Shown here: piece after piece, positions 1 through 64,000 of the stretch
How positions within the stretch are numbered: position 1 is the stretch's first letter
How the letters are laid out: the number at the start of each line of letters is the position of its first letter
Assembly (NCBI RefSeq): GCF_002846365.1
Contig: NZ_PJMW01000002.1
Span: forward strand, 5,518,001-5,582,000
Direction: 5' to 3'
DNA: 64,000 nt
Source: Nocardia fluminea
GTDB taxonomy: Bacteria > Actinomycetota > Actinomycetes > Mycobacteriales > Mycobacteriaceae
The notes under the pieces: model-generated
Seen by the model: only the letters and a program-made list of their open reading frames with translations
The model's database searches: none
What the model was told of the DNA's origin: nothing
Translations under genes and position numbers: made by a program

Positions 1-66
1 TAGGTGTGCGCGGCGAGGTCGGCGCCGGCGTCCGCACACCGTGTTCGCGGGTTCAGGTCGCGTCGC
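1..66. other. Window edge, no gene assigned
   Basis: Sixty-six bases lie downstream of the thioesterase stop codon. They are GC-rich and hold no complete reading frame that I can tie to a protein. They may be an intergenic spacer or the edge of a neighbouring gene; nothing more can be said from this window. Confidence 0.4.
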
Positions 67-972
67 TCACCCGTGCTGCGCGGCCGGCTGCATCGAGAGA
101 TCTTGGGCGACGGCTGGATCGAACCGTACGAGCGCTTCCTGCGCGAACGAGGCGACGAGTTCGCCTGCCGCGGTGAGCACATCGCCACGGCCGAAGCAGC
201 GGCCGTGCGCCAGCAGCGGGCTGTGCTGGCGCAGCAGTAGCCAGTCGTCGGTGCGGAACGGGCGATGCAACCACAGGGTGTGTGCGGTGACGGCGGAGTT
301 GAACGCGGTGCCGTTGCCCCGCTGGCTCACCCCCTCGAACGGACGCAGCGCGGTGCCGATGAGATTGAGGTCGGTGGCGTAGGCGGTCAGGGCCGCGGTT
401 AATCGCGGGTCGACCGGCGGTGTGCGCATCCAGAATTCGTACTCCGGCGGTGCCGCCGCGAGGGAGTTCAGATCGTCGAACGCCCGGGTTTCCCAGGGCA
501 GTAGGTCGAAGGTGACGCCGTACTCGGGGGCCGGCAGTGCCGGAACGTCCTCGACGTGTTGTGCTTGCGGGCCGTCCTCGTCGACGTGCATCGACACCGC
601 GGCGCTGGCGACCACCCGCGCGGATTGCCGGGCGAGGATCGACAGCGTGGCGAACGACCGGCCCTGATGCTGACAGGAAACCTCGTACCGGACCGGTTCG
701 TCGTAGCTGCCCTCTCGGGCGAACAGGGTGTGGACGGACTTGACCAACTTGTCGGGACAGGCGAGTTCGGCGGCCCGGACGAACTGCCCCAGGATCTGGC
801 CGCCGAAGAGTCTGCGGTAGTTCAGCGGCAGATTGGGGCCTTCGAACGCGGTCGCCGGGATGTCGGGAATCGCTGTCGTGGTGGCGGTTTCAGCACCGTG
901 GGCGGTGCCGGCGCCGGGCGGTGACACGCGGAGATCGAGGCTCGCGAGCAGGTTGTTCCAGAGATCGGCCAT
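67..972 (-). CDS. tesB: Acyl-CoA thioesterase II (TesB family)
   Basis: Predicted to hydrolyse acyl-CoA esters to free acid and CoA in the cytoplasm, relieving CoA sequestration during acyl-CoA catabolism. The 301-residue product has the double-hotdog TesB layout: a RLFGGQILGQ stretch near residues 54-63, HTLFAREG near 81-88, and a C-terminal hotdog whose Asp201 and Gln278 sit where the Asp/Gln catalytic residues of E. coli TesB lie, with Thr229 as a candidate third member. It is the last gene of a long minus-strand set, 36 bases after the TetR gene, but a perfect TGAGAAT/ATTCTCA palindrome at 1003-1019 sits directly upstream, so it probably also has its own regulated promoter. ATG start. Confidence 0.88.
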   Translation of the reverse strand: MADLWNNLLASLDLRVSPPGAGTAHGAETATTTAIPDIPATAFEGPNLPLNYRRLFGGQILGQFVRAAELACPDKLVKSVHTLFAREGSYDEPVRYEVSCQHQGRSFATLSILARQSARVVASAAVSMHVDEDGPQAQHVEDVPALPAPEYGVTFDLLPWETRAFDDLNSLAAAPPEYEFWMRTPPVDPRLTAALTAYATDLNLIGTALRPFEGVSQRGNGTAFNSAVTAHTLWLHRPFRTDDWLLLRQHSPLLAHGRCFGRGDVLTAAGELVASFAQEALVRFDPAVAQDLSMQPAAQHG

Positions 973-1002
973 ACATCGAGTGTAATTGAAACTCTACCTA
1001 AA

Positions 1003-1019
1003 TGAGAATCATATTCTCA
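1003..1019. promoter_or_regulatory. TetR-type operator upstream of tesB
   Basis: TGAGAATCATATTCTCA, a perfect 7-bp inverted repeat with a 3-base spacer. It overlaps the last codons of the upstream tetR gene and lies 31 bases before the thioesterase start on the minus strand. It is the best copy of a palindrome repeated at promoters across the window and the reference for the TetR consensus. Confidence 0.75.
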
Positions 1020-1668
1020 CGGTGCCGGTGACGCCGGCCGCGCAGAAATCCCAGACTTCCTCGGCGGTGATCGGTCGCATCACCGAATCGTCCTGCGCGC
1101 CACTGGACTGCGCGGTGAACATGACGGTCTGCATCGTCATCGCGGCGACCCGGCGGGGATTGAGGCCCGGCCGCAGTGTGCCCGCCGACGCGGCATCGGT
1201 CACCAGATCGACGAACAGCGACAACAGCGGCGCGTGCGCTGTCTTCACGTGGGCGGGATGGGTGACCAGCAGTCGTGGCGCGAAGTCGGTGAACAGGGGA
1301 TGGCGGTCTCGCGGGTCGGATCGGCACAGCGAGAACAGCAGTCGCACCGCGACCGCGAGCCGGGCCAGCGGCTCGGTCTCGTCCGCCGCGGCGGCGCGAA
1401 TCTGCTCGGCCGTGCGCAGCAGCGCGTCCTCGAACAGTGCCAGCAGCAACTCGTGCTTGCCGTCGAACTGCAGATAGAAGCTGCGCAGCGACTGGCGCGA
1501 CCGCTCGACCACCTCCTGCACGGTGAAGTCGGTACTGCCGTTCTCGGCGATGATCGCCTGCGCCGCGTCGAGAAACCGCTGCACCCGCTGCTCGGCGCGC
1601 ACTCGCGTGGACTTGATCGAGCGTTCCACCGCACGTTGTTTCCACGCGGGTTCCGCGCGCTCGCTCAC
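1009..1668 (-). CDS. TetR-family transcriptional regulator (paralogue 1)
   Basis: One-component DNA-binding repressor, probably responding to a CoA thioester or pathway acid. The 219-residue protein has an N-terminal helix-turn-helix at about residues 47-68 and a helical ligand domain. It is very similar along its whole length to the TetR protein encoded at 56058-56711; the recognition-helix segment (RSRQSLRSFYLQFDGKHELL) is identical in both, so the two should read the same DNA. GTG start, with a GTGA overlap with the preceding acyl-CoA dehydrogenase gene, so it is co-translated with the catabolic operon it probably controls. The perfect palindrome at 1003-1019 overlaps its 3' end. Ligand unknown. 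Confidence 0.9.
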   Translation of the reverse strand: MSERAEPAWKQRAVERSIKSTRVRAEQRVQRFLDAAQAIIAENGSTDFTVQEVVERSRQSLRSFYLQFDGKHELLLALFEDALLRTAEQIRAAAADETEPLARLAVAVRLLFSLCRSDPRDRHPLFTDFAPRLLVTHPAHVKTAHAPLLSLFVDLVTDAASAGTLRPGLNPRRVAAMTMQTVMFTAQSSGAQDDSVMRPITAEEVWDFCAAGVTGTVRI

Positions 1669-2456
1669 AGGTGCACCAGCCGTGCGGCCGCGCCCGCGGT
1701 GCGTACGGTCGCGCCCGCGGTGCGAACGAGTTCGCGGGAACTGCCGAGCAGTCCGTCCAGGACCAGAATCCGCCGGAGGTGGCGGTGCAGATCGTGTTCG
1801 GCGGTGAAGCCGATGCCGCCGAGGGTCTGCTGACAGTGCCGCGCGGTCGTCAGCGCGGCGCGGCCCGCCGCGGCTTTGGCGAGTAGGCAGCCGAGGTCGT
1901 CGGTGGCCGCCGCCAAAGTGGCTTCGGCGCCTTCGATGGCGACCAGGGTCTCGGCGAGCCGGTGGCGGACGGCCTGGAACGAGGCCACCGGACGACCGAA
2001 CTGGACCCGGTCGACCGCATGGTCACGCGCGAGGGTGAGCATCGCCCGGCTCGCACCGGTCAGCCACCAGCCCAGCGCGCGCCTGCCCGCGGCGAGCGGG
2101 ATCTCGGCACCTCGCGAGATCTGCCGGATCGGCAGTTCGGCATCCAGGATCGCGGAGTCCGCGAGCGGGGAGTCGCCGTGTTCCCACTGGACCCAGGTGC
2201 CCCCGGCGAAGGGGAGGGGAATCGGGCCGTCGGCGGGCAGGCCGGCGGCGGCGTGGATGACGTCGTTGAGCACCGGTGCGTGCGCACCGGTCTCGCCGAG
2301 CAGCCGAAAGACAAGGGGCACTGTGGAATCAGGCGCCTCGATGAGCATGTCGTGCCAACCCAGATCGGTGAGCGCGGTGTAGAGACCCGCACCGGAGGCG
2401 TCTCGCATCGTCTTGCGCAACGTCTGGGTGAGCAGGTCGAGTTCGGCGGCGTCCAC
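1665..2456 (-). CDS. Acyl-CoA dehydrogenase, short partner subunit (pair 1)
   Basis: The 263-residue product matches mainly the middle and C-terminal part of acyl-CoA dehydrogenases: VQFGRPVASFQAVRHRLAETL is the FAD-binding helix motif, followed by QQTLGGIGFTAEHDLHRHLRR. It is shorter than a usual ACAD (about 380) and lacks the ER residue pair that marks the catalytic Glu in its neighbour. It directly follows the full-length ACAD gene with a 3-base gap. This matches the alpha2-beta2 acyl-CoA dehydrogenases known from steroid side-chain catabolism, in which one subunit supplies the base and the other completes the FAD site. The partnership is inferred from adjacency and residues. GTG start at 2456. 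Confidence 0.82.
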   Translation of the reverse strand: MDAAELDLLTQTLRKTMRDASGAGLYTALTDLGWHDMLIEAPDSTVPLVFRLLGETGAHAPVLNDVIHAAAGLPADGPIPLPFAGGTWVQWEHGDSPLADSAILDAELPIRQISRGAEIPLAAGRRALGWWLTGASRAMLTLARDHAVDRVQFGRPVASFQAVRHRLAETLVAIEGAEATLAAATDDLGCLLAKAAAGRAALTTARHCQQTLGGIGFTAEHDLHRHLRRILVLDGLLGSSRELVRTAGATVRTAGAAARLVHL

Positions 2457-2459
2457 GGT

Positions 2460-3548
2460 TCACTCTTTTCCCAGGTCGAGCAGGCGGCGCGCGATGATGT
2501 TGCGCTGGATCTCGGCGGTCCCGCCGTAGATCGTCGCCGCGCGGGAGTACAGGAATTCCGCGCGCAACGGTGAGTCGGCGAGTTCGATGACACCGGGCGA
2601 CAGGTCGCGGACGGTGTCGAACAACTGCTGTTCGGCGGTGGCGAGCAGCACCTTGTCGATGGAGGTCTCCGGCCCGAGCCGTCCGCCCGCGGCCAGCCGC
2701 TCCTGTGTGGCCAGTGACCGGCAGCGGATCGTGTGCAGGGCGAGATAGGCGGCGCCGAGATCGGCATCGTCGCCGTCGGCGGTCCGCGCGAGCAACTGGT
2801 CGAAACGTGTGTAGAGATAGGCGATCCGGTGCCAGAAACAGGTGGACCGTTCGTGCGGGAGGAGATCCATCGCCACCCGCCAGCCGTCGCCCGGACGGCC
2901 GAGCATCCGGTCGGCGGGGACCACCACGTCGTCGAAGTAGACCTCGGCGAACTCGTCGATGCCGTGCATGGTGCGCAACGGCCGCACGGTGATACCGGGG
3001 GAGTCCATGTCGACGAAGAACGCGGTGATCCCGTCGTGGCCGATTCCGGTGCGGGTCAACAGGACACAGCGTGAGGAGTACTGGGCCAGGCTGGTCCACA
3101 CCTTCTGGCCGGAGACCACCCAGTGGTCACCACGGGGTTCCGCTCTGGTACTGAGCGAGGCGAGATCGCTGCCGGAGCCGGGCTCGGAGAACCCCTGGCA
3201 CCACTGCTCGCGCCCGCTGAGCAGCCGCGGCACCATCTCCGCGGCCAGCCCAGGGGCGGCGTAGGAGATCATCGTCGGCGCGAGCACCTCGATCATCGAA
3301 TAGATGCCGGGCTCGGCCAGGTCGCGGGTGGCGACCTCCTCACCGAGAATCGCGCGCAGTACCGCGGGCCCGCCGAGACCACCCACCTCGGCGGGCCAGC
3401 CGTAGCGCATCCAGTCCGCGTCGTAGAGCGCGCGCCGGACTCTGGCCAATTGCGCGACCTGCGCGTCGAGCGAGTGGTCGGGTCCCGCGGACAGGTCGTT
3501 GTCGTCGAGCCAGGACCGCAGGCCGGCCCGGAAGTCGGCGCGGTTCAC
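2460..3548 (-). CDS. Acyl-CoA dehydrogenase, catalytic subunit (pair 1)
   Basis: FAD-dependent alpha,beta-dehydrogenation of an acyl-CoA. The 362-residue protein has the substrate/flavin loop WCQGFSEPGSGSDLA at residues 116-130, a Glu233 in LLPHERST at the position used as base by IVD/LCAD-type enzymes, and the closing GGTAEIQRNIIARRLL. An upstream ATG in frame would add about 55 residues unlike the family, and it would run through the preceding gene; I chose the GTG at 3548, which gives a GTGA overlap with the NTF2-like gene and a normal ACAD N-terminus. Followed at once by its probable partner subunit at 1665-2456. Confidence 0.88.
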   Translation of the reverse strand: MNRADFRAGLRSWLDDNDLSAGPDHSLDAQVAQLARVRRALYDADWMRYGWPAEVGGLGGPAVLRAILGEEVATRDLAEPGIYSMIEVLAPTMISYAAPGLAAEMVPRLLSGREQWCQGFSEPGSGSDLASLSTRAEPRGDHWVVSGQKVWTSLAQYSSRCVLLTRTGIGHDGITAFFVDMDSPGITVRPLRTMHGIDEFAEVYFDDVVVPADRMLGRPGDGWRVAMDLLPHERSTCFWHRIAYLYTRFDQLLARTADGDDADLGAAYLALHTIRCRSLATQERLAAGGRLGPETSIDKVLLATAEQQLFDTVRDLSPGVIELADSPLRAEFLYSRAATIYGGTAEIQRNIIARRLLDLGKE

Positions 3549-3961
3549 GCACTCGGTCGTTCGAAGGCGTGCGGGCGGCCCGAATCGTGGTCGCCGTTGC
3601 GGCGGATGAAGGTCATGGCCCTGGTGCGCAGCCGCCAGCCCGCGTCGGTGCGTGCGTAGGTATCGCTGTAGTAGCCGATGCGCATGTCGTGGGTCGACTG
3701 CTCGACGAAGCACAGCGGCTGGGTGCCGCTCGCGGTGTCGCCGTCGATCTCGAGTGCCGGAGTTCCGGTGAGGAACAACCCCTTCGGCGCCGCGGCGACG
3801 AGATCGGAGAACTCGTCGAGCGGATAGGTGTCGCCGAAGGCGCTGTAGTTGCCGTCGGGGGTGAACACCGAGACCAAGCCCTCGATGTCACCTTTGGTGA
3901 TGGTGACCGCGTACCGTGCGAGCAGCTGTTCGAGCTCGATCACGTCCTCAGTTCTGGACAA
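3545..3961 (-). CDS. NTF2-like/SnoaL-like protein
   Basis: A 138-residue protein with the NTF2/SnoaL cone-fold pattern: an N-terminal helix pair (EDVIELEQLLARYAVTITKGDIEGLVSVFTPDG), a central strand with FVEQSTHDMRIGYYSDTYARTDAGWRLRTRAMTFIRR and no transmembrane segment. Family members include hydratases, isomerases such as ketosteroid isomerase, ring-hydroxylating dioxygenase beta subunits and accessory proteins. Here it could be a lyase or isomerase acting on an oxygenated intermediate, or a small partner of the Rieske enzyme in the same operon. Start is a TTG at 3961 overlapping the amidohydrolase by 14 bases; a GTG at 3943 is the alternative. Exact function not assigned. Confidence 0.78.
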   Translation of the reverse strand: MSRTEDVIELEQLLARYAVTITKGDIEGLVSVFTPDGNYSAFGDTYPLDEFSDLVAAAPKGLFLTGTPALEIDGDTASGTQPLCFVEQSTHDMRIGYYSDTYARTDAGWRLRTRAMTFIRRNGDHDSGRPHAFERPSA

Positions 3962-5159
3962 AGATTTTCCCGCCTTTCATCACGAACCGCACCCGCTGGG
4001 TGACGGTGATGTCCTGGAGTGGGTCGCCGGGTACCGCGATGATGTCGGCCAGCAGTCCCTCGGCCAGCCGGCCGCGGTCGGTGACATCGATCAGCTCGGC
4101 GGCCGTGACGGTCGCGGCGCGCAGCACGGCCAACGGGCTCATGCCACGCTCGACGAGCGCGACCAGCTCGTCTGCGTTGCGGCCGTGCGGGATCGCGGGG
4201 GCATCGGTGCCCACCGCGATCTTCACCCCGGCCTTGTAGGCAGCCAGCACCGAGGTGCGGGCGCGCGGGAACATCTGCGCCGCCTTGGCCTGCAGTTCCG
4301 GCGGCGCCTTGGACACATCCATGGCGTCGGCCAGACGCGTGGTCGGCACCAGGTAGGTGCCGCGTTCGACCATCAGTGCGATGGCGTCGTCGTCGATCAG
4401 GAATCCGTGCTCGATGCAGTCGATTCCGGCTTCGACGGCGGCGCGCACCGCGTCGGCGCCGTGGGTGTGCGAGGCGACCCGCAGCCCGCGCCGATGCGCC
4501 TCGTCCACGATCGCCCGCAGTTCCTCGGACGAATAGTGTTGCGCCCCCGGCGCTCCGGTCAGCGACATGACCCCGCCGGAGACGCAGACCTTGATCAGTT
4601 GCGCGCCGTGCTTGATCTGGTACCGGACCGCCTTGCGTACCTCGTCGACACCGTTGGCGATGCCTTCCTCGATGCTCAGTTCCAGCACATGCGGGGCGAA
4701 CGCGGCGAACATCGTCGGATCGAGATGTCCGCCGGTCGGGGTGATCGCGTGCCCGGCGGGTACGACGCGCGGGCCGTCGACCCAGCCGGCGTCGATGGCT
4801 TTGCCGAGCGCCACGTCGAGCAGATATCCGCCGGTCTTGACGAACAGTCCGAGGTTGCGCACGGTGGTGAACCCCGCCCGCAGCGTACGGCGGGCATTGC
4901 CCACCGCACGCAGCATGCGCAGCGGCGGATCGTCTTGAACGCTGGAGGCCAGCCCGGTTTCCCCGCGACCGCCCATCAGGAGGTTGACCTCCATGTCCAT
5001 CAGGCCGGGCAGCAGGACGGCGTCACCGAGATCGATGATCTCGCCTTCGGGGTCGCCGCCGAGGCCGACGATCCGATCACCCTCGATCCGGACGACCGCT
5101 GGTCGGACGATCTCGCCGGTATCGAGGTCGAGATACCCGGCGGCCAACAGCGTCAGCAT
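3948..5159 (-). CDS. Amidohydrolase-superfamily protein lacking the HxH metal motif
   Basis: A 403-residue TIM-barrel hydrolase of the imidazolonepropionase/prolidase-like amidohydrolase group. The later metal/active-site positions are present: Lys in LIKVCVSGGV, His in VASHTHG, His in CIEHGF and Asp in VGTDAPAIPHG. The first-strand motif, normally PGLIDxHxH, reads PGLMDMEVNLL, so both canonical histidines are replaced by Glu and Asn. The barrel may bind one metal, use a different ligand set, or have lost hydrolase activity. It lies between the small Rieske-linked protein (2-base gap) and the NTF2-like gene, so it probably acts on a ring-opened or lactone/amide intermediate; this is inference. 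Confidence 0.85.
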   Translation of the reverse strand: MLTLLAAGYLDLDTGEIVRPAVVRIEGDRIVGLGGDPEGEIIDLGDAVLLPGLMDMEVNLLMGGRGETGLASSVQDDPPLRMLRAVGNARRTLRAGFTTVRNLGLFVKTGGYLLDVALGKAIDAGWVDGPRVVPAGHAITPTGGHLDPTMFAAFAPHVLELSIEEGIANGVDEVRKAVRYQIKHGAQLIKVCVSGGVMSLTGAPGAQHYSSEELRAIVDEAHRRGLRVASHTHGADAVRAAVEAGIDCIEHGFLIDDDAIALMVERGTYLVPTTRLADAMDVSKAPPELQAKAAQMFPRARTSVLAAYKAGVKIAVGTDAPAIPHGRNADELVALVERGMSPLAVLRAATVTAAELIDVTDRGRLAEGLLADIIAVPGDPLQDITVTQRVRFVMKGGKIFVQN

Positions 5160-5161
5160 GA

Positions 5162-5488
5162 TCAGACCACCGGCTCCCGGATGAGGTGGACCATGGCGGC
5201 ACCGGAGTCGGGCACTCGCGCCTGCTTCCAGACCTCCACGGGGAAGGACACGTTCACCAGCGACTGCATCAGGTGCAGCAGCGCGCGGGCGTCCTCGGGC
5301 AGGTCGTCGAGCGGGAACTTGTCGCAGTAGGCGATCGCGTCCTCCAGACGGGGAAACGCGATGTCGTAGAACTCCTGCATCTCCGGCATGGCCGAGGCCA
5401 GACGTTTGGCGTAGCGCTGGGGCTCGGTGGGCAGCACCCAGTCGGCGAACCGTTCCAGATCGGCGAATTCAGTGGGCAGCAGTGGCAT
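5162..5488 (-). CDS. Small conserved-looking protein linked to Rieske oxygenase
   Basis: I do not recognise this 108-residue protein. It is soluble, acidic and mostly helical by composition, with no Cys pair, signal peptide or membrane segment. A strong AAGGAG ribosome binding site seven bases before the ATG, and a 20-base overlap with the end of the Rieske oxygenase gene, argue that it is real and translated in coupling with the oxygenase. A role as a small subunit or accessory factor of the oxygenase is possible but not shown by the sequence. Confidence 0.75.
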   Translation of the reverse strand: MPLLPTEFADLERFADWVLPTEPQRYAKRLASAMPEMQEFYDIAFPRLEDAIAYCDKFPLDDLPEDARALLHLMQSLVNVSFPVEVWKQARVPDSGAAMVHLIREPVV

Positions 5489-6740
5489 CTCGGTACTCCT
5501 TGACCTTGTCCTTGGCGACCTTGTGCAGGTGGCGCAGCAAGATCTCCTGGTCGTTGAGGGGGAAATCGGACACGACGCGGGTGGCCAGCATCGTCTGGGT
5601 GGCTTCGAGGGTGTTCGCGTCCTGCAACGCGTACTCCTTGAAGGTGACCGCGGCCAGCTCCTGGCCCAGGCGTTCGCGCGCGGTCTTCGGGGGGACGAAG
5701 TACAGGTTCGCCTCGAAGATGTGCTTGTTCACCGCGGTCGGCCAGTAGTGGTAGGTGAGGTACCAACCGGGCTCCCAGAACAGCAGCGACATGTTCGGGA
5801 AGATCTCGAATTCGTCGACACCCCAGGCCCGGTGGCGGGCGGGGTTGATCCCCTCGGGCAGCGAGTCCAGGCCCTCGATGTCGGGCTTGTCCCACGGCCC
5901 GAACAGACCGCTGCGCAGGACGCGTTCGATCGGCTTGACCATGTTCAGGTCCTTGGGCGGGGCCATGCCGCCCCACGAGGAGATCATCGAATGTGGGCTC
6001 TGCAACTCGTAGTGCAGGGCCTCGTAGCCGACGCCGGCCAGCTTGTCGGCCTCGTCCTTGACCGCCTGCTTCATGTGCAGGATCGGCGCGTGATAGAACT
6101 CGGCGAACGCGTCGATGAACAGCTTCCAGTTGCTGCCGATCTCGGCGCGGTAGCTGTAGACCTCGGTGAACTCGTGGAACGGGTATCCCTCGACACCGGT
6201 GACGAGAGTGCCCAGGTAGTCGGTGAGCGACGGGGCGTCCTCGTCGAGGTTGACGAAGATGAACCCCTCCCACACCTCGCAGCGCACCGACTTCAAGCCG
6301 TAGAGCTGCTTGTCGAGGTCGAAGAACTCCTTCTCCTGCTGGACGAAGTTCACCTCGCCCTCGAGGCTGTAGCGCCAGGCGTGGTACTTGCAGGTGAACT
6401 GGCGGCAGGTGCCCGAGGTCTCCTCGTTCGGGAAATCGTCCCAGACGAGCTTGTTGCCGCGGTGGCGGCAGATGTTGTGGAACGCGCGCACCACCTCGTC
6501 GGTGCCCTTGGCGATGATGAGCGAGGTGCCGACCGAGGGCAGTTCCCTGGTGAAGTAGCTGCCCACGCGCGGAAGTCGTTCGACGCGACCGATGTTGAGC
6601 CAGGTCTTCTTGAAGATGGCGTTGCGCTCGTCCTCGTAGAAGTCCGGGTCGATCGAGTCGGTGTAGTCGACCGGCTCGGTACCGAGCTCGGGATAGTGTT
6701 CCGTCCAGCTACCCGCGGCCGGTTTGGTGAAGTGGGACAA
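5469..6740 (-). CDS. Rieske non-heme iron oxygenase, large subunit
   Basis: Catalytic subunit of an aromatic-ring-hydroxylating-type oxygenase or related monooxygenase. The 423-residue protein carries the Rieske [2Fe-2S] ligands Cys91, His93, Cys117 and His120 (CRHRG and CKYHAW) and a mononuclear iron site in DAFAEFYHAPILH, with His217 and His222. No ferredoxin or reductase gene is nearby, so electrons must come from proteins encoded elsewhere. It follows the CMD-family gene and precedes the small 108-residue gene in the same operon. Start is a TTG at 6740, with GGAAAGG upstream; no better in-frame start is visible. Confidence 0.92.
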   Translation of the reverse strand: MSHFTKPAAGSWTEHYPELGTEPVDYTDSIDPDFYEDERNAIFKKTWLNIGRVERLPRVGSYFTRELPSVGTSLIIAKGTDEVVRAFHNICRHRGNKLVWDDFPNEETSGTCRQFTCKYHAWRYSLEGEVNFVQQEKEFFDLDKQLYGLKSVRCEVWEGFIFVNLDEDAPSLTDYLGTLVTGVEGYPFHEFTEVYSYRAEIGSNWKLFIDAFAEFYHAPILHMKQAVKDEADKLAGVGYEALHYELQSPHSMISSWGGMAPPKDLNMVKPIERVLRSGLFGPWDKPDIEGLDSLPEGINPARHRAWGVDEFEIFPNMSLLFWEPGWYLTYHYWPTAVNKHIFEANLYFVPPKTARERLGQELAAVTFKEYALQDANTLEATQTMLATRVVSDFPLNDQEILLRHLHKVAKDKVKEYRDATAAH

Positions 6741-6744
6741 GGGG

Positions 6745-7278
6745 TTACCTTTCCGTTTGTTCGACTTCGACGCCGAAGGTGTTGAAAGCCATGGCCAACA
6801 TGCCGTAGCCGCCGACCGTGAAGACCAGATCCATGCACTGCCGCTCGTCGAGGTGCGCGCCGAGGGCGGCCCAGCTCGAATCGGACAGGTTCGATGTCGT
6901 GTCGAGTTCGTCGGTCGCGTCGAAGATCACGCGGTCGAACTCGTCGGTGGGAATGCCGCCCCGCGCCGCCGCGATGTCGGCGGCTGACACGCCGGACTCG
7001 CCGGCCATCTCCACGTGATGGGCCCACTCGTAGGCGCAGCCGCGTCGATGGGCGACGCGCAGGATCGCCAGTTCGCGCACTCGCGCCGGCAGCGTCGACC
7101 GGAACAGCAGGTGTACACCCAGACTCAGGTAGGCCTTCGTCAGGTCGGGGTGGCGAACCAGTGTGGCCAGGGCGTTTCCGGCGCCTTCCGGGTTCTGCCG
7201 GTCCCGGGGCAGCAGCCCGGACAGGGCGCGCTGAACCTGCTCGTCCCATTGGTCCGCCGGCAGCGGGGGTAGGCGCAT
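6745..7278 (-). CDS. Carboxymuconolactone decarboxylase (CMD/AhpD-fold) family protein
   Basis: A 177-residue all-helical CMD-fold protein. The core motif LRVAHRRGCAYEWAHHVEMA has one Cys and a Tyr-Glu-Trp-x-x-His pattern rather than the Cys-x-x-Cys of AhpD peroxidases, so a decarboxylase/lactone-processing or unknown role is more likely than peroxidase activity. A related protein with the same CGYEWAQH core is encoded at 24035-24643, the last gene of the oxidative operon. This is the promoter-proximal gene of the left-hand minus operon; its ATG has GGAGG six bases upstream, and the TetR-type operator at 7298-7314 lies 20 bases before the start. Confidence 0.87.
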   Translation of the reverse strand: MRLPPLPADQWDEQVQRALSGLLPRDRQNPEGAGNALATLVRHPDLTKAYLSLGVHLLFRSTLPARVRELAILRVAHRRGCAYEWAHHVEMAGESGVSAADIAAARGGIPTDEFDRVIFDATDELDTTSNLSDSSWAALGAHLDERQCMDLVFTVGGYGMLAMAFNTFGVEVEQTER

Positions 7279-7297
7279 CGCCGCCTCCTCTCGATTC

Positions 7298-7314
7298 GGA
7301 GAATCACATTCTCA
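7298..7314. promoter_or_regulatory. TetR-type operator of the left-hand minus operon
   Basis: GGAGAATCACATTCTCA, the GAGAAT-N3-ATTCTC palindrome with one outer-arm mismatch. It lies just upstream of the CMD-family gene (start 7278) and would cover its promoter, placing the Rieske/amidohydrolase/ACAD/tetR operon under the same regulator as the other blocks. Confidence 0.7.
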
Positions 7315-7366
7315 CATTTGAACTGTAAGGTTTCCACGGGTTGGTCACATAGTCAACGGGTCATTG

Positions 7367-7395
7367 ATTCTCTTTGGATGAGAAGCTAGTTTTCA
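7367..7395. promoter_or_regulatory. Three-half-site TetR operator, 7.4-kb plus operon
   Basis: ATTCTC at 7367-7372, seven bases, then TGAGAAGCTAGTTTTCA at 7379-7395. The same ATTCTC-N7-GAGAA geometry recurs at other plus-strand promoters. It lies about 40 bases before the start of the small Cys protein gene that heads the operon. Confidence 0.62.
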
Positions 7396-7435
7396 TTGGA
7401 AGAGAGCGACGTAACCTCAGGAAGGGAGATCCACC

Positions 7436-7744
7436 ATGACCGCAGTGCCACTGCGTCCCGGTGATCAACTCGCCAGCACCGTCTGCGGTACGCGGGTGGT
7501 GGTGATCCGGGTACCGGCCGACCGGACGCCCGCGATCACCTGCGGCTCGAGCCCGATGGTCCCCGCCGCCACCGCCCGCACGGTCGCCGCGAACGGCGCA
7601 CCGCGCACGTTGATCGGCAAGCGCTATGTGGATGCGGCCGAGGACGTCGAACTGCTGTGCACCGCGCCGGGCGCGGGCACGTTGAGCTGTGACGGCGAGC
7701 CGATGACGATCAAGGCGGCCAAAGCGCTGCCAGCCTCGGACTGA
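7436..7744 (+). CDS. Small cysteine-containing protein, unknown function
   Basis: A 102-residue soluble protein that I do not recognise with certainty. It has four cysteines spread over the chain (in STVCGTR, AITCGSSPM, VELLCTAP and TLSCDGEP), two of them followed by Gly or Asp-Gly, which could hold a metal or form disulfides. It has no signal peptide or membrane helix. A GGAAGGGAGA ribosome binding site precedes the ATG, and the gene heads the operon containing ACAD, SDR, CaiB, crotonase, thiolase and ACAD, directly after a TetR-type operator. A chaperone, regulator or acyl-carrier accessory role is possible; none is shown. Confidence 0.75.
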   Translation: MTAVPLRPGDQLASTVCGTRVVVIRVPADRTPAITCGSSPMVPAATARTVAANGAPRTLIGKRYVDAAEDVELLCTAPGAGTLSCDGEPMTIKAAKALPASD

Positions 7745-7757
7745 TGGGGGAATCGAC

Positions 7758-8936
7758 ATGTCCGGCGGGATGAGTTTCGCGCTGAGCGAGGATCAGCAAC
7801 TGATCCGCGACTCGGTCGCCGAACTGATGAGGAAGTTCGACGACAAGTACTGGATGGAGCGCGATCAGGCACACGAGTTCCCGACGGCGTTCTACGACAC
7901 CATCGCCGCGGGCGGGTGGCTGGGCATCACGATTCCGCCGGAGTACGGCGGGCACGGGCTGGGGATCACCGAGGCGTCGCTGTTGCTCGAGGAGGTCGCC
8001 CGCTCCGGCGGGGGGATGAACGCCGCCAGCGCGATCCACCTGTCGATCTTCGGCATGCATCCGGTGGTGGTGCACGGGTCCGAGGAGCTCAAGGCGCGGA
8101 CGTTGCCGCGCATCGTCAGCGGTGACCTGCACGTGTGTTTCGGGGTCACCGAACCCGGCGCGGGCCTCGACACCACCCGGATCAGTACTTTCGCGCGGCG
8201 CGAGGGCGATCACTACGTGGTCAACGGGCGCAAGGTGTGGATCTCCAAAGCGATGGAGTCCGAGAAGGTGCTGCTGCTCACCCGCACCACCCGCTACGAG
8301 GACGTCACGAAGAAGACCGACGGGATGACCCTGTTCCTCACCGATCTCGACCGCACCAGGGTCGATATCCGGCCGATCGCCAAGATGGGCCGCAACGCCG
8401 TCACCTCGAACGAACTGTTCATCGACGACCTGCGGATCCCGGTCGAGGATCGGGTCGGCGAAGAGGGAATGGGCTTCCGGTATCTGCTGGACGGGCTCAA
8501 TCCCGAGCGGATGCTGATCGCCGCCGAAGCGCTCGGCATCGGCCGGGTCGCCCTGGACCGGGCGGTGCGCTACGCCGGGGACCGCGAAGTCTTCGGCAGG
8601 CCGATCGGAATGAACCAGGCCATCCAGTTCCCGCTCGCCGACTCGCTGACCCACCTCGACGCCGCCGAGCTGGTCCTGCGCAAGGCCACCTGGCTCTACG
8701 ACAACGGGCAGCCGTGCGGCCGCGAGGCGAACACGGCCAAATACCTGTGCGCGGAGGCCGGTTTCACCGCCGCCGATCGCGCGCTGCAAACCCACGGCGG
8801 GATGGGCTACGCCGAGGAATACAACGTCGCCCGCTACTTCCGCGAGGCGCGCGTGATGAAGATCGCGCCGATCAGTCAGGAAATGATCCTGAACTACCTG
8901 GGATCGCACACGCTGGGAATGCCGAGGAGCTACTGA
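7758..8936 (+). CDS. Acyl-CoA dehydrogenase
   Basis: Full-length 392-residue ACAD introducing an alpha,beta double bond into an acyl-CoA and passing electrons to ETF. CFGVTEPGAGLD is at residues 127-138, Glu250 in LNPERM occupies the IVD/LCAD-type base position, GDREVFGRPIGMNQA is the FAD helix, and HGGMGYAEEYNVARYFREAR begins at 346. The usual YEGTSE near the C-terminus is replaced by KIAPISQEM, which fits the alternative base position. Second gene of the 7.4-14.1 kb operon, 13 bases after the small Cys protein gene and one base before the SDR. Likely a homotetramer, as no partner subunit adjoins it. Confidence 0.9.
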   Translation: MSGGMSFALSEDQQLIRDSVAELMRKFDDKYWMERDQAHEFPTAFYDTIAAGGWLGITIPPEYGGHGLGITEASLLLEEVARSGGGMNAASAIHLSIFGMHPVVVHGSEELKARTLPRIVSGDLHVCFGVTEPGAGLDTTRISTFARREGDHYVVNGRKVWISKAMESEKVLLLTRTTRYEDVTKKTDGMTLFLTDLDRTRVDIRPIAKMGRNAVTSNELFIDDLRIPVEDRVGEEGMGFRYLLDGLNPERMLIAAEALGIGRVALDRAVRYAGDREVFGRPIGMNQAIQFPLADSLTHLDAAELVLRKATWLYDNGQPCGREANTAKYLCAEAGFTAADRALQTHGGMGYAEEYNVARYFREARVMKIAPISQEMILNYLGSHTLGMPRSY

Positions 8937-8937
8937 A

Positions 8938-9705
8938 ATGACCGTCAACACAGCACTGTTCGATCTGACCGGCCGATCGGCACTGGTCACCGGTGCGGCG
9001 GGCGGCATCGGCGCCGCGGTCGCCCGGGCCTTGGCCACCGCGGGCGCCGCGGTGCTCGTCACCGACGTCGACGGCGCGGCCGCGGCCGTGGTCGCGGAGA
9101 AGATCGTGGCCGAGGGCGGCACCGCCCGCAGCGCGGCCCTCGACGTGCGCGACAGGGCGTCCGCGGACGCCGCCGTCGCCGCAGCGGCCGAGCTGGCCGG
9201 GGGAGTCCTGCACATTCTGGTCAACAACGCCGGCGTGACCGATCCCGCCATGTTCGCCGAGACCACCGAGGAATCGGTGTTGCGGTTGCTCGACATCCAC
9301 CTGCTGGGCACGTTCCGGTGCACCCAGGCCGCGCTCGCGACACTGGCGACCGACGGCACCGGCCGGATCATCAACGTCACCTCGTCGGCGGGCATCGTCG
9401 GCACGCTCGGCCAGGTGAACTACTCCGCGGCCAAGGCGGGCATCATCGGCGTCACCAAATCGCTGGCGCGCGAGCTGGCCCGCAAGCAGATCCTGGTGAA
9501 CGCGCTCGCCCCGCTGGCGGCCACCCCGATGACCGACACCCTGCGCACCAACGAGAAGTTCTCCGCGCAGATGATGAACCGAATCCCGTTGCGGCGTTGG
9601 GCGGAACCGGACGAGGTGGCGGGCGCCTTCGTGTTCCTCGCCTCCGACGCGGCCTCCTTCGTCACCGGGCAGGTGCTGCCGGTCGACGGCGGCATGGTGA
9701 TGTGA
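8938..9705 (+). CDS. Short-chain dehydrogenase/reductase
   Basis: NAD(P)-dependent oxidoreductase of 255 residues, probably a 3-hydroxyacyl-CoA dehydrogenase of the beta-oxidation operon. The classical SDR marks are visible: TGAAGGIG at residues 18-25, NNAG at 96-99, Ser149/150 and the catalytic Tyr162-x3-Lys166 in YSAAK, ending with GQVLPVDGGMVM typical of FabG-like proteins. It starts one base after the ACAD stop, and its stop shares one base with the start of the CaiB gene (TGATG). FabG-like reductase is the alternative reading, but the context is catabolic. Confidence 0.87.
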   Translation: MTVNTALFDLTGRSALVTGAAGGIGAAVARALATAGAAVLVTDVDGAAAAVVAEKIVAEGGTARSAALDVRDRASADAAVAAAAELAGGVLHILVNNAGVTDPAMFAETTEESVLRLLDIHLLGTFRCTQAALATLATDGTGRIINVTSSAGIVGTLGQVNYSAAKAGIIGVTKSLARELARKQILVNALAPLAATPMTDTLRTNEKFSAQMMNRIPLRRWAEPDEVAGAFVFLASDAASFVTGQVLPVDGGMVM

Positions 9706-10925
9706 TGGCCGCACACGCGGCGGCGGATCCGGCGCCGTTGGCCGGGGTCACGGTGGTGGCGCTGGAACAGGCGGTGTCCGCGCCGATGTGCACCCGCACC
9801 CTGGCTGATCTCGGGGCGCGGGTGCTGAAGGTGGAGAACCCGGACGGCGGCGATTTCGCCCGGCATTACGACGATGTGGTCGACGGTCTCGCGGCGCACT
9901 TCGTCTGGGTCAACCGCGGCAAGGAATCGGTGGCGCTCAACCTCAAATCGCCGGCCGGAATGGAGGTTCTGCACCTGCTGCTCGACCACGCCGACGTGCT
10001 CGTCTCCAATCTCGCCCCCGGCGCGACCGCGCGGCTCGGCATCACCCCCGCCGACCTCGAGCACCGGCACCCCGACCTGATCGCGGTCGAGATCGACGGC
10101 TTCGGCGCGGGCGGCCCGCTGTCGGGCAAACGCGCGTACGACCTGCTGGCACAGGCGGAATCGGGGGTGTGCGCCGTCACCGGGCTCCCGGGCGCGCCCG
10201 CCAAACCCGGTCCGCCGGTCGCCGATGTCTGCGCCGGTCTGTACGCGGCGATCTCGATTCTGGCCATGCTGTCCGCGCGCGAACAGCGCGGGCGCCGAGG
10301 CGCGGCGGTCAGCGTCAGCCTGTTCGACACGATGGCCGAGGTGATGGGCTACCAGCTCACCTATACCCGGCACTCGGGAATCGATCAGCAGCCACTGGGC
10401 ATGAGTTCGCCCGCGGTGGCGCCCTACGGCGCGTATCCGACCGGTGACGGGCAGACCGTGGTGCTCGGCACCACCAATGACGGGGAATGGCAACGGTTCG
10501 CGCGCGAACTGCTGGGACGAGCGGACCTGGCCGACGACCCACGATTCCGGACCAATCCCGACCGGGTTCGCCATCGCGCGGCACTCGACGCCGAGATCGG
10601 CGCCTGGTGCGCCAGCCACGACCTGGCTCATCTGCAGCGGGCCGCCGACGCCGCGGGCATCGGCAACGCCCGGTACAACACACCGAGCGAGGTGCTGGTC
10701 CATCCCCAGCTGACCGCGCGCGACCGCTGGCGCCGGATCGATACCCCGGTCGGCCCGATCCCGGCGCTGCTGCCGCCACCGATCATCACCGGGTTCGACC
10801 CACCCATGGGTGCGGTGCCCGCGCTCGGCGAACACACGATCGCCGTGCTCGCGGAGTTCGGTCTCAGCGACGACGAGATCGCCCTGCTGCGGCTGCACCG
10901 TCTGATCGCCGCGGCCGTGCCTTGA
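9705..10925 (+). CDS. Class III CoA-transferase (CaiB/BaiF family)
   Basis: Transfers CoA between acyl-CoA and a free acid, so activating a pathway acid without ATP. The 406-residue protein begins with the CaiB Rossmann segment GVTVVALEQAVSAPMCTRTL followed by LGARVLKVENPDGGDFAR, and has the catalytic Asp174 in PPVADVCAGLYAA. The C-terminal small domain carries DDPRFRTNPDRVRHR. Some family members are racemases (Amacr/MCR), which use the same Asp plus a His, so racemase activity is not excluded. Start ATG at 9705, overlapping the SDR stop. An upstream reading frame continues, but through the SDR gene. Confidence 0.88.
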   Translation: MAAHAAADPAPLAGVTVVALEQAVSAPMCTRTLADLGARVLKVENPDGGDFARHYDDVVDGLAAHFVWVNRGKESVALNLKSPAGMEVLHLLLDHADVLVSNLAPGATARLGITPADLEHRHPDLIAVEIDGFGAGGPLSGKRAYDLLAQAESGVCAVTGLPGAPAKPGPPVADVCAGLYAAISILAMLSAREQRGRRGAAVSVSLFDTMAEVMGYQLTYTRHSGIDQQPLGMSSPAVAPYGAYPTGDGQTVVLGTTNDGEWQRFARELLGRADLADDPRFRTNPDRVRHRAALDAEIGAWCASHDLAHLQRAADAAGIGNARYNTPSEVLVHPQLTARDRWRRIDTPVGPIPALLPPPIITGFDPPMGAVPALGEHTIAVLAEFGLSDDEIALLRLHRLIAAAVP

Positions 10926-11770
10926 TGACGGAGGACATGCTCGACGAGCCGGTACTGCTGTCCGAAGATCACGACGGGGTGCGCACACTGACCCTGCATC
11001 GTCCACGCCGCAAGAACGCGATCAATCCGGCGTTGTGGGCGGCACTGCGGGTGGCACTGGACGCGGCGGGCCGCGATCGCGACATCCGCGCGCTCGTGCT
11101 CACCGGCGCGGGTGGGGCATTCTGCTCGGGTGCGGATATCTCCGCACCCGATCCGAGTCATCCGATCCACAAACTGCGCGCGCTCACCGAGGTCGCGCTG
11201 CTGCTGCACGAACTGCCGATCCCCACCATCGCCAAGGTGCGCGGGGTGGCGGTGGGCGCGGGGTGGAATCTGGCACTGGGCTGCGATCTGGTGGTCGCGA
11301 CGCCGGATTCGCGGTTCTCGCAGATCTTCACCCGCCGCGGGCTCTCGCTCGACCTCGGCGGGTCCTGGCTGCTGCCCAAACTCGTCGGGCTGCAACAGGC
11401 CAAGCGGCTGGCGCTGCTGGCCGAGACCATCGACGCCGCGCAGGCGCACGCGCTGAACCTGGTGACCTGGGTCGTCGAGGAACCGGAGCTCGATGCCTTC
11501 GTCGTCGAGCTCGCGCGACGGCTCGCGGCCGGACCGCCGGTCGCGCTGGCGCAGACCAAGGCGCTGCTGAACGAGGGCGCGGACCGCACCCTGCGCGACG
11601 CACTCGCCAATGAGGCTCGGGCACAAGGGGTGAACTTCGCGACCGCCGACGCACCGGAGGCGTTCGCGGCGTTCGCGGCCGCCCGCGAGCCGGAGTTCAC
11701 CGGCCGTTGGGCGCTCGCCCGGCAGACCGAACCAACCATGACTAGTTCGAATGGAGAGCGCGATGCGTGA
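10925..11770 (+). CDS. Enoyl-CoA hydratase/isomerase family protein
   Basis: Crotonase-fold protein of 281 residues. The oxyanion-hole segments GAFCSGADIS and GVAVGAGWNLALGCDL are intact, while the usual PE-x-x-LG-x-x-PG-x-GG catalytic stretch reads FTRRGLSLDLGGSW, so the first hydratase Glu is replaced by Arg. Hydratase chemistry with two Glu residues is therefore doubtful; an enoyl-CoA isomerase or another crotonase reaction is possible. Start ATG 10925 overlaps the CaiB stop (TGATG), and the 3' end overlaps the thiolase start by eight bases. Confidence 0.86.
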   Translation: MTEDMLDEPVLLSEDHDGVRTLTLHRPRRKNAINPALWAALRVALDAAGRDRDIRALVLTGAGGAFCSGADISAPDPSHPIHKLRALTEVALLLHELPIPTIAKVRGVAVGAGWNLALGCDLVVATPDSRFSQIFTRRGLSLDLGGSWLLPKLVGLQQAKRLALLAETIDAAQAHALNLVTWVVEEPELDAFVVELARRLAAGPPVALAQTKALLNEGADRTLRDALANEARAQGVNFATADAPEAFAAFAAAREPEFTGRWALARQTEPTMTSSNGERDA

Positions 11771-12908
11771 AGTGGTAGTGGTCGAGGCGGCGCGCACGCC
11801 GTGGGGCAAACGTAACGGCGGGCTGTCCGGTACGCATCCGGCGGACCTGTCCGCGGTCGTGCTCACCGCGCTGATCGAGCGCAGCGGGATCGACCCGGCT
11901 GTCATCGATGACGTGATCTGGGGCTGTGTTTCCCAGGTCGGTGACCAGTCGAGCAATATCGGGCGCTATGCGGTGCTGGCCGCCGGCTGGCCGGAGAGCA
12001 TTCCCGGCACGACGGTGAACCGGGCCTGTGGCTCGAGCCAGCAGGCGGTGGATTTCGCGGTGCAGGCGGTGATGTCGGGTCAGCAGGATGTCGTCGTCGC
12101 GGGCGGGGTCGAGGTGATGAGCCGGGTGCCGTTGGGCGCGGCGAAGGCGGGCGGAGCCCCCTATGGCCCGAAAGCGCGTGCGCGCTACCAGGACTTCTCG
12201 TTCAACCAGGGCATCTCCGCGGAGCTGATCGCCCAGAAGTGGGGACTGGGCCGGTATCGGCTGGACGAATTCGCCACGCTGTCCCACGAACTGGCTGCCG
12301 CCGCCCAGGATCGTGGCGCGTTCGACGCGCAGCTCGTCCCCGTCGAGACCGAGTCCGGGACGGTGACCGCCGACGAAGGCGTGCGCCGGGGGACGACGCC
12401 GGAGACTCTCGCCAAGCTGAAACCGGCCTTTCAGGACGATGGCGTGATCCACGCGGGCAACTCCTCCCAGATCTCCGACGGTGCCGCCGCCGTGCTGGTG
12501 ACGACACCGGAGCGCGCCCGCGAACTGGGATTGACACCGCTGGTGCGCTACCGCGCGGGCGCGGTCACCGGCGCCGACCCGGTGCTCATGCTGACCGGTC
12601 CGATCCCGGCGACCGAGAAGGTGCTGCGCAAAGCCGGTCTCGACCTGTCCGAGATCGGCGTGTTCGAGGTGAACGAGGCGTTCGCGTCGGTGCCGCTGGC
12701 CTGGCTCGCCGAAACCGGCGCCGACGCCCGGCTGCTCAACCCGCTCGGCGGTGCCATCGCGCTCGGTCATCCGCTCGGCGGTTCGGGGGCGGGCCTGCTC
12801 ACCCGGATGGTTCATCACATGCGCGACAACGGAATTCGTTACGGCCTGCAGACGATGTGCGAGGGCGGCGGCACCGCCAACGCCACCATCGTCGAACTGG
12901 CCGCCTGA
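11763..12908 (+). CDS. Acetyl-CoA acyltransferase (thiolase)
   Basis: Thiolytic cleavage of a 3-ketoacyl-CoA, the last step of a beta-oxidation cycle. The 381-residue protein has the nucleophile Cys89 in VNRACGSSQQ, the NEAF motif in VFEVNEAFASVPL, His336 in ALGHPLGGSGA and the second Cys366 in MCEGGGTANA, the full canonical thiolase set. An in-frame ATG lies four codons upstream, but the ATG at 11763 has GGAGAG at the right spacing and an eight-base overlap with the crotonase. It sits between the crotonase and the terminal ACAD of the operon. Confidence 0.93.
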   Translation: MREVVVVEAARTPWGKRNGGLSGTHPADLSAVVLTALIERSGIDPAVIDDVIWGCVSQVGDQSSNIGRYAVLAAGWPESIPGTTVNRACGSSQQAVDFAVQAVMSGQQDVVVAGGVEVMSRVPLGAAKAGGAPYGPKARARYQDFSFNQGISAELIAQKWGLGRYRLDEFATLSHELAAAAQDRGAFDAQLVPVETESGTVTADEGVRRGTTPETLAKLKPAFQDDGVIHAGNSSQISDGAAAVLVTTPERARELGLTPLVRYRAGAVTGADPVLMLTGPIPATEKVLRKAGLDLSEIGVFEVNEAFASVPLAWLAETGADARLLNPLGGAIALGHPLGGSGAGLLTRMVHHMRDNGIRYGLQTMCEGGGTANATIVELAA

Positions 12909-12924
12909 GCACGAGGAGACATCG

Positions 12925-14073
12925 GTGCGCCGAGACATCTACACCGAGGACCACGAAGCGTTCCGCGGGCTGGCCAGGGAATTCATCGACAAGGAGATCG
13001 CACCCCACTATGCCGAGTGGGAGAAGGCCGGGCAGATGCCACGCGAGGTCTTCGAAAAGCTCGGCGCGCTCGGCATTCTCGGCGTCGCCATTCCACCGGA
13101 GTACGGGGGAGCGGGCCTGCGGGACTATCGCTACAACGCCGTCCTGCAGGAGGAGGCGGCGCGGGCGCTGGTAACCCTGAGCACGGTGCGCACCCAACTC
13201 GATGTCATCCTGCCGTACTTCCTCGAATACGCCGACGAGCGGCAACGCGAACGCTGGTTCCCCGGGCTCGCCGCCGGTACGTTGCTGACCGCCATCGCGA
13301 TGACCGAACCCGGCACCGGCTCCGACCTGGCCGGGATGCGCACCCACGCCGTTCGCGACGGCGAGGACTACTTGCTCAGCGGCGCGAAGACTTTCATCAC
13401 CGGCGGCCTGCTCGCCGATCTGGTGATCGTGGTGGCGCGGACCTCGACCGATCCGGAGAACCGGCGAGCGGGTCTGACGCTGCTGGTGGTCGAGGACGGC
13501 ATGCCCGGATTCGAGCGCGGGCGGGTGCTGGACAAGATGGGCTGCAAGGTGCAGGACACCGTCGAGCTGTCCTTCGACGCTGTCCGGGTCCCCGTGGCGA
13601 ACCGGCTCGGCGCGGAGGGCGAAGCGTTCGGCTATCTCGGCAACAACCTGTCGCAGGAGCGGATGACGGTCGCTGTCGGCTCGGTCGCCCAGGCGCGGGC
13701 CGCGATCGGCGCGACGATCGACTACGTCAAGGAGCGCAAGGCATTCGGGACTCCGGTCGCGTCCTTCCAGAACACCAAGTTCGAACTGGCCGCGATGTCG
13801 GCCGAGGTCGAGGCCGCCCAGACCATGGTGGACCGTGCCGTGCTCGACCTGGTCGAGGGAGAACTGTCCGGTGCCGACGCCGCACGCGTCAAACTGTTCA
13901 CCACCGAAACGCAAGGCCGGGTGGTCGATCGATGCCTGCAACTGTTCGGTGGATACGGCTACATGAGCGAGTATCCGATCGCGCGGCTGTACACCGATGC
14001 GCGGGTGGCTCGTATCTACGCCGGAACCAGTGAGGTCATGAAGGTGATCATCGCCAAATCGCTCGGCCTGTGA
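12925..14073 (+). CDS. Acyl-CoA dehydrogenase
   Basis: A 382-residue ACAD, last gene of the 7.4-14.1 kb operon. MTEPGTGSDLAG lies at residues 126-137, Glu245 in LSQERM fits the IVD/LCAD-type catalytic base, ERKAFGTPVASFQNTKF is the FAD helix, and the C-terminus reads GGYGYMSEYPIARLYTDARVARIYAGTSEVM. Ala replaces the MCAD-type Glu in IYxGTSE, consistent with the base lying at Glu245. A longer frame runs upstream through the thiolase gene; the GTG at 12925 with GAGGAG nine bases before is the likely start. Probably homotetrameric, since no partner adjoins it. Confidence 0.9.
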   Translation: MRRDIYTEDHEAFRGLAREFIDKEIAPHYAEWEKAGQMPREVFEKLGALGILGVAIPPEYGGAGLRDYRYNAVLQEEAARALVTLSTVRTQLDVILPYFLEYADERQRERWFPGLAAGTLLTAIAMTEPGTGSDLAGMRTHAVRDGEDYLLSGAKTFITGGLLADLVIVVARTSTDPENRRAGLTLLVVEDGMPGFERGRVLDKMGCKVQDTVELSFDAVRVPVANRLGAEGEAFGYLGNNLSQERMTVAVGSVAQARAAIGATIDYVKERKAFGTPVASFQNTKFELAAMSAEVEAAQTMVDRAVLDLVEGELSGADAARVKLFTTETQGRVVDRCLQLFGGYGYMSEYPIARLYTDARVARIYAGTSEVMKVIIAKSLGL

Positions 14074-14083
14074 AGTCGAGCAT

Positions 14084-14114
14084 CTGCCCCACGACCGTGA
14101 CTGTCGTGGGGCAG
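14084..14114. terminator. Hairpin terminator between convergent operons
   Basis: Perfect 12-bp inverted repeat CTGCCCCACGAC / GTCGTGGGGCAG with a seven-base loop. It lies 10 bases after the ACAD stop and 19 bases before the convergent hydrolase stop. There is no U-tract; high-GC actinobacterial terminators often lack one. Confidence 0.75.
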
Positions 14115-14133
14115 GTCTCGCTGAGCACCGATC

Positions 14134-15030
14134 TCATCGGCGCGCGATCACACATTCCTCGATGAAGGACATGACCGCGAGGTGATAGGCGGTCGCGGAG
14201 TGCCCCATGCTCAGGTTGTGGCCCGCGTCGACCTGCTCGTTGAGCAGGACGCGCGGTGCGGCCGTGAACATGGCGGTGATCCGCGCCAGCGCGAGCGAGT
14301 CGGTGCGCCAGACCTTTTCGTGGGCGCCCACGGTGAACCGGACCGGAACCCGCACGGTCGCGGCCAGGCGCGGGAAATCATGCGCGACCCAGCTCGGCAT
14401 CATCGTTGCCTCGTAGGCAGGGCCCGGCGACGCGATCGCCGCGCCGCCGAAGACCTCGGCGGGGTAGAGGTTTTCGGGCCGCCACAGCAGCTCACGCAGG
14501 CGGTCGCCGCGGCCCGGCCCGCTCGCCGTCAGGTTGCGGACGGCTTCGGGGTGGTGCTCGCGGCCGGTGCCGGCGAGTTCGATACCGAGCAACTGCGCCC
14601 CCCGCTCGTCGGCGGCCATCCGCACGGCCAACTCGCACCCGGCCGAGTGTGCGAGCAAGAACATCCCCGCTCCGCGCGGTCGCGACCCGAGCACCTGCTC
14701 GATCAGGGCATAGGTGAGGTCGACGCGGCGGGCGGCTGGTGCGATGTCGGCCGCGTGCGGTGCCGAACTGCCGTAGCCGGGGCGGTCGATCGCGATCACG
14801 GTGAAGCCGAGCGCGGGCGCGGTGCGCAGCAACGACAGCCGGGGATGGCCGGGGCAGTCGAAGTAGGCGGACGTCGTCACGCCGCCGTGGATCGCGACGA
14901 TGACGGCGCGCGGATCGGCGGCCTCGGCGAGCTTCGCCGACATCGGGACACCGTCGATATCGACGACGGCGGAGCTGATCGGCACCTCGTGCGGTAGCCG
15001 CACCAGATCGGAATCGGCGCTGGTGGTCAT
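14134..15030 (-). CDS. Alpha/beta hydrolase
   Basis: Serine hydrolase of 298 residues, possibly an esterase, lactonase or C-C hydrolase. The oxyanion loop is IHGG at residues 48-51, the nucleophile Ser129 is in LLAHSAGCE (Ala in place of the first Gly of GxSxG), and His271 in DAGHNLSMGHS is the probable catalytic His. An acidic third residue could be the Glu in VGAHEKVW, since no Asp is obvious there. Start ATG 15030 forms an ATGA overlap with the small gene upstream; a frame upstream of it adds an Arg-rich stretch that looks non-coding. Substrate unknown. Confidence 0.85.
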   Translation of the reverse strand: MTTSADSDLVRLPHEVPISSAVVDIDGVPMSAKLAEAADPRAVIVAIHGGVTTSAYFDCPGHPRLSLLRTAPALGFTVIAIDRPGYGSSAPHAADIAPAARRVDLTYALIEQVLGSRPRGAGMFLLAHSAGCELAVRMAADERGAQLLGIELAGTGREHHPEAVRNLTASGPGRGDRLRELLWRPENLYPAEVFGGAAIASPGPAYEATMMPSWVAHDFPRLAATVRVPVRFTVGAHEKVWRTDSLALARITAMFTAAPRVLLNEQVDAGHNLSMGHSATAYHLAVMSFIEECVIARR

Positions 15031-15233
15031 AGGTTCGGGTCGCCTTCGGAGTCGGTGGGCGTGACGGTGAGATGTCCGGCTTCCGCGGAGACCAGCACGG
15101 CGCACGCGGCGATCGTCATGTCGGACAGCACCGCCTCGGCGTGATGAAAGACGCAGGCGCGCAGGCGCTGTACGACGGTGCGGCCACCGCTGGGCGGCGG
15201 GGGGAGACAGATCCCGGTCATGAGACTACCCAT
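15027..15233 (-). CDS. Small hypothetical protein upstream of hydrolase
   Basis: A 68-residue reading frame (64 residues from the ATG at 15221) that I do not recognise. It contains a mixed, weakly hydrophobic middle segment (DMTIAACAVLVSAEAGHLTVTP) and no clear domain. Its support is positional: its stop forms an ATGA overlap with the hydrolase start, and a TetR-type operator at 15243-15259 lies just before it. No strong ribosome binding site is seen. It could be a leader or coupling peptide for the hydrolase. Confidence 0.45.
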   Translation of the reverse strand: MGSLMTGICLPPPPSGGRTVVQRLRACVFHHAEAVLSDMTIAACAVLVSAEAGHLTVTPTDSEGDPNL

Positions 15234-15242
15234 TCGCTTGAG

Positions 15243-15259
15243 TGAGAACAACACTCTCG
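15243..15259. promoter_or_regulatory. TetR-type operator of the hydrolase operon
   Basis: TGAGAACAACACTCTCG, three mismatches from the TGAGAAT-N3-ATTCTCA consensus. It lies 9 bases upstream of the small ORF start, in the divergent interval that also carries the plus-strand operator at 15398-15425. Confidence 0.5.
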
Positions 15260-15397
15260 CTACCGACCGGCCCGAAAGCCGTAGCCGATGACGTGCAGTG
15301 ACAGTGCTGAGCGAGAGTGCTTCGGCGACTCCGGCCCCAGCGGACGATGTGAGCGTTGCTGGAATATGTCGCCGATTCTGATCTGTTGCTAGAATCC

Positions 15398-15425
15398 ATT
15401 CTCTAATATGAGAATCAGATTATCA
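15398..15425. promoter_or_regulatory. Three-half-site TetR operator before thiolase/DUF35 operon
   Basis: ATTCTC at 15398-15403, six bases, then TGAGAATCAGATTATCA at 15409-15425 (one mismatch). It ends 19 bases before the start codon of the thiolase-like/DUF35 gene. The spacing to the extra half-site is six instead of the seven seen at the other sites. Confidence 0.68.
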
Positions 15426-15444
15426 CCTAGGTCGGGAGTGCACG

Positions 15445-16635
15445 ATGCCGTTGATCGCTTCGGTCGGTACCTATCTGCCGTGCTGGGGTACCGCCGAACA
15501 GCGCATACCCGGTGACGACGAGGACGCGATCACCCTCGCGGTGGAGGCCGGCCGTGCCGCGATCGCCGCAGGCTTCGGAGTGGAGCACGTCGTCCTGGTC
15601 AGCCGGGATCTGCCACTGCTGGAAGGCGGCAATGCCGCGGTGCTGCTGGCGGGCCTGGGACTGGACTCCGAACTCGAGGTGACCGAGCGCCTCGGTGGCG
15701 CGCCCGCGACCCTGGACGCGCTCGGTTCGGCTCGGCCGCGGACCCTGGTGATCGGCGTCGACCTCGAGCCGGCCGGTGCGGCCGCCGCGGTCACGGGAGA
15801 ACGAGGGTTGCAGGTGCGGACCGTGGCACGCGTCGCACGCAGCCTGCCGGTCCGGGCTCGCTATGCCACCGGAGTCGTGCACGACTACGGCGACCCCCGC
15901 CTGTTACGCGAACGTGGACTACTCGGATCACTGGCCGCGTCCTGGCTCGACACCCCCGTCGCGGTGGCGGGCGTCGATCACGAACAAGCCGCCGATCTGT
16001 GCGTCGGCACCCCGCCGCCGCTGCCGACCCTGGGCGCGAGTTCTGGATTGTTCGCCCTGGCGGCGATGGTGGAGGCGGGGCAGGCGGGGCCGCTGGTCGG
16101 CGTGGAACAGGGGAGTCTGTCCGGTGTCACGGTCGCCGCGGGCGCGATACCGGTACGTCGACACGAACCGGCGCCGCGCGTGAAACCCGTGGTCACCTTC
16201 GTTCCCGGCGCCGACATCCCGATCTCCCTCGCCGCCTACGAGCGTGCCTTCGAGGCGAAAGTGCGCTGGGCGGCCGGTCGGCACGCCGACACCGACGAGC
16301 TGGATTTCCCGCCCCGATATCGGGTCGACGAGAACGGGGCGCTGCGCACCGACTACACCCTGGTGCCGTTGCCGCGTACCGCCACCGTCTACACGTCGGT
16401 GACCGTGCATGTGCCGGTGCCGGGGCTGAAGACGCCGTATTCGCTGGTCATCGTCGAACTCGACGAGGTCGACGTGCGGGCGCTGGTGAAGGTGACCAGC
16501 GCCGAACCGGGATCGGTGGCCATCGGTGATCGCGGCCGCATGGTGTTGCGGCGCGTGGCGGTGCGCTCCGGCGTGCCGGACTACGGCTACGCCTTCGAAC
16601 CGGAAACCCCCGAACGACAGGAGTCGGCAGCATGA
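15445..16635 (+). CDS. Thiolase/HMG-CoA-synthase-like domain fused to DUF35 OB-fold
   Basis: A 396-residue two-domain protein. Residues 1 to about 260 resemble a ketoacyl-synthase/HMG-CoA-synthase half (DDEDAITLAVEAGRAAIAAG, then TLVIGVDLEP), but the nucleophile position reads RLGGAPATL with no Cys, so this part is probably non-catalytic. Residues from about 290 form a DUF35-like OB-fold domain (LDFPPRYRV, then TVYTSVTVHVPVPGLKTPYSLVIVEL), without the CxxC zinc-ribbon usual in DUF35 proteins. DUF35 proteins partner SCP-x-type thiolases, as ChsH2-Ltp2 in cholesterol catabolism and the archaeal thiolase/HMGCS complex. The next gene is such a thiolase with an ATGA overlap, so a complex is likely. 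Confidence 0.82.
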   Translation: MPLIASVGTYLPCWGTAEQRIPGDDEDAITLAVEAGRAAIAAGFGVEHVVLVSRDLPLLEGGNAAVLLAGLGLDSELEVTERLGGAPATLDALGSARPRTLVIGVDLEPAGAAAAVTGERGLQVRTVARVARSLPVRARYATGVVHDYGDPRLLRERGLLGSLAASWLDTPVAVAGVDHEQAADLCVGTPPPLPTLGASSGLFALAAMVEAGQAGPLVGVEQGSLSGVTVAAGAIPVRRHEPAPRVKPVVTFVPGADIPISLAAYERAFEAKVRWAAGRHADTDELDFPPRYRVDENGALRTDYTLVPLPRTATVYTSVTVHVPVPGLKTPYSLVIVELDEVDVRALVKVTSAEPGSVAIGDRGRMVLRRVAVRSGVPDYGYAFEPETPERQESAA

Positions 16636-17810
16636 GACGAGTCGCCATCGTCGGCGCCGGAATGACGCCCTTCGCCGAGCATTTCGCGCTCGGTATCAAA
16701 GATCTGGTGCCGATGGCCTTCGCCGATTGCGCGGGCAGCATCGACAAGGGGCTGCGCAAGTCCGACATCCAGGCCGCCTGGTTCGGCGAGCTCGGCACCG
16801 CCGACGGGTTCGCCTCCGGCATTCTCGCCGACACCCTCGGCCTGCCCGACATTCCGGTGACCCGCGTCGAGAACGCCTGCGCCACCGGGCACGACGCGGT
16901 CCGCAACGCCGTACTCGGGATCGCCTCCGGCACCGTCGATGTCGCCCTGGTGGTCGGCGCGGACAAGCTGCGCGAGTCGGCGTCCAAGGACATGCTGTGG
17001 GAGTGGGAGGCGATGACCCGCGACATGGCGTGGGACTATCCGCTCGGGCTGGTCGCGCCCGCCGGGTTCGCGCTGCACGTGGCCAGGTATCTGCACGAGT
17101 CGCCTGCCACACGCGAGCACATGGCGATGGTCGCGGTGAAGAACCATCGCCACGGCGTGCGAAATCTCAAGGCGCGATTGCGCTTCGAGATCAGCATCGA
17201 GGAAGCCCTCGCGGCGCCGACGGTGGTCACGCCCTTCGGGCTCTACGACTGCGCGCCGCAGAGCGACGGGGCGGCCGCGCTCGTGCTGGTCGCCGAGGAT
17301 GTGGTGGACCGCTACACCGATCGCCCGGTCTGGATTCGCGGGGTGGGGCTCGGTATGGATTCGGTGATGCACCAGCACAAGCGGGACATGACGACGTTCC
17401 CCGCCACGGTCCGCGCCGCCCGGCAGGCCTTCGAGATGGCGGGATTGACACCCTCGGACATCGATGTCGCCGAGGTGCACGACTTCTTCACCGGGATCGA
17501 GTTGATGAGCTACGAGGATCTCGGGTTCGCCGACCGGTTCGAGGCCCACAAGCTCGTGGAAGCGGGCGTCACCAGCGTCGGCGGTGCGCTCCCGGTGAAT
17601 CCGAGCGGCGGCTTGAAGTCGAAGGGGCACCCGCCGGGCGCTACCGGTGTCGCGCAGTGCGTGGAGCTGTTCGAGCAGTTACGTGGTGACGCCGTGAACC
17701 AGGTCGACAAAGCGCGAATCGGCCTGGCGCACACCATCGGTGGCCCCACCGCCGTGGCAGCCGTGACGATCCTCGCCGGGCCGGACGCGGCAGGCACGTC
17801 TCAGCCGTAG
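16632..17810 (+). CDS. SCP-x-type thiolase / lipid-transfer-protein family
   Basis: A 392-residue thiolase-fold enzyme of the SCP-x/Ltp group, either thiolytic or retro-aldol in activity. The nucleophile Cys83 is present in ENACATGHDAV; the NEAF motif is replaced by VHDFFTGIEL; HPPGATG supplies an active-site His; and the C-terminal segment reads LAHTIGGPTAVA with His instead of the usual Cys, typical of this group. In Ltp2-type aldolases a DUF35 protein is the obligate partner, and the upstream gene encodes a DUF35 domain (four-base ATGA overlap). Which reaction it performs cannot be decided here, but the intact Cys favours thiolase chemistry. Confidence 0.88.
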   Translation: MRRVAIVGAGMTPFAEHFALGIKDLVPMAFADCAGSIDKGLRKSDIQAAWFGELGTADGFASGILADTLGLPDIPVTRVENACATGHDAVRNAVLGIASGTVDVALVVGADKLRESASKDMLWEWEAMTRDMAWDYPLGLVAPAGFALHVARYLHESPATREHMAMVAVKNHRHGVRNLKARLRFEISIEEALAAPTVVTPFGLYDCAPQSDGAAALVLVAEDVVDRYTDRPVWIRGVGLGMDSVMHQHKRDMTTFPATVRAARQAFEMAGLTPSDIDVAEVHDFFTGIELMSYEDLGFADRFEAHKLVEAGVTSVGGALPVNPSGGLKSKGHPPGATGVAQCVELFEQLRGDAVNQVDKARIGLAHTIGGPTAVAAVTILAGPDAAGTSQP

Positions 17811-17927
17811 ACGAGTCGTCCGTCGGCGACGGTGGCGACCGTGATGATCCTGGCCGGGACGCACGTCTCAGCTGTAGATGAGTTGCCCGTCGGCGACGGT
17901 GGCGACCGTGATGATCCTGGCCGGGAC
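17794..17927. repeat. 67-bp tandem duplication of convergent gene ends
   Basis: Two adjacent 67-bp units (17794-17860 and 17861-17927) differ at only a few bases, and a partial third copy at 17940-17977 is the real 3' end of the amidohydrolase gene. Read on the minus strand each unit encodes a tail like the amidohydrolase C-terminus (ATVADG-x-L-x-Y ending in a stop); the other half resembles the thiolase 3' end (VTVMILAGT versus VTILAGPD). The units look like a small duplication of the junction between the two convergent genes. The first unit overlaps the last codons of the thiolase gene. Confidence 0.8.
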
Positions 17928-17941
17928 TCGATAGGCGCGTT

Positions 17942-19321
17942 TCAGCCGTAGATGAGTTGTCCGTGGACGACGGTGGCCGCGATCGGCGGGTGGGGCAGCG
18001 TCGCGGCCACCTCCTCGGGTGGCACCGCCAGCAGCGTCAGATCGGCGACTTCACCGGGCGCGATGGTGCGCGGCGACGCGGGGCGCTCGGGTCGGCCGAA
18101 GAACAGGCTGACCGCCGATCGCAGTGAAACGCGCTCGGCCGCGACGCGACCCGAATCCGGGTCGACGGCGGCGTGGACGAGCCGCCACGGGTCCGCGCTT
18201 CCGAACGGCGCATCGGTGCCTGCGGCCACGCCCACTCCCGCCCGCAGCAGCGAACCGAGCCGCCACAGATCCGCGCGGTCCCGGTCGGGCACCTCGTGCC
18301 GGTACTGGTCACCTCGTTCGGCCAGGAAATGCGGCTGGGTCACCACCGGCACCCCATGGGCGCGCAACCATGCCATCGCTTCGACCGGAACGATCGCACC
18401 GTGTTCGATGCGGTCGCCGGGAACCACGCCGGCCTCGTCGAGGGCGATCATCGTGAGAATCAGCTGGACCCTGGTCACACAGTGCACCGCCACCGGCCGG
18501 TGCGCCGTGTGGCTCTCGCGGATGCGCGCGACGAACTGGTCGAGGGGAGGAAGGGTGGTGTCGTCGAGCAGGATCTTGGTCGGCCCCAAGGAGAACCGCC
18601 CGATCGGCGAGGCGGTGACGGCGGGTGGCGCCATGCAGTGGACTCGTTGCCGAATCCGGCCACGAGCGACCTCATCGGCGAAATCGTCGATATCTGTTTG
18701 CGACAGCGCGGGGGTCGCGTCGGTGACGCCGGTGATCCCCAGTGCCGCGGCACGCGCGCTGACCGCGGCCAGATCGTTGGGCCGGGTGGCGATGCGGGTA
18801 CCGAGCCAGGCATCCATCCGCCAGAGCCGGCCGGTGGCCCGTCCGTCGGGGTCGCGTTCGACACCCGCGGGCGCGCAGCGCTCCAGTGCTACCGCCGCGC
18901 AGGCGCGTGAGTTGAGCGTCCAGAGAGCACCGGAGCGATGCTGGATCCGGACCGGGCGCTCCGTGATCCAGCGATCCAGCATCCACCGATCCAATTCTCC
19001 GGCGGTCGACTCGTGGTATCCGACGCCGCGAATCCAGGCGCCCGCCGGCAATGTCGCGTCCGCGTGCCTCAGCTGAGCCACCAGATCGTCGGCGGTGCGG
19101 ACCGCCGGCGGGCCGAGCTGGAGCGAATCGGCGGCCGCGGCGAGCGAGCGCAGGTGCACGTGGTGGTCGTGCAGGCCGGGCAGCAGCCACCCGCCGCGCG
19201 CATCGATGTCGTCCTCACCGCACAGTGGTCGCAGCCCGGTGCCACATTCGGTGATGGAGCCGCCGTGCCACCGCACGTCGGTGTGCCCGGTCCCGAATAT
19301 GCGAGCGCCCCGGATGAGCAT
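17942..19321 (-). CDS. YtcJ-like amidohydrolase
   Basis: Metal-dependent hydrolase of 459 residues. The full YtcJ-type set is present: LLPGLHDHHVHLRS (metal HxH), RIQHRSGALWTLNSRA, TKILLDD (candidate bridging Lys), PVAVHCVT, DRIEHGAIV and AGTDAPFGSADPW. The family hydrolyses cyclic or exocyclic amides and related bonds; the physiological substrate is unknown. It is the last gene of the ligase-crotonase-CaiB operon, starting at ATG 19321 with a TGATG overlap with the CaiB gene. Unlike the amidohydrolase at 3948-5159 it keeps its metal ligands. Copies of its 3' tail are found in the 67-bp repeats just downstream. Confidence 0.87.
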   Translation of the reverse strand: MLIRGARIFGTGHTDVRWHGGSITECGTGLRPLCGEDDIDARGGWLLPGLHDHHVHLRSLAAAADSLQLGPPAVRTADDLVAQLRHADATLPAGAWIRGVGYHESTAGELDRWMLDRWITERPVRIQHRSGALWTLNSRACAAVALERCAPAGVERDPDGRATGRLWRMDAWLGTRIATRPNDLAAVSARAAALGITGVTDATPALSQTDIDDFADEVARGRIRQRVHCMAPPAVTASPIGRFSLGPTKILLDDTTLPPLDQFVARIRESHTAHRPVAVHCVTRVQLILTMIALDEAGVVPGDRIEHGAIVPVEAMAWLRAHGVPVVTQPHFLAERGDQYRHEVPDRDRADLWRLGSLLRAGVGVAAGTDAPFGSADPWRLVHAAVDPDSGRVAAERVSLRSAVSLFFGRPERPASPRTIAPGEVADLTLLAVPPEEVAATLPHPPIAATVVHGQLIYG

Positions 19322-20655
19322 CAAGCACCACCGGGCAACAGTGCCGCCGGTGCGGCGACCGTTCGGCGGCGTTGCGTCGCCGCGCATTCCACGGTCCAGT
19401 CGTCGCCGTGCCGGTGGAGCGAGTGGGGTCCGTGCGTGATCGGCGGTGCGGCCGCGAAGGCCGCCGCGGTGGCCCGCATGGACAGGTCGATCAGCACCCC
19501 ACCGCCGCCGCGGCGCGCGGCGGTGACCGCCAGCGCCGCGCAGATGCCCGAGAGCGGGTCGGCGATCGCGTCGGCGCAGAAGACCGGCTCGCCGTCGTGG
19601 CGGCCGACGAGGCCACCCGCGACCGCGGCGTCGTCACCGAAGGCCACCCGCATCGGCTCGGAGCGTCCGTAACCGGTGAGGCTCAACCAGATCCGCCCGT
19701 CCCGGTGCGCTCGATCCTCGGGTGCGAGGCCGAGTTGCGCCAACGCCCGCGGCCGGGACGCCTCGAGCACGACATCGGCCGAATCCAGCAACTCTCCCAG
19801 GGCTTTTCGGCCGGTGCCGGATCGGAAGTCGATCGTCCGGAATTCGTGTCCGGCGTGCAGCCATTCGAAGAACCGAGGGTCACCGGTGCGAACCCCGTCG
19901 GGCCGGTGCGTACCCTCGACCTTGATCACCCGTGCGCCGGCCAGGCCGAGTATCCGCGCGCACAGCGGTCCCGCCCACATCGACGACAGGTCGACGACGA
20001 CAAGTCCCCGCAACGAGCGAGCTTCTACCGTGTCTCCGAGGCGAGAAACGTTCCAGGGCAGCATGTTTCGTGGCGGTTCGGTCAGTACCGATGCCGGGAC
20101 GCCGACGAGTTGCGCCCGCTGTACCAGCGCGGCGGCGCAGGAGCGTGCTGCTGCCGCCTCGAGCGCGGTCCACGGGTCGGCGTCGATGTCGGCGCCGAGA
20201 ATTGCAGGGACGGCAGCGAAGTCGTCGGGGCGACTCAGCGTGAGGGCGCACCATCCGTCGGTGGTTCGAAGGAGCCTGCTCGTGCCGTTCGCCGATCGGC
20301 GACCCGCGCGCCGCGATCCCGCTCGTTCCGCCCGGCCGGTCAGCACGACCGCGGGGTCGAGGTCGACTCGGTCGCCGAGGTCGCCGGTGATCCACGACAG
20401 CGCACGCAGCGCTTCTCGCACCAGGCTGTAGGCGGGAGCGGGGGACAGGACCGGTTCGGCGCCGTCGTGGCCGGTCAGGGCCATCGCGCCGGAGCCGGCC
20501 CAGGCCAGGACCGGACAGTCCGGATCGGTGGGAAAGGCCGCGGGAACGGTGTCGTTCGTCAGTGTCCGGAGCCACTCGTCCACCACGGCACGGGCAGCCT
20601 CGAGGTCGGTTCGGCTGTGTGCCTGGGGATTTGACCGCGATTCAGCGCCGCGCAC
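19321..20655 (-). CDS. CaiB/BaiF-type CoA-transferase with rearranged domain order
   Basis: A 444-residue protein with class III CoA-transferase features in an unusual order. The CaiB N-terminal motif (LRGLVVVDLSSMWAGPLCARILGLAGARVIKVEGTHRPDGVR, written here as separate pieces LSSMWAGPLCARIL and GARVIKVEG) begins only near residue 215; the catalytic Asp lies in CADAIADPLSGICAAL, and the protein ends soon after. Residues about 125-210 (RTTDGWCALTLSRPDDFAAVPAILG, then GVPASVLTEPP) resemble the small C-terminal domain that normally comes last. Either a permuted CaiB or a two-domain ancestor that lost both ends. GTG start at 20655, overlapping the crotonase end by 14 bases; start uncertain. Confidence 0.8.
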   Translation of the reverse strand: MRGAESRSNPQAHSRTDLEAARAVVDEWLRTLTNDTVPAAFPTDPDCPVLAWAGSGAMALTGHDGAEPVLSPAPAYSLVREALRALSWITGDLGDRVDLDPAVVLTGRAERAGSRRAGRRSANGTSRLLRTTDGWCALTLSRPDDFAAVPAILGADIDADPWTALEAAAARSCAAALVQRAQLVGVPASVLTEPPRNMLPWNVSRLGDTVEARSLRGLVVVDLSSMWAGPLCARILGLAGARVIKVEGTHRPDGVRTGDPRFFEWLHAGHEFRTIDFRSGTGRKALGELLDSADVVLEASRPRALAQLGLAPEDRAHRDGRIWLSLTGYGRSEPMRVAFGDDAAVAGGLVGRHDGEPVFCADAIADPLSGICAALAVTAARRGGGGVLIDLSMRATAAAFAAAPPITHGPHSLHRHGDDWTVECAATQRRRTVAAPAALLPGGA

Positions 20656-21679
20656 CGGTCACCTCGTCCACCAGACCCCAGTCCAGCGCCGCGTCGGCAT
20701 CGAGTCGCTGCTCGGTGAGCATCAGCCAGGCGGCACGCCAGCGGCCGATGCGCCGCGGCACGCTGACGGTGCCGCCCGCGCCGGGTACCAATCCCATCCG
20801 CACTTCGGGAAAACAGAAGTACGTCTCCGGGGTCGCGGTGACCGTGCCCGCGAACGCGGCGATTTCGGCACCCGCGCCGATACAGGAGCCGTGAGTTCGC
20901 ACGACGAGGCGGTCGGTGAGCCGGTCGAGTGCCCGCCACGGCGCGCGATCCAGCCGCACCAGATACGCGGCGACCACATCGGTCGCCGAACCGAATTCGG
21001 CCAGATCACCACCGCTGCAGAACGCGGGGCCGTTGCCGCTGAGTTCGACCGTCGCGATGCTCGGGTCCGCGACCGCCACCTGTACGGCGGCGAGAAGTTC
21101 TTCCCGGAGCCGCGTGCTCAGGGCATTGCGCCGCTGCGGGTGGTCGAGCACGATCGACAGGTGATTGCCGCTGCGCCGCAGTCGAACCGAAGGGCGATCG
21201 AGTGCGGGTCTCGTGGGCCCGCGTTCCGCCAGCCACCGAGCGAACTCGGGTCCGGTGAGCAGCATCGAATAGGCCGCGGCCTCGCCGGCCAGAGCCGCCG
21301 CGGTGTCCCGTCCGTCCGACTGGCGAAGCAGGTGGCCGCAGACGAGCGCCGCCCGTGGCGATCGAGCGACAGCGGCGCGCAACGTCGCGAGGGCGGCGTC
21401 GATGTTCCCGACGGCGACCACCTCCGAGCGCGGTGCCGGTGTCGGCAGGTCGGTCAGGGTCAGTGTGGTGGCAGCCAGCACGGGCCCGATCGACGCGGGC
21501 GGTGACCGCCGCGCCACGCCGACCACGAGCGACATCGACTCCCGGATCCGGGTGGCCGTGGCGTGCACCGACGCGGGGGAGGCGTCGCCGAGTTCATCGA
21601 GTTCGAGCACGATGAGCGGCGCTGCCGGCGATCCTGATGCCGAGAGCGCCAGTCCCTCGCCCAGCAGCGGATCGTTCAT
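20642..21679 (-). CDS. Crotonase-fold protein with N-terminal extension
   Basis: A 345-residue protein whose C-terminal two thirds (from about residue 160) form an enoyl-CoA hydratase/isomerase domain: SIVLDHPQRRNALS, AFCSGGDLAEF, GSCIGAGAEIAAFAG and FPEVRMGLVPGAGGTVSVP, keeping the first catalytic Glu but with Ala for the second. Residues 1-155 are not a normal crotonase extension; LIVLELDEL and LAGEAAAYSMLLTGPEFARWLAERG suggest a degenerate second crotonase half. The ATG at 21679 makes an ATGA overlap with the upstream ligase; a longer upstream frame lies inside that gene. Third-to-last gene of the operon starting at 23220. Confidence 0.83.
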   Translation of the reverse strand: MNDPLLGEGLALSASGSPAAPLIVLELDELGDASPASVHATATRIRESMSLVVGVARRSPPASIGPVLAATTLTLTDLPTPAPRSEVVAVGNIDAALATLRAAVARSPRAALVCGHLLRQSDGRDTAAALAGEAAAYSMLLTGPEFARWLAERGPTRPALDRPSVRLRRSGNHLSIVLDHPQRRNALSTRLREELLAAVQVAVADPSIATVELSGNGPAFCSGGDLAEFGSATDVVAAYLVRLDRAPWRALDRLTDRLVVRTHGSCIGAGAEIAAFAGTVTATPETYFCFPEVRMGLVPGAGGTVSVPRRIGRWRAAWLMLTEQRLDADAALDWGLVDEVTGARR

Positions 21680-23220
21680 CGACTCGGTTGCCGGTCGGCG
21701 ATGCCGCGCCGGACGTGGAACTTCTGCACCTTGCCGCTCGCGGTCCGGGGAAAGTCCGCGACCTGGTGCAGTTCCTCGGGCCACTTCTGTTTGGCGACAC
21801 CGGCCCGGTCGAAGTGCGCGCGCATCGCGTCGATGGTCGGCAGTTCGTACCCGGCGCGCAGCCGGACCACGGCGGCGGCGTGTTCGCCGAGGCGGGCATC
21901 GGGTGCGGCGACGACCACCGCCTCCGCGATGCCGGGCATGCTCAGCAGGACCTCCTCGATCTCGAGGGCGCTGATGTTCTCGCCGCCGCGAATGATGATG
22001 TCGGCCTTGCGATCGGTGATCGTGAGGTAGCCGTCCGCGTCGAGCTCGCCGATGTCGCCGGTGTGGTACCAGCCGTCGGCGTCGAAAGCGGCGGCGGTCA
22101 GCGCGTCGTCGGTGTAGCCGAGGCACAATTCCGGTCCGCGACTGAGGATTTCACCGTCGGGCGCCAATCGGATCTCCACGCCGGGCAGGACGTCGCCATC
22201 GGTGAACAGGCGTTTGTCCGATGCGGCGGTGACCTGCGACCCGGTGATCGACGGGTGTTCGGTGCTGCCGTAGGAGCGGAAGACGGTGATGCCGAGATCG
22301 TCGAGCCTGCGGGTGACCGCCGCGGGTACCGACGACCCGCCCAGGCCCGCGTACTTCATCCGGGGCAGATGCGCGGTGGTGAACTCGGGATGGTCGAGCA
22401 GGCTGGTGACGAAATACGTCGCGCCGCCGCCGACCGTGAGTCCGTCGCTGTGCATCAGCGCCAGGACGCGCTGTGGATCCCACACATCGGCCAGATTCAC
22501 CGGTGACCCCTCCAGCACCGGGATCAGAAAGGCGTTGACCATGCCGATGAAGTGCCCGACCGGGGCCGCGGTGAGTTGTTTGCCGCGTTCGGGTGGGTAC
22601 CAGGCGGCCAGCTGACGGGTTTCGTGACCGAGGGTCTCGTGGCTGTGCACGACGCCCTTGGGAGCGCTGGTGGTCCCCGAGGTGAACGCGATCAGCGCGG
22701 GGCCGGCCGGATCGGTCGCCAGGAACCCCGGCATCGGATCATCGGCGAGCAGGTCGTCGAAGTCGCGTCCCACCACGCCGACGATCGGGATGTCGGCACA
22801 CAGATCGGCCTGGTACTCCAACCGCCCGAACCGCTCGGCTCCGATGAACACCCGCGGTGCCGTCGCCTCGAGAATGTAGGTGAGCTCCTTGCGTCCGTAG
22901 AAGTGCACGATCGGCACCACCACCGCGCCGAGGAAAGCCGATGCCCAGAAGGTGGCGGCGGCCTCCATCCAGTTGGGCAGCTGGAATGCCACCACGTCAC
23001 CGGGCCCGACACCACGAGCGCGCAAACCGGCGGCGAGCCGCCGAGCCCGGTGCTCGACCTCGCCGAAGGTGCCCGACCAGGCGCGCTCGGCCGAGTGCAC
23101 ACGGAACTCGGTGTCCGGTGCGGCGGCGAGTCCCCGCGTGAGTAACTCGCCGATCGGTTCGCCGGTCCACCACCCCTGCGCTCGGTAGTGCTCGATCAAG
23201 TCGGCGGGAATGCTGCGCAC
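21676..23220 (-). CDS. Acyl-CoA synthetase (AMP-binding)
   Basis: ATP-dependent activation of a carboxylic acid to its CoA thioester. The 514-residue protein has the AMP-binding loop TSGTTSAPKG at residues 180-189, a YGSTEHPS A5-type motif, WYHTGDIGELDADGYLTITDRKADIIIRGGENIS (in pieces: YHTGD and DRKADIIIRGGENIS) and the C-terminal catalytic Lys in RTASGKVQKF. I chose the GTG at 23220, which has GGAG six bases upstream; a TTG at 23232 is possible. First gene of the operon ending with the YtcJ-like amidohydrolase, divergent from the crotonase gene at 23311. Confidence 0.92.
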   Translation of the reverse strand: MRSIPADLIEHYRAQGWWTGEPIGELLTRGLAAAPDTEFRVHSAERAWSGTFGEVEHRARRLAAGLRARGVGPGDVVAFQLPNWMEAAATFWASAFLGAVVVPIVHFYGRKELTYILEATAPRVFIGAERFGRLEYQADLCADIPIVGVVGRDFDDLLADDPMPGFLATDPAGPALIAFTSGTTSAPKGVVHSHETLGHETRQLAAWYPPERGKQLTAAPVGHFIGMVNAFLIPVLEGSPVNLADVWDPQRVLALMHSDGLTVGGGATYFVTSLLDHPEFTTAHLPRMKYAGLGGSSVPAAVTRRLDDLGITVFRSYGSTEHPSITGSQVTAASDKRLFTDGDVLPGVEIRLAPDGEILSRGPELCLGYTDDALTAAAFDADGWYHTGDIGELDADGYLTITDRKADIIIRGGENISALEIEEVLLSMPGIAEAVVVAAPDARLGEHAAAVVRLRAGYELPTIDAMRAHFDRAGVAKQKWPEELHQVADFPRTASGKVQKFHVRRGIADRQPSR

Positions 23221-23264
23221 GTGAGACTCCAATGCCCGGTCCGAGGTCCTGCGGCGCTGATGTT

Positions 23265-23293
23265 ATTCTCTGAAATCAAGAATGACAATCTCG
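23265..23293. promoter_or_regulatory. Degenerate TetR-type operator, divergent promoter
   Basis: ATTCTC at 23265-23270, seven bases, then CAAGAATGACAATCTCG at 23277-23293 (four mismatches from the 17-bp consensus). It lies between the divergent ligase and crotonase genes, 18 bases before the crotonase start. The half-site spacing matches the better copies, which is the main reason to list it. Confidence 0.45.
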
Positions 23294-23310
23294 CGATGGG
23301 AGAATCTCAG

Positions 23311-24027
23311 ATGGTCGACCTCGAGGTGGATGAGGGTGTCGCGGTCATCACGATCGATCGGCCACAGGCCCGCAACGCCATCGCACCGAGCACCATGGAC
23401 CAGCTCGACGACGCGCTCGACAAGGCGAAAGGCGCTCGCGCCCTCGTCATTCGAGGAGCCGGCGACCGGGCGTTCGTTTCCGGCGGCGACCTGAAGGAAC
23501 TCAGCGCCCTGCGCACCGAGGAGCAGGCCGCCGCGATGGCGTGGCGGATGCGCTCGATCTGCGACCGGCTGGCGGATTTCCCCGCCCCGGTGATCGCCGC
23601 GCTGAACGGGCACGCGCTCGGCGGCGGCGCCGAAGTCGCTGTCGCCGCGGACATCCGGATCGCCGCCCACGACATCAAGATCGGCTTCAACCAGTCCGCC
23701 CTGGCGATCATGCCCGCCTGGGGTGGGGCCGAGCGGCTCGCCGCCCTGGTCGGTAAGAGCCGGGCATTGCTGCTCGCGGGTGCCGGGACCATTCTCGAGG
23801 TGGCCGAGGCCGAGCGGCTGGGACTGGTGGACCGGGTGCTGCCACGGGCCGATTTCGAGGCAGGCTGGCGCGCTACGGCCCGATCACTGGCGACCGCGCA
23901 GGCCGGCGAGATCAAGCGAGTCGTCGCCGGGGTGTCGCCGCAGGAGGCGGTCGACGCGTTCGCGCGGCTGTGGGTGGCCGATGAGCACTGGGCCGCCGCC
24001 GACGCGGTGCTCACTCGGCGCACCTAG
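23311..24027 (+). CDS. Enoyl-CoA hydratase/isomerase family protein
   Basis: A 238-residue crotonase-fold protein, a monocistronic unit between two minus-strand operons. The N-terminus VDEGVAVITIDRPQARNAIAP, the oxyanion segments AFVSGGDLKEL and GHALGGGAEVAVAADIR are intact; the usual catalytic Glu region reads GFNQSALAIMPAWGGAERL, so both hydratase Glu residues are absent and the reaction may be isomerisation or another crotonase chemistry. An ATG at 23296 and earlier in-frame starts exist; ATG 23311 is preceded by GGGAGA and gives the family's usual start. Its stop is only seven bases from the convergent CMD gene's stop. Confidence 0.86.
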   Translation: MVDLEVDEGVAVITIDRPQARNAIAPSTMDQLDDALDKAKGARALVIRGAGDRAFVSGGDLKELSALRTEEQAAAMAWRMRSICDRLADFPAPVIAALNGHALGGGAEVAVAADIRIAAHDIKIGFNQSALAIMPAWGGAERLAALVGKSRALLLAGAGTILEVAEAERLGLVDRVLPRADFEAGWRATARSLATAQAGEIKRVVAGVSPQEAVDAFARLWVADEHWAAADAVLTRRT

Positions 24028-24034
24028 CTCACGG

Positions 24035-24643
24035 TCACCCGTCGGCGGGCAGAAACGGAACAAGCGCTGCCTCGGCGGGCACCGCGAACGAGTTCAAGGC
24101 CATCGCGAGCATCGTGTACGTGCCGACGACGAACACCAGATCCATCAGCTGGTGTTCGTCGAACTCGGTCGCCAGGGCGTTCCAGGTGTCGTCGCACACC
24201 ACGCCGTCGGCCAGCAGTTCGTCGACGGCGGTCAGCAGCCGCCGATCGGTCGCCGACCACCCCGGTGCGGCCGGGCCCTCGGAGATCCGGGTGATCTCCT
24301 CGGGTCCCAGACCCGCGCCCTCGGCCAGGATCACGTGCTGTGCCCACTCGTAGCCGCACCGCCGGACCGCCGCCACCCGCAGCACGAGCAGCTCCCGCTG
24401 CCGGGCGGTGAGCGTGGAGCCGGACAGGAAATGGCCGGTGAAGGTCAGAAACGGTTTCGCCAGCGCCGGATACCTGGCCAGGGTGCCCAGGAGATTGGCG
24501 CCGCTCTGGCGGCCGCCGGACGGCTCGGCCCCGGTGGCGGCCGCGGTGCGGAATCCGGCCAGGAAGGTCGTCATCTCGGTGGACCATTCCGCCTTCGGAA
24601 GCGGCGAGATGCGTGGTCGCGCGGGATCCTCGGTCGCGGTCAT
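24035..24643 (-). CDS. Carboxymuconolactone decarboxylase (CMD/AhpD-fold) family protein
   Basis: A 202-residue CMD-fold protein closing the ten-gene oxidative operon. Its core (LVLRVAAVRRCGYEWAQHVILAEGAGL) has the same single-Cys, Tyr-Glu-Trp-x-x-His layout as the CMD protein at 6745-7278, and both end in a similar TYTMLAMALNSF / GYGMLAMAFNTF helix, so they form a family pair, each encoded with a Rieske oxygenase. No Cys-x-x-Cys, so a peroxidase role is unlikely. The ATG at 24643 overlaps the SDR stop (ATGA); the longer frame upstream lies within the SDR gene. Confidence 0.86.
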   Translation of the reverse strand: MTATEDPARPRISPLPKAEWSTEMTTFLAGFRTAAATGAEPSGGRQSGANLLGTLARYPALAKPFLTFTGHFLSGSTLTARQRELLVLRVAAVRRCGYEWAQHVILAEGAGLGPEEITRISEGPAAPGWSATDRRLLTAVDELLADGVVCDDTWNALATEFDEHQLMDLVFVVGTYTMLAMALNSFAVPAEAALVPFLPADG

Positions 24644-25383
24644 GTGTTGCGCCCGCCGTTGACGCCGATGACCTGGCCGGTGAGGTAGCCGGCCTCCTCG
24701 CTGACCAGGAACGCGCAGGTGGCGGCGACATCGGCGGGAGTGCCGATCCGGCCGACCGGGGTGCGCGCGATCTGGGCGCCGACGTCGATGAACCCGCGCT
24801 CCTCGGTCCGGCGCAGCATCGGTGTGTCGATGAAACCCGGCGGGATGGTGTTCACCGTGATCCCCCGCTTGGCGAATTCGAGCGCCAACACCTTGGTGAG
24901 GCCGACGACGCCCGACTTCGCCGAGACATAGCCCGCCAAACCGGCTGCGCCACTGTGGATACTCGACGACGAGATGTTGACGATGCGGCCCCAACCCTGC
25001 TCGATCATGTCCGGGAGCACCGCCTGGCAGCAGTCGAACGTCCCGGTGAGATTGATCGCCAGTGCCCTGCTCCAGGCCGCCGCGGTGATGTCGAGGAACG
25101 GGCCGTCGAGGGTAAGTCCGGCGCTGTTCACCAAGACGGTCGGGCGGCCGAGGCGGGCGCGTACTTCGGCGAGACCGGCATCGATGGCGGTGCGGTCGGT
25201 GACATCGACGGTCAGGCCGATGGCCTTGCCCCCGGCGTTCTCGATCCGGATCGCTGCCGCCTCGGCCGCGGCGCCGTCGATGTCGAAGATGGCGACGAGA
25301 GCACCGTCCGCGGCCAGGCGGGTGCTGATCGCGCCGCCGATCCCGGAGGCGCCGCCGGTGACAACGGCTGTGCGAGAACTCAT
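24640..25383 (-). CDS. Short-chain dehydrogenase/reductase
   Basis: NAD(P)-dependent dehydrogenase of 247 residues with TGGASGIGGAIS near the N-terminus, NSAG, NISSSSIHSGAAGLAGYVSAK (Ser and the Tyr-x3-Lys dyad; YVSAK) and a C-terminal GYLTGQVIGVNGGRNT of FabG-like SDRs. The Asp in IFDID after the second strand favours NAD over NADP. In the oxidative operon it could oxidise an alcohol made by the Rieske or TauD enzyme. ATGA overlaps join it to TauD upstream and CMD downstream; the longer upstream frame lies inside the TauD gene. Confidence 0.87.
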   Translation of the reverse strand: MSSRTAVVTGGASGIGGAISTRLAADGALVAIFDIDGAAAEAAAIRIENAGGKAIGLTVDVTDRTAIDAGLAEVRARLGRPTVLVNSAGLTLDGPFLDITAAAWSRALAINLTGTFDCCQAVLPDMIEQGWGRIVNISSSSIHSGAAGLAGYVSAKSGVVGLTKVLALEFAKRGITVNTIPPGFIDTPMLRRTEERGFIDVGAQIARTPVGRIGTPADVAATCAFLVSEEAGYLTGQVIGVNGGRNT

Positions 25384-26207
25384 TTGATCGCCTCCTCGCC
25401 CCGCAGGGTGGTGCGGTGCATCCGGCGAGGTTCGCGCCGGTCGAAGGCGCAGGCCCGGTGGACCAGGCCGCGGTTGTCCCAGATCACCAGATCGCCGACC
25501 GACCAGGCATGGCGCAGAACACGATCCGGCGCCGTGGCTCGCTCCTGGAGATCGGCCAGCAGCGCACTGCCCGCTCCGGTGTCCATGCCGAGAACGTGCG
25601 AAGCGGTCGCCCCGAAAACCAGTGAGCGACGCCCTGTTTCGTGCTCCCACACCAGCGGGTGTTCGCGGACCGTCCGCGAGGCCCACTCGCTCAGCTGTTC
25701 CGCGGTGGGCTCGGGGTAGGTCAGCCGCTGGATGGCCTCGAAGGTGTGGATCACCCGCAGTTCGGCGAAATCACGCTTCTCGGTATCGGAGAGATCGTCG
25801 TAGGCGGCGTAGGTGCTGGCGAACTCGGTCTCGCCGCCCTCGGTAGCGATCACGTGGGCGCTGAGCATCGACGCCTTCGCCGGGATGGCGTCCAGCGCCC
25901 CGTCCAGGTGCCAGAAATCGTTGCTGGCGAAGTATTCGGCATTCGGATTGTCCGGGTCGAAACTGATCTGCATGACATCGGGATTCGCGTAGAGCGGGAA
26001 CTGCACCAGCTCGCCCAGGCGGCGACCGAATGCCGCCTGCGCCTCGTCGCCGATGTGCAGTTCGCGAAACAGCAGGACGCCGTGCTCTTCGAGCGCCGCC
26101 ATGCACGCCGCGGGGATATCGGGATCGGTCAGCAGCCGGTCGATGCCGGCGTCTAGCACTTCGACGCCGACCGTGTCGCTCAGCTTCTTCGTGGCAAGAA
26201 TTGGCAT
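25380..26207 (-). CDS. TauD/TfdA-type 2-oxoglutarate-dependent dioxygenase
   Basis: Fe(II)/2-oxoglutarate dioxygenase of 275 residues hydroxylating an unactivated carbon. The facial triad is visible as His100 and Asp102 in FWHLDG and His250 in DNRGLVHRACAF, with Arg265 in MHRTTLRG as the probable 2-oxoglutarate anchor. Family members remove alpha-keto-acid or sulfonate/ether substituents by hydroxylation; the substrate here is unknown. ATG 26207 has GAGGAG upstream; ATG 26219 would instead give an ATGA overlap with the aldehyde dehydrogenase gene. Part of the ten-gene oxidative operon. Confidence 0.9.
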   Translation of the reverse strand: MPILATKKLSDTVGVEVLDAGIDRLLTDPDIPAACMAALEEHGVLLFRELHIGDEAQAAFGRRLGELVQFPLYANPDVMQISFDPDNPNAEYFASNDFWHLDGALDAIPAKASMLSAHVIATEGGETEFASTYAAYDDLSDTEKRDFAELRVIHTFEAIQRLTYPEPTAEQLSEWASRTVREHPLVWEHETGRRSLVFGATASHVLGMDTGAGSALLADLQERATAPDRVLRHAWSVGDLVIWDNRGLVHRACAFDRREPRRMHRTTLRGEEAIK

Positions 26208-26215
26208 CGCGCTCC

Positions 26216-27646
26216 TCATTCTTCCGGCGGTGCGTACCCGAGTACGCCCTTGATCTCGAGGTAGTCGTGGAAGCCGAATTCGCCCCACTCGCGGCCGTTT
26301 CCGCTCTTCTTGTATCCGCCGAAGGGGACCTCGAAGTCGAACCCGTCGTTGATCGAGACCGACCCCGCTCTGATCCGGCGGGCCACCGCACGCGCCTGTG
26401 CCAGATCGGTACCTGCGACGAAGCCGGCCAGCCCGTAGTCGGTGTCGTTGGCGATGTCGACGGCGTGATCGAGATCGTCGTAGCCCAGGATCGTCAGGAC
26501 CGGCCCGAAGATCTCCTCGCGGGCGATGGTCATGTCGTTGGTGACCTCGGCGAAGACCGTGGGCCGCACGAAGTAGCCGGTGCTCAGTCCCTCCGGCCGC
26601 CCCGGCCCGCCCGCCACCAGCGTCGCGCCTTCGCCGATGCCCTTCTGGATCAGCGCCTGGATCTTGTCGAACTGCGCGCCCGACACCACGGGGCCGATGG
26701 CGAAATCGCCCAGCGGATCACCGACAGTGACCCCCGCGGCCGCACCACGGGCGACCTCGATCGCCTCGGCCATCCGTGACTGTGGCACCAGCATGCGCGA
26801 AGGCGCGCTACAGGTCTGGCCCGAGTTGAGCATCATGCTCGCCACGCCCTTGCCGACGTTCTCGGCGAAGGCGTCGTCGTCGAGAATGATGTTGGGGCTC
26901 TTGCCGCCGAGTTCCTGGGTGACCCGCTTGACCCCGGCCGCTGCGTTGCGCGCGATGTCGATGCCCGCCCTGACCGACCCGGTGAAGGAGACCATGTCGA
27001 CGTCGGGATGACTCGTCAGCGGCACGCCGACGGCGAGGCCGTCGCCCTGCACCAGGTTGAACACCCCGGCGGGAACACCGGCGGCATCGAGGATCTCGGC
27101 GAAGATCTGCCCCGTGAACGGTGACAGTTCCGAGGGCTTGAGCACCATCGTGCAGCCGGTGGCCAGCGCCGGGAACACCTTCACCGCGATCAGGTTCAGC
27201 GGCCAATTCCAGGGAGTGATCAAGGCGCACACCCCGATCGGCTCCTTGACGATCAGCGAGGCGCCGCGCTGTTCGTCGAAGCGGAACCGTTCGAGGATCT
27301 CGATCGTGGTGCTCAGCTGGCCTGCCCCCAGATCCACCTGGAATCCGTTGGCCAGGGCGGCCGGTGCCCCCAATTCCTCCATGAGCGCCGCCCCGAGGTC
27401 GGGGGCGCGCTGCTGATACTCGGCGAGGACGGCGCGCAACAACGTGATCCGTTGCGCGGGATCGGTGCTCGACCAGCCGGGGAAGGCTGCGCGCGCGGCG
27501 GCGACCGCGCGATCCACATCTGCCGCCGTGCCGACGGCCACGGTGCCGCACACCTGTTCGGTGGCCGGGTTCACCACATCCATGGTGCGCGGCTCGGCGG
27601 GGTCGACCCACTGTCCGTCGATATAGAACTTCAGATATTCACGCAT
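26216..27646 (-). CDS. Aldehyde dehydrogenase
   Basis: NAD(P)-dependent oxidation of an aldehyde to the acid. The 476-residue protein has the family landmarks PWNWPLNL near residue 145, FTGSVRAG near 221, catalytic Glu245 in ELGGKSPN and catalytic Cys279 in SGQTCSAPSR, then EEIFGPVLTI. The acid product could be handed to one of the four ligases or the CoA-transferases. An upstream frame continues into the ThDP gene, but the ATG at 27646 gives the normal family N-terminus; the gap to the ThDP enzyme gene is seven bases. Confidence 0.92.
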   Translation of the reverse strand: MREYLKFYIDGQWVDPAEPRTMDVVNPATEQVCGTVAVGTAADVDRAVAAARAAFPGWSSTDPAQRITLLRAVLAEYQQRAPDLGAALMEELGAPAALANGFQVDLGAGQLSTTIEILERFRFDEQRGASLIVKEPIGVCALITPWNWPLNLIAVKVFPALATGCTMVLKPSELSPFTGQIFAEILDAAGVPAGVFNLVQGDGLAVGVPLTSHPDVDMVSFTGSVRAGIDIARNAAAGVKRVTQELGGKSPNIILDDDAFAENVGKGVASMMLNSGQTCSAPSRMLVPQSRMAEAIEVARGAAAGVTVGDPLGDFAIGPVVSGAQFDKIQALIQKGIGEGATLVAGGPGRPEGLSTGYFVRPTVFAEVTNDMTIAREEIFGPVLTILGYDDLDHAVDIANDTDYGLAGFVAGTDLAQARAVARRIRAGSVSINDGFDFEVPFGGYKKSGNGREWGEFGFHDYLEIKGVLGYAPPEE

Positions 27647-27653
27647 GATTTCC

Positions 27654-29360
27654 TCACTGAGTTCCTTCCGCGTACCAGGTGCGGAACTCGTCATAACTCG
27701 GCATTTCTTCCGAATTCGCCTTGGGGTCGACCGCGACATGGATGACGCCAGGTCGTCCGCTGGCGTAGGCGCGTTTGATGGCGGGGGCGATGTCCTCGTC
27801 GCGTTCGACATATTCGCCGTAGCAACCGAAACCCTCGGCGACCTTGTCCAAGCGGGTGTTCGTGCTCCAGTGGACGCCGGTCTCGAGCGAGCCCTGTCCA
27901 TAGGTGCGCTTGTAGACGCCGACCTCGAGTCCCCACGCGTAGTCGACCGCGACCACGCAGACCAATGGAAGGTTCAGCCGCGCCGCGGTTTCCAGTTCGG
28001 CGATGTGGAACTGGAACGAGGAATCGCCGGTGATCAGCATCAGCGGGCGTTTCCCGCCGTCGGCCACACCGGCGCCGACGGCGTAGGGCAGGCCGGTGCC
28101 CAGATGCCCGAAGTTCTGATTCCACATCACGTCATGGGGTTTGGCCTGGGAGTAGGTCCAGCCGAAGATGGTGGTCGCGCCGCCGTCGCGCACCATGATG
28201 CCGTCGGCCGGGAACGATTTCGTCGCCTCCACGATCAGCCGCGCCGGGTGTACCGGCGACATGCCCGACGGCGCGGTCTCGGCCAGTTCGGCGAGCTGGG
28301 CCGCGTCCTGTTCGATCCAGCCCGCGAGCTCGGGAGTGGGGGTGCGCGGAGTGTCGCGCAGCGCCTCGACCAGCTGCGGGACGATTGCGCGCAGGTCGCC
28401 GACCAGCGGCACGTCCACCGACCGGTTCACCCCGATGGCCTCGGGGTCCTGTTCGACGAGGATCCACTTGCGCTGTGCCTCGTTGGCGACCCAGTGCCTG
28501 CCGCGACCGTAGTGCACCGGCTCGCCCAATTCGGTGCCGATGGCCAGGCACAGATCGGATTTCACCACCGCGTCGATCGCCGCCGCCGAGAAACCGTACG
28601 GGAAGGTGCGGTCCTCGAGCCCGGCGAGGAAGGAGGTGCCGCCCGAGGTCTGGATGACCGGGCAGGCCATGGCCTCGGCGAGCGCGCGGACCGAGGCGCC
28701 TGCGCGCGCGGTGTGCACGCCGTGTCCGACGAGCAGCACGGGCTGGGTCGCCGCTCTGATGTACTCGACCGCCTCGGCGATCCGGTCCGGGCCTGCCGTC
28801 TGCCCGACCAGGCGATAGGCCGAGGGCGCCAGCGCGGGCGCGACGTCGAGGTCTTCCTGGATCACGTGCGAGGGGTACTCGATGTACACCGGACCCGGGG
28901 TGCCGGAGAGTGCCTTGCGCAGACCCTCGCGGATGACCTCGTCGGTCTGGTCGGCGTATTCGATACTGGCGCAGTACTTCACCGAAGGCTCGAACAGCGC
29001 GGCCTGTTTGACGAATTGGATGCGGCCGCGACGCACCCGCTGCTCGGTGATCCGCGCGCGCTGCCCGCCGAGGAAGATGACCGGCGAGTTCTCGACCTTG
29101 GCACACATCATCGCGCCGGCCAGATTGGCGACGCCGGGGCCGAGCGTGCCGATGCACACCGCGGCTCTACCGGTCATCCGGGAGACGGCCTCGGCCATGA
29201 AACCGGCGGACTCCTCGTGGTGCGGGGCCACCACCTGCCACCCGCGTTCTTCGGCGAGGTGGAACATGTGCACGAAGTTCGGATCGGGAATGCCGAAGAG
29301 GGTGTTGATGCCTTCGGCCTCGAAGAGTTGCAGAATGCGTTCGTAGACTTTAACCGACAT
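27654..29360 (-). CDS. Thiamine-diphosphate enzyme (acetolactate synthase-like)
   Basis: A 568-residue ThDP enzyme of the acetolactate synthase/benzoylformate decarboxylase superfamily. The activating Glu49 lies in PHHEESAGFMAEA; the magnesium/ThDP motif reads GDSSFQFHIAELETAARLNLPLVCVV (in pieces GDSSFQFHIAEL and ETAARLNLPLV), a GDS variant of GDG. Such enzymes decarboxylate 2-oxo acids or cleave/ligate 2-hydroxyacyl or cyclic diketone substrates. Next to the aldehyde dehydrogenase, a 2-oxo-acid decarboxylase making an aldehyde is the simplest idea; a C-C hydrolase-like or lyase role is also possible. Start ATG overlaps the SDR stop by 11 bases. Confidence 0.88.
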   Translation of the reverse strand: MSVKVYERILQLFEAEGINTLFGIPDPNFVHMFHLAEERGWQVVAPHHEESAGFMAEAVSRMTGRAAVCIGTLGPGVANLAGAMMCAKVENSPVIFLGGQRARITEQRVRRGRIQFVKQAALFEPSVKYCASIEYADQTDEVIREGLRKALSGTPGPVYIEYPSHVIQEDLDVAPALAPSAYRLVGQTAGPDRIAEAVEYIRAATQPVLLVGHGVHTARAGASVRALAEAMACPVIQTSGGTSFLAGLEDRTFPYGFSAAAIDAVVKSDLCLAIGTELGEPVHYGRGRHWVANEAQRKWILVEQDPEAIGVNRSVDVPLVGDLRAIVPQLVEALRDTPRTPTPELAGWIEQDAAQLAELAETAPSGMSPVHPARLIVEATKSFPADGIMVRDGGATTIFGWTYSQAKPHDVMWNQNFGHLGTGLPYAVGAGVADGGKRPLMLITGDSSFQFHIAELETAARLNLPLVCVVAVDYAWGLEVGVYKRTYGQGSLETGVHWSTNTRLDKVAEGFGCYGEYVERDEDIAPAIKRAYASGRPGVIHVAVDPKANSEEMPSYDEFRTWYAEGTQ

Positions 29361-30276
29361 GCGTGCTGCCCTCCATGGCTGTCGCGAAGCTCTTGGTGAG
29401 GTGGTCGAGATGGCCGGAGGGGACCACCGGCAGGATCCACGGGTTCTCGGTCGAGCGGATCGCGTCCATCCGCCCGCCGACCTCCTCGATCGACCAGGAC
29501 GGTTGGTACACCCCTGGGGTCTCGGCGATGAACGCCCGCGCCACCCGTCCGGCGATCGACACCAGCATTTCCCCGGTGATCGAACAGGATTCGTGCGCGA
29601 GCCACCCCACCACCGGCGCCGCCAGTTCCGGGTCCATGGGCGGGTAGGCTGAGGTGTCGATGCCCTCGGCGAGGCGGGTGAGCGCGGCGGGAACGATCAC
29701 GTTGCAGCGGACGCCGTGCTCGGCGCCCTCGAGCGCCACCACGTTCGACAGTCCGATCAGACCCGCCTTGGCCGCGCCGTAGTTGGCGACCCGGTGGTTG
29801 CCGTACAGCCCGCCGATCGACGAGGTGAGGACCACCCGGCCGTATCCGGCGGCGCACATCAGCCCGAAGGCGGGCCGCACCACATGGAACGCGCCGCGCA
29901 GGTGGACATCGAGCACGGCGTCGAAATCCTCGTAGGTCATCTCCGAGAGTGGCGCGTACCGGTTGTTGCCCGCGTTGTGGACGATGATGTCGATCCGGCC
30001 GAAGGCGTCGAGCGCGGTCTGCACGATCGCCTGACCGCCCTGCGCGGTCGCCACCGAATCGGTGCAGGCCACCGCCGCACCGCCGGCGTCGGTGATCTCG
30101 CGGACGACCGCCTCGGCGACCCCGGCGTCGCCGCTGTCGCCGCTGATGGTGCTGCCGGGATCGTTGACGACGACCCGGGCACCCCTCGCGGCGAGCAGCA
30201 GCGCGTAGGCGCGGCCCAATCCTCTTCCGGCGCCGGTGATCACGGCGACTCTGCCCTCGAAACCGAGTTCAGACAT
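29350..30276 (-). CDS. SDR of the MFE-2 hydroxyacyl-CoA dehydrogenase type
   Basis: A 308-residue SDR with the longer MFE-2-like layout: TGAGRGLGRAYALLLAARGARVVVNDPG (in parts TGAGRGLGRAYAL and GARVVVNDPG), HNAGNNRYAPL, SSIGGLYGNHRVANYGAAK with the YxxxK pair, and a 70-residue C-terminal stretch ending in a tail (ETPGVYQPSWSIEEV) seen in peroxisomal-type 3-hydroxyacyl-CoA dehydrogenases. The substrate could be an acyl-CoA or an alicyclic alcohol. It sits between the BVMO and the ThDP enzyme, 24 bases after the former. Confidence 0.87.
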   Translation of the reverse strand: MSELGFEGRVAVITGAGRGLGRAYALLLAARGARVVVNDPGSTISGDSGDAGVAEAVVREITDAGGAAVACTDSVATAQGGQAIVQTALDAFGRIDIIVHNAGNNRYAPLSEMTYEDFDAVLDVHLRGAFHVVRPAFGLMCAAGYGRVVLTSSIGGLYGNHRVANYGAAKAGLIGLSNVVALEGAEHGVRCNVIVPAALTRLAEGIDTSAYPPMDPELAAPVVGWLAHESCSITGEMLVSIAGRVARAFIAETPGVYQPSWSIEEVGGRMDAIRSTENPWILPVVPSGHLDHLTKSFATAMEGSTHVG

Positions 30277-30300
30277 GGTGCGCTCCGTTCACCGCGCGCC

Positions 30301-32142
30301 TCATCGGGCCGGTTCGGGCGGGGTGCCGAGGGCAAGGCCGGGCAGCTCGCCGGTGTCGCGCCACGCCTGGAGCAGATCCTCGAAGGCGTAGAAGCCGGGC
30401 CAGTACGGGTCACCGAGGTGGGAGCGGATCTGCTGCTCACCCTCGTTGTTGTAGTAGCCGGGGGTGCACTCGCGCTGAAAATTGCTGTTGTCGATCGCGC
30501 TCTCGCGCACGGTGGTGCACCACTGCTCCTGCGCCTCGGCGGTGGGTTCCACCGTGGTCGCGCCACGGGCCATCGTCTCCTTGATGATGTAGGCGATGTG
30601 GGTGGCCTGCTGCTCGAACATGGCCGTCGTGCTCGCGGTCACCCCGCCCTGGACGAAGCCGGTGAAGAACTGATTCGGGAAGCCGTTGGTCATCGTGCCG
30701 TGCAGGGTGCGATAGCCCTTGGCCCAGTGGTCGTAGAGCGAGAGGCCCTCGCGGCCCGCGAAGGGGGCGATGCCGAAGCGCCGGTCGAGGTCGGTGGTGA
30801 TCTCGAAGCCGCTGGCGAAGATGATGCAGTCGACCTCGTGTTCGACACCGTCGGCGACGATGCCCCCGGTGGTGATCCGTTCGACGCCCTTGGTGCCCGA
30901 CACATCGACGAGGGTGACGTTGGGGCGGTTGAAGGTCGGCAAATAGTCGTCGTTGAAACAGGGCCGCTTGCACAGGAATCGGTAGTACGGCTTGAGCGCT
31001 TCGGCCGTGGCCGTATCGGTGACAACGGCGTCGACACGGTCGCGCACCCGCTGCATCGCCTGATAGTCCAGCAGCTCCCGCAGCTCCATGAACTTCTCCG
31101 GCGTCAGATCCGCCCAGCCGCCGGTGCGGTCGAGGTGATCGCGCACATTGCGGCTGACCTCGGTCCATCCGTCGCAGACCAGATCGTGCTGACCGGGACC
31201 GTAGGCCTCGAACGCGCCGGTGTGGAAGTTGCGACGCAACTCCTCCTGCCAACCCGGCCGCAAGGACTGTGCCCACGCGGGGTCGGTCGGCACGTTGCCA
31301 CGTTCGTAGATGTAGGACGGGGTCCGCTGGAAAACGGTCAGGTGCCGCGCCGAGCGGGCGAGGTGGGGGATCGACTGCACCCCGCTGGCGCCGGTGCCGA
31401 TGATCGCCACCCGCTTGTCGGCGAGCTTGTCCAGGCCGCCGCGCAGGTCGCCGCCGGTGTAGTCGTAGTCCCAGCGTGCGGTGTGGAAAGTGTGGCCCGC
31501 GAAGTCGGCGATCCCGGGGATGCCGGGAAGCTTGGGCCGGTTGAACGGGCCCTGGCACATGATGACGAAGCGCGCGCGGATCTCGTCGCCCCGGTTGGTG
31601 CCGATCCGCCAGCGCTGAATCGACGCGTCCCACGTCATCGAACGAGTCAGCGTGCCGAAGAGCGCCTTCTCGTAGAGGCCGAAGTGCTTGCCGATGCGTT
31701 GACAGTGCTCGAAGACCTCGTCGCCGAAGGAGTACTTCTGCTGGGGGATGTAGCCCACTTCCTCGAGCAGCGGCAGGTAGCAGTAGCAGTCGGTGTCGCA
31801 CTGGATGCCGGGATAGCGGTTCCAGTACCAAGCGCCGCCGAAATCACCGGCGTGCTCGATGATGCGGAAGTTCTGCACCCCGGCACCGCTGATCCGGGCC
31901 GCGGTGACGAGTCCGGCCAGCCCGCCGCCGAGGATCGCGACATCGATGTCCTGCGAGATCGGCGGCCGCGCTACGACCGGGGTGTAGGGATCGGACTCGT
32001 GGTACTCGGCGAATTCCGCCTCGGCCTCCACGTACTGCTGCTGGCCTTCCGGGCGGATCCGCTTGTCGCGCTCGGCGAGATACCTCGCTCGCAGCGCATC
32101 GCGATCGACCTCGGGCGTCTGCGTCGGTTCGCAGGTGTGCAT
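30301..32142 (-). CDS. Flavin monooxygenase, Baeyer-Villiger type
   Basis: FAD/NADPH-dependent monooxygenase likely to convert a ketone to an ester or lactone. The 613-residue protein has two Rossmann dinucleotide motifs, GGGLAG at about 72-77 and GTGASG at 249-254, separated by the BVMO fingerprint at residues 214-225 ([12 protein letters not shown], with Phe214, Gly216, His220, Trp224, Asp225). A preceding N-terminal extension of about 65 residues is like that of cyclohexanone/cyclopentanone- and steroid-type BVMOs. The ATG at 32142 has GAGGAA upstream; an ATG 15 codons earlier has none. Neighbours are a Rieske oxygenase and SDRs that could make the ketone. Confidence 0.92.
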
Positions 32143-32191
32143 AGCGAATTCCTCGGTGGGATGCGGTGTTTCGGGTGGGCGGGGCACGGGC

Positions 32192-33574
32192 TCAGGTGAG
32201 ATCGCGCGGTGCGCCGGTACCCATGTAGGTGGCCAGGTTGTGGTGCAGGTTGACGACGCTGCGTTCGCGGTACGGGTTGGGCTTGGGTCCGGAGAACCCG
32301 CGCGTCTTCATGCCCCGTTGGACCGCGGCCATATTGGAGAAGTCCTGGGGCAGCACGGTGCGCCACGCCGGATCGTCCTCGGCGGTGTACTCCCACTCGG
32401 TCTTCGGTTCCTGGCCCGCCGGGAACAGTTCGTAGACCGCGGCTTCGAAGATGCACTTGTCCGGGTCGTAGCCGAAGGGTCGGGCGCTGTAGCAGAGCAT
32501 GTTGTTGAGCGCGTGACCGATCTGGAAGTTGGGAAAGATCTGCCATGCCGTCCCCGCGGCGGCGACCGCCTGCGGGTCGACCGTCGGCCACACCACTCCG
32601 CGTTCGGCGTCGTAGTTCCTGGCCGATCGCAGCCAGTGCTCGAGCACCTGATCGGCCGGCGTGCTCTCCGGCAGCTCGGCGACCAGCCGATTCGCGGCGT
32701 CGACCAGGGTTTTTGTGGTATTGGTGTTGGCGTTCTCCCAGGTGAAGTTCTGTAGTTCGGCCGTGGACATGCGGGCGTCCGGCCCGGCCCCGAGCCGCAG
32801 TTTCGCCTGGTTCTCCTCCATGCCCTTGGGTGCGTCGTAGCCGATGTTGCTGTGCTTTCCCTGGGCGCGCGACCATCCGAGGAAGTTGCCGAAATTCATG
32901 AACTCGGGGTGGGTGTAGGGCACGTGGTAGGTCTCCATGAAGGCCTCCAGCGCGACCTTCCAGTTGCAGTCGAAGACCAGCCAGCGCCGCCAGCGGTAGC
33001 GCATGTTCTCCAGCTGGAACGGGTCGAGCAGGCTCGCGGCCGGTTCCAGATAGTCCCGCAGCGATTCGGCCTCGGGGTCCATGGTGATCCAGATCCACCC
33101 GCCCCAGGTGTCGACCCTGACCTCGGAGAGCCGGGTCTTGTCCGGGGTCAGACCGCGCGGCCAGTCCTGCTGCTCGGCCGCGAAGGTGTTGTTGCCCTCC
33201 AGGTCGTAGCGCCAGCCGTGGAAACCGCAGACGAATTGCTTGCAGCTGCCGCGTGTCCGGCGCGCGTACGGGGCGGTGTCGACCAGCCTGCGACCTCGAT
33301 GCGAGCAGACGTTGTAGTGCGCGCGAAGGGTGTCCGGCGCCGACCGCACCACGATGATCGAGTCGTCGAGGATGTCGTAGGTGAGGAAATCTCCGACCTT
33401 CGCCAATTCCTCGACCCGGCCGACCTGCTGCCACACCTTGGCCCACAGTTTGTCGCGTTCGGCGCGGGCGTACTCCTCGGACAGATAGGCCTCGACGCCG
33501 ATCGTGCGCGGTGTCGACAGCGCGTCTTCGGTTGCGGCGACCGCGGATTCGATGTTGGCGACAGTGTCGGTCAT
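32192..33574 (-). CDS. Rieske non-heme iron oxygenase, large subunit
   Basis: Second Rieske oxygenase of the window, 460 residues. The [2Fe-2S] ligands are Cys90, His92, Cys116 and His119 (CSHRG and CGFHGW), and the mononuclear iron site is in EAFMETYHVPYTHPEF with His217 and His222. It differs from the first enzyme (5469-6740) in length and C-terminal domain, so it should act on another substrate or step. As with the first, no ferredoxin or ferredoxin reductase gene accompanies it. ATGA overlap with the SDR upstream. Confidence 0.92.
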   Translation of the reverse strand: MTDTVANIESAVAATEDALSTPRTIGVEAYLSEEYARAERDKLWAKVWQQVGRVEELAKVGDFLTYDILDDSIIVVRSAPDTLRAHYNVCSHRGRRLVDTAPYARRTRGSCKQFVCGFHGWRYDLEGNNTFAAEQQDWPRGLTPDKTRLSEVRVDTWGGWIWITMDPEAESLRDYLEPAASLLDPFQLENMRYRWRRWLVFDCNWKVALEAFMETYHVPYTHPEFMNFGNFLGWSRAQGKHSNIGYDAPKGMEENQAKLRLGAGPDARMSTAELQNFTWENANTNTTKTLVDAANRLVAELPESTPADQVLEHWLRSARNYDAERGVVWPTVDPQAVAAAGTAWQIFPNFQIGHALNNMLCYSARPFGYDPDKCIFEAAVYELFPAGQEPKTEWEYTAEDDPAWRTVLPQDFSNMAAVQRGMKTRGFSGPKPNPYRERSVVNLHHNLATYMGTGAPRDLT

Positions 33575-34431
33575 GGCTTCTCCTCACGGGTGATGGCGGC
33601 TCGGAACGCGGCGTCCTCGAGGAACAGGGAGGTGTGGTCGGCGTCGAGGTGGGTCCACTTGAGGTCGAGACCGCCGTCGACCAGCAGGGTCTGGCCCGTG
33701 ATGTAGGTCGACAGGTCCGAGAGCAGGAACAAGATCGCGCCCGCCTGCTCGTCGGGTCGACCGCGTCGGCCCATGGCGATCGCCCGGCGGTCCCGCTCGG
33801 CGTCCTCGCCGACATAGGTGGCCGAGGCCGGGGTCTTGGTCACCCCGGGGGCCACGGCGTTCACCCGGATCCCGTCGGCGGCGAGTTCGACGGCCAGCGT
33901 CCGGGTCGCGGCCACCAGCGCGGCCTTGGCTGTGCCGTAGCCGATATGGAACGGCGCGGTGTTCATCCCGCTGATCGAGGAGATCGAGACGATCGAGCCG
34001 GGGCGCTGTCGTGCTTTCAGTTCGGCGGCGACAGCCTGACTCATGAAGAACATCGTTTCCAGGTTCTGGGTGAACAACGCGCGCCAATCCGCGCGGCTCA
34101 CCCGCAGCGCGGGCATCCACGTCGCCGGCGCGGCGCCGCCGGCGACATTGACCAGCCCGTGCAGCTCGCCCTCGGTCCCGCGGATCCGCGCGAGCACCGT
34201 GGCGATGCCGTCGTCGGTCGAGGCGTCGGCGGCCACCGGAACGATCGAGAGCCCTTGTGCCACCAGTGGATCGAGGTGGGTGGCGAGGTTGTCCCGAGAT
34301 CGGCTCACCGCGATCACGGTGGCCCCGGCTCGTGCGACCATCTCGACCACCGAGGTCCCGATCCCGCCGCCCGCCGCACCGGACACGACGACGACACGTC
34401 CGGTCAGATCGGTCGGCACGGCCCGGCTCAT
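33571..34431 (-). CDS. Short-chain dehydrogenase/reductase
   Basis: A 286-residue SDR with SGAAGGGIGTSV as nucleotide motif, NVAGGAAP in place of NNAG, SSISGMNTAPFHIGYGTAK (Ser and the Tyr-x3-Lys pair) and GQTLLVDGGLDLKW near the end. A C-terminal extension of about 25 residues is slightly longer than the FabG norm. Ser-Arg after the second strand suggests NADP preference. Second gene of the ten-gene operon, four-base overlaps with the beta-propeller gene and the Rieske gene. Probably oxidises a ring hydroxyl, giving the ketone the BVMO would need. Confidence 0.86.
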   Translation of the reverse strand: MSRAVPTDLTGRVVVVSGAAGGGIGTSVVEMVARAGATVIAVSRSRDNLATHLDPLVAQGLSIVPVAADASTDDGIATVLARIRGTEGELHGLVNVAGGAAPATWMPALRVSRADWRALFTQNLETMFFMSQAVAAELKARQRPGSIVSISSISGMNTAPFHIGYGTAKAALVAATRTLAVELAADGIRVNAVAPGVTKTPASATYVGEDAERDRRAIAMGRRGRPDEQAGAILFLLSDLSTYITGQTLLVDGGLDLKWTHLDADHTSLFLEDAAFRAAITREEKP

Positions 34432-36026
34432 GTCGTGGGTCGCAGCGCGAGCACGCTGCCCTCGGCGTCGGCCGACAGATACAGCGTGCCGTCGGGTCCG
34501 GCGGTGATCCCGGCGAAGGGGCCCTGCGGTCCGGAGAACGGCGGCAACCCGCGCAGCGGTTTGGGCGTGACTCCGGGCGGAGCGCCGACCGGCAGGTTCT
34601 GAGCGAGCGTGGTGCGCACCTTGGTCGCGAGATCCACGCTGATCAGCGACTTGCTGCCGACGTCGACGACATAGAGCGTGCCCTCGCGCACCAGGATTCC
34701 CTGGGGCTGCTCCAGGCCGTCCACCACCGTGTCGACGCCGGCGCTGCTCACCGAAACGATGCGTCCCGCACCGGATTCGGCGACCAGGCAGGTCCCGTCC
34801 GGGGTGAACGCGACGCCGATCGGCTGGTGCAAGTCGGCGGCCAGCTGTTCGACGCGGCCGCCGGATCGCACGGCCAGCACCCGGCCCGTACCGAACTCCG
34901 CGGCGACGATGTCACCGTTGGGTGCGACCGCGACACCGTAGAGCTGGTCGAGTTCGTCGGCCAGCACCTCGCTCTCTTGGGTCGCGGGCCGGTAGCGCGT
35001 GATCTGACCGCCCGAGGTGGTGACGATGAATTCGCCTGCGCCGACGGCGGTCACGCCGCGGATGAAGCCCGGATAGCCGGGGCTGAACAGCATCCCCGCC
35101 GTCTCCGGCGCGTGCCCCGGCCGCAGGACATAGAGGTAGGTGCCGTCGGCGACATAGAGTTCGCCGTCGCTGTCGACGGTGAGATCCAGCGGCCAGTTCA
35201 GGCCGCCGGGCAGGGTCGTGCGGGTCCGTCCGCCGTCGAGGATCTCGGTGATCTCGCCGGTGAAGTTCGAGACGAACAACCTGCCGTCGACGAAGGTGCA
35301 GTTGTCCAGACCGGGGTTCAGCGTGGCCAACACGGTGCGCGCGCCGGTGCGGGGATCGATGCGCAGCACCTCGCCGGTACTGACCTGAGTGGAGACGATG
35401 TTGCCCGCCGCGTCGAACTTCACCGAGTCGGGGACACCGAGATCGCCGACTACCCGTTCGGGCTCGCCGCCGAGCGGGTCGATGCGCCAGATGTCGTTGG
35501 TGCCCATCACCGGGTAGTAGAGGAGCCCGTCGGGACCGACCTCCATGGCGTTGGGCATCGCGAGGTTCTCCGCGAGAACGCGGGGCTCACTGCCGTCGGT
35601 GAACAGTTCCATCAGTCGCCCGCCGACGCGACATTCGTTGACGAACAACCGGTTCTGATGCACGGTGATGCCGTTCGCGCTCGGCAGGTCGTCGCGCAGT
35701 ACCCGCGTGTTGCCGTCGGCGTCGCGCATGCTGACGCGCCCGTCCATCACCTCGGTGGCGAACAGATTGCCTTGATCGTCGAAGGCGAGATCGTCGGGCG
35801 CGATGATGTCGCCGCCCTTGGCGCTGATCGTCTCCAGTCGACCGGTCGTGATGTCGAGTGCGCTGATCTGGCTGCCGGTCACCTGGGCGACATAGACGCG
35901 CCCGTCGGGGCCGGTGCGCAGACCGTTCGCGCCGAAGAGCCGGCTCGGCGGAGTGAGGCGTTCCAGGCTCCACCCTTCGGCGAGGCTCATTGCTGTGGTG
36001 CTGATGTAGCGCGCCCCTTGCGTCAC
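34428..36026 (-). CDS. SMP-30/NHL-type beta-propeller protein
   Basis: A 532-residue protein made of repeated beta-propeller blades with the SMP-30/gluconolactonase and NHL signature (FGANGLRTGPDGRVYVAQ, LAFDDQGNLFATEV, VGPDGLLYYPV, LDLTVDSDGELYVADG), with no signal peptide visible. Family members are metal-dependent lactonases or esterases, so hydrolysis of a lactone made by the BVMO of the same operon is an attractive idea; a purely binding role is not excluded. The GTG at 36026 with GGAGGAGG upstream is the start; an earlier frame runs into the promoter region. First gene of the ten-gene operon. Confidence 0.85.
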   Translation of the reverse strand: MTQGARYISTTAMSLAEGWSLERLTPPSRLFGANGLRTGPDGRVYVAQVTGSQISALDITTGRLETISAKGGDIIAPDDLAFDDQGNLFATEVMDGRVSMRDADGNTRVLRDDLPSANGITVHQNRLFVNECRVGGRLMELFTDGSEPRVLAENLAMPNAMEVGPDGLLYYPVMGTNDIWRIDPLGGEPERVVGDLGVPDSVKFDAAGNIVSTQVSTGEVLRIDPRTGARTVLATLNPGLDNCTFVDGRLFVSNFTGEITEILDGGRTRTTLPGGLNWPLDLTVDSDGELYVADGTYLYVLRPGHAPETAGMLFSPGYPGFIRGVTAVGAGEFIVTTSGGQITRYRPATQESEVLADELDQLYGVAVAPNGDIVAAEFGTGRVLAVRSGGRVEQLAADLHQPIGVAFTPDGTCLVAESGAGRIVSVSSAGVDTVVDGLEQPQGILVREGTLYVVDVGSKSLISVDLATKVRTTLAQNLPVGAPPGVTPKPLRGLPPFSGPQGPFAGITAGPDGTLYLSADAEGSVLALRPTT

Positions 36027-36154
36027 GGTGGGGCCTCCTCCGGGGTGAGAGCGTCGGGGTCCGCGAGGGGTGGTGGCACTCGGCCGGATCGCCGGATCGT
36101 GATGCGGACCACTTCGTCGGTGGATCGGAGCCTGCCAGCAAGTGGTGAGCATTA

Positions 36155-36181
36155 CAAGTATTGTTATCCTTGTAAGGATTG
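36155..36181. promoter_or_regulatory. GntR-type operator of the oxidative operon
   Basis: The 17-mer CAAGTATTGTTATCCTT followed by GTAAGGATTG, containing the perfect inverted repeat ATCCTT-GT-AAGGAT at 36166-36179. The same element precedes the GntR gene and its divergent operon. It lies about 130 bases before the beta-propeller start, so the transcription start is probably well upstream of the gene. Confidence 0.72.
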
Positions 36182-36199
36182 TTTAGCATGCGCGACGAG

Positions 36200-36216
36200 A
36201 GAGAATCGCAATCTCA
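36200..36216. promoter_or_regulatory. TetR-type operator near the oxidative-operon promoter
   Basis: AGAGAATCGCAATCTCA, two mismatches from the TGAGAAT-N3-ATTCTCA consensus. It lies 19 bases from the GntR-type element at 36155-36181, so this promoter would respond to both regulators. Confidence 0.5.
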
Positions 36217-36501
36217 TTGCTTGCAAGTCGCACTCTACCGCTGTTGACGTGCGCTTTTGTGAAGAATTGTCAGGAGACCCAGGCGCAAGCGGGCGCCGAG
36301 ACCGGCGACAGCGGCGGCGGCGCGAGAGCGGTGTCCGTCAGCAGGGGTGAACGCAGCGCCGTGCGGCCGCCGAGCCTGGTGACGGTAGCGACGGCACGCC
36401 ACCGGCGAATGCTGTTGTGCCCCGCCGTGATCCGGCAACCCGCGTCGGCCTTGTTCGGACCGCGCGAAGTCGAGGAAGCTCGAACTGGCCCGCGGATGCG
36501 G
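36217..36501. other. Spacer without recognised gene
   Basis: About 285 bases between the promoter elements of the oxidative operon and the end of the GntR gene. Reading frames cross it on both strands, but none has a ribosome binding site, family motif or residue pattern I can defend. It may be an extended leader, a degenerate gene or a regulatory spacer. Confidence 0.5.
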
Positions 36502-37353
36502 CTAGATGCGTGCGCGGTGGCCGGACTGGATCGACTGGCGTGACATGGCCGACGAGGCGTTGACGACGCCGCCGTCGAAACGATCGAGCACCACCGCCTG
36601 CGTCGCGGCCAGGTGCGCGCGCGCCAGCCGCTCGGCCTCCTCCGCCCGGCCTGCGGCGATCTCCTCGACGAGCCGGCGATGGAAGCGCACGGCGTCGTGC
36701 GCGTCGGCCTCGGAGGGGTACTCGCCCCGTCGGGTCGTCGCTTCCGCCCAAGCCTGTTCCTGTGCCGACCACAGGGCCACGAGCGTGCTGACGACGTAGC
36801 GGATGGTCACGTTCGGCGTGAACGAGACGACGAGATCGTGGAACTCGCGGGCGGATTGGGTGAAGGCCACGCCGTCGCCGACCATGGTGGCCGAGGCATC
36901 GACAGCGGCCTCGAGGGCGGGGACGACCACCTCGGCGCGGTCCTCGCGCCGGGCGCATTCGGCGGCGCACATCGGCTCGAGCGCCTGGAGTCCGGACGCG
37001 AGATCACCCAGTGTCACCCGGGCGCCTTGGAGGGCGAGGCCGAGGTGGTAGGCCGCCGAGACCTCGTCGGGTCGGTGTACCTCGGCACCGCCGACATTGC
37101 CGCGGCGAACGGTGACCAGGCCCTCGGTCTCCAGGATGCGCAGTGATTCCCGGATCGAGGGATAGCTGACGCCGAAGTCCTTGACCAGTTGATCCTGGGT
37201 CGGGAGACGGTAGTTGTCGTCGGAGAGGATGTGGTCGCGCAGTTCCGCCGCGACGGTTTCCGCGATGCGGCGCTGCGGAACCCGGCCCCGTCTCGGGGTG
37301 GTCAACGAACCCGCCGATCGTCCATGGCGGGAGTGTAATTGATCGCGGGTCAA
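36502..37353 (-). CDS. GntR-family transcriptional regulator (FadR/FCD subfamily)
   Basis: A 283-residue regulator with an N-terminal winged helix (LPTQDQLVKDFGVSYPSIRESLRILETEGLVTVRRGN, i.e. SYPSIRESLRILETEGLV) and a C-terminal all-helical FCD domain with candidate metal/ligand His residues in AREFHDLVV and RFHRRLVEEI. FCD regulators bind acids or acyl-CoA derivatives and usually repress by binding a short palindrome near the promoter. A CAAGTATTGCTATCCTT direct repeat lies immediately upstream and at three other promoters. The start is uncertain: TTG 37353 or TTG 37305; no strong ribosome binding site is seen at either. Confidence 0.88.
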   Translation of the reverse strand: MTRDQLHSRHGRSAGSLTTPRRGRVPQRRIAETVAAELRDHILSDDNYRLPTQDQLVKDFGVSYPSIRESLRILETEGLVTVRRGNVGGAEVHRPDEVSAAYHLGLALQGARVTLGDLASGLQALEPMCAAECARREDRAEVVVPALEAAVDASATMVGDGVAFTQSAREFHDLVVSFTPNVTIRYVVSTLVALWSAQEQAWAEATTRRGEYPSEADAHDAVRFHRRLVEEIAAGRAEEAERLARAHLAATQAVVLDRFDGGVVNASSAMSRQSIQSGHRARI

Positions 37354-37358
37354 CCATT

Positions 37359-37407
37359 CAAGTATTGCTATCCTTATCGTGTCAAATATTGCTATCCTTA
37401 TGAGGAT
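37359..37407. promoter_or_regulatory. GntR-type operator, two direct copies
   Basis: CAAGTATTGCTATCCTT at 37359-37375 and CAAATATTGCTATCCTT at 37383-37399 are direct repeats 24 bases apart; the second continues as ATGAGGAT, so it forms an imperfect ATCCTT-N2-AGGAT palindrome. They lie between the divergent GntR gene and the ACAD operon, so binding would control both and allow autoregulation. Confidence 0.78.
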
Positions 37408-37423
37408 TAACTACAGTCCGATC

Positions 37424-38584
37424 ATGGATTTCACGATGGGAACGGCTGCCGCGGACCTGCGGGGGGAGCTGCGCCGCCTGGTGGGCGAGCACGTCCCAGC
37501 TGATTTTCTGGGGGCCTTCACCGATGATCCGGCCGATTTCGCTGCTGCCCAGCGGTTTTCCCGTCTGCTCGCCGACCTGGGTCTGCTCTGCCTGGCGTGG
37601 CCCGCCGAGTTCGGTGGCCGCGATGCCTCCCTCTGGGAACAGACCGTCGTGCGCGAGGAGATGTGGGCGCATCACGAGCCGCGCGGCGCGCAATACATGG
37701 GCGTGAACTGGGTGGGGCCGACCATCATGCGACACGGCACCGCCGCCCAGCAACAGACCCATCTGCCCCCGATCGCGCGTGGGGAGGTGATCTGGTGTCA
37801 GGGTTTCAGCGAACCGGACTCGGGTTCGGACCTGGCGTCGTTGCGTACCGCGGCCCGTCGCGACGGTGACGGCTGGCGGATCTCCGGTCAGAAGGTCTGG
37901 ACTTCCTACGCCGCGATGGCCCAGTGGTGCTTTTTGCTGGCCCGGACCTCGACCGGGGAGCGCAAGCAGTCCGGTCTGACGATCTTTCTCGTCCCGATGT
38001 CCAACCCCGCCATCGTCGTTCGCCCGATACGCTCCATGATCGGGCCGCACCACCTCAACGAGGTCTTCTTCGACGATCTGCGGGTGACCGAAGCCGATGT
38101 GCTCGGCCCGGTCGACGAGGGCTGGAAAGTGGTCCAGGAGGTGCTGGCCTTCGAGCGGGTCGGTATCGCCCGCTACGCCCGGTGTGAGCGTCTGCTGCGC
38201 GCCGCGCCCACGGCGCTCGGTGACCGGTGGGACGAACTGCCCGCCGAACTGCGTGGCCGGTGGGCGCGCATGCTGACCCATTGCCGGCGGGCCCGGTTGC
38301 TCGCCTATCGGGTGCTGGCGCTGCAGAGCGTCGGCCGGGTACGTCCCAGCGACGCTGCGGCCTATCGGATCGCGGTGACCACCCTCGATCAGGACAGCGC
38401 CGAGGTGCTGGTGGAGATCGCCGCCTGCGCCGGATCGACCGCATCCTCGAACGATGAACTGCTCCAACGCTTCCGCCGCGAGTCCGAGGAACACTGGCGC
38501 TATTCGCAAGCCGCGACCGTGGCCTCGGGAAGTATCGAGATGCAGCGGATCCTGCTGGCCCGAGCACTGCTGGCCGTGTCGTGA
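37424..38584 (+). CDS. Acyl-CoA dehydrogenase, catalytic subunit (pair 2)
   Basis: A 386-residue ACAD with WCQGFSEPDSGSDLAS at residues 124-139, a Glu244 in VLAFERVG at the alternative catalytic position, and GSIEMQRILLARALL at the C-terminus. It heads the ACAD-ACAD-crotonase-ACAD-ACAD operon and is followed with a GTGA overlap by a smaller ACAD-like partner that lacks this Glu, as expected for an alpha2-beta2 enzyme. ATG 37424 is chosen; ATG 37436 is possible. The GntR-type direct repeat ends 17 bases upstream. Confidence 0.88.
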   Translation: MDFTMGTAAADLRGELRRLVGEHVPADFLGAFTDDPADFAAAQRFSRLLADLGLLCLAWPAEFGGRDASLWEQTVVREEMWAHHEPRGAQYMGVNWVGPTIMRHGTAAQQQTHLPPIARGEVIWCQGFSEPDSGSDLASLRTAARRDGDGWRISGQKVWTSYAAMAQWCFLLARTSTGERKQSGLTIFLVPMSNPAIVVRPIRSMIGPHHLNEVFFDDLRVTEADVLGPVDEGWKVVQEVLAFERVGIARYARCERLLRAAPTALGDRWDELPAELRGRWARMLTHCRRARLLAYRVLALQSVGRVRPSDAAAYRIAVTTLDQDSAEVLVEIAACAGSTASSNDELLQRFRRESEEHWRYSQAATVASGSIEMQRILLARALLAVS

Positions 38585-39531
38585 ACATCGACCTGAGCGC
38601 GGACGCGCTCGAGTTCGGCTCGCAGGCGTCGCGCGCGCTGGAAGCGGCGGGCGGTGACCAGTTGGTTCAGCTCGCGGAGCGTGAACCGGGGCGGCGCGCG
38701 AGTCTGGTCGCGCCGGTGCTGAGTGGACTGGGTGCCTGGGACCTCGACCCGCGCAACGATGCCGACGAGTTGGAGGCGGCGGCGGCGCTGTGCCGCAGCG
38801 CGGGTTACTGGGCTGTGCCCTATCCGCTGGCCGAACGGCTTTCGCGGCCCGCCGATCTCGATGTCGACGGCCTGCTCGTCGTCGCCGAACACAGCCCTGA
38901 AGCTGCGGTCGCCGACCTCGAATTGCGGTGGGCGGCAGTGACATTGTCGGGCCGCCGCAGCAGCGTGGCGGTGGGACCGTCGCGACCGCCACGCGGCTCG
39001 GCGTTCGTGACCTCGCTCGAGCTGGGGTATCTCGACGACGACGGCGCGGCCGACGTGGTACTCGGGCTGGTGCTGCCGTGCTGGACATTGCTCGGCATGC
39101 TCGACCGCGCGATGGATCTCACCCGCGCCCACGTGCTGCTGCGTGAGCAGTTCGGCAAGCCGCTCGCACAACTGCAGGGCGTGCAGTTCCAGCTCACCGA
39201 GGCCGAGGTGGAGCGGACCGGTCTCGACGTGCTGGCGAAGTACGCGCTGTGGAGCATCCAGGTGGGCCACGCCGAGGCACTCGACGACGCACTCGCGCTG
39301 CGGTCGGCCGCGATCGAGGCGGCCGAGATCGTCTTCCGGGTGGCCCACCAGTTGCACGGCGCGATCGGCTTCTGCGACGAGTCGACGCTGTCGTGGCTCT
39401 CGCGCTACAGCTTGCCGCTGCGGCGTTTGCCGCTCGGATTGTCGGGCACCGGCGACGCGTTGACGCGGCGCATCGGGCGCGCCGGCCTGTCCGGGTTGTT
39501 CGACGAGGACCCCGCGGCGGTGACCGGGTGA
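38581..39531 (+). CDS. Acyl-CoA dehydrogenase, partner subunit (pair 2)
   Basis: A 316-residue ACAD-like protein that keeps the FAD-contact helix LREQFGKPLAQLQGVQFQ and a C-terminal HQLHGAIGFCDESTLSWLSRYSL segment, but has MLDRAM where the catalytic subunits have an ER pair, and lacks the SEPGSGSD loop. It is therefore unlikely to dehydrogenate alone and probably completes the FAD site of the preceding subunit. GTG start at 38581, GTGA overlaps on both sides with the neighbouring genes. Confidence 0.82.
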   Translation: MNIDLSADALEFGSQASRALEAAGGDQLVQLAEREPGRRASLVAPVLSGLGAWDLDPRNDADELEAAAALCRSAGYWAVPYPLAERLSRPADLDVDGLLVVAEHSPEAAVADLELRWAAVTLSGRRSSVAVGPSRPPRGSAFVTSLELGYLDDDGAADVVLGLVLPCWTLLGMLDRAMDLTRAHVLLREQFGKPLAQLQGVQFQLTEAEVERTGLDVLAKYALWSIQVGHAEALDDALALRSAAIEAAEIVFRVAHQLHGAIGFCDESTLSWLSRYSLPLRRLPLGLSGTGDALTRRIGRAGLSGLFDEDPAAVTG

Positions 39532-40310
39532 ACTACGACCTGCCCGACGAACTGATCGTGGAATGCGACGGACCGATCCGCACGGTGGTGATCAACCGGC
39601 CCGATGAGCTGAACGCGGTGAACAAGGCCCTGCACTGGGCGCTTGCGAATGTCTGGCGACAGCTCGCCGCCGATCCCGAAGCCGGGGTCGTGATCCTCAC
39701 CGGGGCGGGCCGGGCCTTCAGCGCGGGCGGCGATCTCGACTGGATCACCTCGTTCCTCGACGACCCCATCGCACGCGACGAGAGCATCAGAGAGGGGGCA
39801 CAGATCATCGAGGAGATGCTGCGCTTCCCGCTGCCGGTGATCGCGGCGGTCAACGGACCGGCGGTAGGGCTCGGCGGCAGCCTCGCGGTGCTGTGCGACG
39901 TGGTGCTCATCTCGGAACGGGCGTATCTGGCCGACCCGCACGTCGCGGTCGGCCTGGTCGCCGGTGACGGCGGGGCCGCGTTCTGGCCCTTGCTCACGCC
40001 GATCCTGCGGTCACGGGAGTTTTTGTTCACCGGCGATCGGATCAGCGCGGCCGCCGCCGTCGAGCTCGGGCTCGCCACGCGCAGCACCGCCCCCGACGCC
40101 CTGCTCACCGAGGCGCATGCGCTGGCTCGACGGTTGGCCGCGTTGCCGGCCCAGGCCGTGCGCGGTACCAAACGCATCGTGAACATGTACCTGTCCCAGG
40201 CGCTCGGCGGTCCGATGCAGGCCGGTTTCGCGGCGGAGGTCGCCACCATGGAGTCCGCCGCGCACCGTGACCGGCTGCGCGCGCTGCACGAGCAGGCGCG
40301 CAGCCGGTGA
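39528..40310 (+). CDS. Enoyl-CoA hydratase/isomerase family protein
   Basis: A 260-residue crotonase with TVVINRPDELNAVNKALHWAL, AFSAGGDLDW and GPAVGLGGSLAVLCDVV. The catalytic stretch reads DPHVAVGLVAGDGGAAFWPLL: the position of the first Glu holds His, and that of the second holds Asp. It could act on an unusual unsaturated ring or branched substrate, as a hydratase or hydrolase; the residues do not decide. GTG start at 39528 overlaps the partner ACAD stop; a longer frame runs upstream through that gene. Third gene of the GntR-linked operon. Confidence 0.86.
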   Translation: MNYDLPDELIVECDGPIRTVVINRPDELNAVNKALHWALANVWRQLAADPEAGVVILTGAGRAFSAGGDLDWITSFLDDPIARDESIREGAQIIEEMLRFPLPVIAAVNGPAVGLGGSLAVLCDVVLISERAYLADPHVAVGLVAGDGGAAFWPLLTPILRSREFLFTGDRISAAAAVELGLATRSTAPDALLTEAHALARRLAALPAQAVRGTKRIVNMYLSQALGGPMQAGFAAEVATMESAAHRDRLRALHEQARSR

Positions 40311-41473
40311 CGGGGGAGTCCCGGACCCTCGAGGACTTCCGCACCGAGGTCCGACAGTGGTGCCGAACGAACATTCCCGTCGACTGGCGCCGTGCCCAGA
40401 CCGGCGTCTCGGACCGGGAGTTCGTCGAGTTCCAGCAGTCCTGGTTCCAGCGATTGCGGGCCGACGGGTTCGCGGTGCCGCACTGGCCGAAGGAATACGG
40501 CGGCGGGATGTCGTCGGCCGAGCAGGTGGTGCTCTATCAGGAACTCGCCGCCCACGACGCGCCCCGGCTGGTACTGGCCTTCGTCTCGATCCACCACGCG
40601 GCGGCCACCTTGCTCGCCGCGGGGACCGACGAGCAACGCCGACGCCATCTCCCGGCCATCCTGGACGGTGAGATCTGGTGCCAGGGCTTCTCCGAACCCG
40701 GCGCGGGCTCGGACCTGGCCGCGCTCGCCACCACCGCGCGCCGAGGACCCGACGGTTATGTCGTCAACGGGCAGAAACTGTGGGCCAGCGGAGCGCAGTA
40801 CGCGGAGTGGTGCCTGCTGCTCGCCCGCACCGACCCCGATGCGCCCGCACGACAGGGCATTTCGTATTTCCTGCTGGATATGCGGTCACCCGGCGTCGAG
40901 GTCAGGCCCATCCGTCAGGCGACGGGTGAGTCGCATTTCTGCGAGATCTTCCTCGACGACGTGGTCATCGCGACCGACCGTCTGGTCGGCCGGGAGAACA
41001 CCGGGTGGCAGGTCGCGCAGCGAACCCTGGGCGCCGAACGCGGCATGACGATGCTCGAACTCGCCGAGCGACTCGGCAACGGTGGTTTCGGCCGACTGGT
41101 CGAGAGCTGTCCGCTCGACGACCCCGTGGTGCTCGACCGTCTCGCGGCGCTCGAGATCGAGCTCACCGGGCTGCGCGCCCTGTGCGCCGACTTCGTCGCC
41201 GGGGCTGCGCCCGGCCCGGCCGACGCGTCGATCGTGAAGCTGTACTACAGCGAGCTGCTGCAACGCATGACCGACTTCGGCACCGAGATGGCGGGGCTCG
41301 CCGCGCACACCGAGTTGCGAAAGCCCCTGTCGAGCGGCTGGGAGTCCGGCGCCTGGATGCTGGATTTCCTCGGCTCGTGGGAGTGGACGATTCCGGGTGG
41401 CACCAGCGAAATCCAGCGCACCATCATCGGTGAGCGCGGCCTCGGCCTCCCGCGCGAGCCCAGAGGGAAATGA
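40307..41473 (+). CDS. Acyl-CoA dehydrogenase, catalytic subunit (pair 3)
   Basis: A 388-residue ACAD with WCQGFSEPGAGSDLAAL at residues 124-140, Glu244 in LGAERGM and a terminal GGTSEIQRTIIGERGLGLP. It starts with GTG at 40307, in a GTGA overlap with the crotonase gene. Its stop overlaps the start of a shorter partner subunit without the Glu. The pair would remove hydrogen from an acyl-CoA whose carbon skeleton is bulky, by analogy with steroid side-chain FadE pairs; the substrate is unknown. Confidence 0.9.
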   Translation: MTGESRTLEDFRTEVRQWCRTNIPVDWRRAQTGVSDREFVEFQQSWFQRLRADGFAVPHWPKEYGGGMSSAEQVVLYQELAAHDAPRLVLAFVSIHHAAATLLAAGTDEQRRRHLPAILDGEIWCQGFSEPGAGSDLAALATTARRGPDGYVVNGQKLWASGAQYAEWCLLLARTDPDAPARQGISYFLLDMRSPGVEVRPIRQATGESHFCEIFLDDVVIATDRLVGRENTGWQVAQRTLGAERGMTMLELAERLGNGGFGRLVESCPLDDPVVLDRLAALEIELTGLRALCADFVAGAAPGPADASIVKLYYSELLQRMTDFGTEMAGLAAHTELRKPLSSGWESGAWMLDFLGSWEWTIPGGTSEIQRTIIGERGLGLPREPRGK

Positions 41474-42567
41474 TGAACTCGAACCACACCGACGACCTCG
41501 CCGAGCTGCACGCCGAGGTAGCCGCGGTAGCGCGGGAACTGCTCGCCGACTCCGCACCCCGTTGGGCGACGATCGCGCGAGCGGGCTGGCCGGGGCTGGA
41601 AGTATCGGCGGCGTTCGACGGCGCCGACGCCGGCTTCGCCGAGGTCGCGGTGATTCTCACCGAGATCGGTCGGGCCGCCGCGTCCGGGCCGTACCCGGCG
41701 GTCGCGGCACTCGGTGTCGGCGCCCTCAATCACGTGGTGCCGACACCGGATCGGGACCGGCTCCTGCGCGAAACCGCGGCAGGCGCGGTCGTCCCGATCG
41801 TGGCGCTGGCCGGAGAGGGCATGGGGGAGAAGCGGTTTCGGATCGAGAACTCACCGCGTGGGCCGCTGCTGCGCGGCGCGGCGGAGTTCGTCCTCGATGT
41901 GCCCGACGCGGGGCGGCTGCTGGTCCCCGCCGTCGATCCGGCGGGCGAGGTCGTCCTCGTCGACCTCGACCCTCGCGCGCGCGGGCTGCTCGTCACCGAG
42001 CGACCGGTGCTCGACGCGACCCGGAGCTTCGGCGACATCGTCGCCGAGGACGTATCGCCGGAGTCGTTGTGGCACTTCGAAGACGGGTATCGGTGTGATG
42101 CTGTCGGACGATTGCGTGATCGGGCCGCCGTCGCGGTGGCTTGCGACAGTCTCGGCCTGAGCCGGGCCATGCTCGACGCCACCGTCGCCCACGTCGCGGT
42201 GCGAGAACAGTTCGGCCGCGCCATCGGGTCGTTCCAGGCCGTCAAGCACGCGTGCGCCGACATGCTCGTGCAGGTGACGGTCGCGGGGAAGCTGGTCGAC
42301 GCGGCGGTACGCGCAGTCACCGCCTCCGGTGCCGATGCGTCGACCTCGGCCTCGATGGCCAAGTCCTACGCGTGCGCGACCGCGGTGGACATCGCGGGCA
42401 AGGCGATGCAGTTGCACGGGGGGATGGGCTATACCTGGGAGAGCGGCATCCACGTCTATCTCAAGCGGGCCGCGCTCAACCGGTCGCTGTTCGGTTCGCC
42501 CGCCCAGCATCGCGCCCGGCTGGCTCGGCGGTATTCCGTTCAGGCGCCACGCCGTCGGGGCGCCTGA
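41470..42567 (+). CDS. Acyl-CoA dehydrogenase, partner subunit (pair 3)
   Basis: A 365-residue ACAD homologue with VREQFGRAIGSFQAVKHACAD and LHGGMGYTWESGIHVYLKR at the C-terminus. The segment LGLSRAMLDATV shows no Glu at the catalytic position of the other subunit, and the SEPGSGSD-like loop is absent, so it should be the non-catalytic half of an alpha2-beta2 enzyme. ATG 41470 (ATGA overlap) is followed by a second ATG at 41473. The last codons lie within the terminator hairpin at 42536-42571. Confidence 0.84.
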   Translation: MMNSNHTDDLAELHAEVAAVARELLADSAPRWATIARAGWPGLEVSAAFDGADAGFAEVAVILTEIGRAAASGPYPAVAALGVGALNHVVPTPDRDRLLRETAAGAVVPIVALAGEGMGEKRFRIENSPRGPLLRGAAEFVLDVPDAGRLLVPAVDPAGEVVLVDLDPRARGLLVTERPVLDATRSFGDIVAEDVSPESLWHFEDGYRCDAVGRLRDRAAVAVACDSLGLSRAMLDATVAHVAVREQFGRAIGSFQAVKHACADMLVQVTVAGKLVDAAVRAVTASGADASTSASMAKSYACATAVDIAGKAMQLHGGMGYTWESGIHVYLKRAALNRSLFGSPAQHRARLARRYSVQAPRRRGA

Positions 42568-42571
42568 ACGG
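42536..42571. terminator. Bidirectional hairpin terminator
   Basis: Perfect 13-bp inverted repeat CCGTTCAGGCGCC (42536-42548) and GGCGCCTGAACGG (42559-42571) with a 10-base loop. The left arm and the stop codon of the partner ACAD gene lie in the stem. It separates this operon from the convergent ligase gene whose stop is at 42580. Confidence 0.82.
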
Positions 42572-42579
42572 CAAGTCGC

Positions 42580-44286
42580 TCACGACCGCAGGCGCGCCTC
42601 TGCCAGCTCGCGCAGGTCGCTGGACTTGATCTTGGCGCTCCCGGTGAGCGCGATGTCCGCGTCGTCGAAGAACAGCACGTGCCTGGGCACCTTGTAGCTG
42701 GCGAGCCGATCCCGCAGGAAACCACGGATCTCCTCGGCGAGCGGACTCGCGCCGTCATGGGGCACGATGCACGCGACGACGACCTCACCGAGCGTCGGAT
42801 GAGCGACGCCGACGGTGCGGGTGACCTTCACCCCGGGATGGTCGTTCAGGGCGGCGTCGACCTCGAGCGGCGAGACGTTGGCCCCGCCGGTCTTGATGAT
42901 GTCGGTGAGCCTGCCCTCCCAGTACAGCCGGCCGATCTCGTCGAGGTAGCCGCCGTCGCCGGTGTGGAAGTACCCGTCGGCGTCGAAGGTCTCCTCGCGG
43001 CGGACGCCGAGATAGCCGAGCATCAGGGTGGCGCCCTTGACGCAGATCTCGCCGCGCGTGCCGCGTGCCGTCAGGGTCCCGGTGAGCGCGTCGACGATCT
43101 TGATCGTCATGCCGGGCAGCGCGATACCGCTGCTGCCCGCATGGACCTCGGTCGGCGTATCGGCCGGGAAACAGGTGGCGATGGTGAAGGTTTCGGTGCA
43201 CCCGTAGGCGCGACCGGGTTCGAACCACTTCGTCGACACCGTGGGGTGTCGGGCGATCGGGGTGTGGAAGTCGACGAACCGCATCGCGCTCAGATCGACG
43301 GTGTCCCAGTTGGGCGCGCCCTCGAGTTGGGCCCACTGGTGCGGCCAGGCGACCGGGAAGTTCACCCGTCGCGCGGCCATCAGCTCGAGCGCCTCGGCGG
43401 CCTCGAAGGTCGGTTGCAGGACGAGGGCGCCGCCGGCGGCGAGCGTCGAGCCGAGCGCCTGCGCGAAATTGCCGGACCAGAAGAAGCCGTTGGCGGCCCA
43501 GCACCGCACGTCGTCGGCGGGTCCGAAGCCGAAAAGGCGCTGGAAACGCCACATCTGGATCGTCACCCCCGCATGGGCGCTGAGGATGCCCTTCGGGGTG
43601 CTCGTCGAGCCCGAGGAGAAGAACAGCACCGCGGTGTCGCTGGGCCGCACCGCCGCGGCGGTGGCCTCGACCAGTTCGCGAGCGGTGCCACGACCACGGT
43701 CGAGAAACGCGTCCCACGTGTCGATCGCGGTGCCCGCCGCCGCCTCGCCGATCATGGCGAGTCCGCGCAGGAAGGGGTATTCCGCCGAATGCAGGGCGCC
43801 CGGTGTCGCGACGGCGATCTCCGGTTCGAGCGCGGTCAGCACCGCCGCGAAGTCCTTGTCGGCCACGGTGCGCTCGAACAGCAACACCGAGACGCTGGAC
43901 TCGCGCAGCAGGAAGTCCAGCTCGGCGCGCGTCGAGAAAGTGCTCAGGGCGACGGCGACGCCGCCCGCGAGCGCGGTGCCGAACACCGCGGCGATCCACT
44001 CGGGACGGTTTGTCATCAGGACACCGACCCGGCCGTCCTTGCCCAGACCGCAGGCCCGCAGCGCCATGGCCACCTCGACGGCCCGCTCCCACAGATCGCT
44101 GTAGGTCCAGCGGATGTCGCCGTCGGCGGTCCGCGCGAGCACCGCCTCGCGCTCGCCGTAACGCTGGGTCACCTCGCGCAGGAAGCCGGGCAGGGTGAGC
44201 GGTCCGAGCCCCGGTTCGGTGCTCAGGTCGGGACCCCTGATGAGCGAAACAGCTTGTGCGGATACGGTGTCGGACTCCACGCCCAT
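42580..44286 (-). CDS. Acyl-CoA synthetase (AMP-binding)
   Basis: A 568-residue AMP-forming ligase. The P-loop is FFSSGSTSTPKGILSAH, followed by YGCTETFTI and FHTGDGGYLDEIGRLYWEGRLTDIIKTGGANVS (in parts YFHTGDGG and GRLTDIIKTGGANVS), and the catalytic Lys in ALTGSAKIKSSDL. It is larger than the other three ligases because of an N-terminal region of about 30 residues. ATG 44286 follows AGAGG at good spacing; ATG 44289 is equally possible, and a longer frame lies upstream within the MaoC gene. Last gene of the minus-strand group that starts at 48930. Confidence 0.9.
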   Translation of the reverse strand: MGVESDTVSAQAVSLIRGPDLSTEPGLGPLTLPGFLREVTQRYGEREAVLARTADGDIRWTYSDLWERAVEVAMALRACGLGKDGRVGVLMTNRPEWIAAVFGTALAGGVAVALSTFSTRAELDFLLRESSVSVLLFERTVADKDFAAVLTALEPEIAVATPGALHSAEYPFLRGLAMIGEAAAGTAIDTWDAFLDRGRGTARELVEATAAAVRPSDTAVLFFSSGSTSTPKGILSAHAGVTIQMWRFQRLFGFGPADDVRCWAANGFFWSGNFAQALGSTLAAGGALVLQPTFEAAEALELMAARRVNFPVAWPHQWAQLEGAPNWDTVDLSAMRFVDFHTPIARHPTVSTKWFEPGRAYGCTETFTIATCFPADTPTEVHAGSSGIALPGMTIKIVDALTGTLTARGTRGEICVKGATLMLGYLGVRREETFDADGYFHTGDGGYLDEIGRLYWEGRLTDIIKTGGANVSPLEVDAALNDHPGVKVTRTVGVAHPTLGEVVVACIVPHDGASPLAEEIRGFLRDRLASYKVPRHVLFFDDADIALTGSAKIKSSDLRELAEARLRS

Positions 44287-44318
44287 CATCGGCCTCTCTG
44301 CGGATCGTCTCGGCGCCG

Positions 44319-45515
44319 TCAGAACGGCAGCTCGACCTCGGCGGTGCAGTCCACCAGCACCCCGGAGTCCTGATTGGTGAGGCGCAACTTGATCTGGACG
44401 ATCGGAACGCCCCACGCCGACTCCGCGTCCTTACCGATCACCTCGGCGTCGAAGTAGGTCACATCGCCTTCGAAGGCGGGCAGGCGGAAGTTGGCCTTGG
44501 AATGACGAACCATGCCGTCGTAGCCGGCCCAGTAGGCGAGGTAGTCGGTGCACCAGGCGCCCATGGTGGCGCCGTAGCCGTAGGCGCGCGCCATCCCGAC
44601 CTCGCCGGCCTTGTCCGCGTCGATATGGCCGCGCGAGGGTCCGACGTAGAGGCCGTCGCGCTTGCGCGGATCGATCTTGGCTCCCTCCTCGTCGAAGGCG
44701 AAACCCTCCACCCAGCCCGGATCCTGATACACCCAGGGGTCGGCGATGCCGGGCGGGGCGACCCAGCCGAAGGTGCCCCAGATGTTGAACAGGAACGCCC
44801 GGTACTCGGTGGTGAAACTGGCGACCGTGTGCGGTCCGATCACCCTGCGCGGCAGGGTGTCTCCGACCTTCACCTCGTCGAAACGCGGGGAGACGCCGTG
44901 TCGATTCGACATCAACCAGTCAGTACGCAGCGCGTCGACCGCGGCGAGTTCGGCCGGGGTCCAGCTCTTCACCGTGCCGAACTGGTTCTCGTAGAGTCCG
45001 CGCTCGGCGGCCTCGGCGGCGAGATAGCGGATCGCGGTGGACCGTTCGCGCGCCACCCGCACGCCGTGCTGATTGGTGTGGGTGGTGTCGCCGCGCGAGA
45101 ACATGGTCGGCCCGGCGAATTTCGTGTCGGCGACCTTGTAGTCGTGGAAGCGGCGCTGCTGGAACAGGGTGTCGCCGGGCCGTACCGGGCAGCCGTAGAA
45201 CCACCATTCCTCGCCACCGAAGATCAGGTGACTGCCGGGAATGTGGCCCACGCACGCGGGCGCCGCGCCGTGCCCGTAGTCGAGGGCGACGGCGATCGAC
45301 TGCGGTGCCACGAGTCCGCCGAAGCGGGACTCACGGGCGAATTCGTGGTCCCAGTGCACCGGATTGGGGTAGTCCATCGCCATCACCCAGCGACGAATGT
45401 CGGAGGTACTGCACGGATCCCACAGTTGGCCGCCGCCGATCGGCTGGCCGACCCGGTGGTCGACGTCGGACAGGTCGAGTTCGGTGATCGCGGGTCGGTC
45501 CGGCTTTGTGCTCAC
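44319..45515 (-). CDS. Two-domain MaoC-like hydratase/dehydratase
   Basis: A 398-residue protein with two hotdog-like halves, as in bacterial MaoC_N/MaoC dehydratases. The first half has the R-hydratase signature MAMDYPNPVHWDHEFARESRFGGLVAPQ (DYPNPVHWD and FGGLVAP), where Asp and His are the likely catalytic pair. Such enzymes hydrate 2-enoyl-CoA to the (R)-3-hydroxyacyl-CoA. GTG 45515 with AGGAG upstream is the start; the longer frame upstream is spurious. It lies between the AcuI-type reductase (13-base gap) and the ligase, and is probably co-transcribed with them. Confidence 0.85.
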   Translation of the reverse strand: MSTKPDRPAITELDLSDVDHRVGQPIGGGQLWDPCSTSDIRRWVMAMDYPNPVHWDHEFARESRFGGLVAPQSIAVALDYGHGAAPACVGHIPGSHLIFGGEEWWFYGCPVRPGDTLFQQRRFHDYKVADTKFAGPTMFSRGDTTHTNQHGVRVARERSTAIRYLAAEAAERGLYENQFGTVKSWTPAELAAVDALRTDWLMSNRHGVSPRFDEVKVGDTLPRRVIGPHTVASFTTEYRAFLFNIWGTFGWVAPPGIADPWVYQDPGWVEGFAFDEEGAKIDPRKRDGLYVGPSRGHIDADKAGEVGMARAYGYGATMGAWCTDYLAYWAGYDGMVRHSKANFRLPAFEGDVTYFDAEVIGKDAESAWGVPIVQIKLRLTNQDSGVLVDCTAEVELPF

Positions 45516-45528
45516 AACTGCTCCTGAA

Positions 45529-46512
45529 CTATCGGTTGACATCGACGACGATGCGACCACGCACCGTGCCCGCGATGAGCCGTTCGGCGGCGGCGATCGT
45601 GTCGGCCAGCGCGATCTCCTCGACGATCGCCTCGATGGCGTCGGCGGCGAGGTCGCGGGAGAGCCGGGACCAGGCGGCGTCACGTCGCGACCGCGGCGCC
45701 ATGACACTGTCGATGCCGTACAGGGTGACCCCGCGCAGAATGAACGGCGCGACCGAGGACGGGAAGTCCATGCCCTGCGCCAGCCCGCACGCGGCGACGG
45801 CGCCGCCGTAGCGGGTCTGGGCGCAGGCATTGGCCAGGGTGTGACTCCCGACCGAGTCGACGACGCCCGCCCAGCGTTCCTTCTGTAGGGGTTTGCCGCC
45901 CTCGGCCAGTTCGGCACGGTCGAGCACCGTGGCCGCGCCGAGGTGACGCAGATAATCGGCCTCGGCGGTCTTTCCGGTCGCGGCGGCCACGGTGAAGCCC
46001 GCCGCGGCGAGCAAGGCGATCGCGATGCCGCCGACCCCGCCGGTCGCGCCGGTGACCAGGACTTCGCCCTGCTCTGGTCGCACGCCGTGGTCGAGCAGCG
46101 CGCTCACGCACAGACTCGCGGTGTAGCCCGCGGTGCCGATCACCATCGCCTGGCGGGCGGTGAACGCGGCGGGCAGCGGGACGAGCCAGTCGCCGTCGAG
46201 GCGGGCGCGCTGGGCGAGGCCGCCCCAGTGGGTCTCCCCGACGCCCCAGCCGTTGAGCACCACGCGGTCGCCCTTGGTCCAATCCGGGTGCGCGCTGTCG
46301 GTGACGATGCCGGCGAGGTCGATGCCGGGCACCATCGGAAAGCTGCGCACCACGGGGGATGTGCCGGTGATCGCCAGTGCGTCTTTGTAGTTCAGCGTCG
46401 AGTACTCGACCTCGATGTCGACGGTGCCGTCCGGGAGCGCGGACTCGGCCACGCTCGTCAGCGCGACTCTTCGTCCCGCATCGTCTTTTTCGATCAGCAC
46501 CGCGGAGAACAT
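45529..46512 (-). CDS. acuI: AcuI-type NADPH-dependent acrylyl-CoA/quinone oxidoreductase
   Basis: A 327-residue MDR-family protein of the YhdH/AcuI group, which reduces acrylyl-CoA or other enoyl-CoA or enone substrates with NADPH. The sequence has [28 protein letters not shown], the nucleotide motif GATGGVGG and [29 protein letters not shown] characteristic of the family. The ATG at 46512 has GAGGG at good spacing and fits the family length; ATG 46533 and GTG 46542 lack one. A GntR-type element lies directly upstream, so the AcuI-MaoC-ligase group may be a separately controlled operon. Confidence 0.87.
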
Positions 46513-46551
46513 CGCCGCCCTCGTGTCGTCCATGGCGAGCACATTACGTCA

Positions 46552-46576
46552 ATCCTATTAAGGATAGCAATGCTTG
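46552..46576. promoter_or_regulatory. GntR-type operator before the AcuI operon
   Basis: Minus-strand copy CAAGCATTGCTATCCTT (46576 down to 46560, one mismatch from the 37.36-kb copy) running into a palindrome ATCCTA-TT-AAGGAT at 46552-46565. It lies between the SDR stop and the AcuI start, 40 bases before the latter, so it should control the AcuI-MaoC-ligase genes. Confidence 0.75.
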
Positions 46577-46589
46577 CCTGTTCAACGGA

Positions 46590-47375
46590 TCATCGTGCGG
46601 TCCAGCCGCCATCGACCACGATCGTCTGGCCGGTGACGTAGCTGCCCGCGTCGCTCGCCAGCCAGGCGACGGCCCCGACGATGTCCTCGGCGGTGCCCTC
46701 CTTCGGCAGGGGAGTGTTGCGCCGCAGATACGCCGCGGCGCGCTCGCTCTCGTAGAGCGGCCCGGTGATCTCGCTGCGAAAGAAGCCCGGCGCCACCGTG
46801 TTCACCCGGATCGAATGCCGCGCCCACTGCACCGCGAGCTCGGCGGCGAGCCCGGACAATCCGGCCTTGCTCGCGGCGTAGGACGCCTGCGGGATACCGG
46901 GGATGCCGACCCGGCCGCTGATCGAGGAGATGTTGACGATCGTGCCCCGGCCGAGCGTGCGCATATGCGGAAAGACCTGCTGCGACAGCCGCAACGGCGC
47001 GACGAGGTTGAGGTCCATGGTCCGGCGGATGGCGTCGACAGGCTCGTCCTCGGCGCGTTCGGTGGTGAACATCGTGCCCGCGGCGTTGATCAGGATCTCC
47101 GGTGGACCCAGTTCGGCGACGACCGCGGGGACGATCGCCTCCAGTCCGTCGACACCGTCGAGCTCGGACAGATCGCACGCGACGGCGAATCCGTCGATCC
47201 GCCCGGCGATTTCGGTCAACCGGTCCCGGCGCCGGGCCACCACCGCCACCCGGGCGCCGAGGGCGGCCAGCGCCGATGCCACCGCGGCGCCGAGTCCCGA
47301 CGACGCGCCGGTCACTATCGCCACACGGCCGTCGAGGTCGAAAAGTTCTGCGGGCGTGGCGCGATCGGGTGTCAT
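46590..47375 (-). CDS. Short-chain dehydrogenase/reductase
   Basis: A 261-residue SDR with TGASSGLGAAVASALAALGARVAVVARR (in parts TGASSGLGAAV and GARVAVVARR), NAAGTMF, SSISGRVGIPGIPQASYAASK containing Ser and the Tyr-x3-Lys pair, and GQTIVVDGGWTAR at the end. Arg-Arg after the second strand suggests NADP. It follows the ligase at 47386-48930 with a 10-base gap. Its role is probably oxidation of a 3-hydroxyacyl-CoA or reduction of a ketone in the ligase's pathway. Confidence 0.87.
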   Translation of the reverse strand: MTPDRATPAELFDLDGRVAIVTGASSGLGAAVASALAALGARVAVVARRRDRLTEIAGRIDGFAVACDLSELDGVDGLEAIVPAVVAELGPPEILINAAGTMFTTERAEDEPVDAIRRTMDLNLVAPLRLSQQVFPHMRTLGRGTIVNISSISGRVGIPGIPQASYAASKAGLSGLAAELAVQWARHSIRVNTVAPGFFRSEITGPLYESERAAAYLRRNTPLPKEGTAEDIVGAVAWLASDAGSYVTGQTIVVDGGWTAR

Positions 47376-47385
47376 GACGGTGTCC

Positions 47386-48930
47386 TCAGGCTTGCGTGGC
47401 GTGTGGTCGTCGGGCGGCGAGTGCGGGCAGTTTCATCCGCTCGACCTTGCCCATCGCGTTGACCGGCAGAGCGTCGACCACGGACCAGATCTCGGGCACC
47501 TTGTACGGCGAGAGCTCCCGTCGGCACAGTGCGGTGAGTTCCGCGACGTCGACCGCGGCACCGCCGCTCTCGACCACGGCGGCGACGCGGTGGCCGAGCC
47601 GGTCGTCGGCGATGCCGCAGACCGCGACCTTGGCGACTGCGGGGTGCGTGGCGATGACGCGTTCCACCTCGAGCGGATAGACGTTCGCCCCGCCCCGGAC
47701 GATGACGAGCTTCTTGCGGTCGAGCACGGTCAGCCAGCCGTCCGCGTCGACGGTCCCGATGTCACCGGTCGGGATCGGACCGGGTTCCGGTGCTCGGAGG
47801 CCCTCGGGTTCCCAGTAGCCCAGCATCGGTTGCCACCGGCCCGCCCACGGTCCGGTGGTGGTGCCGCTCAAGTGCAATTCGCCGAGCTCGCCCGCCGGGA
47901 GCATGTGGCCGTCGTCGTCGTAGGCCGCGACGGTGTACTGCGGCAATACCTGCCCGCAGGTGCCGGGACGCGGTGCGGTTCGCGGCGGGTCGATGGAGAC
48001 GACGGTCGGCGCCTCGGTTAGGCCGTAGGTGACGCGGGGGAGGAGCCCGTGCGCCGCGCGGAACGCCTGGCGCAGCGATTCCGGGGTGTCGCCGCCGCCG
48101 CTCCACACCTCGGTGAGCGAGCTGAGATCGAGGTCGGGGCGACGGGCGAGATCGTAGAGCTGAGCGGGCGCGCCGTTCCACACGGTGATCCGCCGTGCGG
48201 CGATCCATTCGGCGACGCCGTCGACGTCACGGCGGTTCATCACGACAGCGCAGCCGCCCGCCTGTGCGGTGAGCAGCGTGGACAGGACCATGAGATTGAG
48301 AATGGTGAGCGGAAAGCTGTCGCCCTTACGCAGTTCGGGACCCCAGCCTCGGGTGGCGACGAGAGCGGCGCCGGGCAGGAGCAGGTTGCGCTGGCTGTGC
48401 ACCACGGCCTTGGGCTGTCCCGACGTGCCGCTGGTGAAGGCGATCGCGGCAGGCGCGTCGACCTCGGTCTCGACGGGCGGTGCCACCGCGCCGGTGGTCA
48501 TCAGCTCCGCCCACCGGCCGGAATCGACGCACGCGGACGAAGTCACCCGGCACTGTGCGCCGGCGAGCACGACCATCGGAGCGCAGAGGTCGTCGAGGTA
48601 CCGCTGCTCGCTCGTCGTGAGTGCCTCGCCGATCCCCGCCCAGATAGCGCCGATTCGCTGCGCGCCGTGAAACGCCGCGACGATGTCGAGGTCGTTGGGC
48701 AGGCAGGCGGCGACCCGGTCGCCGGGCCGCACACCGAGCGACCACAGTGCCCCCGCCGCCCGCTCGGCTCGATCGTCGAGTTCGGCATAGGTCCAGATGC
48801 CGGAGACCGCTTCCACCGCCGCGGCGTCGGGGCGGCTGCGGAGCGCTGCGTCGAGTACCGCGGCGATGGTCCCGGTCGTGCGCCGCGGCCGGTGGGAGCT
48901 CGGTGGGTCATGGCTGTCGATGTCGTCCAC
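47386..48930 (-). CDS. Acyl-CoA synthetase (AMP-binding)
   Basis: A 514-residue AMP-forming ligase. The P-loop is AFTSGTSGQPKAVVHSQ, then YGLTEAPTV, then VDADGWLTVLDRKKLVIVRGGANVYP, with the C-terminal Lys in PVNAMGKVERMKL. The GTG at 48930 follows GAGGAA at good spacing; a longer frame is possible but would cover the operator. First gene of the minus group with the SDR, divergent from the CaiB operon; the promoter interval contains a GntR-like palindrome at 48946-48959. Confidence 0.9.
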   Translation of the reverse strand: MDDIDSHDPPSSHRPRRTTGTIAAVLDAALRSRPDAAAVEAVSGIWTYAELDDRAERAAGALWSLGVRPGDRVAACLPNDLDIVAAFHGAQRIGAIWAGIGEALTTSEQRYLDDLCAPMVVLAGAQCRVTSSACVDSGRWAELMTTGAVAPPVETEVDAPAAIAFTSGTSGQPKAVVHSQRNLLLPGAALVATRGWGPELRKGDSFPLTILNLMVLSTLLTAQAGGCAVVMNRRDVDGVAEWIAARRITVWNGAPAQLYDLARRPDLDLSSLTEVWSGGGDTPESLRQAFRAAHGLLPRVTYGLTEAPTVVSIDPPRTAPRPGTCGQVLPQYTVAAYDDDGHMLPAGELGELHLSGTTTGPWAGRWQPMLGYWEPEGLRAPEPGPIPTGDIGTVDADGWLTVLDRKKLVIVRGGANVYPLEVERVIATHPAVAKVAVCGIADDRLGHRVAAVVESGGAAVDVAELTALCRRELSPYKVPEIWSVVDALPVNAMGKVERMKLPALAARRPHATQA

Positions 48931-48945
48931 AATTCTTTCCTCGCT

Positions 48946-48959
48946 ATTCTTATAATGAT
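48946..48959. promoter_or_regulatory. Weak GntR-type operator, divergent promoter
   Basis: ATTCTTATAATGAT, two mismatches from the ATCCTTATAAGGAT palindrome, preceded by GCT as in the other copies. It is 15 bases upstream of the ligase start and 134 before the divergent CaiB start. The upstream CAAG half of the extended element is not preserved, so this is the weakest of the four GntR positions. Confidence 0.5.
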
Positions 48960-49093
48960 TCATACTATAGGCTCGGACTCGCTGTCCCGGAGTGCGCGCG
49001 AGCTCCTGGAGACAGCTCCCGCCGATGCCGAATCCTCCCGGTCGCCACTGTCTCTCGGCTGCCGGTTCCCTGTGACGGAGGAGAGGTCGAGCC

Positions 49094-50284
49094 GTGATGG
49101 CACCTCGAACAACGACACGCTCTGGACCACTGTCCGAGCTGCGTGTCCTCGATCTGACCGCGATGGTGATGGGTCCCTACTGCACCCAGATCATGGCCGA
49201 CATGGGCGCGGACGTGGTCAAGATCGAACCCCCCGCCGGGGACAACACCCGCTACATCTCGGTCGGCCCCGACCCGGCGATGGGCGGGGTGTTCGTCAAT
49301 GTGAACCGGGGCAAACGCAGCGTGGTCCTGGATCTGCGCTCGGAGTCGGGCAAGCAGGCGCTGCGCGCGCTGATCGCCGGCGCCGACGTGTTCGTCCATT
49401 CGATGCGCGCCACGGCGATCGCCGGACTCGGCTTCGACTACGCCGCGGTGTCGGCGATCAATCCGTCGATCGTCTACACCAATTGCTACGGGTACGGCCA
49501 CCGCGGCCCCTACGCGAACTTCACCGCCTACGACGACACCATCCAGGCCGAGAGCGGCCTGCTCTCCGCGCAGGAGCAGCTGACCGGAACGGCGAGCTAC
49601 GTCGGCACCATCCTGGCGGACAAGGTGGCCGGGTTGACGGCGCTGTACGCCACCACCATGGCGCTGTTCCATCGGGAACGGACCGGGGAGGGCCAGGAGG
49701 TCGAAGTCGCCATGTTCGAGACCATGGCGGCGTTCATGCTGGTGGAACACGCCAACGGCGCGCTGTTCAGCCCACCGCTCGGCCCCGCCGTCTACCCCCG
49801 CGCTGTCACGCCCAATCGCAAGCCCTACCGAACCAGCGACGGCGGCTACGTCTGCGCGCTGGTCTACAACGACAAGCAGTGGTCGGCGTTCGTCGACGCC
49901 GTCCAGCCGCCGTGGGCCGGACCGCATTTCGCCACCCTCGCCCAGCGCGCGGCCCTGATCGACACCGTCTACGGCCTGCTGAGCGAGACGTTCGCCGAGC
50001 GCACGACGCAGGAATGGCTCGATCTGCTGCACGCACTGGACATCCCGGCCGCCCCGATCCGCACCCTCGACGAACTCTTCGACGACCCGCACCTGAACGC
50101 GGCCGGATTCTTCGAGACGGTCCAGACCGAGTACGGCGCGGTCCGCTTTCCCGGCCCGCCGACCTGGTTCTCTCGCACACCCGGCCGGATCGCTGCAGGC
50201 GCGCCCGGACTCGGCGCCCACACCACCGAAGTACTCGACGAGATACAGCCCCATCATTCGACCGAAGAATCGGAGAAGCAATGA
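49094..50284 (+). CDS. Class III CoA-transferase (CaiB/BaiF family)
   Basis: A 396-residue CoA-transferase with the complete CaiB plan: LRVLDLTAMVMGPYCTQIMADMGADVVKIEPP at the N-terminus (in parts LDLTAMVMGPYCTQIMADMG and ADVVKIEPP), catalytic Asp in ILADKVAGLTALYA, and FAERTTQEWLDLLHALDIPAAPIRTLDELFDDPHL in the small domain. The acid substrate is unknown. GTG 49094 has GGAGGAGAGG at suitable spacing; the adjacent ATG 49097 is the alternative. Its stop overlaps the start of the CitE-like remnant. Confidence 0.9.
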   Translation: MMAPRTTTRSGPLSELRVLDLTAMVMGPYCTQIMADMGADVVKIEPPAGDNTRYISVGPDPAMGGVFVNVNRGKRSVVLDLRSESGKQALRALIAGADVFVHSMRATAIAGLGFDYAAVSAINPSIVYTNCYGYGHRGPYANFTAYDDTIQAESGLLSAQEQLTGTASYVGTILADKVAGLTALYATTMALFHRERTGEGQEVEVAMFETMAAFMLVEHANGALFSPPLGPAVYPRAVTPNRKPYRTSDGGYVCALVYNDKQWSAFVDAVQPPWAGPHFATLAQRAALIDTVYGLLSETFAERTTQEWLDLLHALDIPAAPIRTLDELFDDPHLNAAGFFETVQTEYGAVRFPGPPTWFSRTPGRIAAGAPGLGAHTTEVLDEIQPHHSTEESEKQ

Positions 50285-50427
50285 TCAGTATCGGAGCAGC
50301 CTTTCGCACGCGTTCCTGGCTCTTCGCGCCGGGCGGCACCACCGCCCTCGGTCATCGCGGCGCCATGCTCGATCGTCCGCACCCGGCCCGCGCGCAGGCG
50401 CTGCCCGCGTCGGGCGGACGCGCGTGA
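50281..50427 (+). pseudogene. CitE/HpcH-type lyase remnant, 48 codons
   Basis: A short frame between the CaiB and CoA-transferase genes: ATGA overlap with the CaiB stop and GTGA overlap with the next start. Its first residues, GAAFRTRSWLFAPGG, match the N-terminal strand of CitE-type CoA-ester lyases (RSWLFVPGD), but after this the 48-residue product has none of the expected residues such as LDLEDAV and ends abruptly. Most likely the remains of a CitE-like gene after internal deletion, kept as a translational bridge; a true small protein is the alternative. Confidence 0.6.
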
Positions 50428-51695
50428 GTGTCCGCGCCGAGGTGAGCGCTCCGGATCTGGGTCGATACCTGCGCCACGGCGACCGCATCGTCATCGGCCA
50501 GGCGTGTGGCGAGCCGACCACGCTGGTCGAGGCGTTGATCGCGGGTGGCCGCGAGATCGGCGGGCTCTCGGCGTTCATCGCCACCAGCTTCTCGGGACTG
50601 TTCACCCCCGAGACGGCCGACAGCTTCGCCCTGTCGAGCATGGGAGCAATCGGCACGTTGCGGTCGATGACCAAGGCGCACAAGCTGACCGTGATCCCGT
50701 GCCATGTGGGCCGGGTCGCGCCGATGATCGAGGCGGGCGCGATCGGGTGCGACATCGCCTTCGTCCAGGTGAGCCCGGCCGACGCGCACGGCGACCACAG
50801 CCTCGGGCTGATCAGCGACTACGTCCGGGCCGCGGTGACGAAGGCGCGGGTCGTGATCGCCGAGGTGAACGAGCGGGTGCCCTTTACCCACGGCGCGCTG
50901 CTCGCGAGCTCCGACATCGACTGTGCCGTCAGGGTTTCGCGGGCGCCGGTCACCGTCGCGCCGACTGCCGCCGACCCGATCGACGACGCCATCGCGGGAC
51001 ACGCCGCGCCCTACATCGGCGACAACACCGTCCTGCAGGTCGGTGTCGGCGCGGTGCCGGACGCGGTCCTGCGACTCCTGCACGATCGCACGGATCTCGG
51101 CGTGCACTCGGGCATGATCGGCGACGGCATCGTCGATCTCATCGAATCGGGCGCGATCACCAACGCGCGCAAGAGCATCGACCGAGGAGTGTCGATCACC
51201 GGCGCGCTGATCGGCACCGAACGGCTCTATTCCTTCGCCCACCGCAACCCGCTGATCGGCATGCGCGCCACCTCCTATACCCACGACGCCGCCGTGCTGT
51301 CGACGCTGGACAACCTGGTTTCGCTCAATTCGGCGCTCGAGGTCGATCTGACCGGGCAGGTGAACGCCGAACAGAGCGGATCGGCCTATCTCGGCGGCAC
51401 CGGTGGTCAAGTGGACTTCGTTCGCGCCGGCCTGCGCTCCCCGGGTGGGCACGCCGTGATCGCGTTGCCCGCCACCGCGAAAGGCGGCACGGTCAGCCGG
51501 ATCACCGCGCGGCTGTCCGGGCCGGTGACCACCGCGCGCAGCGAGGTGGACGTGATCGTGACCGAGTTCGGCGCGGCCGAACTCGCGGGCAGGTCGATGG
51601 CCGAGCGTGCGCGCCGACTCGTCGCCATCGCCCACCCCGACTTCCGGGCGGAGCTCGACCGGGCCGCCCACCTGATCCAGCAGCGAGGTTTCTGA
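50424..51695 (+). CDS. Acetyl-CoA hydrolase/4-hydroxybutyrate CoA-transferase-type enzyme
   Basis: A 423-residue class I CoA-transferase. Characteristic stretches are IPCHVGRVAPMIEAGAIGCDIAFVQVSPADAHG (in parts CDIAFVQVSPADAHG), GVGAVPDAVL, and NSALEVDLTGQVNAEQSGSAYLGGTGGQVDFVRAG, with the GGTGGQVDF sequence typical of the acetate/4-hydroxybutyrate group; the Glu in SALEVD is the probable catalytic residue. It could move CoA between acetate or another acid and a pathway acyl-CoA. GTG start at 50424 overlaps the remnant ORF, so expression may depend on its translation. A TGATG overlap joins it to the crotonase. Confidence 0.88.
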   Translation: MSVRAEVSAPDLGRYLRHGDRIVIGQACGEPTTLVEALIAGGREIGGLSAFIATSFSGLFTPETADSFALSSMGAIGTLRSMTKAHKLTVIPCHVGRVAPMIEAGAIGCDIAFVQVSPADAHGDHSLGLISDYVRAAVTKARVVIAEVNERVPFTHGALLASSDIDCAVRVSRAPVTVAPTAADPIDDAIAGHAAPYIGDNTVLQVGVGAVPDAVLRLLHDRTDLGVHSGMIGDGIVDLIESGAITNARKSIDRGVSITGALIGTERLYSFAHRNPLIGMRATSYTHDAAVLSTLDNLVSLNSALEVDLTGQVNAEQSGSAYLGGTGGQVDFVRAGLRSPGGHAVIALPATAKGGTVSRITARLSGPVTTARSEVDVIVTEFGAAELAGRSMAERARRLVAIAHPDFRAELDRAAHLIQQRGF

Positions 51696-52462
51696 TGAAC
51701 GACGCCGTGCTCTTCGACGCCAGGCCCGACGGCATCGCCGTGATCACCCTGAACCGACCGGAAACCCGCAACTGTCTGGCCGCCGATGTGCGCGCGGGCC
51801 TGTACACCGCGTGGGATCGCTTCGAGCACGATCCCGCGCTGCGCGTGGCCGTGCTCACCGGCGCGGGTGACAAGGCGTTCTGCGCGGGCGGCGACCTCAA
51901 GGAAATGGTGGACACCGGGATGGGGGTGCCGCCGCCGGAGATGTTCCCGCTGCCCTATGACACCGTCGAGCTGTCCAAGCCCACGATCGCCGCGGTCGAC
52001 GGTGCCGCGTTCGCCGGCGGCTGGATGATCGCCCAGGCCTGCGACCTGTGCGTGGCGAGCACCGCGGCGACCTTCGCGATCACCGAGGTGAAGGTGGGGC
52101 GCAGCTCGCCGTGGGCGGCGCCGCTGATTCACATGATCCCGCAGCGGATCATGATGGAACTGCTGCTCACCGGCGCGCCGATCACCGCGCGACGGGCCTA
52201 CGAGGTCGGCCTCGTCAACCGCCTCGCCGAGCCGGGCGCGGCCTTGCCGGTGGCACTGGAACTGGCCGCCGAGATCCTGCGCGGCGCGCCACTGTCGGTG
52301 CGGGCGGCGCGGGACACGGTCATGCTCGCCACCGAGATGGGGCGGTCCGACGCGCTGCGGGCCGCCAGGGCCGCCGCCGTCGAGTGCTACGACAGTGCCG
52401 ACGCGCAGGAGGGTCCGCGCGCGTTCGCGGAGAAGCGAACCCCGATCTGGCTGGGCCGCTGA
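51695..52462 (+). CDS. Enoyl-CoA hydratase/isomerase family protein
   Basis: A 255-residue crotonase with AVITLNRPETRNCLA, AFCAGGDLKEM and GAAFAGGWMIAQACDL. The catalytic stretch reads TEVKVGRSSPWAAPL, so the first hydratase Glu is kept (TEVK) but the second is replaced by Trp/Ala, favouring isomerase or a partial-reaction enzyme. Starts at ATG 51695 overlapping the CoA-transferase stop; the longer frame upstream lies inside that gene. Last gene of the 49.1-52.5 kb operon. Confidence 0.87.
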   Translation: MNDAVLFDARPDGIAVITLNRPETRNCLAADVRAGLYTAWDRFEHDPALRVAVLTGAGDKAFCAGGDLKEMVDTGMGVPPPEMFPLPYDTVELSKPTIAAVDGAAFAGGWMIAQACDLCVASTAATFAITEVKVGRSSPWAAPLIHMIPQRIMMELLLTGAPITARRAYEVGLVNRLAEPGAALPVALELAAEILRGAPLSVRAARDTVMLATEMGRSDALRAARAAAVECYDSADAQEGPRAFAEKRTPIWLGR

Positions 52463-52628
52463 GGCATTCAGCCGGCGACACGACATGTTCGGCTGGTGCA
52501 CCGGGACATTCGGAGGGTGCCCGTGGGCCGAATCCGGACGAGGGGTATGCGGTTCCCTCGGCCCGGTTCGGGTGCCCTCGGTGGTCGTCGCCTCGACCCT
52601 CGCGAGCGTCAAGGCGTGCCGATCGTGG
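52463..52628. other. Convergent intergenic spacer
   Basis: About 166 bases between the crotonase stop and the convergent SDR stop. The only structure seen is a weak inverted repeat ATTCGG (52508-52513) / CCGAAT (52528-52533) with a 14-base loop; too poor to call a terminator. No reading frame looks coding. Confidence 0.4.
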
Positions 52629-53393
52629 TCATTTCGGCGGGAATCGCAGCGCGCCGTCGAGGCGGATCACCTCGCCGTTGAGGTAGTCGTTCTCGATGAT
52701 CGACTGCACCAGTTGCCCGTACTCCGGCGACTGCCCCATCCGCTTCGGATGGGGGACCTGCGTGCTCCAGTGGGCCTCGAGCTGTGCGGCGGCCTTGCCG
52801 TAGGCGGGGGTGTTGAAGGTGCCCGGCGCGATCGTGACCACTCGAATACCCAGCGGGGAGAGGTCGCGTGCCGCGACCAGCGTCATGCCGACCACGCCAC
52901 CCTTGGCGGCGGCATAGGGGAGCTGGCCGATCTGTCCCTCGTAGGCGGCGATCGAGGCTGTGTTGACGATGACGCCGCGGCTGCCTTCGTCGAGCGGTTC
53001 CTGCTTGGCGATGGCGGCGGCCGAGAGTCGCAGCACATTGAACACGGCGGTCAGATAGAACTCGATCGTGGTGCGGAAGCCGTCGAGGGCGAGGGGGCTG
53101 CCGTCTTTGCCGACCAGTCGGCCTCCGCTGGCGGGACCGCCGTGGGTGTCGACCGAGATCCGTAGCGGGCCAAGGGATTGCGCTTCCTCGATGGCGGCCT
53201 GCACCGACTCCTCGCTGGTGGCATCGGTGTGCACGTAGCGGATGCCGAGTTCGTCCTCGAGCTCCTTGCCCTTGTCGTCGGCGACATCGGCGACGACCAC
53301 CTTCGCGCCCGCGGCGTGCAGGCGACGGACGGTGGCCGCCCCGAGCCCACCGGTGCCGCCCACCACGATGGCCGAACTACCACTTATCTCCAT
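52629..53393 (-). CDS. Short-chain dehydrogenase (HSD10/3-hydroxyacyl-CoA dehydrogenase-like)
   Basis: A 254-residue SDR with VGGTGGLGAATVRRLHAAGAKVVVADVAD (in parts GGTGGLGAATV and GAKVVVADVAD), NTASIAAYEGQIGQLPYAAAK carrying Ser and the Tyr-x3-Lys pair, and a C-terminus LNGEVIRLDGALRFPPK typical of mitochondrial HSD10-like enzymes. The NNAG motif is replaced by DTHGGPA, which is unusual. Asp after the second strand favours NAD. ATG 53393 with AGAGGG upstream; the longer frame reaches toward the operator. Single gene divergent from the ligase at 53447. Confidence 0.87.
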   Translation of the reverse strand: MEISGSSAIVVGGTGGLGAATVRRLHAAGAKVVVADVADDKGKELEDELGIRYVHTDATSEESVQAAIEEAQSLGPLRISVDTHGGPASGGRLVGKDGSPLALDGFRTTIEFYLTAVFNVLRLSAAAIAKQEPLDEGSRGVIVNTASIAAYEGQIGQLPYAAAKGGVVGMTLVAARDLSPLGIRVVTIAPGTFNTPAYGKAAAQLEAHWSTQVPHPKRMGQSPEYGQLVQSIIENDYLNGEVIRLDGALRFPPK

Positions 53394-53418
53394 GTTGTTT
53401 CCCTCTCTTGAAATCATC

Positions 53419-53447
53419 ACTCTCTTGATGTGAGAATAATGTTCTCA
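53419..53447. promoter_or_regulatory. Three-half-site TetR operator overlapping a start codon
   Basis: ACTCTC at 53419-53424, seven bases, then TGAGAATAATGTTCTCA at 53431-53447. The last base of the palindrome is the first base of the ligase ATG. It serves the divergent SDR and ligase genes; if the ATG is right, the ligase mRNA would have almost no leader. Confidence 0.75.
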
Positions 53448-54883
53448 TGAACATTGGCATGATCCTAGACATGGCCGCCTCGGCCGGCAGTCGATCGGTG
53501 ATCACCGTCGGCGACCGCTCGCTGTCTGCGGCAGACCTGCTCGACCACGCCCGGCGGGCGGCTCCGCGCTTGCGCGAGCACTCCGCGGTGCTGTATCTGG
53601 GCGCGAACCATCTGGCCTATCCGGTCGCGTTGTTCGGCGCCGTGCTGGCCGGTGTGCCGTTCGTGCCGCTGAACTACCGGCTCGGTGACGCGCAGCTGGG
53701 GGCGCTGCTCGAACGCCATCCCGGCGCGCTGATCCTGCGACCGGAGGACCTCGACGACCTGGTGACGGACGACCCCGCCCGCCCCGGCGCGCCGGAACTG
53801 CCGACGCCGTGGGACGCGGACTCCGTGGCGGTGATCCTCTACACCAGCGGAACCACCTCCGCGCCCAAGGCGGCGTTGCTGCGGCACCGGCACCTGATGG
53901 CCTACCTGCTCAACACCGTGGAGTTCGGTGCCGCCGCGAGCACCGACGCGACGCTGGTATCGGTGCCGCCGTACCACATCGCGGGGCTGACGAACCTGCT
54001 CTCGAACCTCTACGCCGGACGCCGGGTGGTCTATCTGTCCGCGTTCGACCCCGCCGAGTGGCTGGCGACCGTCCGCCGGGAACAGATCACCCAGGCGATG
54101 CTGGTGCCGACCATGCTGGCCCGCATCGTCGCCGAGGTCGACGGACCCGACGCGGCCACCCCCACCCTGGCGACGCTGGCCTACGGGGGCTCGCGCATGC
54201 CGCGTCCCGTGCTGGACCGCGCGCTGCGGGTGTTCCCCGAGACCGGCTTCGTCAACGCCTACGGGCTCACCGAGACCGCGTCCTCCGTCGCGGTCCTCGG
54301 TCCGGAGGATCACCGCGTCGCCGCCACCTCCGACGACCCGCTCGTGCGCGAGCGTCTCGGCTCGGTGGGCCGTGCTCTCCCCGGCATCGAGTTCGAGATC
54401 CGCAGTGCCGCGGGCGAACCCGTCGCGGTCGGGGAGACCGGACTGGTCTTCGTCCGTGGCGAGCAGATCTCGGGCGAATACGGCGGCCGCAGCGCCCTCG
54501 ACGCTGACGGTTGGTTCCCCACCGGCGATCTCGGCAAGCTCGACGACGCCGGCTACCTGTTCATCGAGGGCCGCGCCGACGACACGATCATCCGGGGCGG
54601 GGAGAACATCGCACCGGCCGAGATCGAGGACGTGCTCCTCGAATACCCCGGCATCACCGAGGCCGCGGTCGTCGGCGTGCCCGACCCGGAATGGGGTCAG
54701 CGCCTGGTCGCGGTGGTCGTCGGGGTCGGCGACGAAGCGCGGATCAAGCAGTGGGTCAAAGACCGGCTGCGCTCGTCCAAGACGCCCGACGCCATCGTGT
54801 TCCGCACCGAGCTGCCCAAGACCGACACCGGAAAACTGTTGCGACGCAATCTTGTTGCCGATTTGGAGGATACCCATGCCTGA
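53447..54883 (+). CDS. Acyl-CoA synthetase (AMP-binding)
   Basis: A 478-residue AMP-forming ligase. The P-loop ILYTSGTTSAPKAALLRHR, YGLTETASS, WFPTGDLGKLDDAGYLFIEGRADDTIIRGGENIAPAEIED (parts FPTGDLGKLDDAGYL and DDTIIRGGENIAPAEIED) and the catalytic Lys in PKTDTGKLLRRNL are all visible. The ATG at 53447 gives MNIGMILDMAA, a plausible family start but inside the operator; ATG 53459 is the alternative. The next gene, a thiolase, overlaps by eight bases. Confidence 0.9.
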   Translation: MNIGMILDMAASAGSRSVITVGDRSLSAADLLDHARRAAPRLREHSAVLYLGANHLAYPVALFGAVLAGVPFVPLNYRLGDAQLGALLERHPGALILRPEDLDDLVTDDPARPGAPELPTPWDADSVAVILYTSGTTSAPKAALLRHRHLMAYLLNTVEFGAAASTDATLVSVPPYHIAGLTNLLSNLYAGRRVVYLSAFDPAEWLATVRREQITQAMLVPTMLARIVAEVDGPDAATPTLATLAYGGSRMPRPVLDRALRVFPETGFVNAYGLTETASSVAVLGPEDHRVAATSDDPLVRERLGSVGRALPGIEFEIRSAAGEPVAVGETGLVFVRGEQISGEYGGRSALDADGWFPTGDLGKLDDAGYLFIEGRADDTIIRGGENIAPAEIEDVLLEYPGITEAAVVGVPDPEWGQRLVAVVVGVGDEARIKQWVKDRLRSSKTPDAIVFRTELPKTDTGKLLRRNLVADLEDTHA

Positions 54884-56021
54884 AGCAGTCATCGTCTCCG
54901 CGCTACGCACACCCATCGGGACCGCACGGAAGGGGACATTGCGCGACACCGACGCCTTCACGCTGGCCGATCATGTAGTCGCCGCCGTGGCCGACGGCCT
55001 CGATCCGAGCCGAATCGACGACGTCGTTCTCGGGGAGGGCCGCTATGGCGGCGGGGTGCTGGCCAGGCACGCCGCGGTCACCGCCGGGTTGACCACAGTG
55101 CCCGGCCTCGCCACGAACCGGCACTGCGCGGCGGGGATGGCGGCGGTGCAGTCCGCCGCGGCGAGCATCCGCGCGGGCATGGACCAGCTCGTCATCGCCG
55201 GGGGTGTGAACTCCGATTCCACCGCGCCGCGCCAGCGTTTCCGGGTGGGCGAGGACGAATGGCTCGAGCCGTGGACCTCACCGAGTCACCCCGATCGCCC
55301 GGATGCGCCGAATCTGGACATGTCCATCACCGTCGGCTGGAACGCGGCGGTCAAAGCCGGTATCTCGCGCGCGGAGATGGACGCCTGGGCGCTGCGCTCG
55401 CACCGCAACGCCATCGCCGCGATCGACGAGGGGCGCTTCGCCGACGAGATCGTGCCGATCAAGACTCCGCACGGCCTGTTCGAGGTCGACGAGCACCCGC
55501 GGCGCGACACCACGCTGGAGAAGTTGGCCGCGTTGAAGGTCCTGCACCCGGAGATCGAGGGTTTCAGCATCACGGCAGGCAATGCCGCGGGCGCCAACGA
55601 CGGCGCCGCGGCCCTGGCCATCGCCAGCGATCGTCTCGGGCTGCCCGCACTCGGTGTGATCCGGGCCTGGGCATCGGTCGGGGTCGACCCCGCCGTCACG
55701 GGGCTGGCGCCCATCGAGGCGATCGCGAAAGCTGTTTCCCGGGCGGGTATTTCGCTGTCCCAGGTGAGTCTGTTCGAAATCAACGAGGCGTTCGCCGTGG
55801 TGCCACTGGCCACGATCAAGGCACTCGACATCGATCCGGACCTGGTCAATGTCAGCGGCAGTGGATGCTCGCTCGGTCATCCGGTCGCGGCGACCGGTGC
55901 CAGGATGATCGCCACCCTGGTGCACGAATTACGCCGCCGCGGTGGCGGTTTCGGGATCGCCGCGCTGTGTGCCGGCGGCGGAATGGGTTCGGCGACAGTC
56001 ATCGAGGTGGCCGCGCCCTGA
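54876..56021 (+). CDS. Acetyl-CoA acyltransferase (thiolase)
   Basis: A 381-residue thiolase with the nucleophile Cys in TNRHCAAGMAAVQ near residue 88, NEAF in LFEINEAFAVVPL, the His in SLGHPVAATGARM and the second Cys in AALCAGGGMGSATV, i.e. the full active site. ATG 54876 with GGAGG upstream overlaps the ligase end; a longer frame runs through the ligase gene. It may finish the beta-oxidation steps started by the ligase, together with the divergent SDR. Confidence 0.93.
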   Translation: MPEAVIVSALRTPIGTARKGTLRDTDAFTLADHVVAAVADGLDPSRIDDVVLGEGRYGGGVLARHAAVTAGLTTVPGLATNRHCAAGMAAVQSAAASIRAGMDQLVIAGGVNSDSTAPRQRFRVGEDEWLEPWTSPSHPDRPDAPNLDMSITVGWNAAVKAGISRAEMDAWALRSHRNAIAAIDEGRFADEIVPIKTPHGLFEVDEHPRRDTTLEKLAALKVLHPEIEGFSITAGNAAGANDGAAALAIASDRLGLPALGVIRAWASVGVDPAVTGLAPIEAIAKAVSRAGISLSQVSLFEINEAFAVVPLATIKALDIDPDLVNVSGSGCSLGHPVAATGARMIATLVHELRRRGGGFGIAALCAGGGMGSATVIEVAAP

Positions 56022-56057
56022 GCGGTGACCGGGTGGCCGCATCGGCCACCCGGTCGG

Positions 56058-56711
56058 TCAGGCCTTGGCGAACCCGAACGCGCAGAAGTCCCAGACTTCA
56101 CCCGCGGTGATCGGGTGTGCGGAGTCCTCGTCGGTACCGCCCGCCGACTGCGCGGTGAACATGACCGTCTGCATCACCACGGCGGCCATCCGGCGCGGGT
56201 TGAGGTCATCGCGCAGCGCTCCCGCGTGCTTGGCCTGTTCCATCAGGTCGGTGAACAGCGCCAGCAGTGGCGCGTGCGCGATCTTGACCTGTGCGGGATG
56301 TGAGACGAGCAGTTGCGGCGCGAAATCGGTGAACAGCGGCCGCTGCGCGACCGGGTCGGGCCTGCACAGCTCGAACAGCAGCTCCACCGTGACCCGCAGC
56401 CGGTCCAGCGGGTCGGTCTTGCCCTCGGCGGCCGCCGCCAGCTGATCCGCGGTCCGGCCGAGCGCGTCCTCGAACAGGGCGAGCAACAGCTCGTGCTTAC
56501 CGTCGAACTGCAGGTAGAAGCTGCGCAGTGATTGACGCGAGCGGTCGACCACTTCCTGGACGGTGAAGTCGGTGGTGCCCTTCTCGGTGATGATCGCCTG
56601 CGCCGCGTCGAGGAATTTCTGGACCCGCTGCTCGGCGCGCAGTTTCGCCCCGCGGATGGACCGCTCGACGGCCCGCTGTTTCCAGGCGGGCTCTTCGCTG
56701 ACGCTGGTCAC
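56058..56711 (-). CDS. TetR-family transcriptional regulator (paralogue 2)
   Basis: A 217-residue TetR repressor, close paralogue of the protein encoded at 1009-1668; both share AWKQRAVERSI, an identical recognition-helix block and the ends ITAxEVWDFCA. The shared DNA-contact region suggests one operator for both. GTG start with GGAGG upstream. It is divergent from the ACAD-pair operon; the operator at 56819-56847 lies 107 bases from its own start, nearer the other gene. Two near-identical regulators at opposite ends of a cluster suggest duplication, with possible division of ligands. Confidence 0.9.
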   Translation of the reverse strand: MTSVSEEPAWKQRAVERSIRGAKLRAEQRVQKFLDAAQAIITEKGTTDFTVQEVVDRSRQSLRSFYLQFDGKHELLLALFEDALGRTADQLAAAAEGKTDPLDRLRVTVELLFELCRPDPVAQRPLFTDFAPQLLVSHPAQVKIAHAPLLALFTDLMEQAKHAGALRDDLNPRRMAAVVMQTVMFTAQSAGGTDEDSAHPITAGEVWDFCAFGFAKA

Positions 56712-56818
56712 GGGTGCCTCCGTCCTCGGTTACGTGTGCAGAACATGCATGCACTGTACCGGAGAACGTCATATCCAATGGTGGTCAGCCCTGCGTGTCC
56801 GCGATCTTGGAGACTATT

Positions 56819-56847
56819 ACTTTCTTTTGATGAGAATGCTATTCTCC
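56819..56847. promoter_or_regulatory. Three-half-site TetR operator before ACAD pair 4
   Basis: ACTTTC at 56819-56824, seven bases, then TGAGAATGCTATTCTCC at 56831-56847 (one mismatch). It lies 39 bases before the ACAD start, with the AGGAGG ribosome binding site between. Confidence 0.72.
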
Positions 56848-56886
56848 GTACTGATACTGACGGTAGCTGGCAAGGAGGCCCTCCGG

Positions 56887-57885
56887 ATGCTCGTGGAGTT
56901 CGACTCCGATCAACGGCTGTGGCAGGAAACTGTCCGCGCCGTTCTCGCCAAGGAGTGTCCGCCCGCACTGATTCGCGCGGTCGCCGACCAGGATGCGGAT
57001 CCGGTCCCGCTGTGGCAGACCTATGTCGATCTGGGCTGGACCGAATTGACCGACGCCACCGACGCGGTGGAACTGGCCATCGTTCTCGAGGAGCTGGGCC
57101 GGGCGACCGACCCCACGCCCTACCTGGCGACGATGAGCCAGTTCGCCCCGCTCGCAGCGGAATTCGCGCAGAGTGGGCGCAGCGGGACGGCAGTGTTCGC
57201 CGGTGTGACGGTGCGGCGCGACGGCGCGGACTGGGTACTCGACGGCACCGCGCACCATGTCCTCGACGGTGATCGCGCGCAGCAGTACGCGGTCGTCACC
57301 GATGTGGGCGTGTTCGTCGTGGAGGCGGGTGCGGTGATCGCCCGGCGCACAGCGGTGTTCGACCCGGTGCTGCACCTGGCCGACGTGAGCTTCGCGGGGG
57401 TGCGGGTGAGCGACGATCGTCGCGTCGCCGCCGTACCCGAGCGGGCGCGGCACCTCGCGCTGACCGGTCTGGCGCTGACCACGGTCGGTGCGTGTCAGCG
57501 CATTCTGGACCTGGTGCTCGAGCACGTGCGCACGCGTCAGCAGTTCGGCGTCGCGCTCGGCTCGTTCCAGGCGGTCAAACACAAGGCCGCGGACATGCAG
57601 ATCGCCATCGAACGGGCCAGGGCGCTGGCCTATTTCGCGGCGCTGACCATCGCCGCCGATGATCCGCGCCGCCGGATCGCGGCCTCGATGGCCAAGGCCG
57701 CCGCCGGTGAATGCCAGTCCCTGGTGTTCCGCCACGGCGTGCAATTGTTCGGCGGCATGGGTTTCACCTGGGAAAACGACCTGCAATTCGCGCTGAAGCG
57801 GGCCAAGGCCGGCGAGCTGCTGCTCGGTGGCGCGCACACGCATCGGGCGCTGATCGCCGAGGAGTACCGTGCAACTGACTTTTGA
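56887..57885 (+). CDS. Acyl-CoA dehydrogenase, partner subunit (pair 4)
   Basis: A 332-residue ACAD-like protein with RTRQQFGVALGSFQAVKHKAADMQI and LFGGMGFTWENDLQFALKR. The region of the catalytic Glu reads TVGACQRILDLV, without the ER pair. Here the partner-type subunit comes first and the catalytic one second. ATG 56887 has AAGGAGG at good spacing; an in-frame upstream extension would include the operator and the reverse TetR promoter. The next gene overlaps by 17 bases. Confidence 0.85.
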   Translation: MLVEFDSDQRLWQETVRAVLAKECPPALIRAVADQDADPVPLWQTYVDLGWTELTDATDAVELAIVLEELGRATDPTPYLATMSQFAPLAAEFAQSGRSGTAVFAGVTVRRDGADWVLDGTAHHVLDGDRAQQYAVVTDVGVFVVEAGAVIARRTAVFDPVLHLADVSFAGVRVSDDRRVAAVPERARHLALTGLALTTVGACQRILDLVLEHVRTRQQFGVALGSFQAVKHKAADMQIAIERARALAYFAALTIAADDPRRRIAASMAKAAAGECQSLVFRHGVQLFGGMGFTWENDLQFALKRAKAGELLLGGAHTHRALIAEEYRATDF

Positions 57886-59047
57886 CGCCGACGTCGAGTC
57901 CTTCCGGGCCGAGTTCGTGGCCTTCCTGGACGAGAACCTGCCCGATGCCGCGGTCGCCGGAGCGGACCGGGCCCGTTCGAGCGCCGACATTCCCGGCTGG
58001 GCTCGCGAGTGGCAGCGCCGCCAATTCGACAGCGGCTGGCTGCTTCCGGGTAACGCCCCTGAATACGGTGGTCGCAACGCGACGCTCGTACAGCAGTACG
58101 TGCACCTGGAAGAGCTGTCCAAGCGGCACATGTATCACAGCTTCAACCCCCAGGGCCTCGGCATCATCGCCGCCTCGCTGCTGTCCTTCGGCACCGAGGA
58201 ACAGAAGAAGCACTGGGCGGTGCGGATCCTGCGCGCCGAGATCACCGCCGCGCTGGGCATGAGCGAACCGGGTGCCGGGTCCGACCTGGCCGGGCTGCGC
58301 ACCCGCGCGGTGCTCGACGGTGATCACTTCGTCGTCAACGGCCAGAAGGTCTGGACCTCCGGGGCCCACGACGCCGATGTGCTGCTCACCTTCGTGCGCA
58401 CCGACCCCGACGTGCCCAAGCACAAGGGAATCAGCGTGCTGCTGATCCCGACCGACACCCCCGGGGTGACGCGGCGGCCGTTCGCCTCGATCTGTGGACC
58501 GCACGACCTCGACTTCAACGAGGTGTTCTTCGAGGACGTCGTGGTGCCCGCGGAGAATCTGGTCGGACCGCTGCACGGCGGCTGGGGCGTGGCCAACGGT
58601 TCGCTCGGGCACGAGCGCACGTTGTTGTGGCTGAGCTTCGCCGACCGGCTGCGGGAACTGATCGAGGACTTCCGGCCCGAGACCGTGCTCGAGCGCGACC
58701 GCTTCGCGACCATGGTCATGGACAACCAGGCCTTGCGCCTGCTGGGCTCGGCGGCGCTGGCCCGCGCGGCCCGCGGCGACCAGGACGTCGCCGCGCTGTC
58801 GGTACTCAAGGTGTTCGGCTCCGAAGCCGTGCAGAGCGCCGCGGAGCAGACGCTGCTCGCGGCGGGCGCGGACGGCCTGCTCCATCCCGCCGTCACCGCA
58901 CCGTTCAATCCGCTGAATCTGGACAACTTCTCGTGCAGCTGGTTCGAACGCTACGCGCGCAGTTTCGCGGGCACCATCGCCGGCGGCACGTCGGAAATCC
59001 AGCGCAACATCATCGCCGAGCGTGTGCTCGGTCTCCCCCGGAGCTGA
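57869..59047 (+). CDS. Acyl-CoA dehydrogenase, catalytic subunit (pair 4)
   Basis: A 392-residue ACAD with ALGMSEPGAGSDLAGL near residues 128-143, Glu249 in LGHERTLL as the candidate catalytic base and GTSEIQRNIIAERVLGLP at the end. GTG start at 57869 preceded by GAGGAG. Together with the upstream partner it should form a heteromeric ACAD, the fourth such pair in the window. Followed by a crotonase gene with a 10-base gap. Confidence 0.9.
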   Translation: MQLTFDADVESFRAEFVAFLDENLPDAAVAGADRARSSADIPGWAREWQRRQFDSGWLLPGNAPEYGGRNATLVQQYVHLEELSKRHMYHSFNPQGLGIIAASLLSFGTEEQKKHWAVRILRAEITAALGMSEPGAGSDLAGLRTRAVLDGDHFVVNGQKVWTSGAHDADVLLTFVRTDPDVPKHKGISVLLIPTDTPGVTRRPFASICGPHDLDFNEVFFEDVVVPAENLVGPLHGGWGVANGSLGHERTLLWLSFADRLRELIEDFRPETVLERDRFATMVMDNQALRLLGSAALARAARGDQDVAALSVLKVFGSEAVQSAAEQTLLAAGADGLLHPAVTAPFNPLNLDNFSCSWFERYARSFAGTIAGGTSEIQRNIIAERVLGLPRS

Positions 59048-59057
59048 GGAGCTCGCT

Positions 59058-59840
59058 GTGTACATCCGCTACGAGGTCGCCGACAAGATCGCGACCATCA
59101 CCCTGGATCGGCCGCAGGCGGCCAACGCCCAGAACTCGGACCTGCTCGACGAACTCGACGCCGCGTGGACCCGCGCCGCCCAGGACCCCGACGTCGCGGT
59201 GATCGTGTTGCGCGGCGAGGGCAAGCACTTCTCGGCCGGGCACGATCTGAAGGATCGCTGGCCCTCCGCCGAGGACATCACGCTGGAGTGGATCTACCAG
59301 AACGAGAGCAGGCGCTACCTCGAGTACTCCCTGCGCTGGCGCAACGTGCCCAAGCCGTCGATCGCCGCGGTCCAGGGGCGGTGCATCGCCGGGGGACTGC
59401 TGCTGTGCTGGCCGTGCGACCTGATCGTCGCCGCCGACGACGCGCTGTTCTCCGATCCGGTCGTGCTCATGGGCATCGGCGGTGTCGAATACCACGGGCA
59501 CACCTGGGAACTGGGCGCGCGCAAGGCCAAGGAGATCTTGTTCACGGGCCGCGCGGTGACCGCGACGGAGGCCGAACAGGTCGGCATGGTGAACAAGGTG
59601 GTGCCCCGCGCGGAACTCGACGAGCAGACCCGCGCGCTCGCCACCCGGATCGCCGCGATGCCGTCGTTCGGCTTGCGGCAGGCCAAACGCGCGGTCAACC
59701 AGACGCTCGACGTCCAGGGCTTCTACGCCGCCATCCAGTCCGTCTTCGACGTGCACTCGACCGGACACGGGAACGCGTTGAGCGTGAACGGCTTTCCGAT
59801 CCTGATGGCGCTGGACGAGATGAAACAGAAGATCGAGTGA
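59058..59840 (+). CDS. Enoyl-CoA hydratase/isomerase family protein
   Basis: A 260-residue crotonase-fold protein with IATITLDRPQAANAQN, HFSAGHDLKDRWP and GRCIAGGLLLCWPCDL. The catalytic stretch reads DPVVLMGIGGVEYHGHTWELG, with no Glu at the first hydratase position and His/Tyr near the second, so its chemistry is uncertain. GTG 59058 with GAGGAG at the right spacing is the start; an earlier in-frame ATG at 59022 lies inside the ACAD gene. Third gene of the ACAD pair 4 operon. Confidence 0.87.
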   Translation: MYIRYEVADKIATITLDRPQAANAQNSDLLDELDAAWTRAAQDPDVAVIVLRGEGKHFSAGHDLKDRWPSAEDITLEWIYQNESRRYLEYSLRWRNVPKPSIAAVQGRCIAGGLLLCWPCDLIVAADDALFSDPVVLMGIGGVEYHGHTWELGARKAKEILFTGRAVTATEAEQVGMVNKVVPRAELDEQTRALATRIAAMPSFGLRQAKRAVNQTLDVQGFYAAIQSVFDVHSTGHGNALSVNGFPILMALDEMKQKIE

Positions 59841-59869
59841 TCCGTCGCTCATGAAGAGAGGTACCACCA

Positions 59870-60370
59870 ATGCGAAATACACTGCGCCGCAAGGCGATGG
59901 CCTGCTGCGGTCTCGTGGCGATCGCCGTCGTCACGGTCACCGGCTGCGGCTCCGACGACGAGGCTTCGAGTAGTTCGCCGTCCACGTCGACGGTGACCAC
60001 GTCCGCCGCGGCCGCGGCGGCCGACCCGGCCGCGGTCAAGTCCATCACCGACGCCTACGTGTTGTTCTTCGACGGTAAGGCGGCGGCGGACAAGAAGGTC
60101 GCGGTGGTCGAGAAGGGTGCCGCGTTCACCCCGCTGTTGCAGGCACAGGCGGCCAACCCGCAGGCGCAGACCACCTCGGTCACGGTGGGCGGGGTGAAGT
60201 TGATCGACGCCGACAACGCCGACGTCACCTATTCGCTGCTGATGAACGGCACCCCGGTGCTGCCCGATCAGACCGGTCAGGCGGTGCGTGAGGGCGGCCA
60301 GTGGAAGGTGGCCGCGGCCACCTACTGCGCGTTGATGGCGATTCAGGGCGGTTCCTCGCCTGCTTGTTGA
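59870..60370 (+). CDS. Mtb12-like secreted lipoprotein
   Basis: A 166-residue exported lipoprotein: a signal peptide (RRKAMACCGLVAIAVVTVTGC) with lipobox VTGC, Cys26 as the likely lipidated residue, a Ser/Thr/Ala-rich spacer, then a domain (KSITDAYVLFFDGKAAADKKVAVVEKG, GQWKVAAATYCALMAIQGG) resembling the Mtb12/CFP-2 low-molecular-weight antigen family of mycolic-acid bacteria. Function unknown. It follows the crotonase gene by 29 bases with a GAGAGG ribosome binding site and is ended by a strong hairpin, so it may be the last gene of the catabolic operon. Confidence 0.85.
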   Translation: MRNTLRRKAMACCGLVAIAVVTVTGCGSDDEASSSSPSTSTVTTSAAAAAADPAAVKSITDAYVLFFDGKAAADKKVAVVEKGAAFTPLLQAQAANPQAQTTSVTVGGVKLIDADNADVTYSLLMNGTPVLPDQTGQAVREGGQWKVAAATYCALMAIQGGSSPAC

Positions 60371-60385
60371 GGAAACCGGAACAGT

Positions 60386-60417
60386 ATGGCGCCCAGCGGT
60401 TTTCCGCTGGGCGCCAT
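60386..60417. terminator. Hairpin terminator after lipoprotein gene
   Basis: Perfect 14-bp inverted repeat ATGGCGCCCAGCGG (60386-60399) and CCGCTGGGCGCCAT (60404-60417) with a TTTT loop, 16 bases after the lipoprotein stop. It isolates that operon from the transporter genes. Confidence 0.85.
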
Positions 60418-60501
60418 TCGTGTTTCGCGGTGTGCGCCATCAGCCGTCGAACGGCGCCGCCGGGGGTGCGGCGGCACATCTTTCGTGAAAGGGTTAACTT
60501 T

Positions 60502-60530
60502 ATTCTCTTTGAATGAGAAGATGATTTCCG
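60502..60530. promoter_or_regulatory. Degenerate three-half-site TetR operator before transporter
   Basis: ATTCTC at 60502-60507, seven bases, then TGAGAAGATGATTTCCG at 60514-60530 (four mismatches). The left two half-sites keep the usual geometry. It lies 80 bases before the substrate-binding protein gene. Confidence 0.5.
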
Positions 60531-60610
60531 AAATGGAGAGCGTCGCCAACAGGCGCTTCGTTCGATGAGGAGCAAGGCTCGGTCGCCGAGCTTGTGTCAG
60601 GAGGACTTCG

Positions 60611-61987
60611 GTGAGATCGCAGCGAATATTGGTCGCCTTGATGGCGACCACGTTGCTGGTGGCGGGCTGTAGCGGCCGCACCGGCAGTGGCGTCGAAGAA
60701 TCCGCGGCACCGGGCGGCAAGGCGGTGACGAGCGATTTCGGTGATCTGACCGGTGTCTGCAGGTCCGGCACGTCGACGAGTTCGCCCGCGCAGGGGGTCA
60801 GCGCCCAGCAGATCGAAGTCGGTGTGTTCACCGATATGGGTTTCACCAAGAATCCCGAATTGGTCGACGTCGCCAAGGTTTTCACCTCCTGGTGCAACGA
60901 CAACGGCGGAATCAACGGTCGCAAGGTGGCTTTCAATGTCCGCGACGCGAAACTGCTCGAGGTCCGCCAGCGGATGCTGGAAGCCTGCCGCGAGGACTTC
61001 GCGCTCGTCGGTGGCTCCGCCGCACTCGACTCCCTCGGCGTCAAGGACCGGCTCTCGTGCACCCTGCCCGAGTTCCCCTCACAGGTGAGCCAGGTCGAGA
61101 ACACCGGCTCCGACCTGCAAGTGGGCTCCGGCGCCTCCTCCGCGCGGCCCTATGACACCTACACCGGGATGCACCAGTGGCTGTTCAAGGAGGCCTACCC
61201 GGCCTCGGCGGCCGCCGTCGGCATCATCGTGGCCGACTCGCCGGTGGTGAAGTCGATGGCGGACCGGTACGGGGAGTCGCTGCCCGCCGAGGGCGCGACC
61301 CTGATCTACAACGACCTCTATCCGGCTGCCGGAGTCTCGGATTGGACGCCCTACGCGCAGTCCATCAAGGCCAAGGGGGTGAAGGGCCTGATCTTCCTCG
61401 GTGACTTCCGCAGCCTCGCCAAACTCGAGGACGTGCTGACCAGCATGGACTACAAGCTGGATTGGGTCGACGTCACCAGCAACGCCTACACCCCCGCCTT
61501 CCTCGAGCTCGCCCGCACCTCGCTGGCCACCCAGAACAATTTCGCCGACCTGTCGGGGACCGTGCCGCTGGAGTCGGCCGACAGCGCCCCCGCGGTGCAG
61601 CGCGCGAAGGAACTGTTCGCTCGCTACGCACCCGACGCGAAATTGACCTACAACGGACTGCGCTCGCTGGTGCAGTGGCTGCTGTTCGCGAAAGCGGCGT
61701 CGAGCTGCGGCGACAACCTCACCCGCAGCTGCGTCGTCGAGGCCGCTCGCAAGGAAACCGCTTGGACCGCGGGTGGTTTGCAGGCCCCCGCCGACATGTC
61801 GACCCATACCGTGCCGCCCAAGTGCTTCAACGTCATGAAGGCGACCGCGCAGGGCTGGACGATCGCGGACTTCGAGCCCGATACCGGCCACTTCCGCTGC
61901 GACGTGAAGCCCTACGTCTACACCAAGGACTACGGTCGCCCGCTGACACTGGCCGATGTGGGCAAGAGCATGAGCGACGTCAAATAA
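60611..61987 (+). CDS. Substrate-binding lipoprotein of an ABC importer (branched-chain amino-acid type)
   Basis: A 458-residue periplasmic-binding-type lipoprotein. The signal peptide MRSQRILVALMATTLLVAGC ends in the lipobox LVAGC; the mature part begins with a flexible stretch and then the type I fold of the LivJ/HAAT group (IEVGVFTDMGF, VGIIVADSPVVKSMADRYG, GLIFLGDFRSLAKLEDVL). It should bind a solute outside the membrane for the permease encoded next; in a catabolic cluster this may be the growth substrate, not an amino acid. GTG start with GGAGG upstream. The stop overlaps the permease start. Confidence 0.9.
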   Translation: MRSQRILVALMATTLLVAGCSGRTGSGVEESAAPGGKAVTSDFGDLTGVCRSGTSTSSPAQGVSAQQIEVGVFTDMGFTKNPELVDVAKVFTSWCNDNGGINGRKVAFNVRDAKLLEVRQRMLEACREDFALVGGSAALDSLGVKDRLSCTLPEFPSQVSQVENTGSDLQVGSGASSARPYDTYTGMHQWLFKEAYPASAAAVGIIVADSPVVKSMADRYGESLPAEGATLIYNDLYPAAGVSDWTPYAQSIKAKGVKGLIFLGDFRSLAKLEDVLTSMDYKLDWVDVTSNAYTPAFLELARTSLATQNNFADLSGTVPLESADSAPAVQRAKELFARYAPDAKLTYNGLRSLVQWLLFAKAASSCGDNLTRSCVVEAARKETAWTAGGLQAPADMSTHTVPPKCFNVMKATAQGWTIADFEPDTGHFRCDVKPYVYTKDYGRPLTLADVGKSMSDVK

Positions 61988-64000
61988 TGGAGCAGTTCAT
62001 CGCTTTCGGCATCGTCGGACTCAGTACCGCCGCGATCTACGCCATCATCGGCAGCGGCTTGGTCCTGACCTTCACCACGACCGGTGTCTTCAACTTCGCG
62101 CACGGCGCGGCCGGCATGATGTCGGCCTTCGTGTACTGGCAGTTCACCGTCGGCTGGGGCGTACCCACACCGATCGCGGTCGCCCTGGTGCTGTTGGTGT
62201 TCGCGCCGCTGTTCGGGTTGGCGTTCGCGCAGGCGCTGGCGCCGACGCAGGGACTCGGCGACGCCGAGAAGCTCGTCATGACGGTGGCGTTGCTCAGCGG
62301 CCTGATGCTCACCGCGCGCTGGATCTGGAACCCGGACGTAGCGCGCACCCTGCCGCGGTTCTTCGCCGACCAACGACCACTGCACCTGGGTTCGGTGACC
62401 ATCACCTGGCATCAGGCGCTCACCATGGCCGTCGCGGTGGTGGTGGCGGTGGCCCTGCGAATCCTGCTGTACCGCACCAGAACCGGCGCGGAGATGCGCG
62501 CCACCGTGGACGATCGGGCCCTGGTCGGGCTCACCGGTGCCGATCCGCAGCGCGCCAACCGGGTGGCGTGGATGCTGGGCATCGAGTTGGCGGCCGTCGG
62601 CGGCATCCTCATTGCGCCGATGGTGGCCCTGGACGCGGCACAGCTGTCGTTGCTGATCGTCAGCGCCTACAGCGCGGCGATCTTCGGGCGGTTGCGCAGC
62701 CTGCCGATGACCTTCCTCGGTGCGATCGTCGTCGGTTGCCTGGAGAGTTACCTCACCGGGTACCTGCCCCAGAACGAGTATCTGCCCGGACTGCGGCTGG
62801 CCGCGCCCGCGTTGCTGCTGCTCGTGGCGCTGCTGCTGTTCCCGCACGGGCGGCTGCGGGGGCGCGACCGGCGCTTGAGCCCGGTGCCGCTGCCGACCGT
62901 GCGCGGTTCGGCCGTGTTCGCGGTCGTCGTCGCGGTGGTCGGGGTCATGCTCGCCACCCTGCTCAGCGAATCGGATCTGATCACCTACGGCCTGATCTTC
63001 GCCTTCGGGGTGATCGCGTTGTCGTTCGTCCCGCTCGCCGGGTTCGCCGGCCAGATCTCGCTGTGCCAGTTGAGCATCGCCGGGATCGGCGCGGTCGCCT
63101 ACGCGCATCTGGGCGCCGACGGGCAATGGTGGGCGTTGCTCGCCGCCATGGTGATCGCGGGCGCGGTCGGCGCGCTGATCGCATTGCCCGCGCTGCGGTT
63201 GTCCGGGGTGTACCTCGCGCTCGGCACGGCGGCGTTCGCGGTGGTGCTCGACCGCTGGATCTTCACCCTGCCCTCGTTCGAGGTGTTCGGGGTGCGGATC
63301 GCCCTGTTCGATCAGGGATCGGTGGATCTGGTCGGCCCCAGCCTGTTCGGGCTGCGGCTGACCAGTACCGCCCAGATCACCGTCTTCGCGGCCGTGGTAC
63401 TCGGGCTGGCCGGATTCGGGGTGGCGATGCTGCGGCGCAGCCGATTCGGCAGACGATTGATCGCCCTGCGCGACAGCGAGGCTGCCTACGCCACCCTCGG
63501 CGGGAATCTCCTGGCGGCCAAGATGCTGGTGTTCTCGCTGTCGGCGGCGATCGCCGGACTCGGCGGCGCGCTCTACGGCATGCAGCTGCGGTCGGTGACC
63601 GCCGAGCAGTTCGGCTTCGTCGCGGGCCTGCCGATCTTCCTGATCGTGGTCATCGCCGGGCTCGGCGCGGTCGGCAGCGGATTGTTCACCGGCGCCGTCT
63701 ATTCGGGACCGCTCAACGCGATACCCGTGTTGTTCCCGGCGCTGACGAATCTGGTCCACGTGCTGCCCGCACTGGGTGGTATCGCGTTCAGCGGTGGGTT
63801 CCTCGGTCAGGGCGCGCTGGCCCATATGCGCCGGGAATGGTCCGCGGCACTGCGTGATCGGGTCGCGCTGACAGTGCTGATCGGTGGGCTGGCGTTGCTG
63901 TGGGCGCTGCGCGTGGGTGAGGTCGTCAACGGCTACGTGTTCACCGCGGGCGCGCTGATCGCCGCCATCGTGGTGCCGCGCTGGGCGAACCGGCGTCACC
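61987..64000 (+). CDS. ABC permease, fused LivH-LivM (partial, runs off window)
   Basis: A reading frame from ATG 61987 (TAATG overlap with the binding protein) to the window end, at least 671 codons without stop. The first part is a LivH-like permease (STAAIYAIIGSGLVLTFTTTGVFNFAHGA), then after about residue 315 a second LivM-like half (YGLIFAFGVIALSFVPLAGFAGQISLCQLSIAGIGA, cited in parts FAFGVIALSFVPLAGFAGQ and ISLCQLSIAGIGA) with many hydrophobic helices in each. Both permease subunits of a HAAT importer are thus fused in one chain. ATPase genes probably follow beyond the window. Shown by direct translation; the 3' end and total length are unknown. Confidence 0.88.
   Translation, partial: MEQFIAFGIVGLSTAAIYAIIGSGLVLTFTTTGVFNFAHGAAGMMSAFVYWQFTVGWGVPTPIAVALVLLVFAPLFGLAFAQALAPTQGLGDAEKLVMTVALLSGLMLTARWIWNPDVARTLPRFFADQRPLHLGSVTITWHQALTMAVAVVVAVALRILLYRTRTGAEMRATVDDRALVGLTGADPQRANRVAWMLGIELAAVGGILIAPMVALDAAQLSLLIVSAYSAAIFGRLRSLPMTFLGAIVVGCLESYLTGYLPQNEYLPGLRLAAPALLLLVALLLFPHGRLRGRDRRLSPVPLPTVRGSAVFAVVVAVVGVMLATLLSESDLITYGLIFAFGVIALSFVPLAGFAGQISLCQLSIAGIGAVAYAHLGADGQWWALLAAMVIAGAVGALIALPALRLSGVYLALGTAAFAVVLDRWIFTLPSFEVFGVRIALFDQGSVDLVGPSLFGLRLTSTAQITVFAAVVLGLAGFGVAMLRRSRFGRRLIALRDSEAAYATLGGNLLAAKMLVFSLSAAIAGLGGALYGMQLRSVTAEQFGFVAGLPIFLIVVIAGLGAVGSGLFTGAVYSGPLNAIPVLFPALTNLVHVLPALGGIAFSGGFLGQGALAHMRREWSAALRDRVALTVLIGGLALLWALRVGEVVNGYVFTAGALIAAIVVPRWANRRH

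Follow-up and report, generated by a model that had tools for sequence, protein, structure and literature searches.

The window analysed here, a 64,000-nucleotide stretch of the Nocardia fluminea genome (contig NZ_PJMW01000002.1, positions 5,518,001 to 5,582,000), carries two tetR genes among operons for uptake, oxygenation and beta-oxidation. The draft gene map was made from a simple codon-position score with hand correction, and its start codons are approximate. The candidate operators, the predicted targets and the two regulators are listed below by window position. Operators have no strand, and a double operator contains a second dyad besides the primary palindrome.

67–972, minus strand: TesB-like thioesterase, predicted target
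981–1019: candidate operator before the thioesterase gene 67–972; perfect dyad at 1003–1019, weak second dyad at 981–997
1009–1668, minus strand: TetR1, putative repressor paralogue; its gene closes the CMD-Rieske-amidohydrolase-acyl-CoA dehydrogenase operon
1665–7278 (draft extent), minus strand: predicted target operon for a CMD protein, Rieske oxygenase, 108-aa protein, amidohydrolase and two acyl-CoA dehydrogenase subunits
7298–7314: candidate operator before the minus-strand CMD-Rieske operon; no clear second dyad
7357–7395: weak candidate double operator upstream of the plus-strand acyl-CoA dehydrogenase operon; three mismatches, second-dyad score −8.3
7436–14073 (draft extent), plus strand: predicted target operon for a small ORF, acyl-CoA dehydrogenase, SDR, CoA-transferase, hydratase, thiolase and acyl-CoA dehydrogenase
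15243–15259: weak candidate operator in the divergent region between a hydrolase and a thiolase pair; three mismatches, no clear second dyad
15409–15425: candidate operator centred 28 bp upstream of the OB-fold/thiolase operon at 15445; a second dyad at 22 bp is lacking
15445–17810, plus strand: predicted target operon for an OB-fold protein and a thiolase
23255–23293: candidate double operator between a CoA ligase (21676–23232) and an enoyl-CoA hydratase (about 23307); primary dyad with four mismatches, second-dyad score 2.8
36200–36216: isolated weaker site before the minus-strand operon at 36152; two mismatches, no second dyad
52629–53420, minus strand: SDR6, conserved predicted target
53409–53447: candidate double operator flanked by SDR6 and the CoA ligase/thiolase operon
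53447–56021, plus strand: predicted target operon for a CoA ligase and a thiolase
56058–56711, minus strand: TetR2, putative repressor paralogue; divergent to the acyl-CoA dehydrogenase pair
56809–56847: candidate double operator in the tetR2/acyl-CoA dehydrogenase divergent promoter
56890–59840, plus strand: predicted target operon for an acyl-CoA dehydrogenase pair and an enoyl-CoA hydratase
60492–60530: candidate double operator upstream of the gene at 60611 for the ABC transporter binding protein; primary dyad with four mismatches, second-dyad score 10.8
60611–64000, plus strand: predicted target operon for a substrate-binding protein (Peripla_BP_6), followed by a permease-like frame identified by eye

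The original prediction had marked ten copies of TGAGAAT-N3-ATTCTCA in the window. All ten 17-mers were found in their places (1003, 7298, 7379, 15243, 15409, 23277, 36200, 53431, 56831 and 60514), with 0, 1, 3, 3, 1, 4, 2, 1, 1 and 4 mismatches to TGAGAATNNNATTCTCA, respectively. With no more than three mismatches the window contained eight matches, each among these ten, while 100 shuffles of the window gave 0.35 on average (sd 0.59, largest 2). The sites at 23277 and 60514 have four mismatches each, which is insufficient alone, and further four-mismatch places exist at 1330 and 23222. Those at 23277 and 60514 are each accompanied by a second dyad, upstream at exactly 22 bp, and precede operon heads. 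The sites were also said to lie mostly upstream of operon heads and outside genes, which agrees with our map: eight of ten overlap no draft gene, and intergenic DNA makes up 4.3% of it. The site at 53431 overlaps the ligase ATG by one base and that at 1003 overlaps the end of tetR1 by 11 bases. For several operons, the distance from site centre to the start codon downstream is 8 to about 50 bp.

The palindrome was also searched in the 8.06-Mb genome. Eleven places with at most two mismatches were found, eight of which cluster inside positions 5512879–5601390 (88.5 kb around the window). The three remote places lie inside coding-like open frames of 650, 605 and 373 aa, and the reversed pattern gave no place in the same scan. 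A model built only from sites of other species (R1; 69 of 94 distinct single sites, hand-picked for spread) gave 12 matches at E ≤ 10, corresponding to six places, all within the 88.5-kb stretch, and one by one these matches are weak (E 0.05–1.3; 150 of 417 first-look candidates scored). A double-site model (R2; 43 of 83 distinct double sites, hand-picked for spread) gave 10 matches at E ≤ 10, again all within this stretch (150 of 313 candidates scored), including the double operators at 56809–56847 (E = 6.1e-9) and 53409–53447 (E = 3.5e-8). The sites continue beyond both window ends, to about 90 kb in all, and the predicted regulon extends with them.

The same sites were found in relatives. 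In 80 loci, which are the best 80 of 404 relatives and not independent, 154 sites with at most two mismatches were found in 75 loci, and seven control patterns gave 0, 7, 0, 0, 0, 0 and 2 sites. With up to three mismatches, no site was found in two of the 80 loci (L085 and L097). Placement was counted on the unthinned 80 loci with genes located by tblastn at ≥50% identity. A site lies upstream of tetR in 77/80, of ACAD7 in 41/42, of tesB in 39/45, of SDR6 in 25/27 and of the ligase in 6/7 relatives, of CMD in all 5 that show CMD with 300 bp upstream, and of the transporter binding protein in 4/8. Operon-internal genes had no site upstream (0/11, 0/14, 0/25 for ACADlarge, 0/37, 0/21 and 0/31). 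Of the 194 relative sites, 41 could be assigned no target, and in other genomes some sites are distant from tetR. Targets are shared with genome G154, which belongs to another genus. This shared arrangement in related Nocardia and mycobacteria points to a common control circuit for degrading one compound.

Across an order-level survey of 200 genomes, all 22 with the TetR carry 2–10 palindromes. Among the 178 genomes without it, 168 carry none and 10 carry one or more, one of these carrying two. This near-perfect co-occurrence strongly supports the idea, put forward with the ten sites, that the TetRs are the readers of the palindrome, although co-occurrence alone would look the same for a different protein encoded in this cluster.

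The two TetR proteins are 73% identical over 207 residues, and their recognition-helix stretch is identical, in keeping with the shared helix noted earlier. TetR2 matched PF00440 (N-terminal TetR_N helix-turn-helix) with E = 8e-8 and 32.4 bits against a cut-off of 24, and is 97–98% identical to a Nocardia salmonicida protein; the TetR1 branch in the tree is long (0.69). The next homologues that were found in the same genome are partial and at most 34% identical, and plasmid records gave four distant TetRs, each aligned over less than 80% of the query. ScbR, FadR, FasR and BetI, the best NCBIfam models, have the TetR-family DNA-binding domain in common with both proteins, and their identity was rejected on scores of 22–42 bits against curated cut-offs of 118–330.

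The proposed system resembles the KstR and KstR2 regulons for steroid catabolism in mycobacteria and Rhodococcus, in which TetR-type proteins likewise act on palindromic operators to control a large cluster for CoA-dependent catabolism (PMC8228715). The original prediction did not recognise the motif as that of KstR or KstR2, and both are unlikely. Their operators, as quoted in PMC8228715, are TNNAACGTGTTNNA and AAGCAAGNNCTTGCTT, whereas the aligned sites here show GAGAAT-N3-ATTCTC. TetR2 matched the solved structures of KstR2 and KstR at E = 0.0034 and 0.0096, a level (E = 0.003–0.01) that does not indicate orthology, and with the operator difference both identities were rejected. Another TetR-type protein, KstR3 of Mycolicibacterium neoaurum, is described as negatively regulating a CoA-dependent operon that includes a thiolase/aldolase, an acyl-CoA dehydrogenase and a DUF35-type protein (PMC10398937). 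According to that paper, kstR3 belongs to a single operon together with atf1, chsH4 and chsE6, and seven genes changed significantly when it was deleted. In contrast, the tetR gene here is divergent to ACAD7, ACAD8 or ECHd, that is, to an acyl-CoA dehydrogenase/hydratase operon, in all 17 named mycobacterial loci; M. neoaurum is not among the 80 loci. Judged only by gene context, KstR3 seems an unlikely identity. Among the literature matches listed, neither motif nor regulator is described; this absence is limited to those matches, and the motif logos of PMC4482099 may hold an earlier description.

One part of the original prediction has to be restricted. It placed the whole window in one regulon of the TetRs, and the uptake, oxygenase and beta-oxidation operons do bear sites. 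Between 23.3 and 53.4 kb, however, only a single, weaker TGAGAAT site (36200) was found at up to four mismatches, and four copies of a different motif, AAGTATTGYTATCCTT, surround a gntR gene (36502–37353) between 36 and 47 kb. These two findings make it probable that the oxygenase and beta-oxidation blocks answer to two different regulators, and a window-wide regulon of the TetRs alone was rejected. Sites also lie outside the window.

The cluster proteins gave no substrate assignment from their NCBIfam, Pfam and PDB matches. The oxygenases matched the general Rieske family, and the best matches of the acyl-CoA dehydrogenase were Tcur3483 and 4x28, which we take to be heterotetrameric steroid side-chain enzymes.

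Taken together, our results make it quite probable that TGAGAAT-N3-ATTCTCA is the operator of a conserved TetR repressor, present here as two paralogues, which would bind with one or two dimers per promoter, be released by a metabolite and control a regulon of about 90 kb. Most likely the repressor pair is autoregulated and freed by a pathway intermediate. One dimer would bind the strong 17-bp dyad, and at many promoters a second dimer may bind a weaker dyad whose centre is exactly 22 bp away. A distance of 22 bp is about two helical turns, and both dimers would therefore sit on the same face, with about 39 bp of the promoter or leader covered between them. Targets of the repressor would be its own gene together with the divergent acyl-CoA dehydrogenase pair and roughly a dozen more operons or genes over some 90 kb, which include those for uptake and beta-oxidation, CoA ligases, a thioesterase and a Rieske oxygenase. 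The releasing metabolite would most likely be the acyl-CoA of a ring-bearing or bulky substrate.

After contexts more than 65% identical were dropped, the second dyad was found exactly 22 bp off in 44 of 78, a fixed spacing as in two-dimer TetR operators, while other offsets averaged 0.6. Independently, 22 was the best of 73 offsets for 13 sites of the N. fluminea genome, nine of which passed. The consensus of the second dyad, GAnAGT-N3-AnTCTC, also reads as a dyad, and its gap is again 3 bp. This suggests two dimers and an operator that would often be a 39-bp double dyad. It is possible, though we hold it rather unlikely, that the second dyad is a promoter element or an echo of a half-site and that each operator takes a single dimer: the second dyad is degenerate and is rarer at sites just downstream of tetR (12/39 versus 53/64 upstream, unthinned loci). 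At four of the ten window sites (7298, 15243, 15409 and 36200) it is not clear, which counts against the main reading. The shared gap and the exact offset in both data sets argue against a single dimer. Operators exceeding one dimer site are known from QacR, a tetramer on a 28-bp palindrome, and EthR, which like Mce3R has larger motifs in multiple copies (as given in PMC4482099). Unlike these, the operator proposed here has two separate 17-bp dyads with centres 22 bp apart.

That another regulator in or near the cluster reads the palindrome, with the TetRs merely co-travelling, appears very improbable. The gntR gene inside the window could be such a regulator, and further cluster genes are also conserved beside the TetR. 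Against this, gntR is surrounded by its own distinct motif, and the site precedes tetR also where little else is kept: of the four loci L045, L080, L093 and L097, which show no further recognisable window gene at 50% identity, three retain a site with at most three mismatches. The TetR recognition helix is moreover nearly invariant in 80/80 loci, although a peptide next to the helix had served to search for these loci. Some TetR-family proteins are known as activators, and FasR, an activator in NCBIfam, gave a weak match (29.7 bits, cut-off 330). Nevertheless, it seems improbable that the TetR activates its targets or responds to a signal other than a catabolic intermediate, since protein bound this close to the start codons would block, and degradation enzymes and uptake make up most of the annotated targets. 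A repressor remains the preferred reading.

These results assign a precise candidate operator and a candidate regulator to a large catabolic cluster found repeatedly in Nocardia and mycobacteria. The site-bearing operons delimit the gene set of the pathway without knowledge of the substrate, and the regulator could be used as a reporter to find the inducer. The 22-bp double operator, if true, would be a simple system for cooperative TetR binding. In a wider sense, it is an evenly balanced possibility that this is an undescribed regulon of Nocardia and non-tuberculous mycobacteria, in which one highly conserved TetR, as side-by-side dimers on a 39-bp double dyad, would switch on a complete pathway that degrades a bulky ring-bearing acid; in this genome a second module, controlled by GntR, would be nested inside the regulon.

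All ten TGAGAAT-N3-ATTCTCA 17-mers of the original prediction were found in the window at their predicted positions. At ≤3 mismatches, TGAGAATNNNATTCTCA matched 8 times in the window versus 0.35 expected from shuffles; copies 23277 and 60514 carry 4 mismatches each. The whole N. fluminea genome (8,057,701 bases, 4 contigs) was also searched. At ≤2 mismatches the palindrome occurred at 11 places, 8 of them inside 5512879-5601390 (seven-digit positions refer to the contig, on which the window spans 5518001-5582000), and the other 3 fell in open frames that look coding (650, 605 and 373 aa). The palindrome is a real feature of this DNA.

To escape circularity, models were built from sites of other species alone: 69 single ones for R1 and 43 double ones (39 bp) for R2. 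With R1, 12 matches at E≤10 were obtained at 6 places, all within 5512878-5601391 (among 150 of 417 candidates scored), with weak E-values of 0.05-1.3. R2 gave 10 matches, all within 5512875-5601397 (among 150 of 313 candidates scored), and the top E-values were 6.1e-9 for 56831, 3.5e-8 for 53431 and 0.0029 for 1003. In this genome-wide matrix scan, which the original prediction had proposed, the matches of both models all fell in one stretch around the window, and it is their clustering, not the individual E-values, that constitutes the genome-wide evidence. A 134-kb local scan revealed further sites beyond the window ends.

Sites outside the window
5512857/5512879: before an operon for a CoA ligase and an acyl-CoA dehydrogenase, from which a Fer2-type reductase gene diverges
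5591918/5591940: before an aldehyde dehydrogenase/CoA-transferase operon
5601374: before an amidohydrolase gene

Two TetR proteins with the same recognition helix had been predicted. Consistently, TetR1 (1009-1668, minus strand) and TetR2 (56058-56711, minus strand) are 73% identical and their recognition-helix stretches are identical, and the next-best homologues detected genome-wide are partial and ≤34% identical. TetR2 is closest to a Nocardia salmonicida protein (97-98%), which suggests that the two species are close. The end branch of TetR1 (0.69 versus a median of 0.048) is by far the longest in a tree of 52 TetRs, so TetR1 is either fast-diverging or acquired; its helix is unaltered. 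In the same tree, a 78% identical TetR, encoded on a MAG contig with an Acidobacteria label, groups with mycobacterial sequences, and the contig is therefore probably mis-binned.

The coupling of palindrome and TetR was examined in relatives. The best 80 of 404 places were kept as loci; most are from Nocardia, and 17 carry the name Mycobacterium or Mycolicibacterium. These loci (943 kb) contained 154 sites at ≤2 mismatches, spread over 75 of the 80, and seven control patterns gave 0, 7, 0, 0, 0, 0 and 2 in the same loci; the control giving 7 retains the inner AGAAT-N3-ATTCT. Two of the 80 loci (L085 and L097) had no site at ≤3 mismatches. Among 200 genomes drawn evenly from the order, exact GAGAATNNNATTCTC was present in 32 and the TetR (E≤1e-40) in 22. 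All 22 TetR-bearing genomes carry 2-10 palindromes. Among the 178 without this TetR, 168 carry zero, 9 carry one and a single genome carries two (Fisher 2e-28 for ≥2 palindromes versus TetR presence, kinship ignored). Among 8 genomes of the same family that lack this TetR, 7 have no copy at all, and the backward-read pattern matched in 1 of 200 genomes. These comparisons suggested that TetR is very likely the reader of the palindrome.

In addition to the predicted palindrome there is a second dyad, weaker than the first and at a distance of exactly 22 bp from it. Across 78 contexts of relatives, dyad scores averaged -12.5 at +22 versus about -46 at other offsets, and the +22 dyad passed -10 in 44 of them (other offsets average 0.6). 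When 13 N. fluminea sites (the ten in the window and three outside) were scored by the relatives' matrix, offset 22 was the top of 73 offsets with 9 passing, and the runner-up passed once. The second-dyad consensus, GAnAGT-N3-AnTCTC, is again a dyad with the identical gap. It is frequent upstream of tetR (53/64) and rarer just beyond the tetR stop (12/39; related loci not thinned). The natural reading is that two TetR dimers would bind on one helix face.

Sites in the window by dyad score
53431, 56831, 60514, 23277: clearly double operators
1003, 7379: weakly double operators
7298, 15243, 15409, 36200: without a clear second dyad

The ATG of the CoA ligase at 53447 is the final base of palindrome 53431-53447, leaving no space for a ribosome-binding site; a leaderless transcript or a start codon further on is possible. 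Downstream of the 7379 operator, 7436-7741 translates to a 102-aa small ORF with no family assigned.

Placement was counted in relatives as a site (≤3 mismatches) ≤300 bp upstream of a gene. A site preceded tetR in 77/80 loci, ACAD7 (an acyl-CoA dehydrogenase) in 41/42 relatives, tesB (thioesterase) in 39/45, SDR6 in 25/27, CMD in 5/5, the ligase in 6/7, the Rieske gene in 1/1 and the binding protein gene in 4/8. No upstream site was found in relatives for the 108-aa protein unk108 (0/11), amidohydrolase (0/14), ACADlarge (0/25), ACADsmall (0/37), thiolase (0/21), lipoprotein (0/31) or the hydratase ECHc (0/5). ACAD8 (10/40) and the hydratase ECHd (13/50) were mixed, probably because one of them heads the divergent operon in some species. 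In eight genomes, the majority of sites cluster round tetR and several are located elsewhere. In one genome of another genus of the family, 5 of 6 exact sites adjoin homologues of cluster genes, four at positions matching those in N. fluminea (the ligase/dehydrogenase operon and its divergent reductase, SDR6/thiolase, tetR/dehydrogenase, amidohydrolase); the sixth had no homologue among the tested cluster genes.

The idea of one window-wide regulon had to be corrected. Between 23.3 and 53.4 kb, a single TGAGAAT site (36200) exists at ≤4 mismatches, and a gntR gene (36502-37353) is accompanied by a different motif. AAGTATTGYTATCCTT occurs at 36156-36171, 37360-37375, 37384-37399 and, inverted, 46560-46575 (0.06 expected), at the heads of operons 36152 (minus), 37379 (plus) and 46542 (minus). 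Genome-wide, it matched 6 times at ≤2 mismatches, 4 of them around gntR, and its backward-read pattern matched once. AAGTATTGYTATCCTT is probably the GntR operator, and this part of the cluster may be read as a module under GntR control, set within a larger one under TetR control.

The palindrome was not described among the literature matches listed. Eleven new motifs of mycobacterial TetRs are reported as logos in PMC4482099. By setting, the closest named candidate is KstR3 of M. neoaurum (PMC10398937), whose gene context differs from that of the TetR here.

The cluster encodes CoA ligases, paired acyl-CoA dehydrogenases, hydratases, thiolases including an OB-fold/thiolase pair, two Rieske oxygenases, a Baeyer-Villiger-type monooxygenase and a binding-protein-dependent transporter. 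The monooxygenase (30301-32187) adjoins a Rieske oxygenase; the NCBIfam model PtlE, for pentalenolactone D synthase, gives it 671 bits against a cut-off of 1100. Judged by gene content, this set would serve the CoA-dependent breakdown of a bulky acid. Computation established the sites, their spacing, their placement and their coupling to TetR; TetR dimers would repress by covering the promoter or leader until released by a metabolite, and the gene setting leads us to guess that this ligand may be an acyl-CoA.
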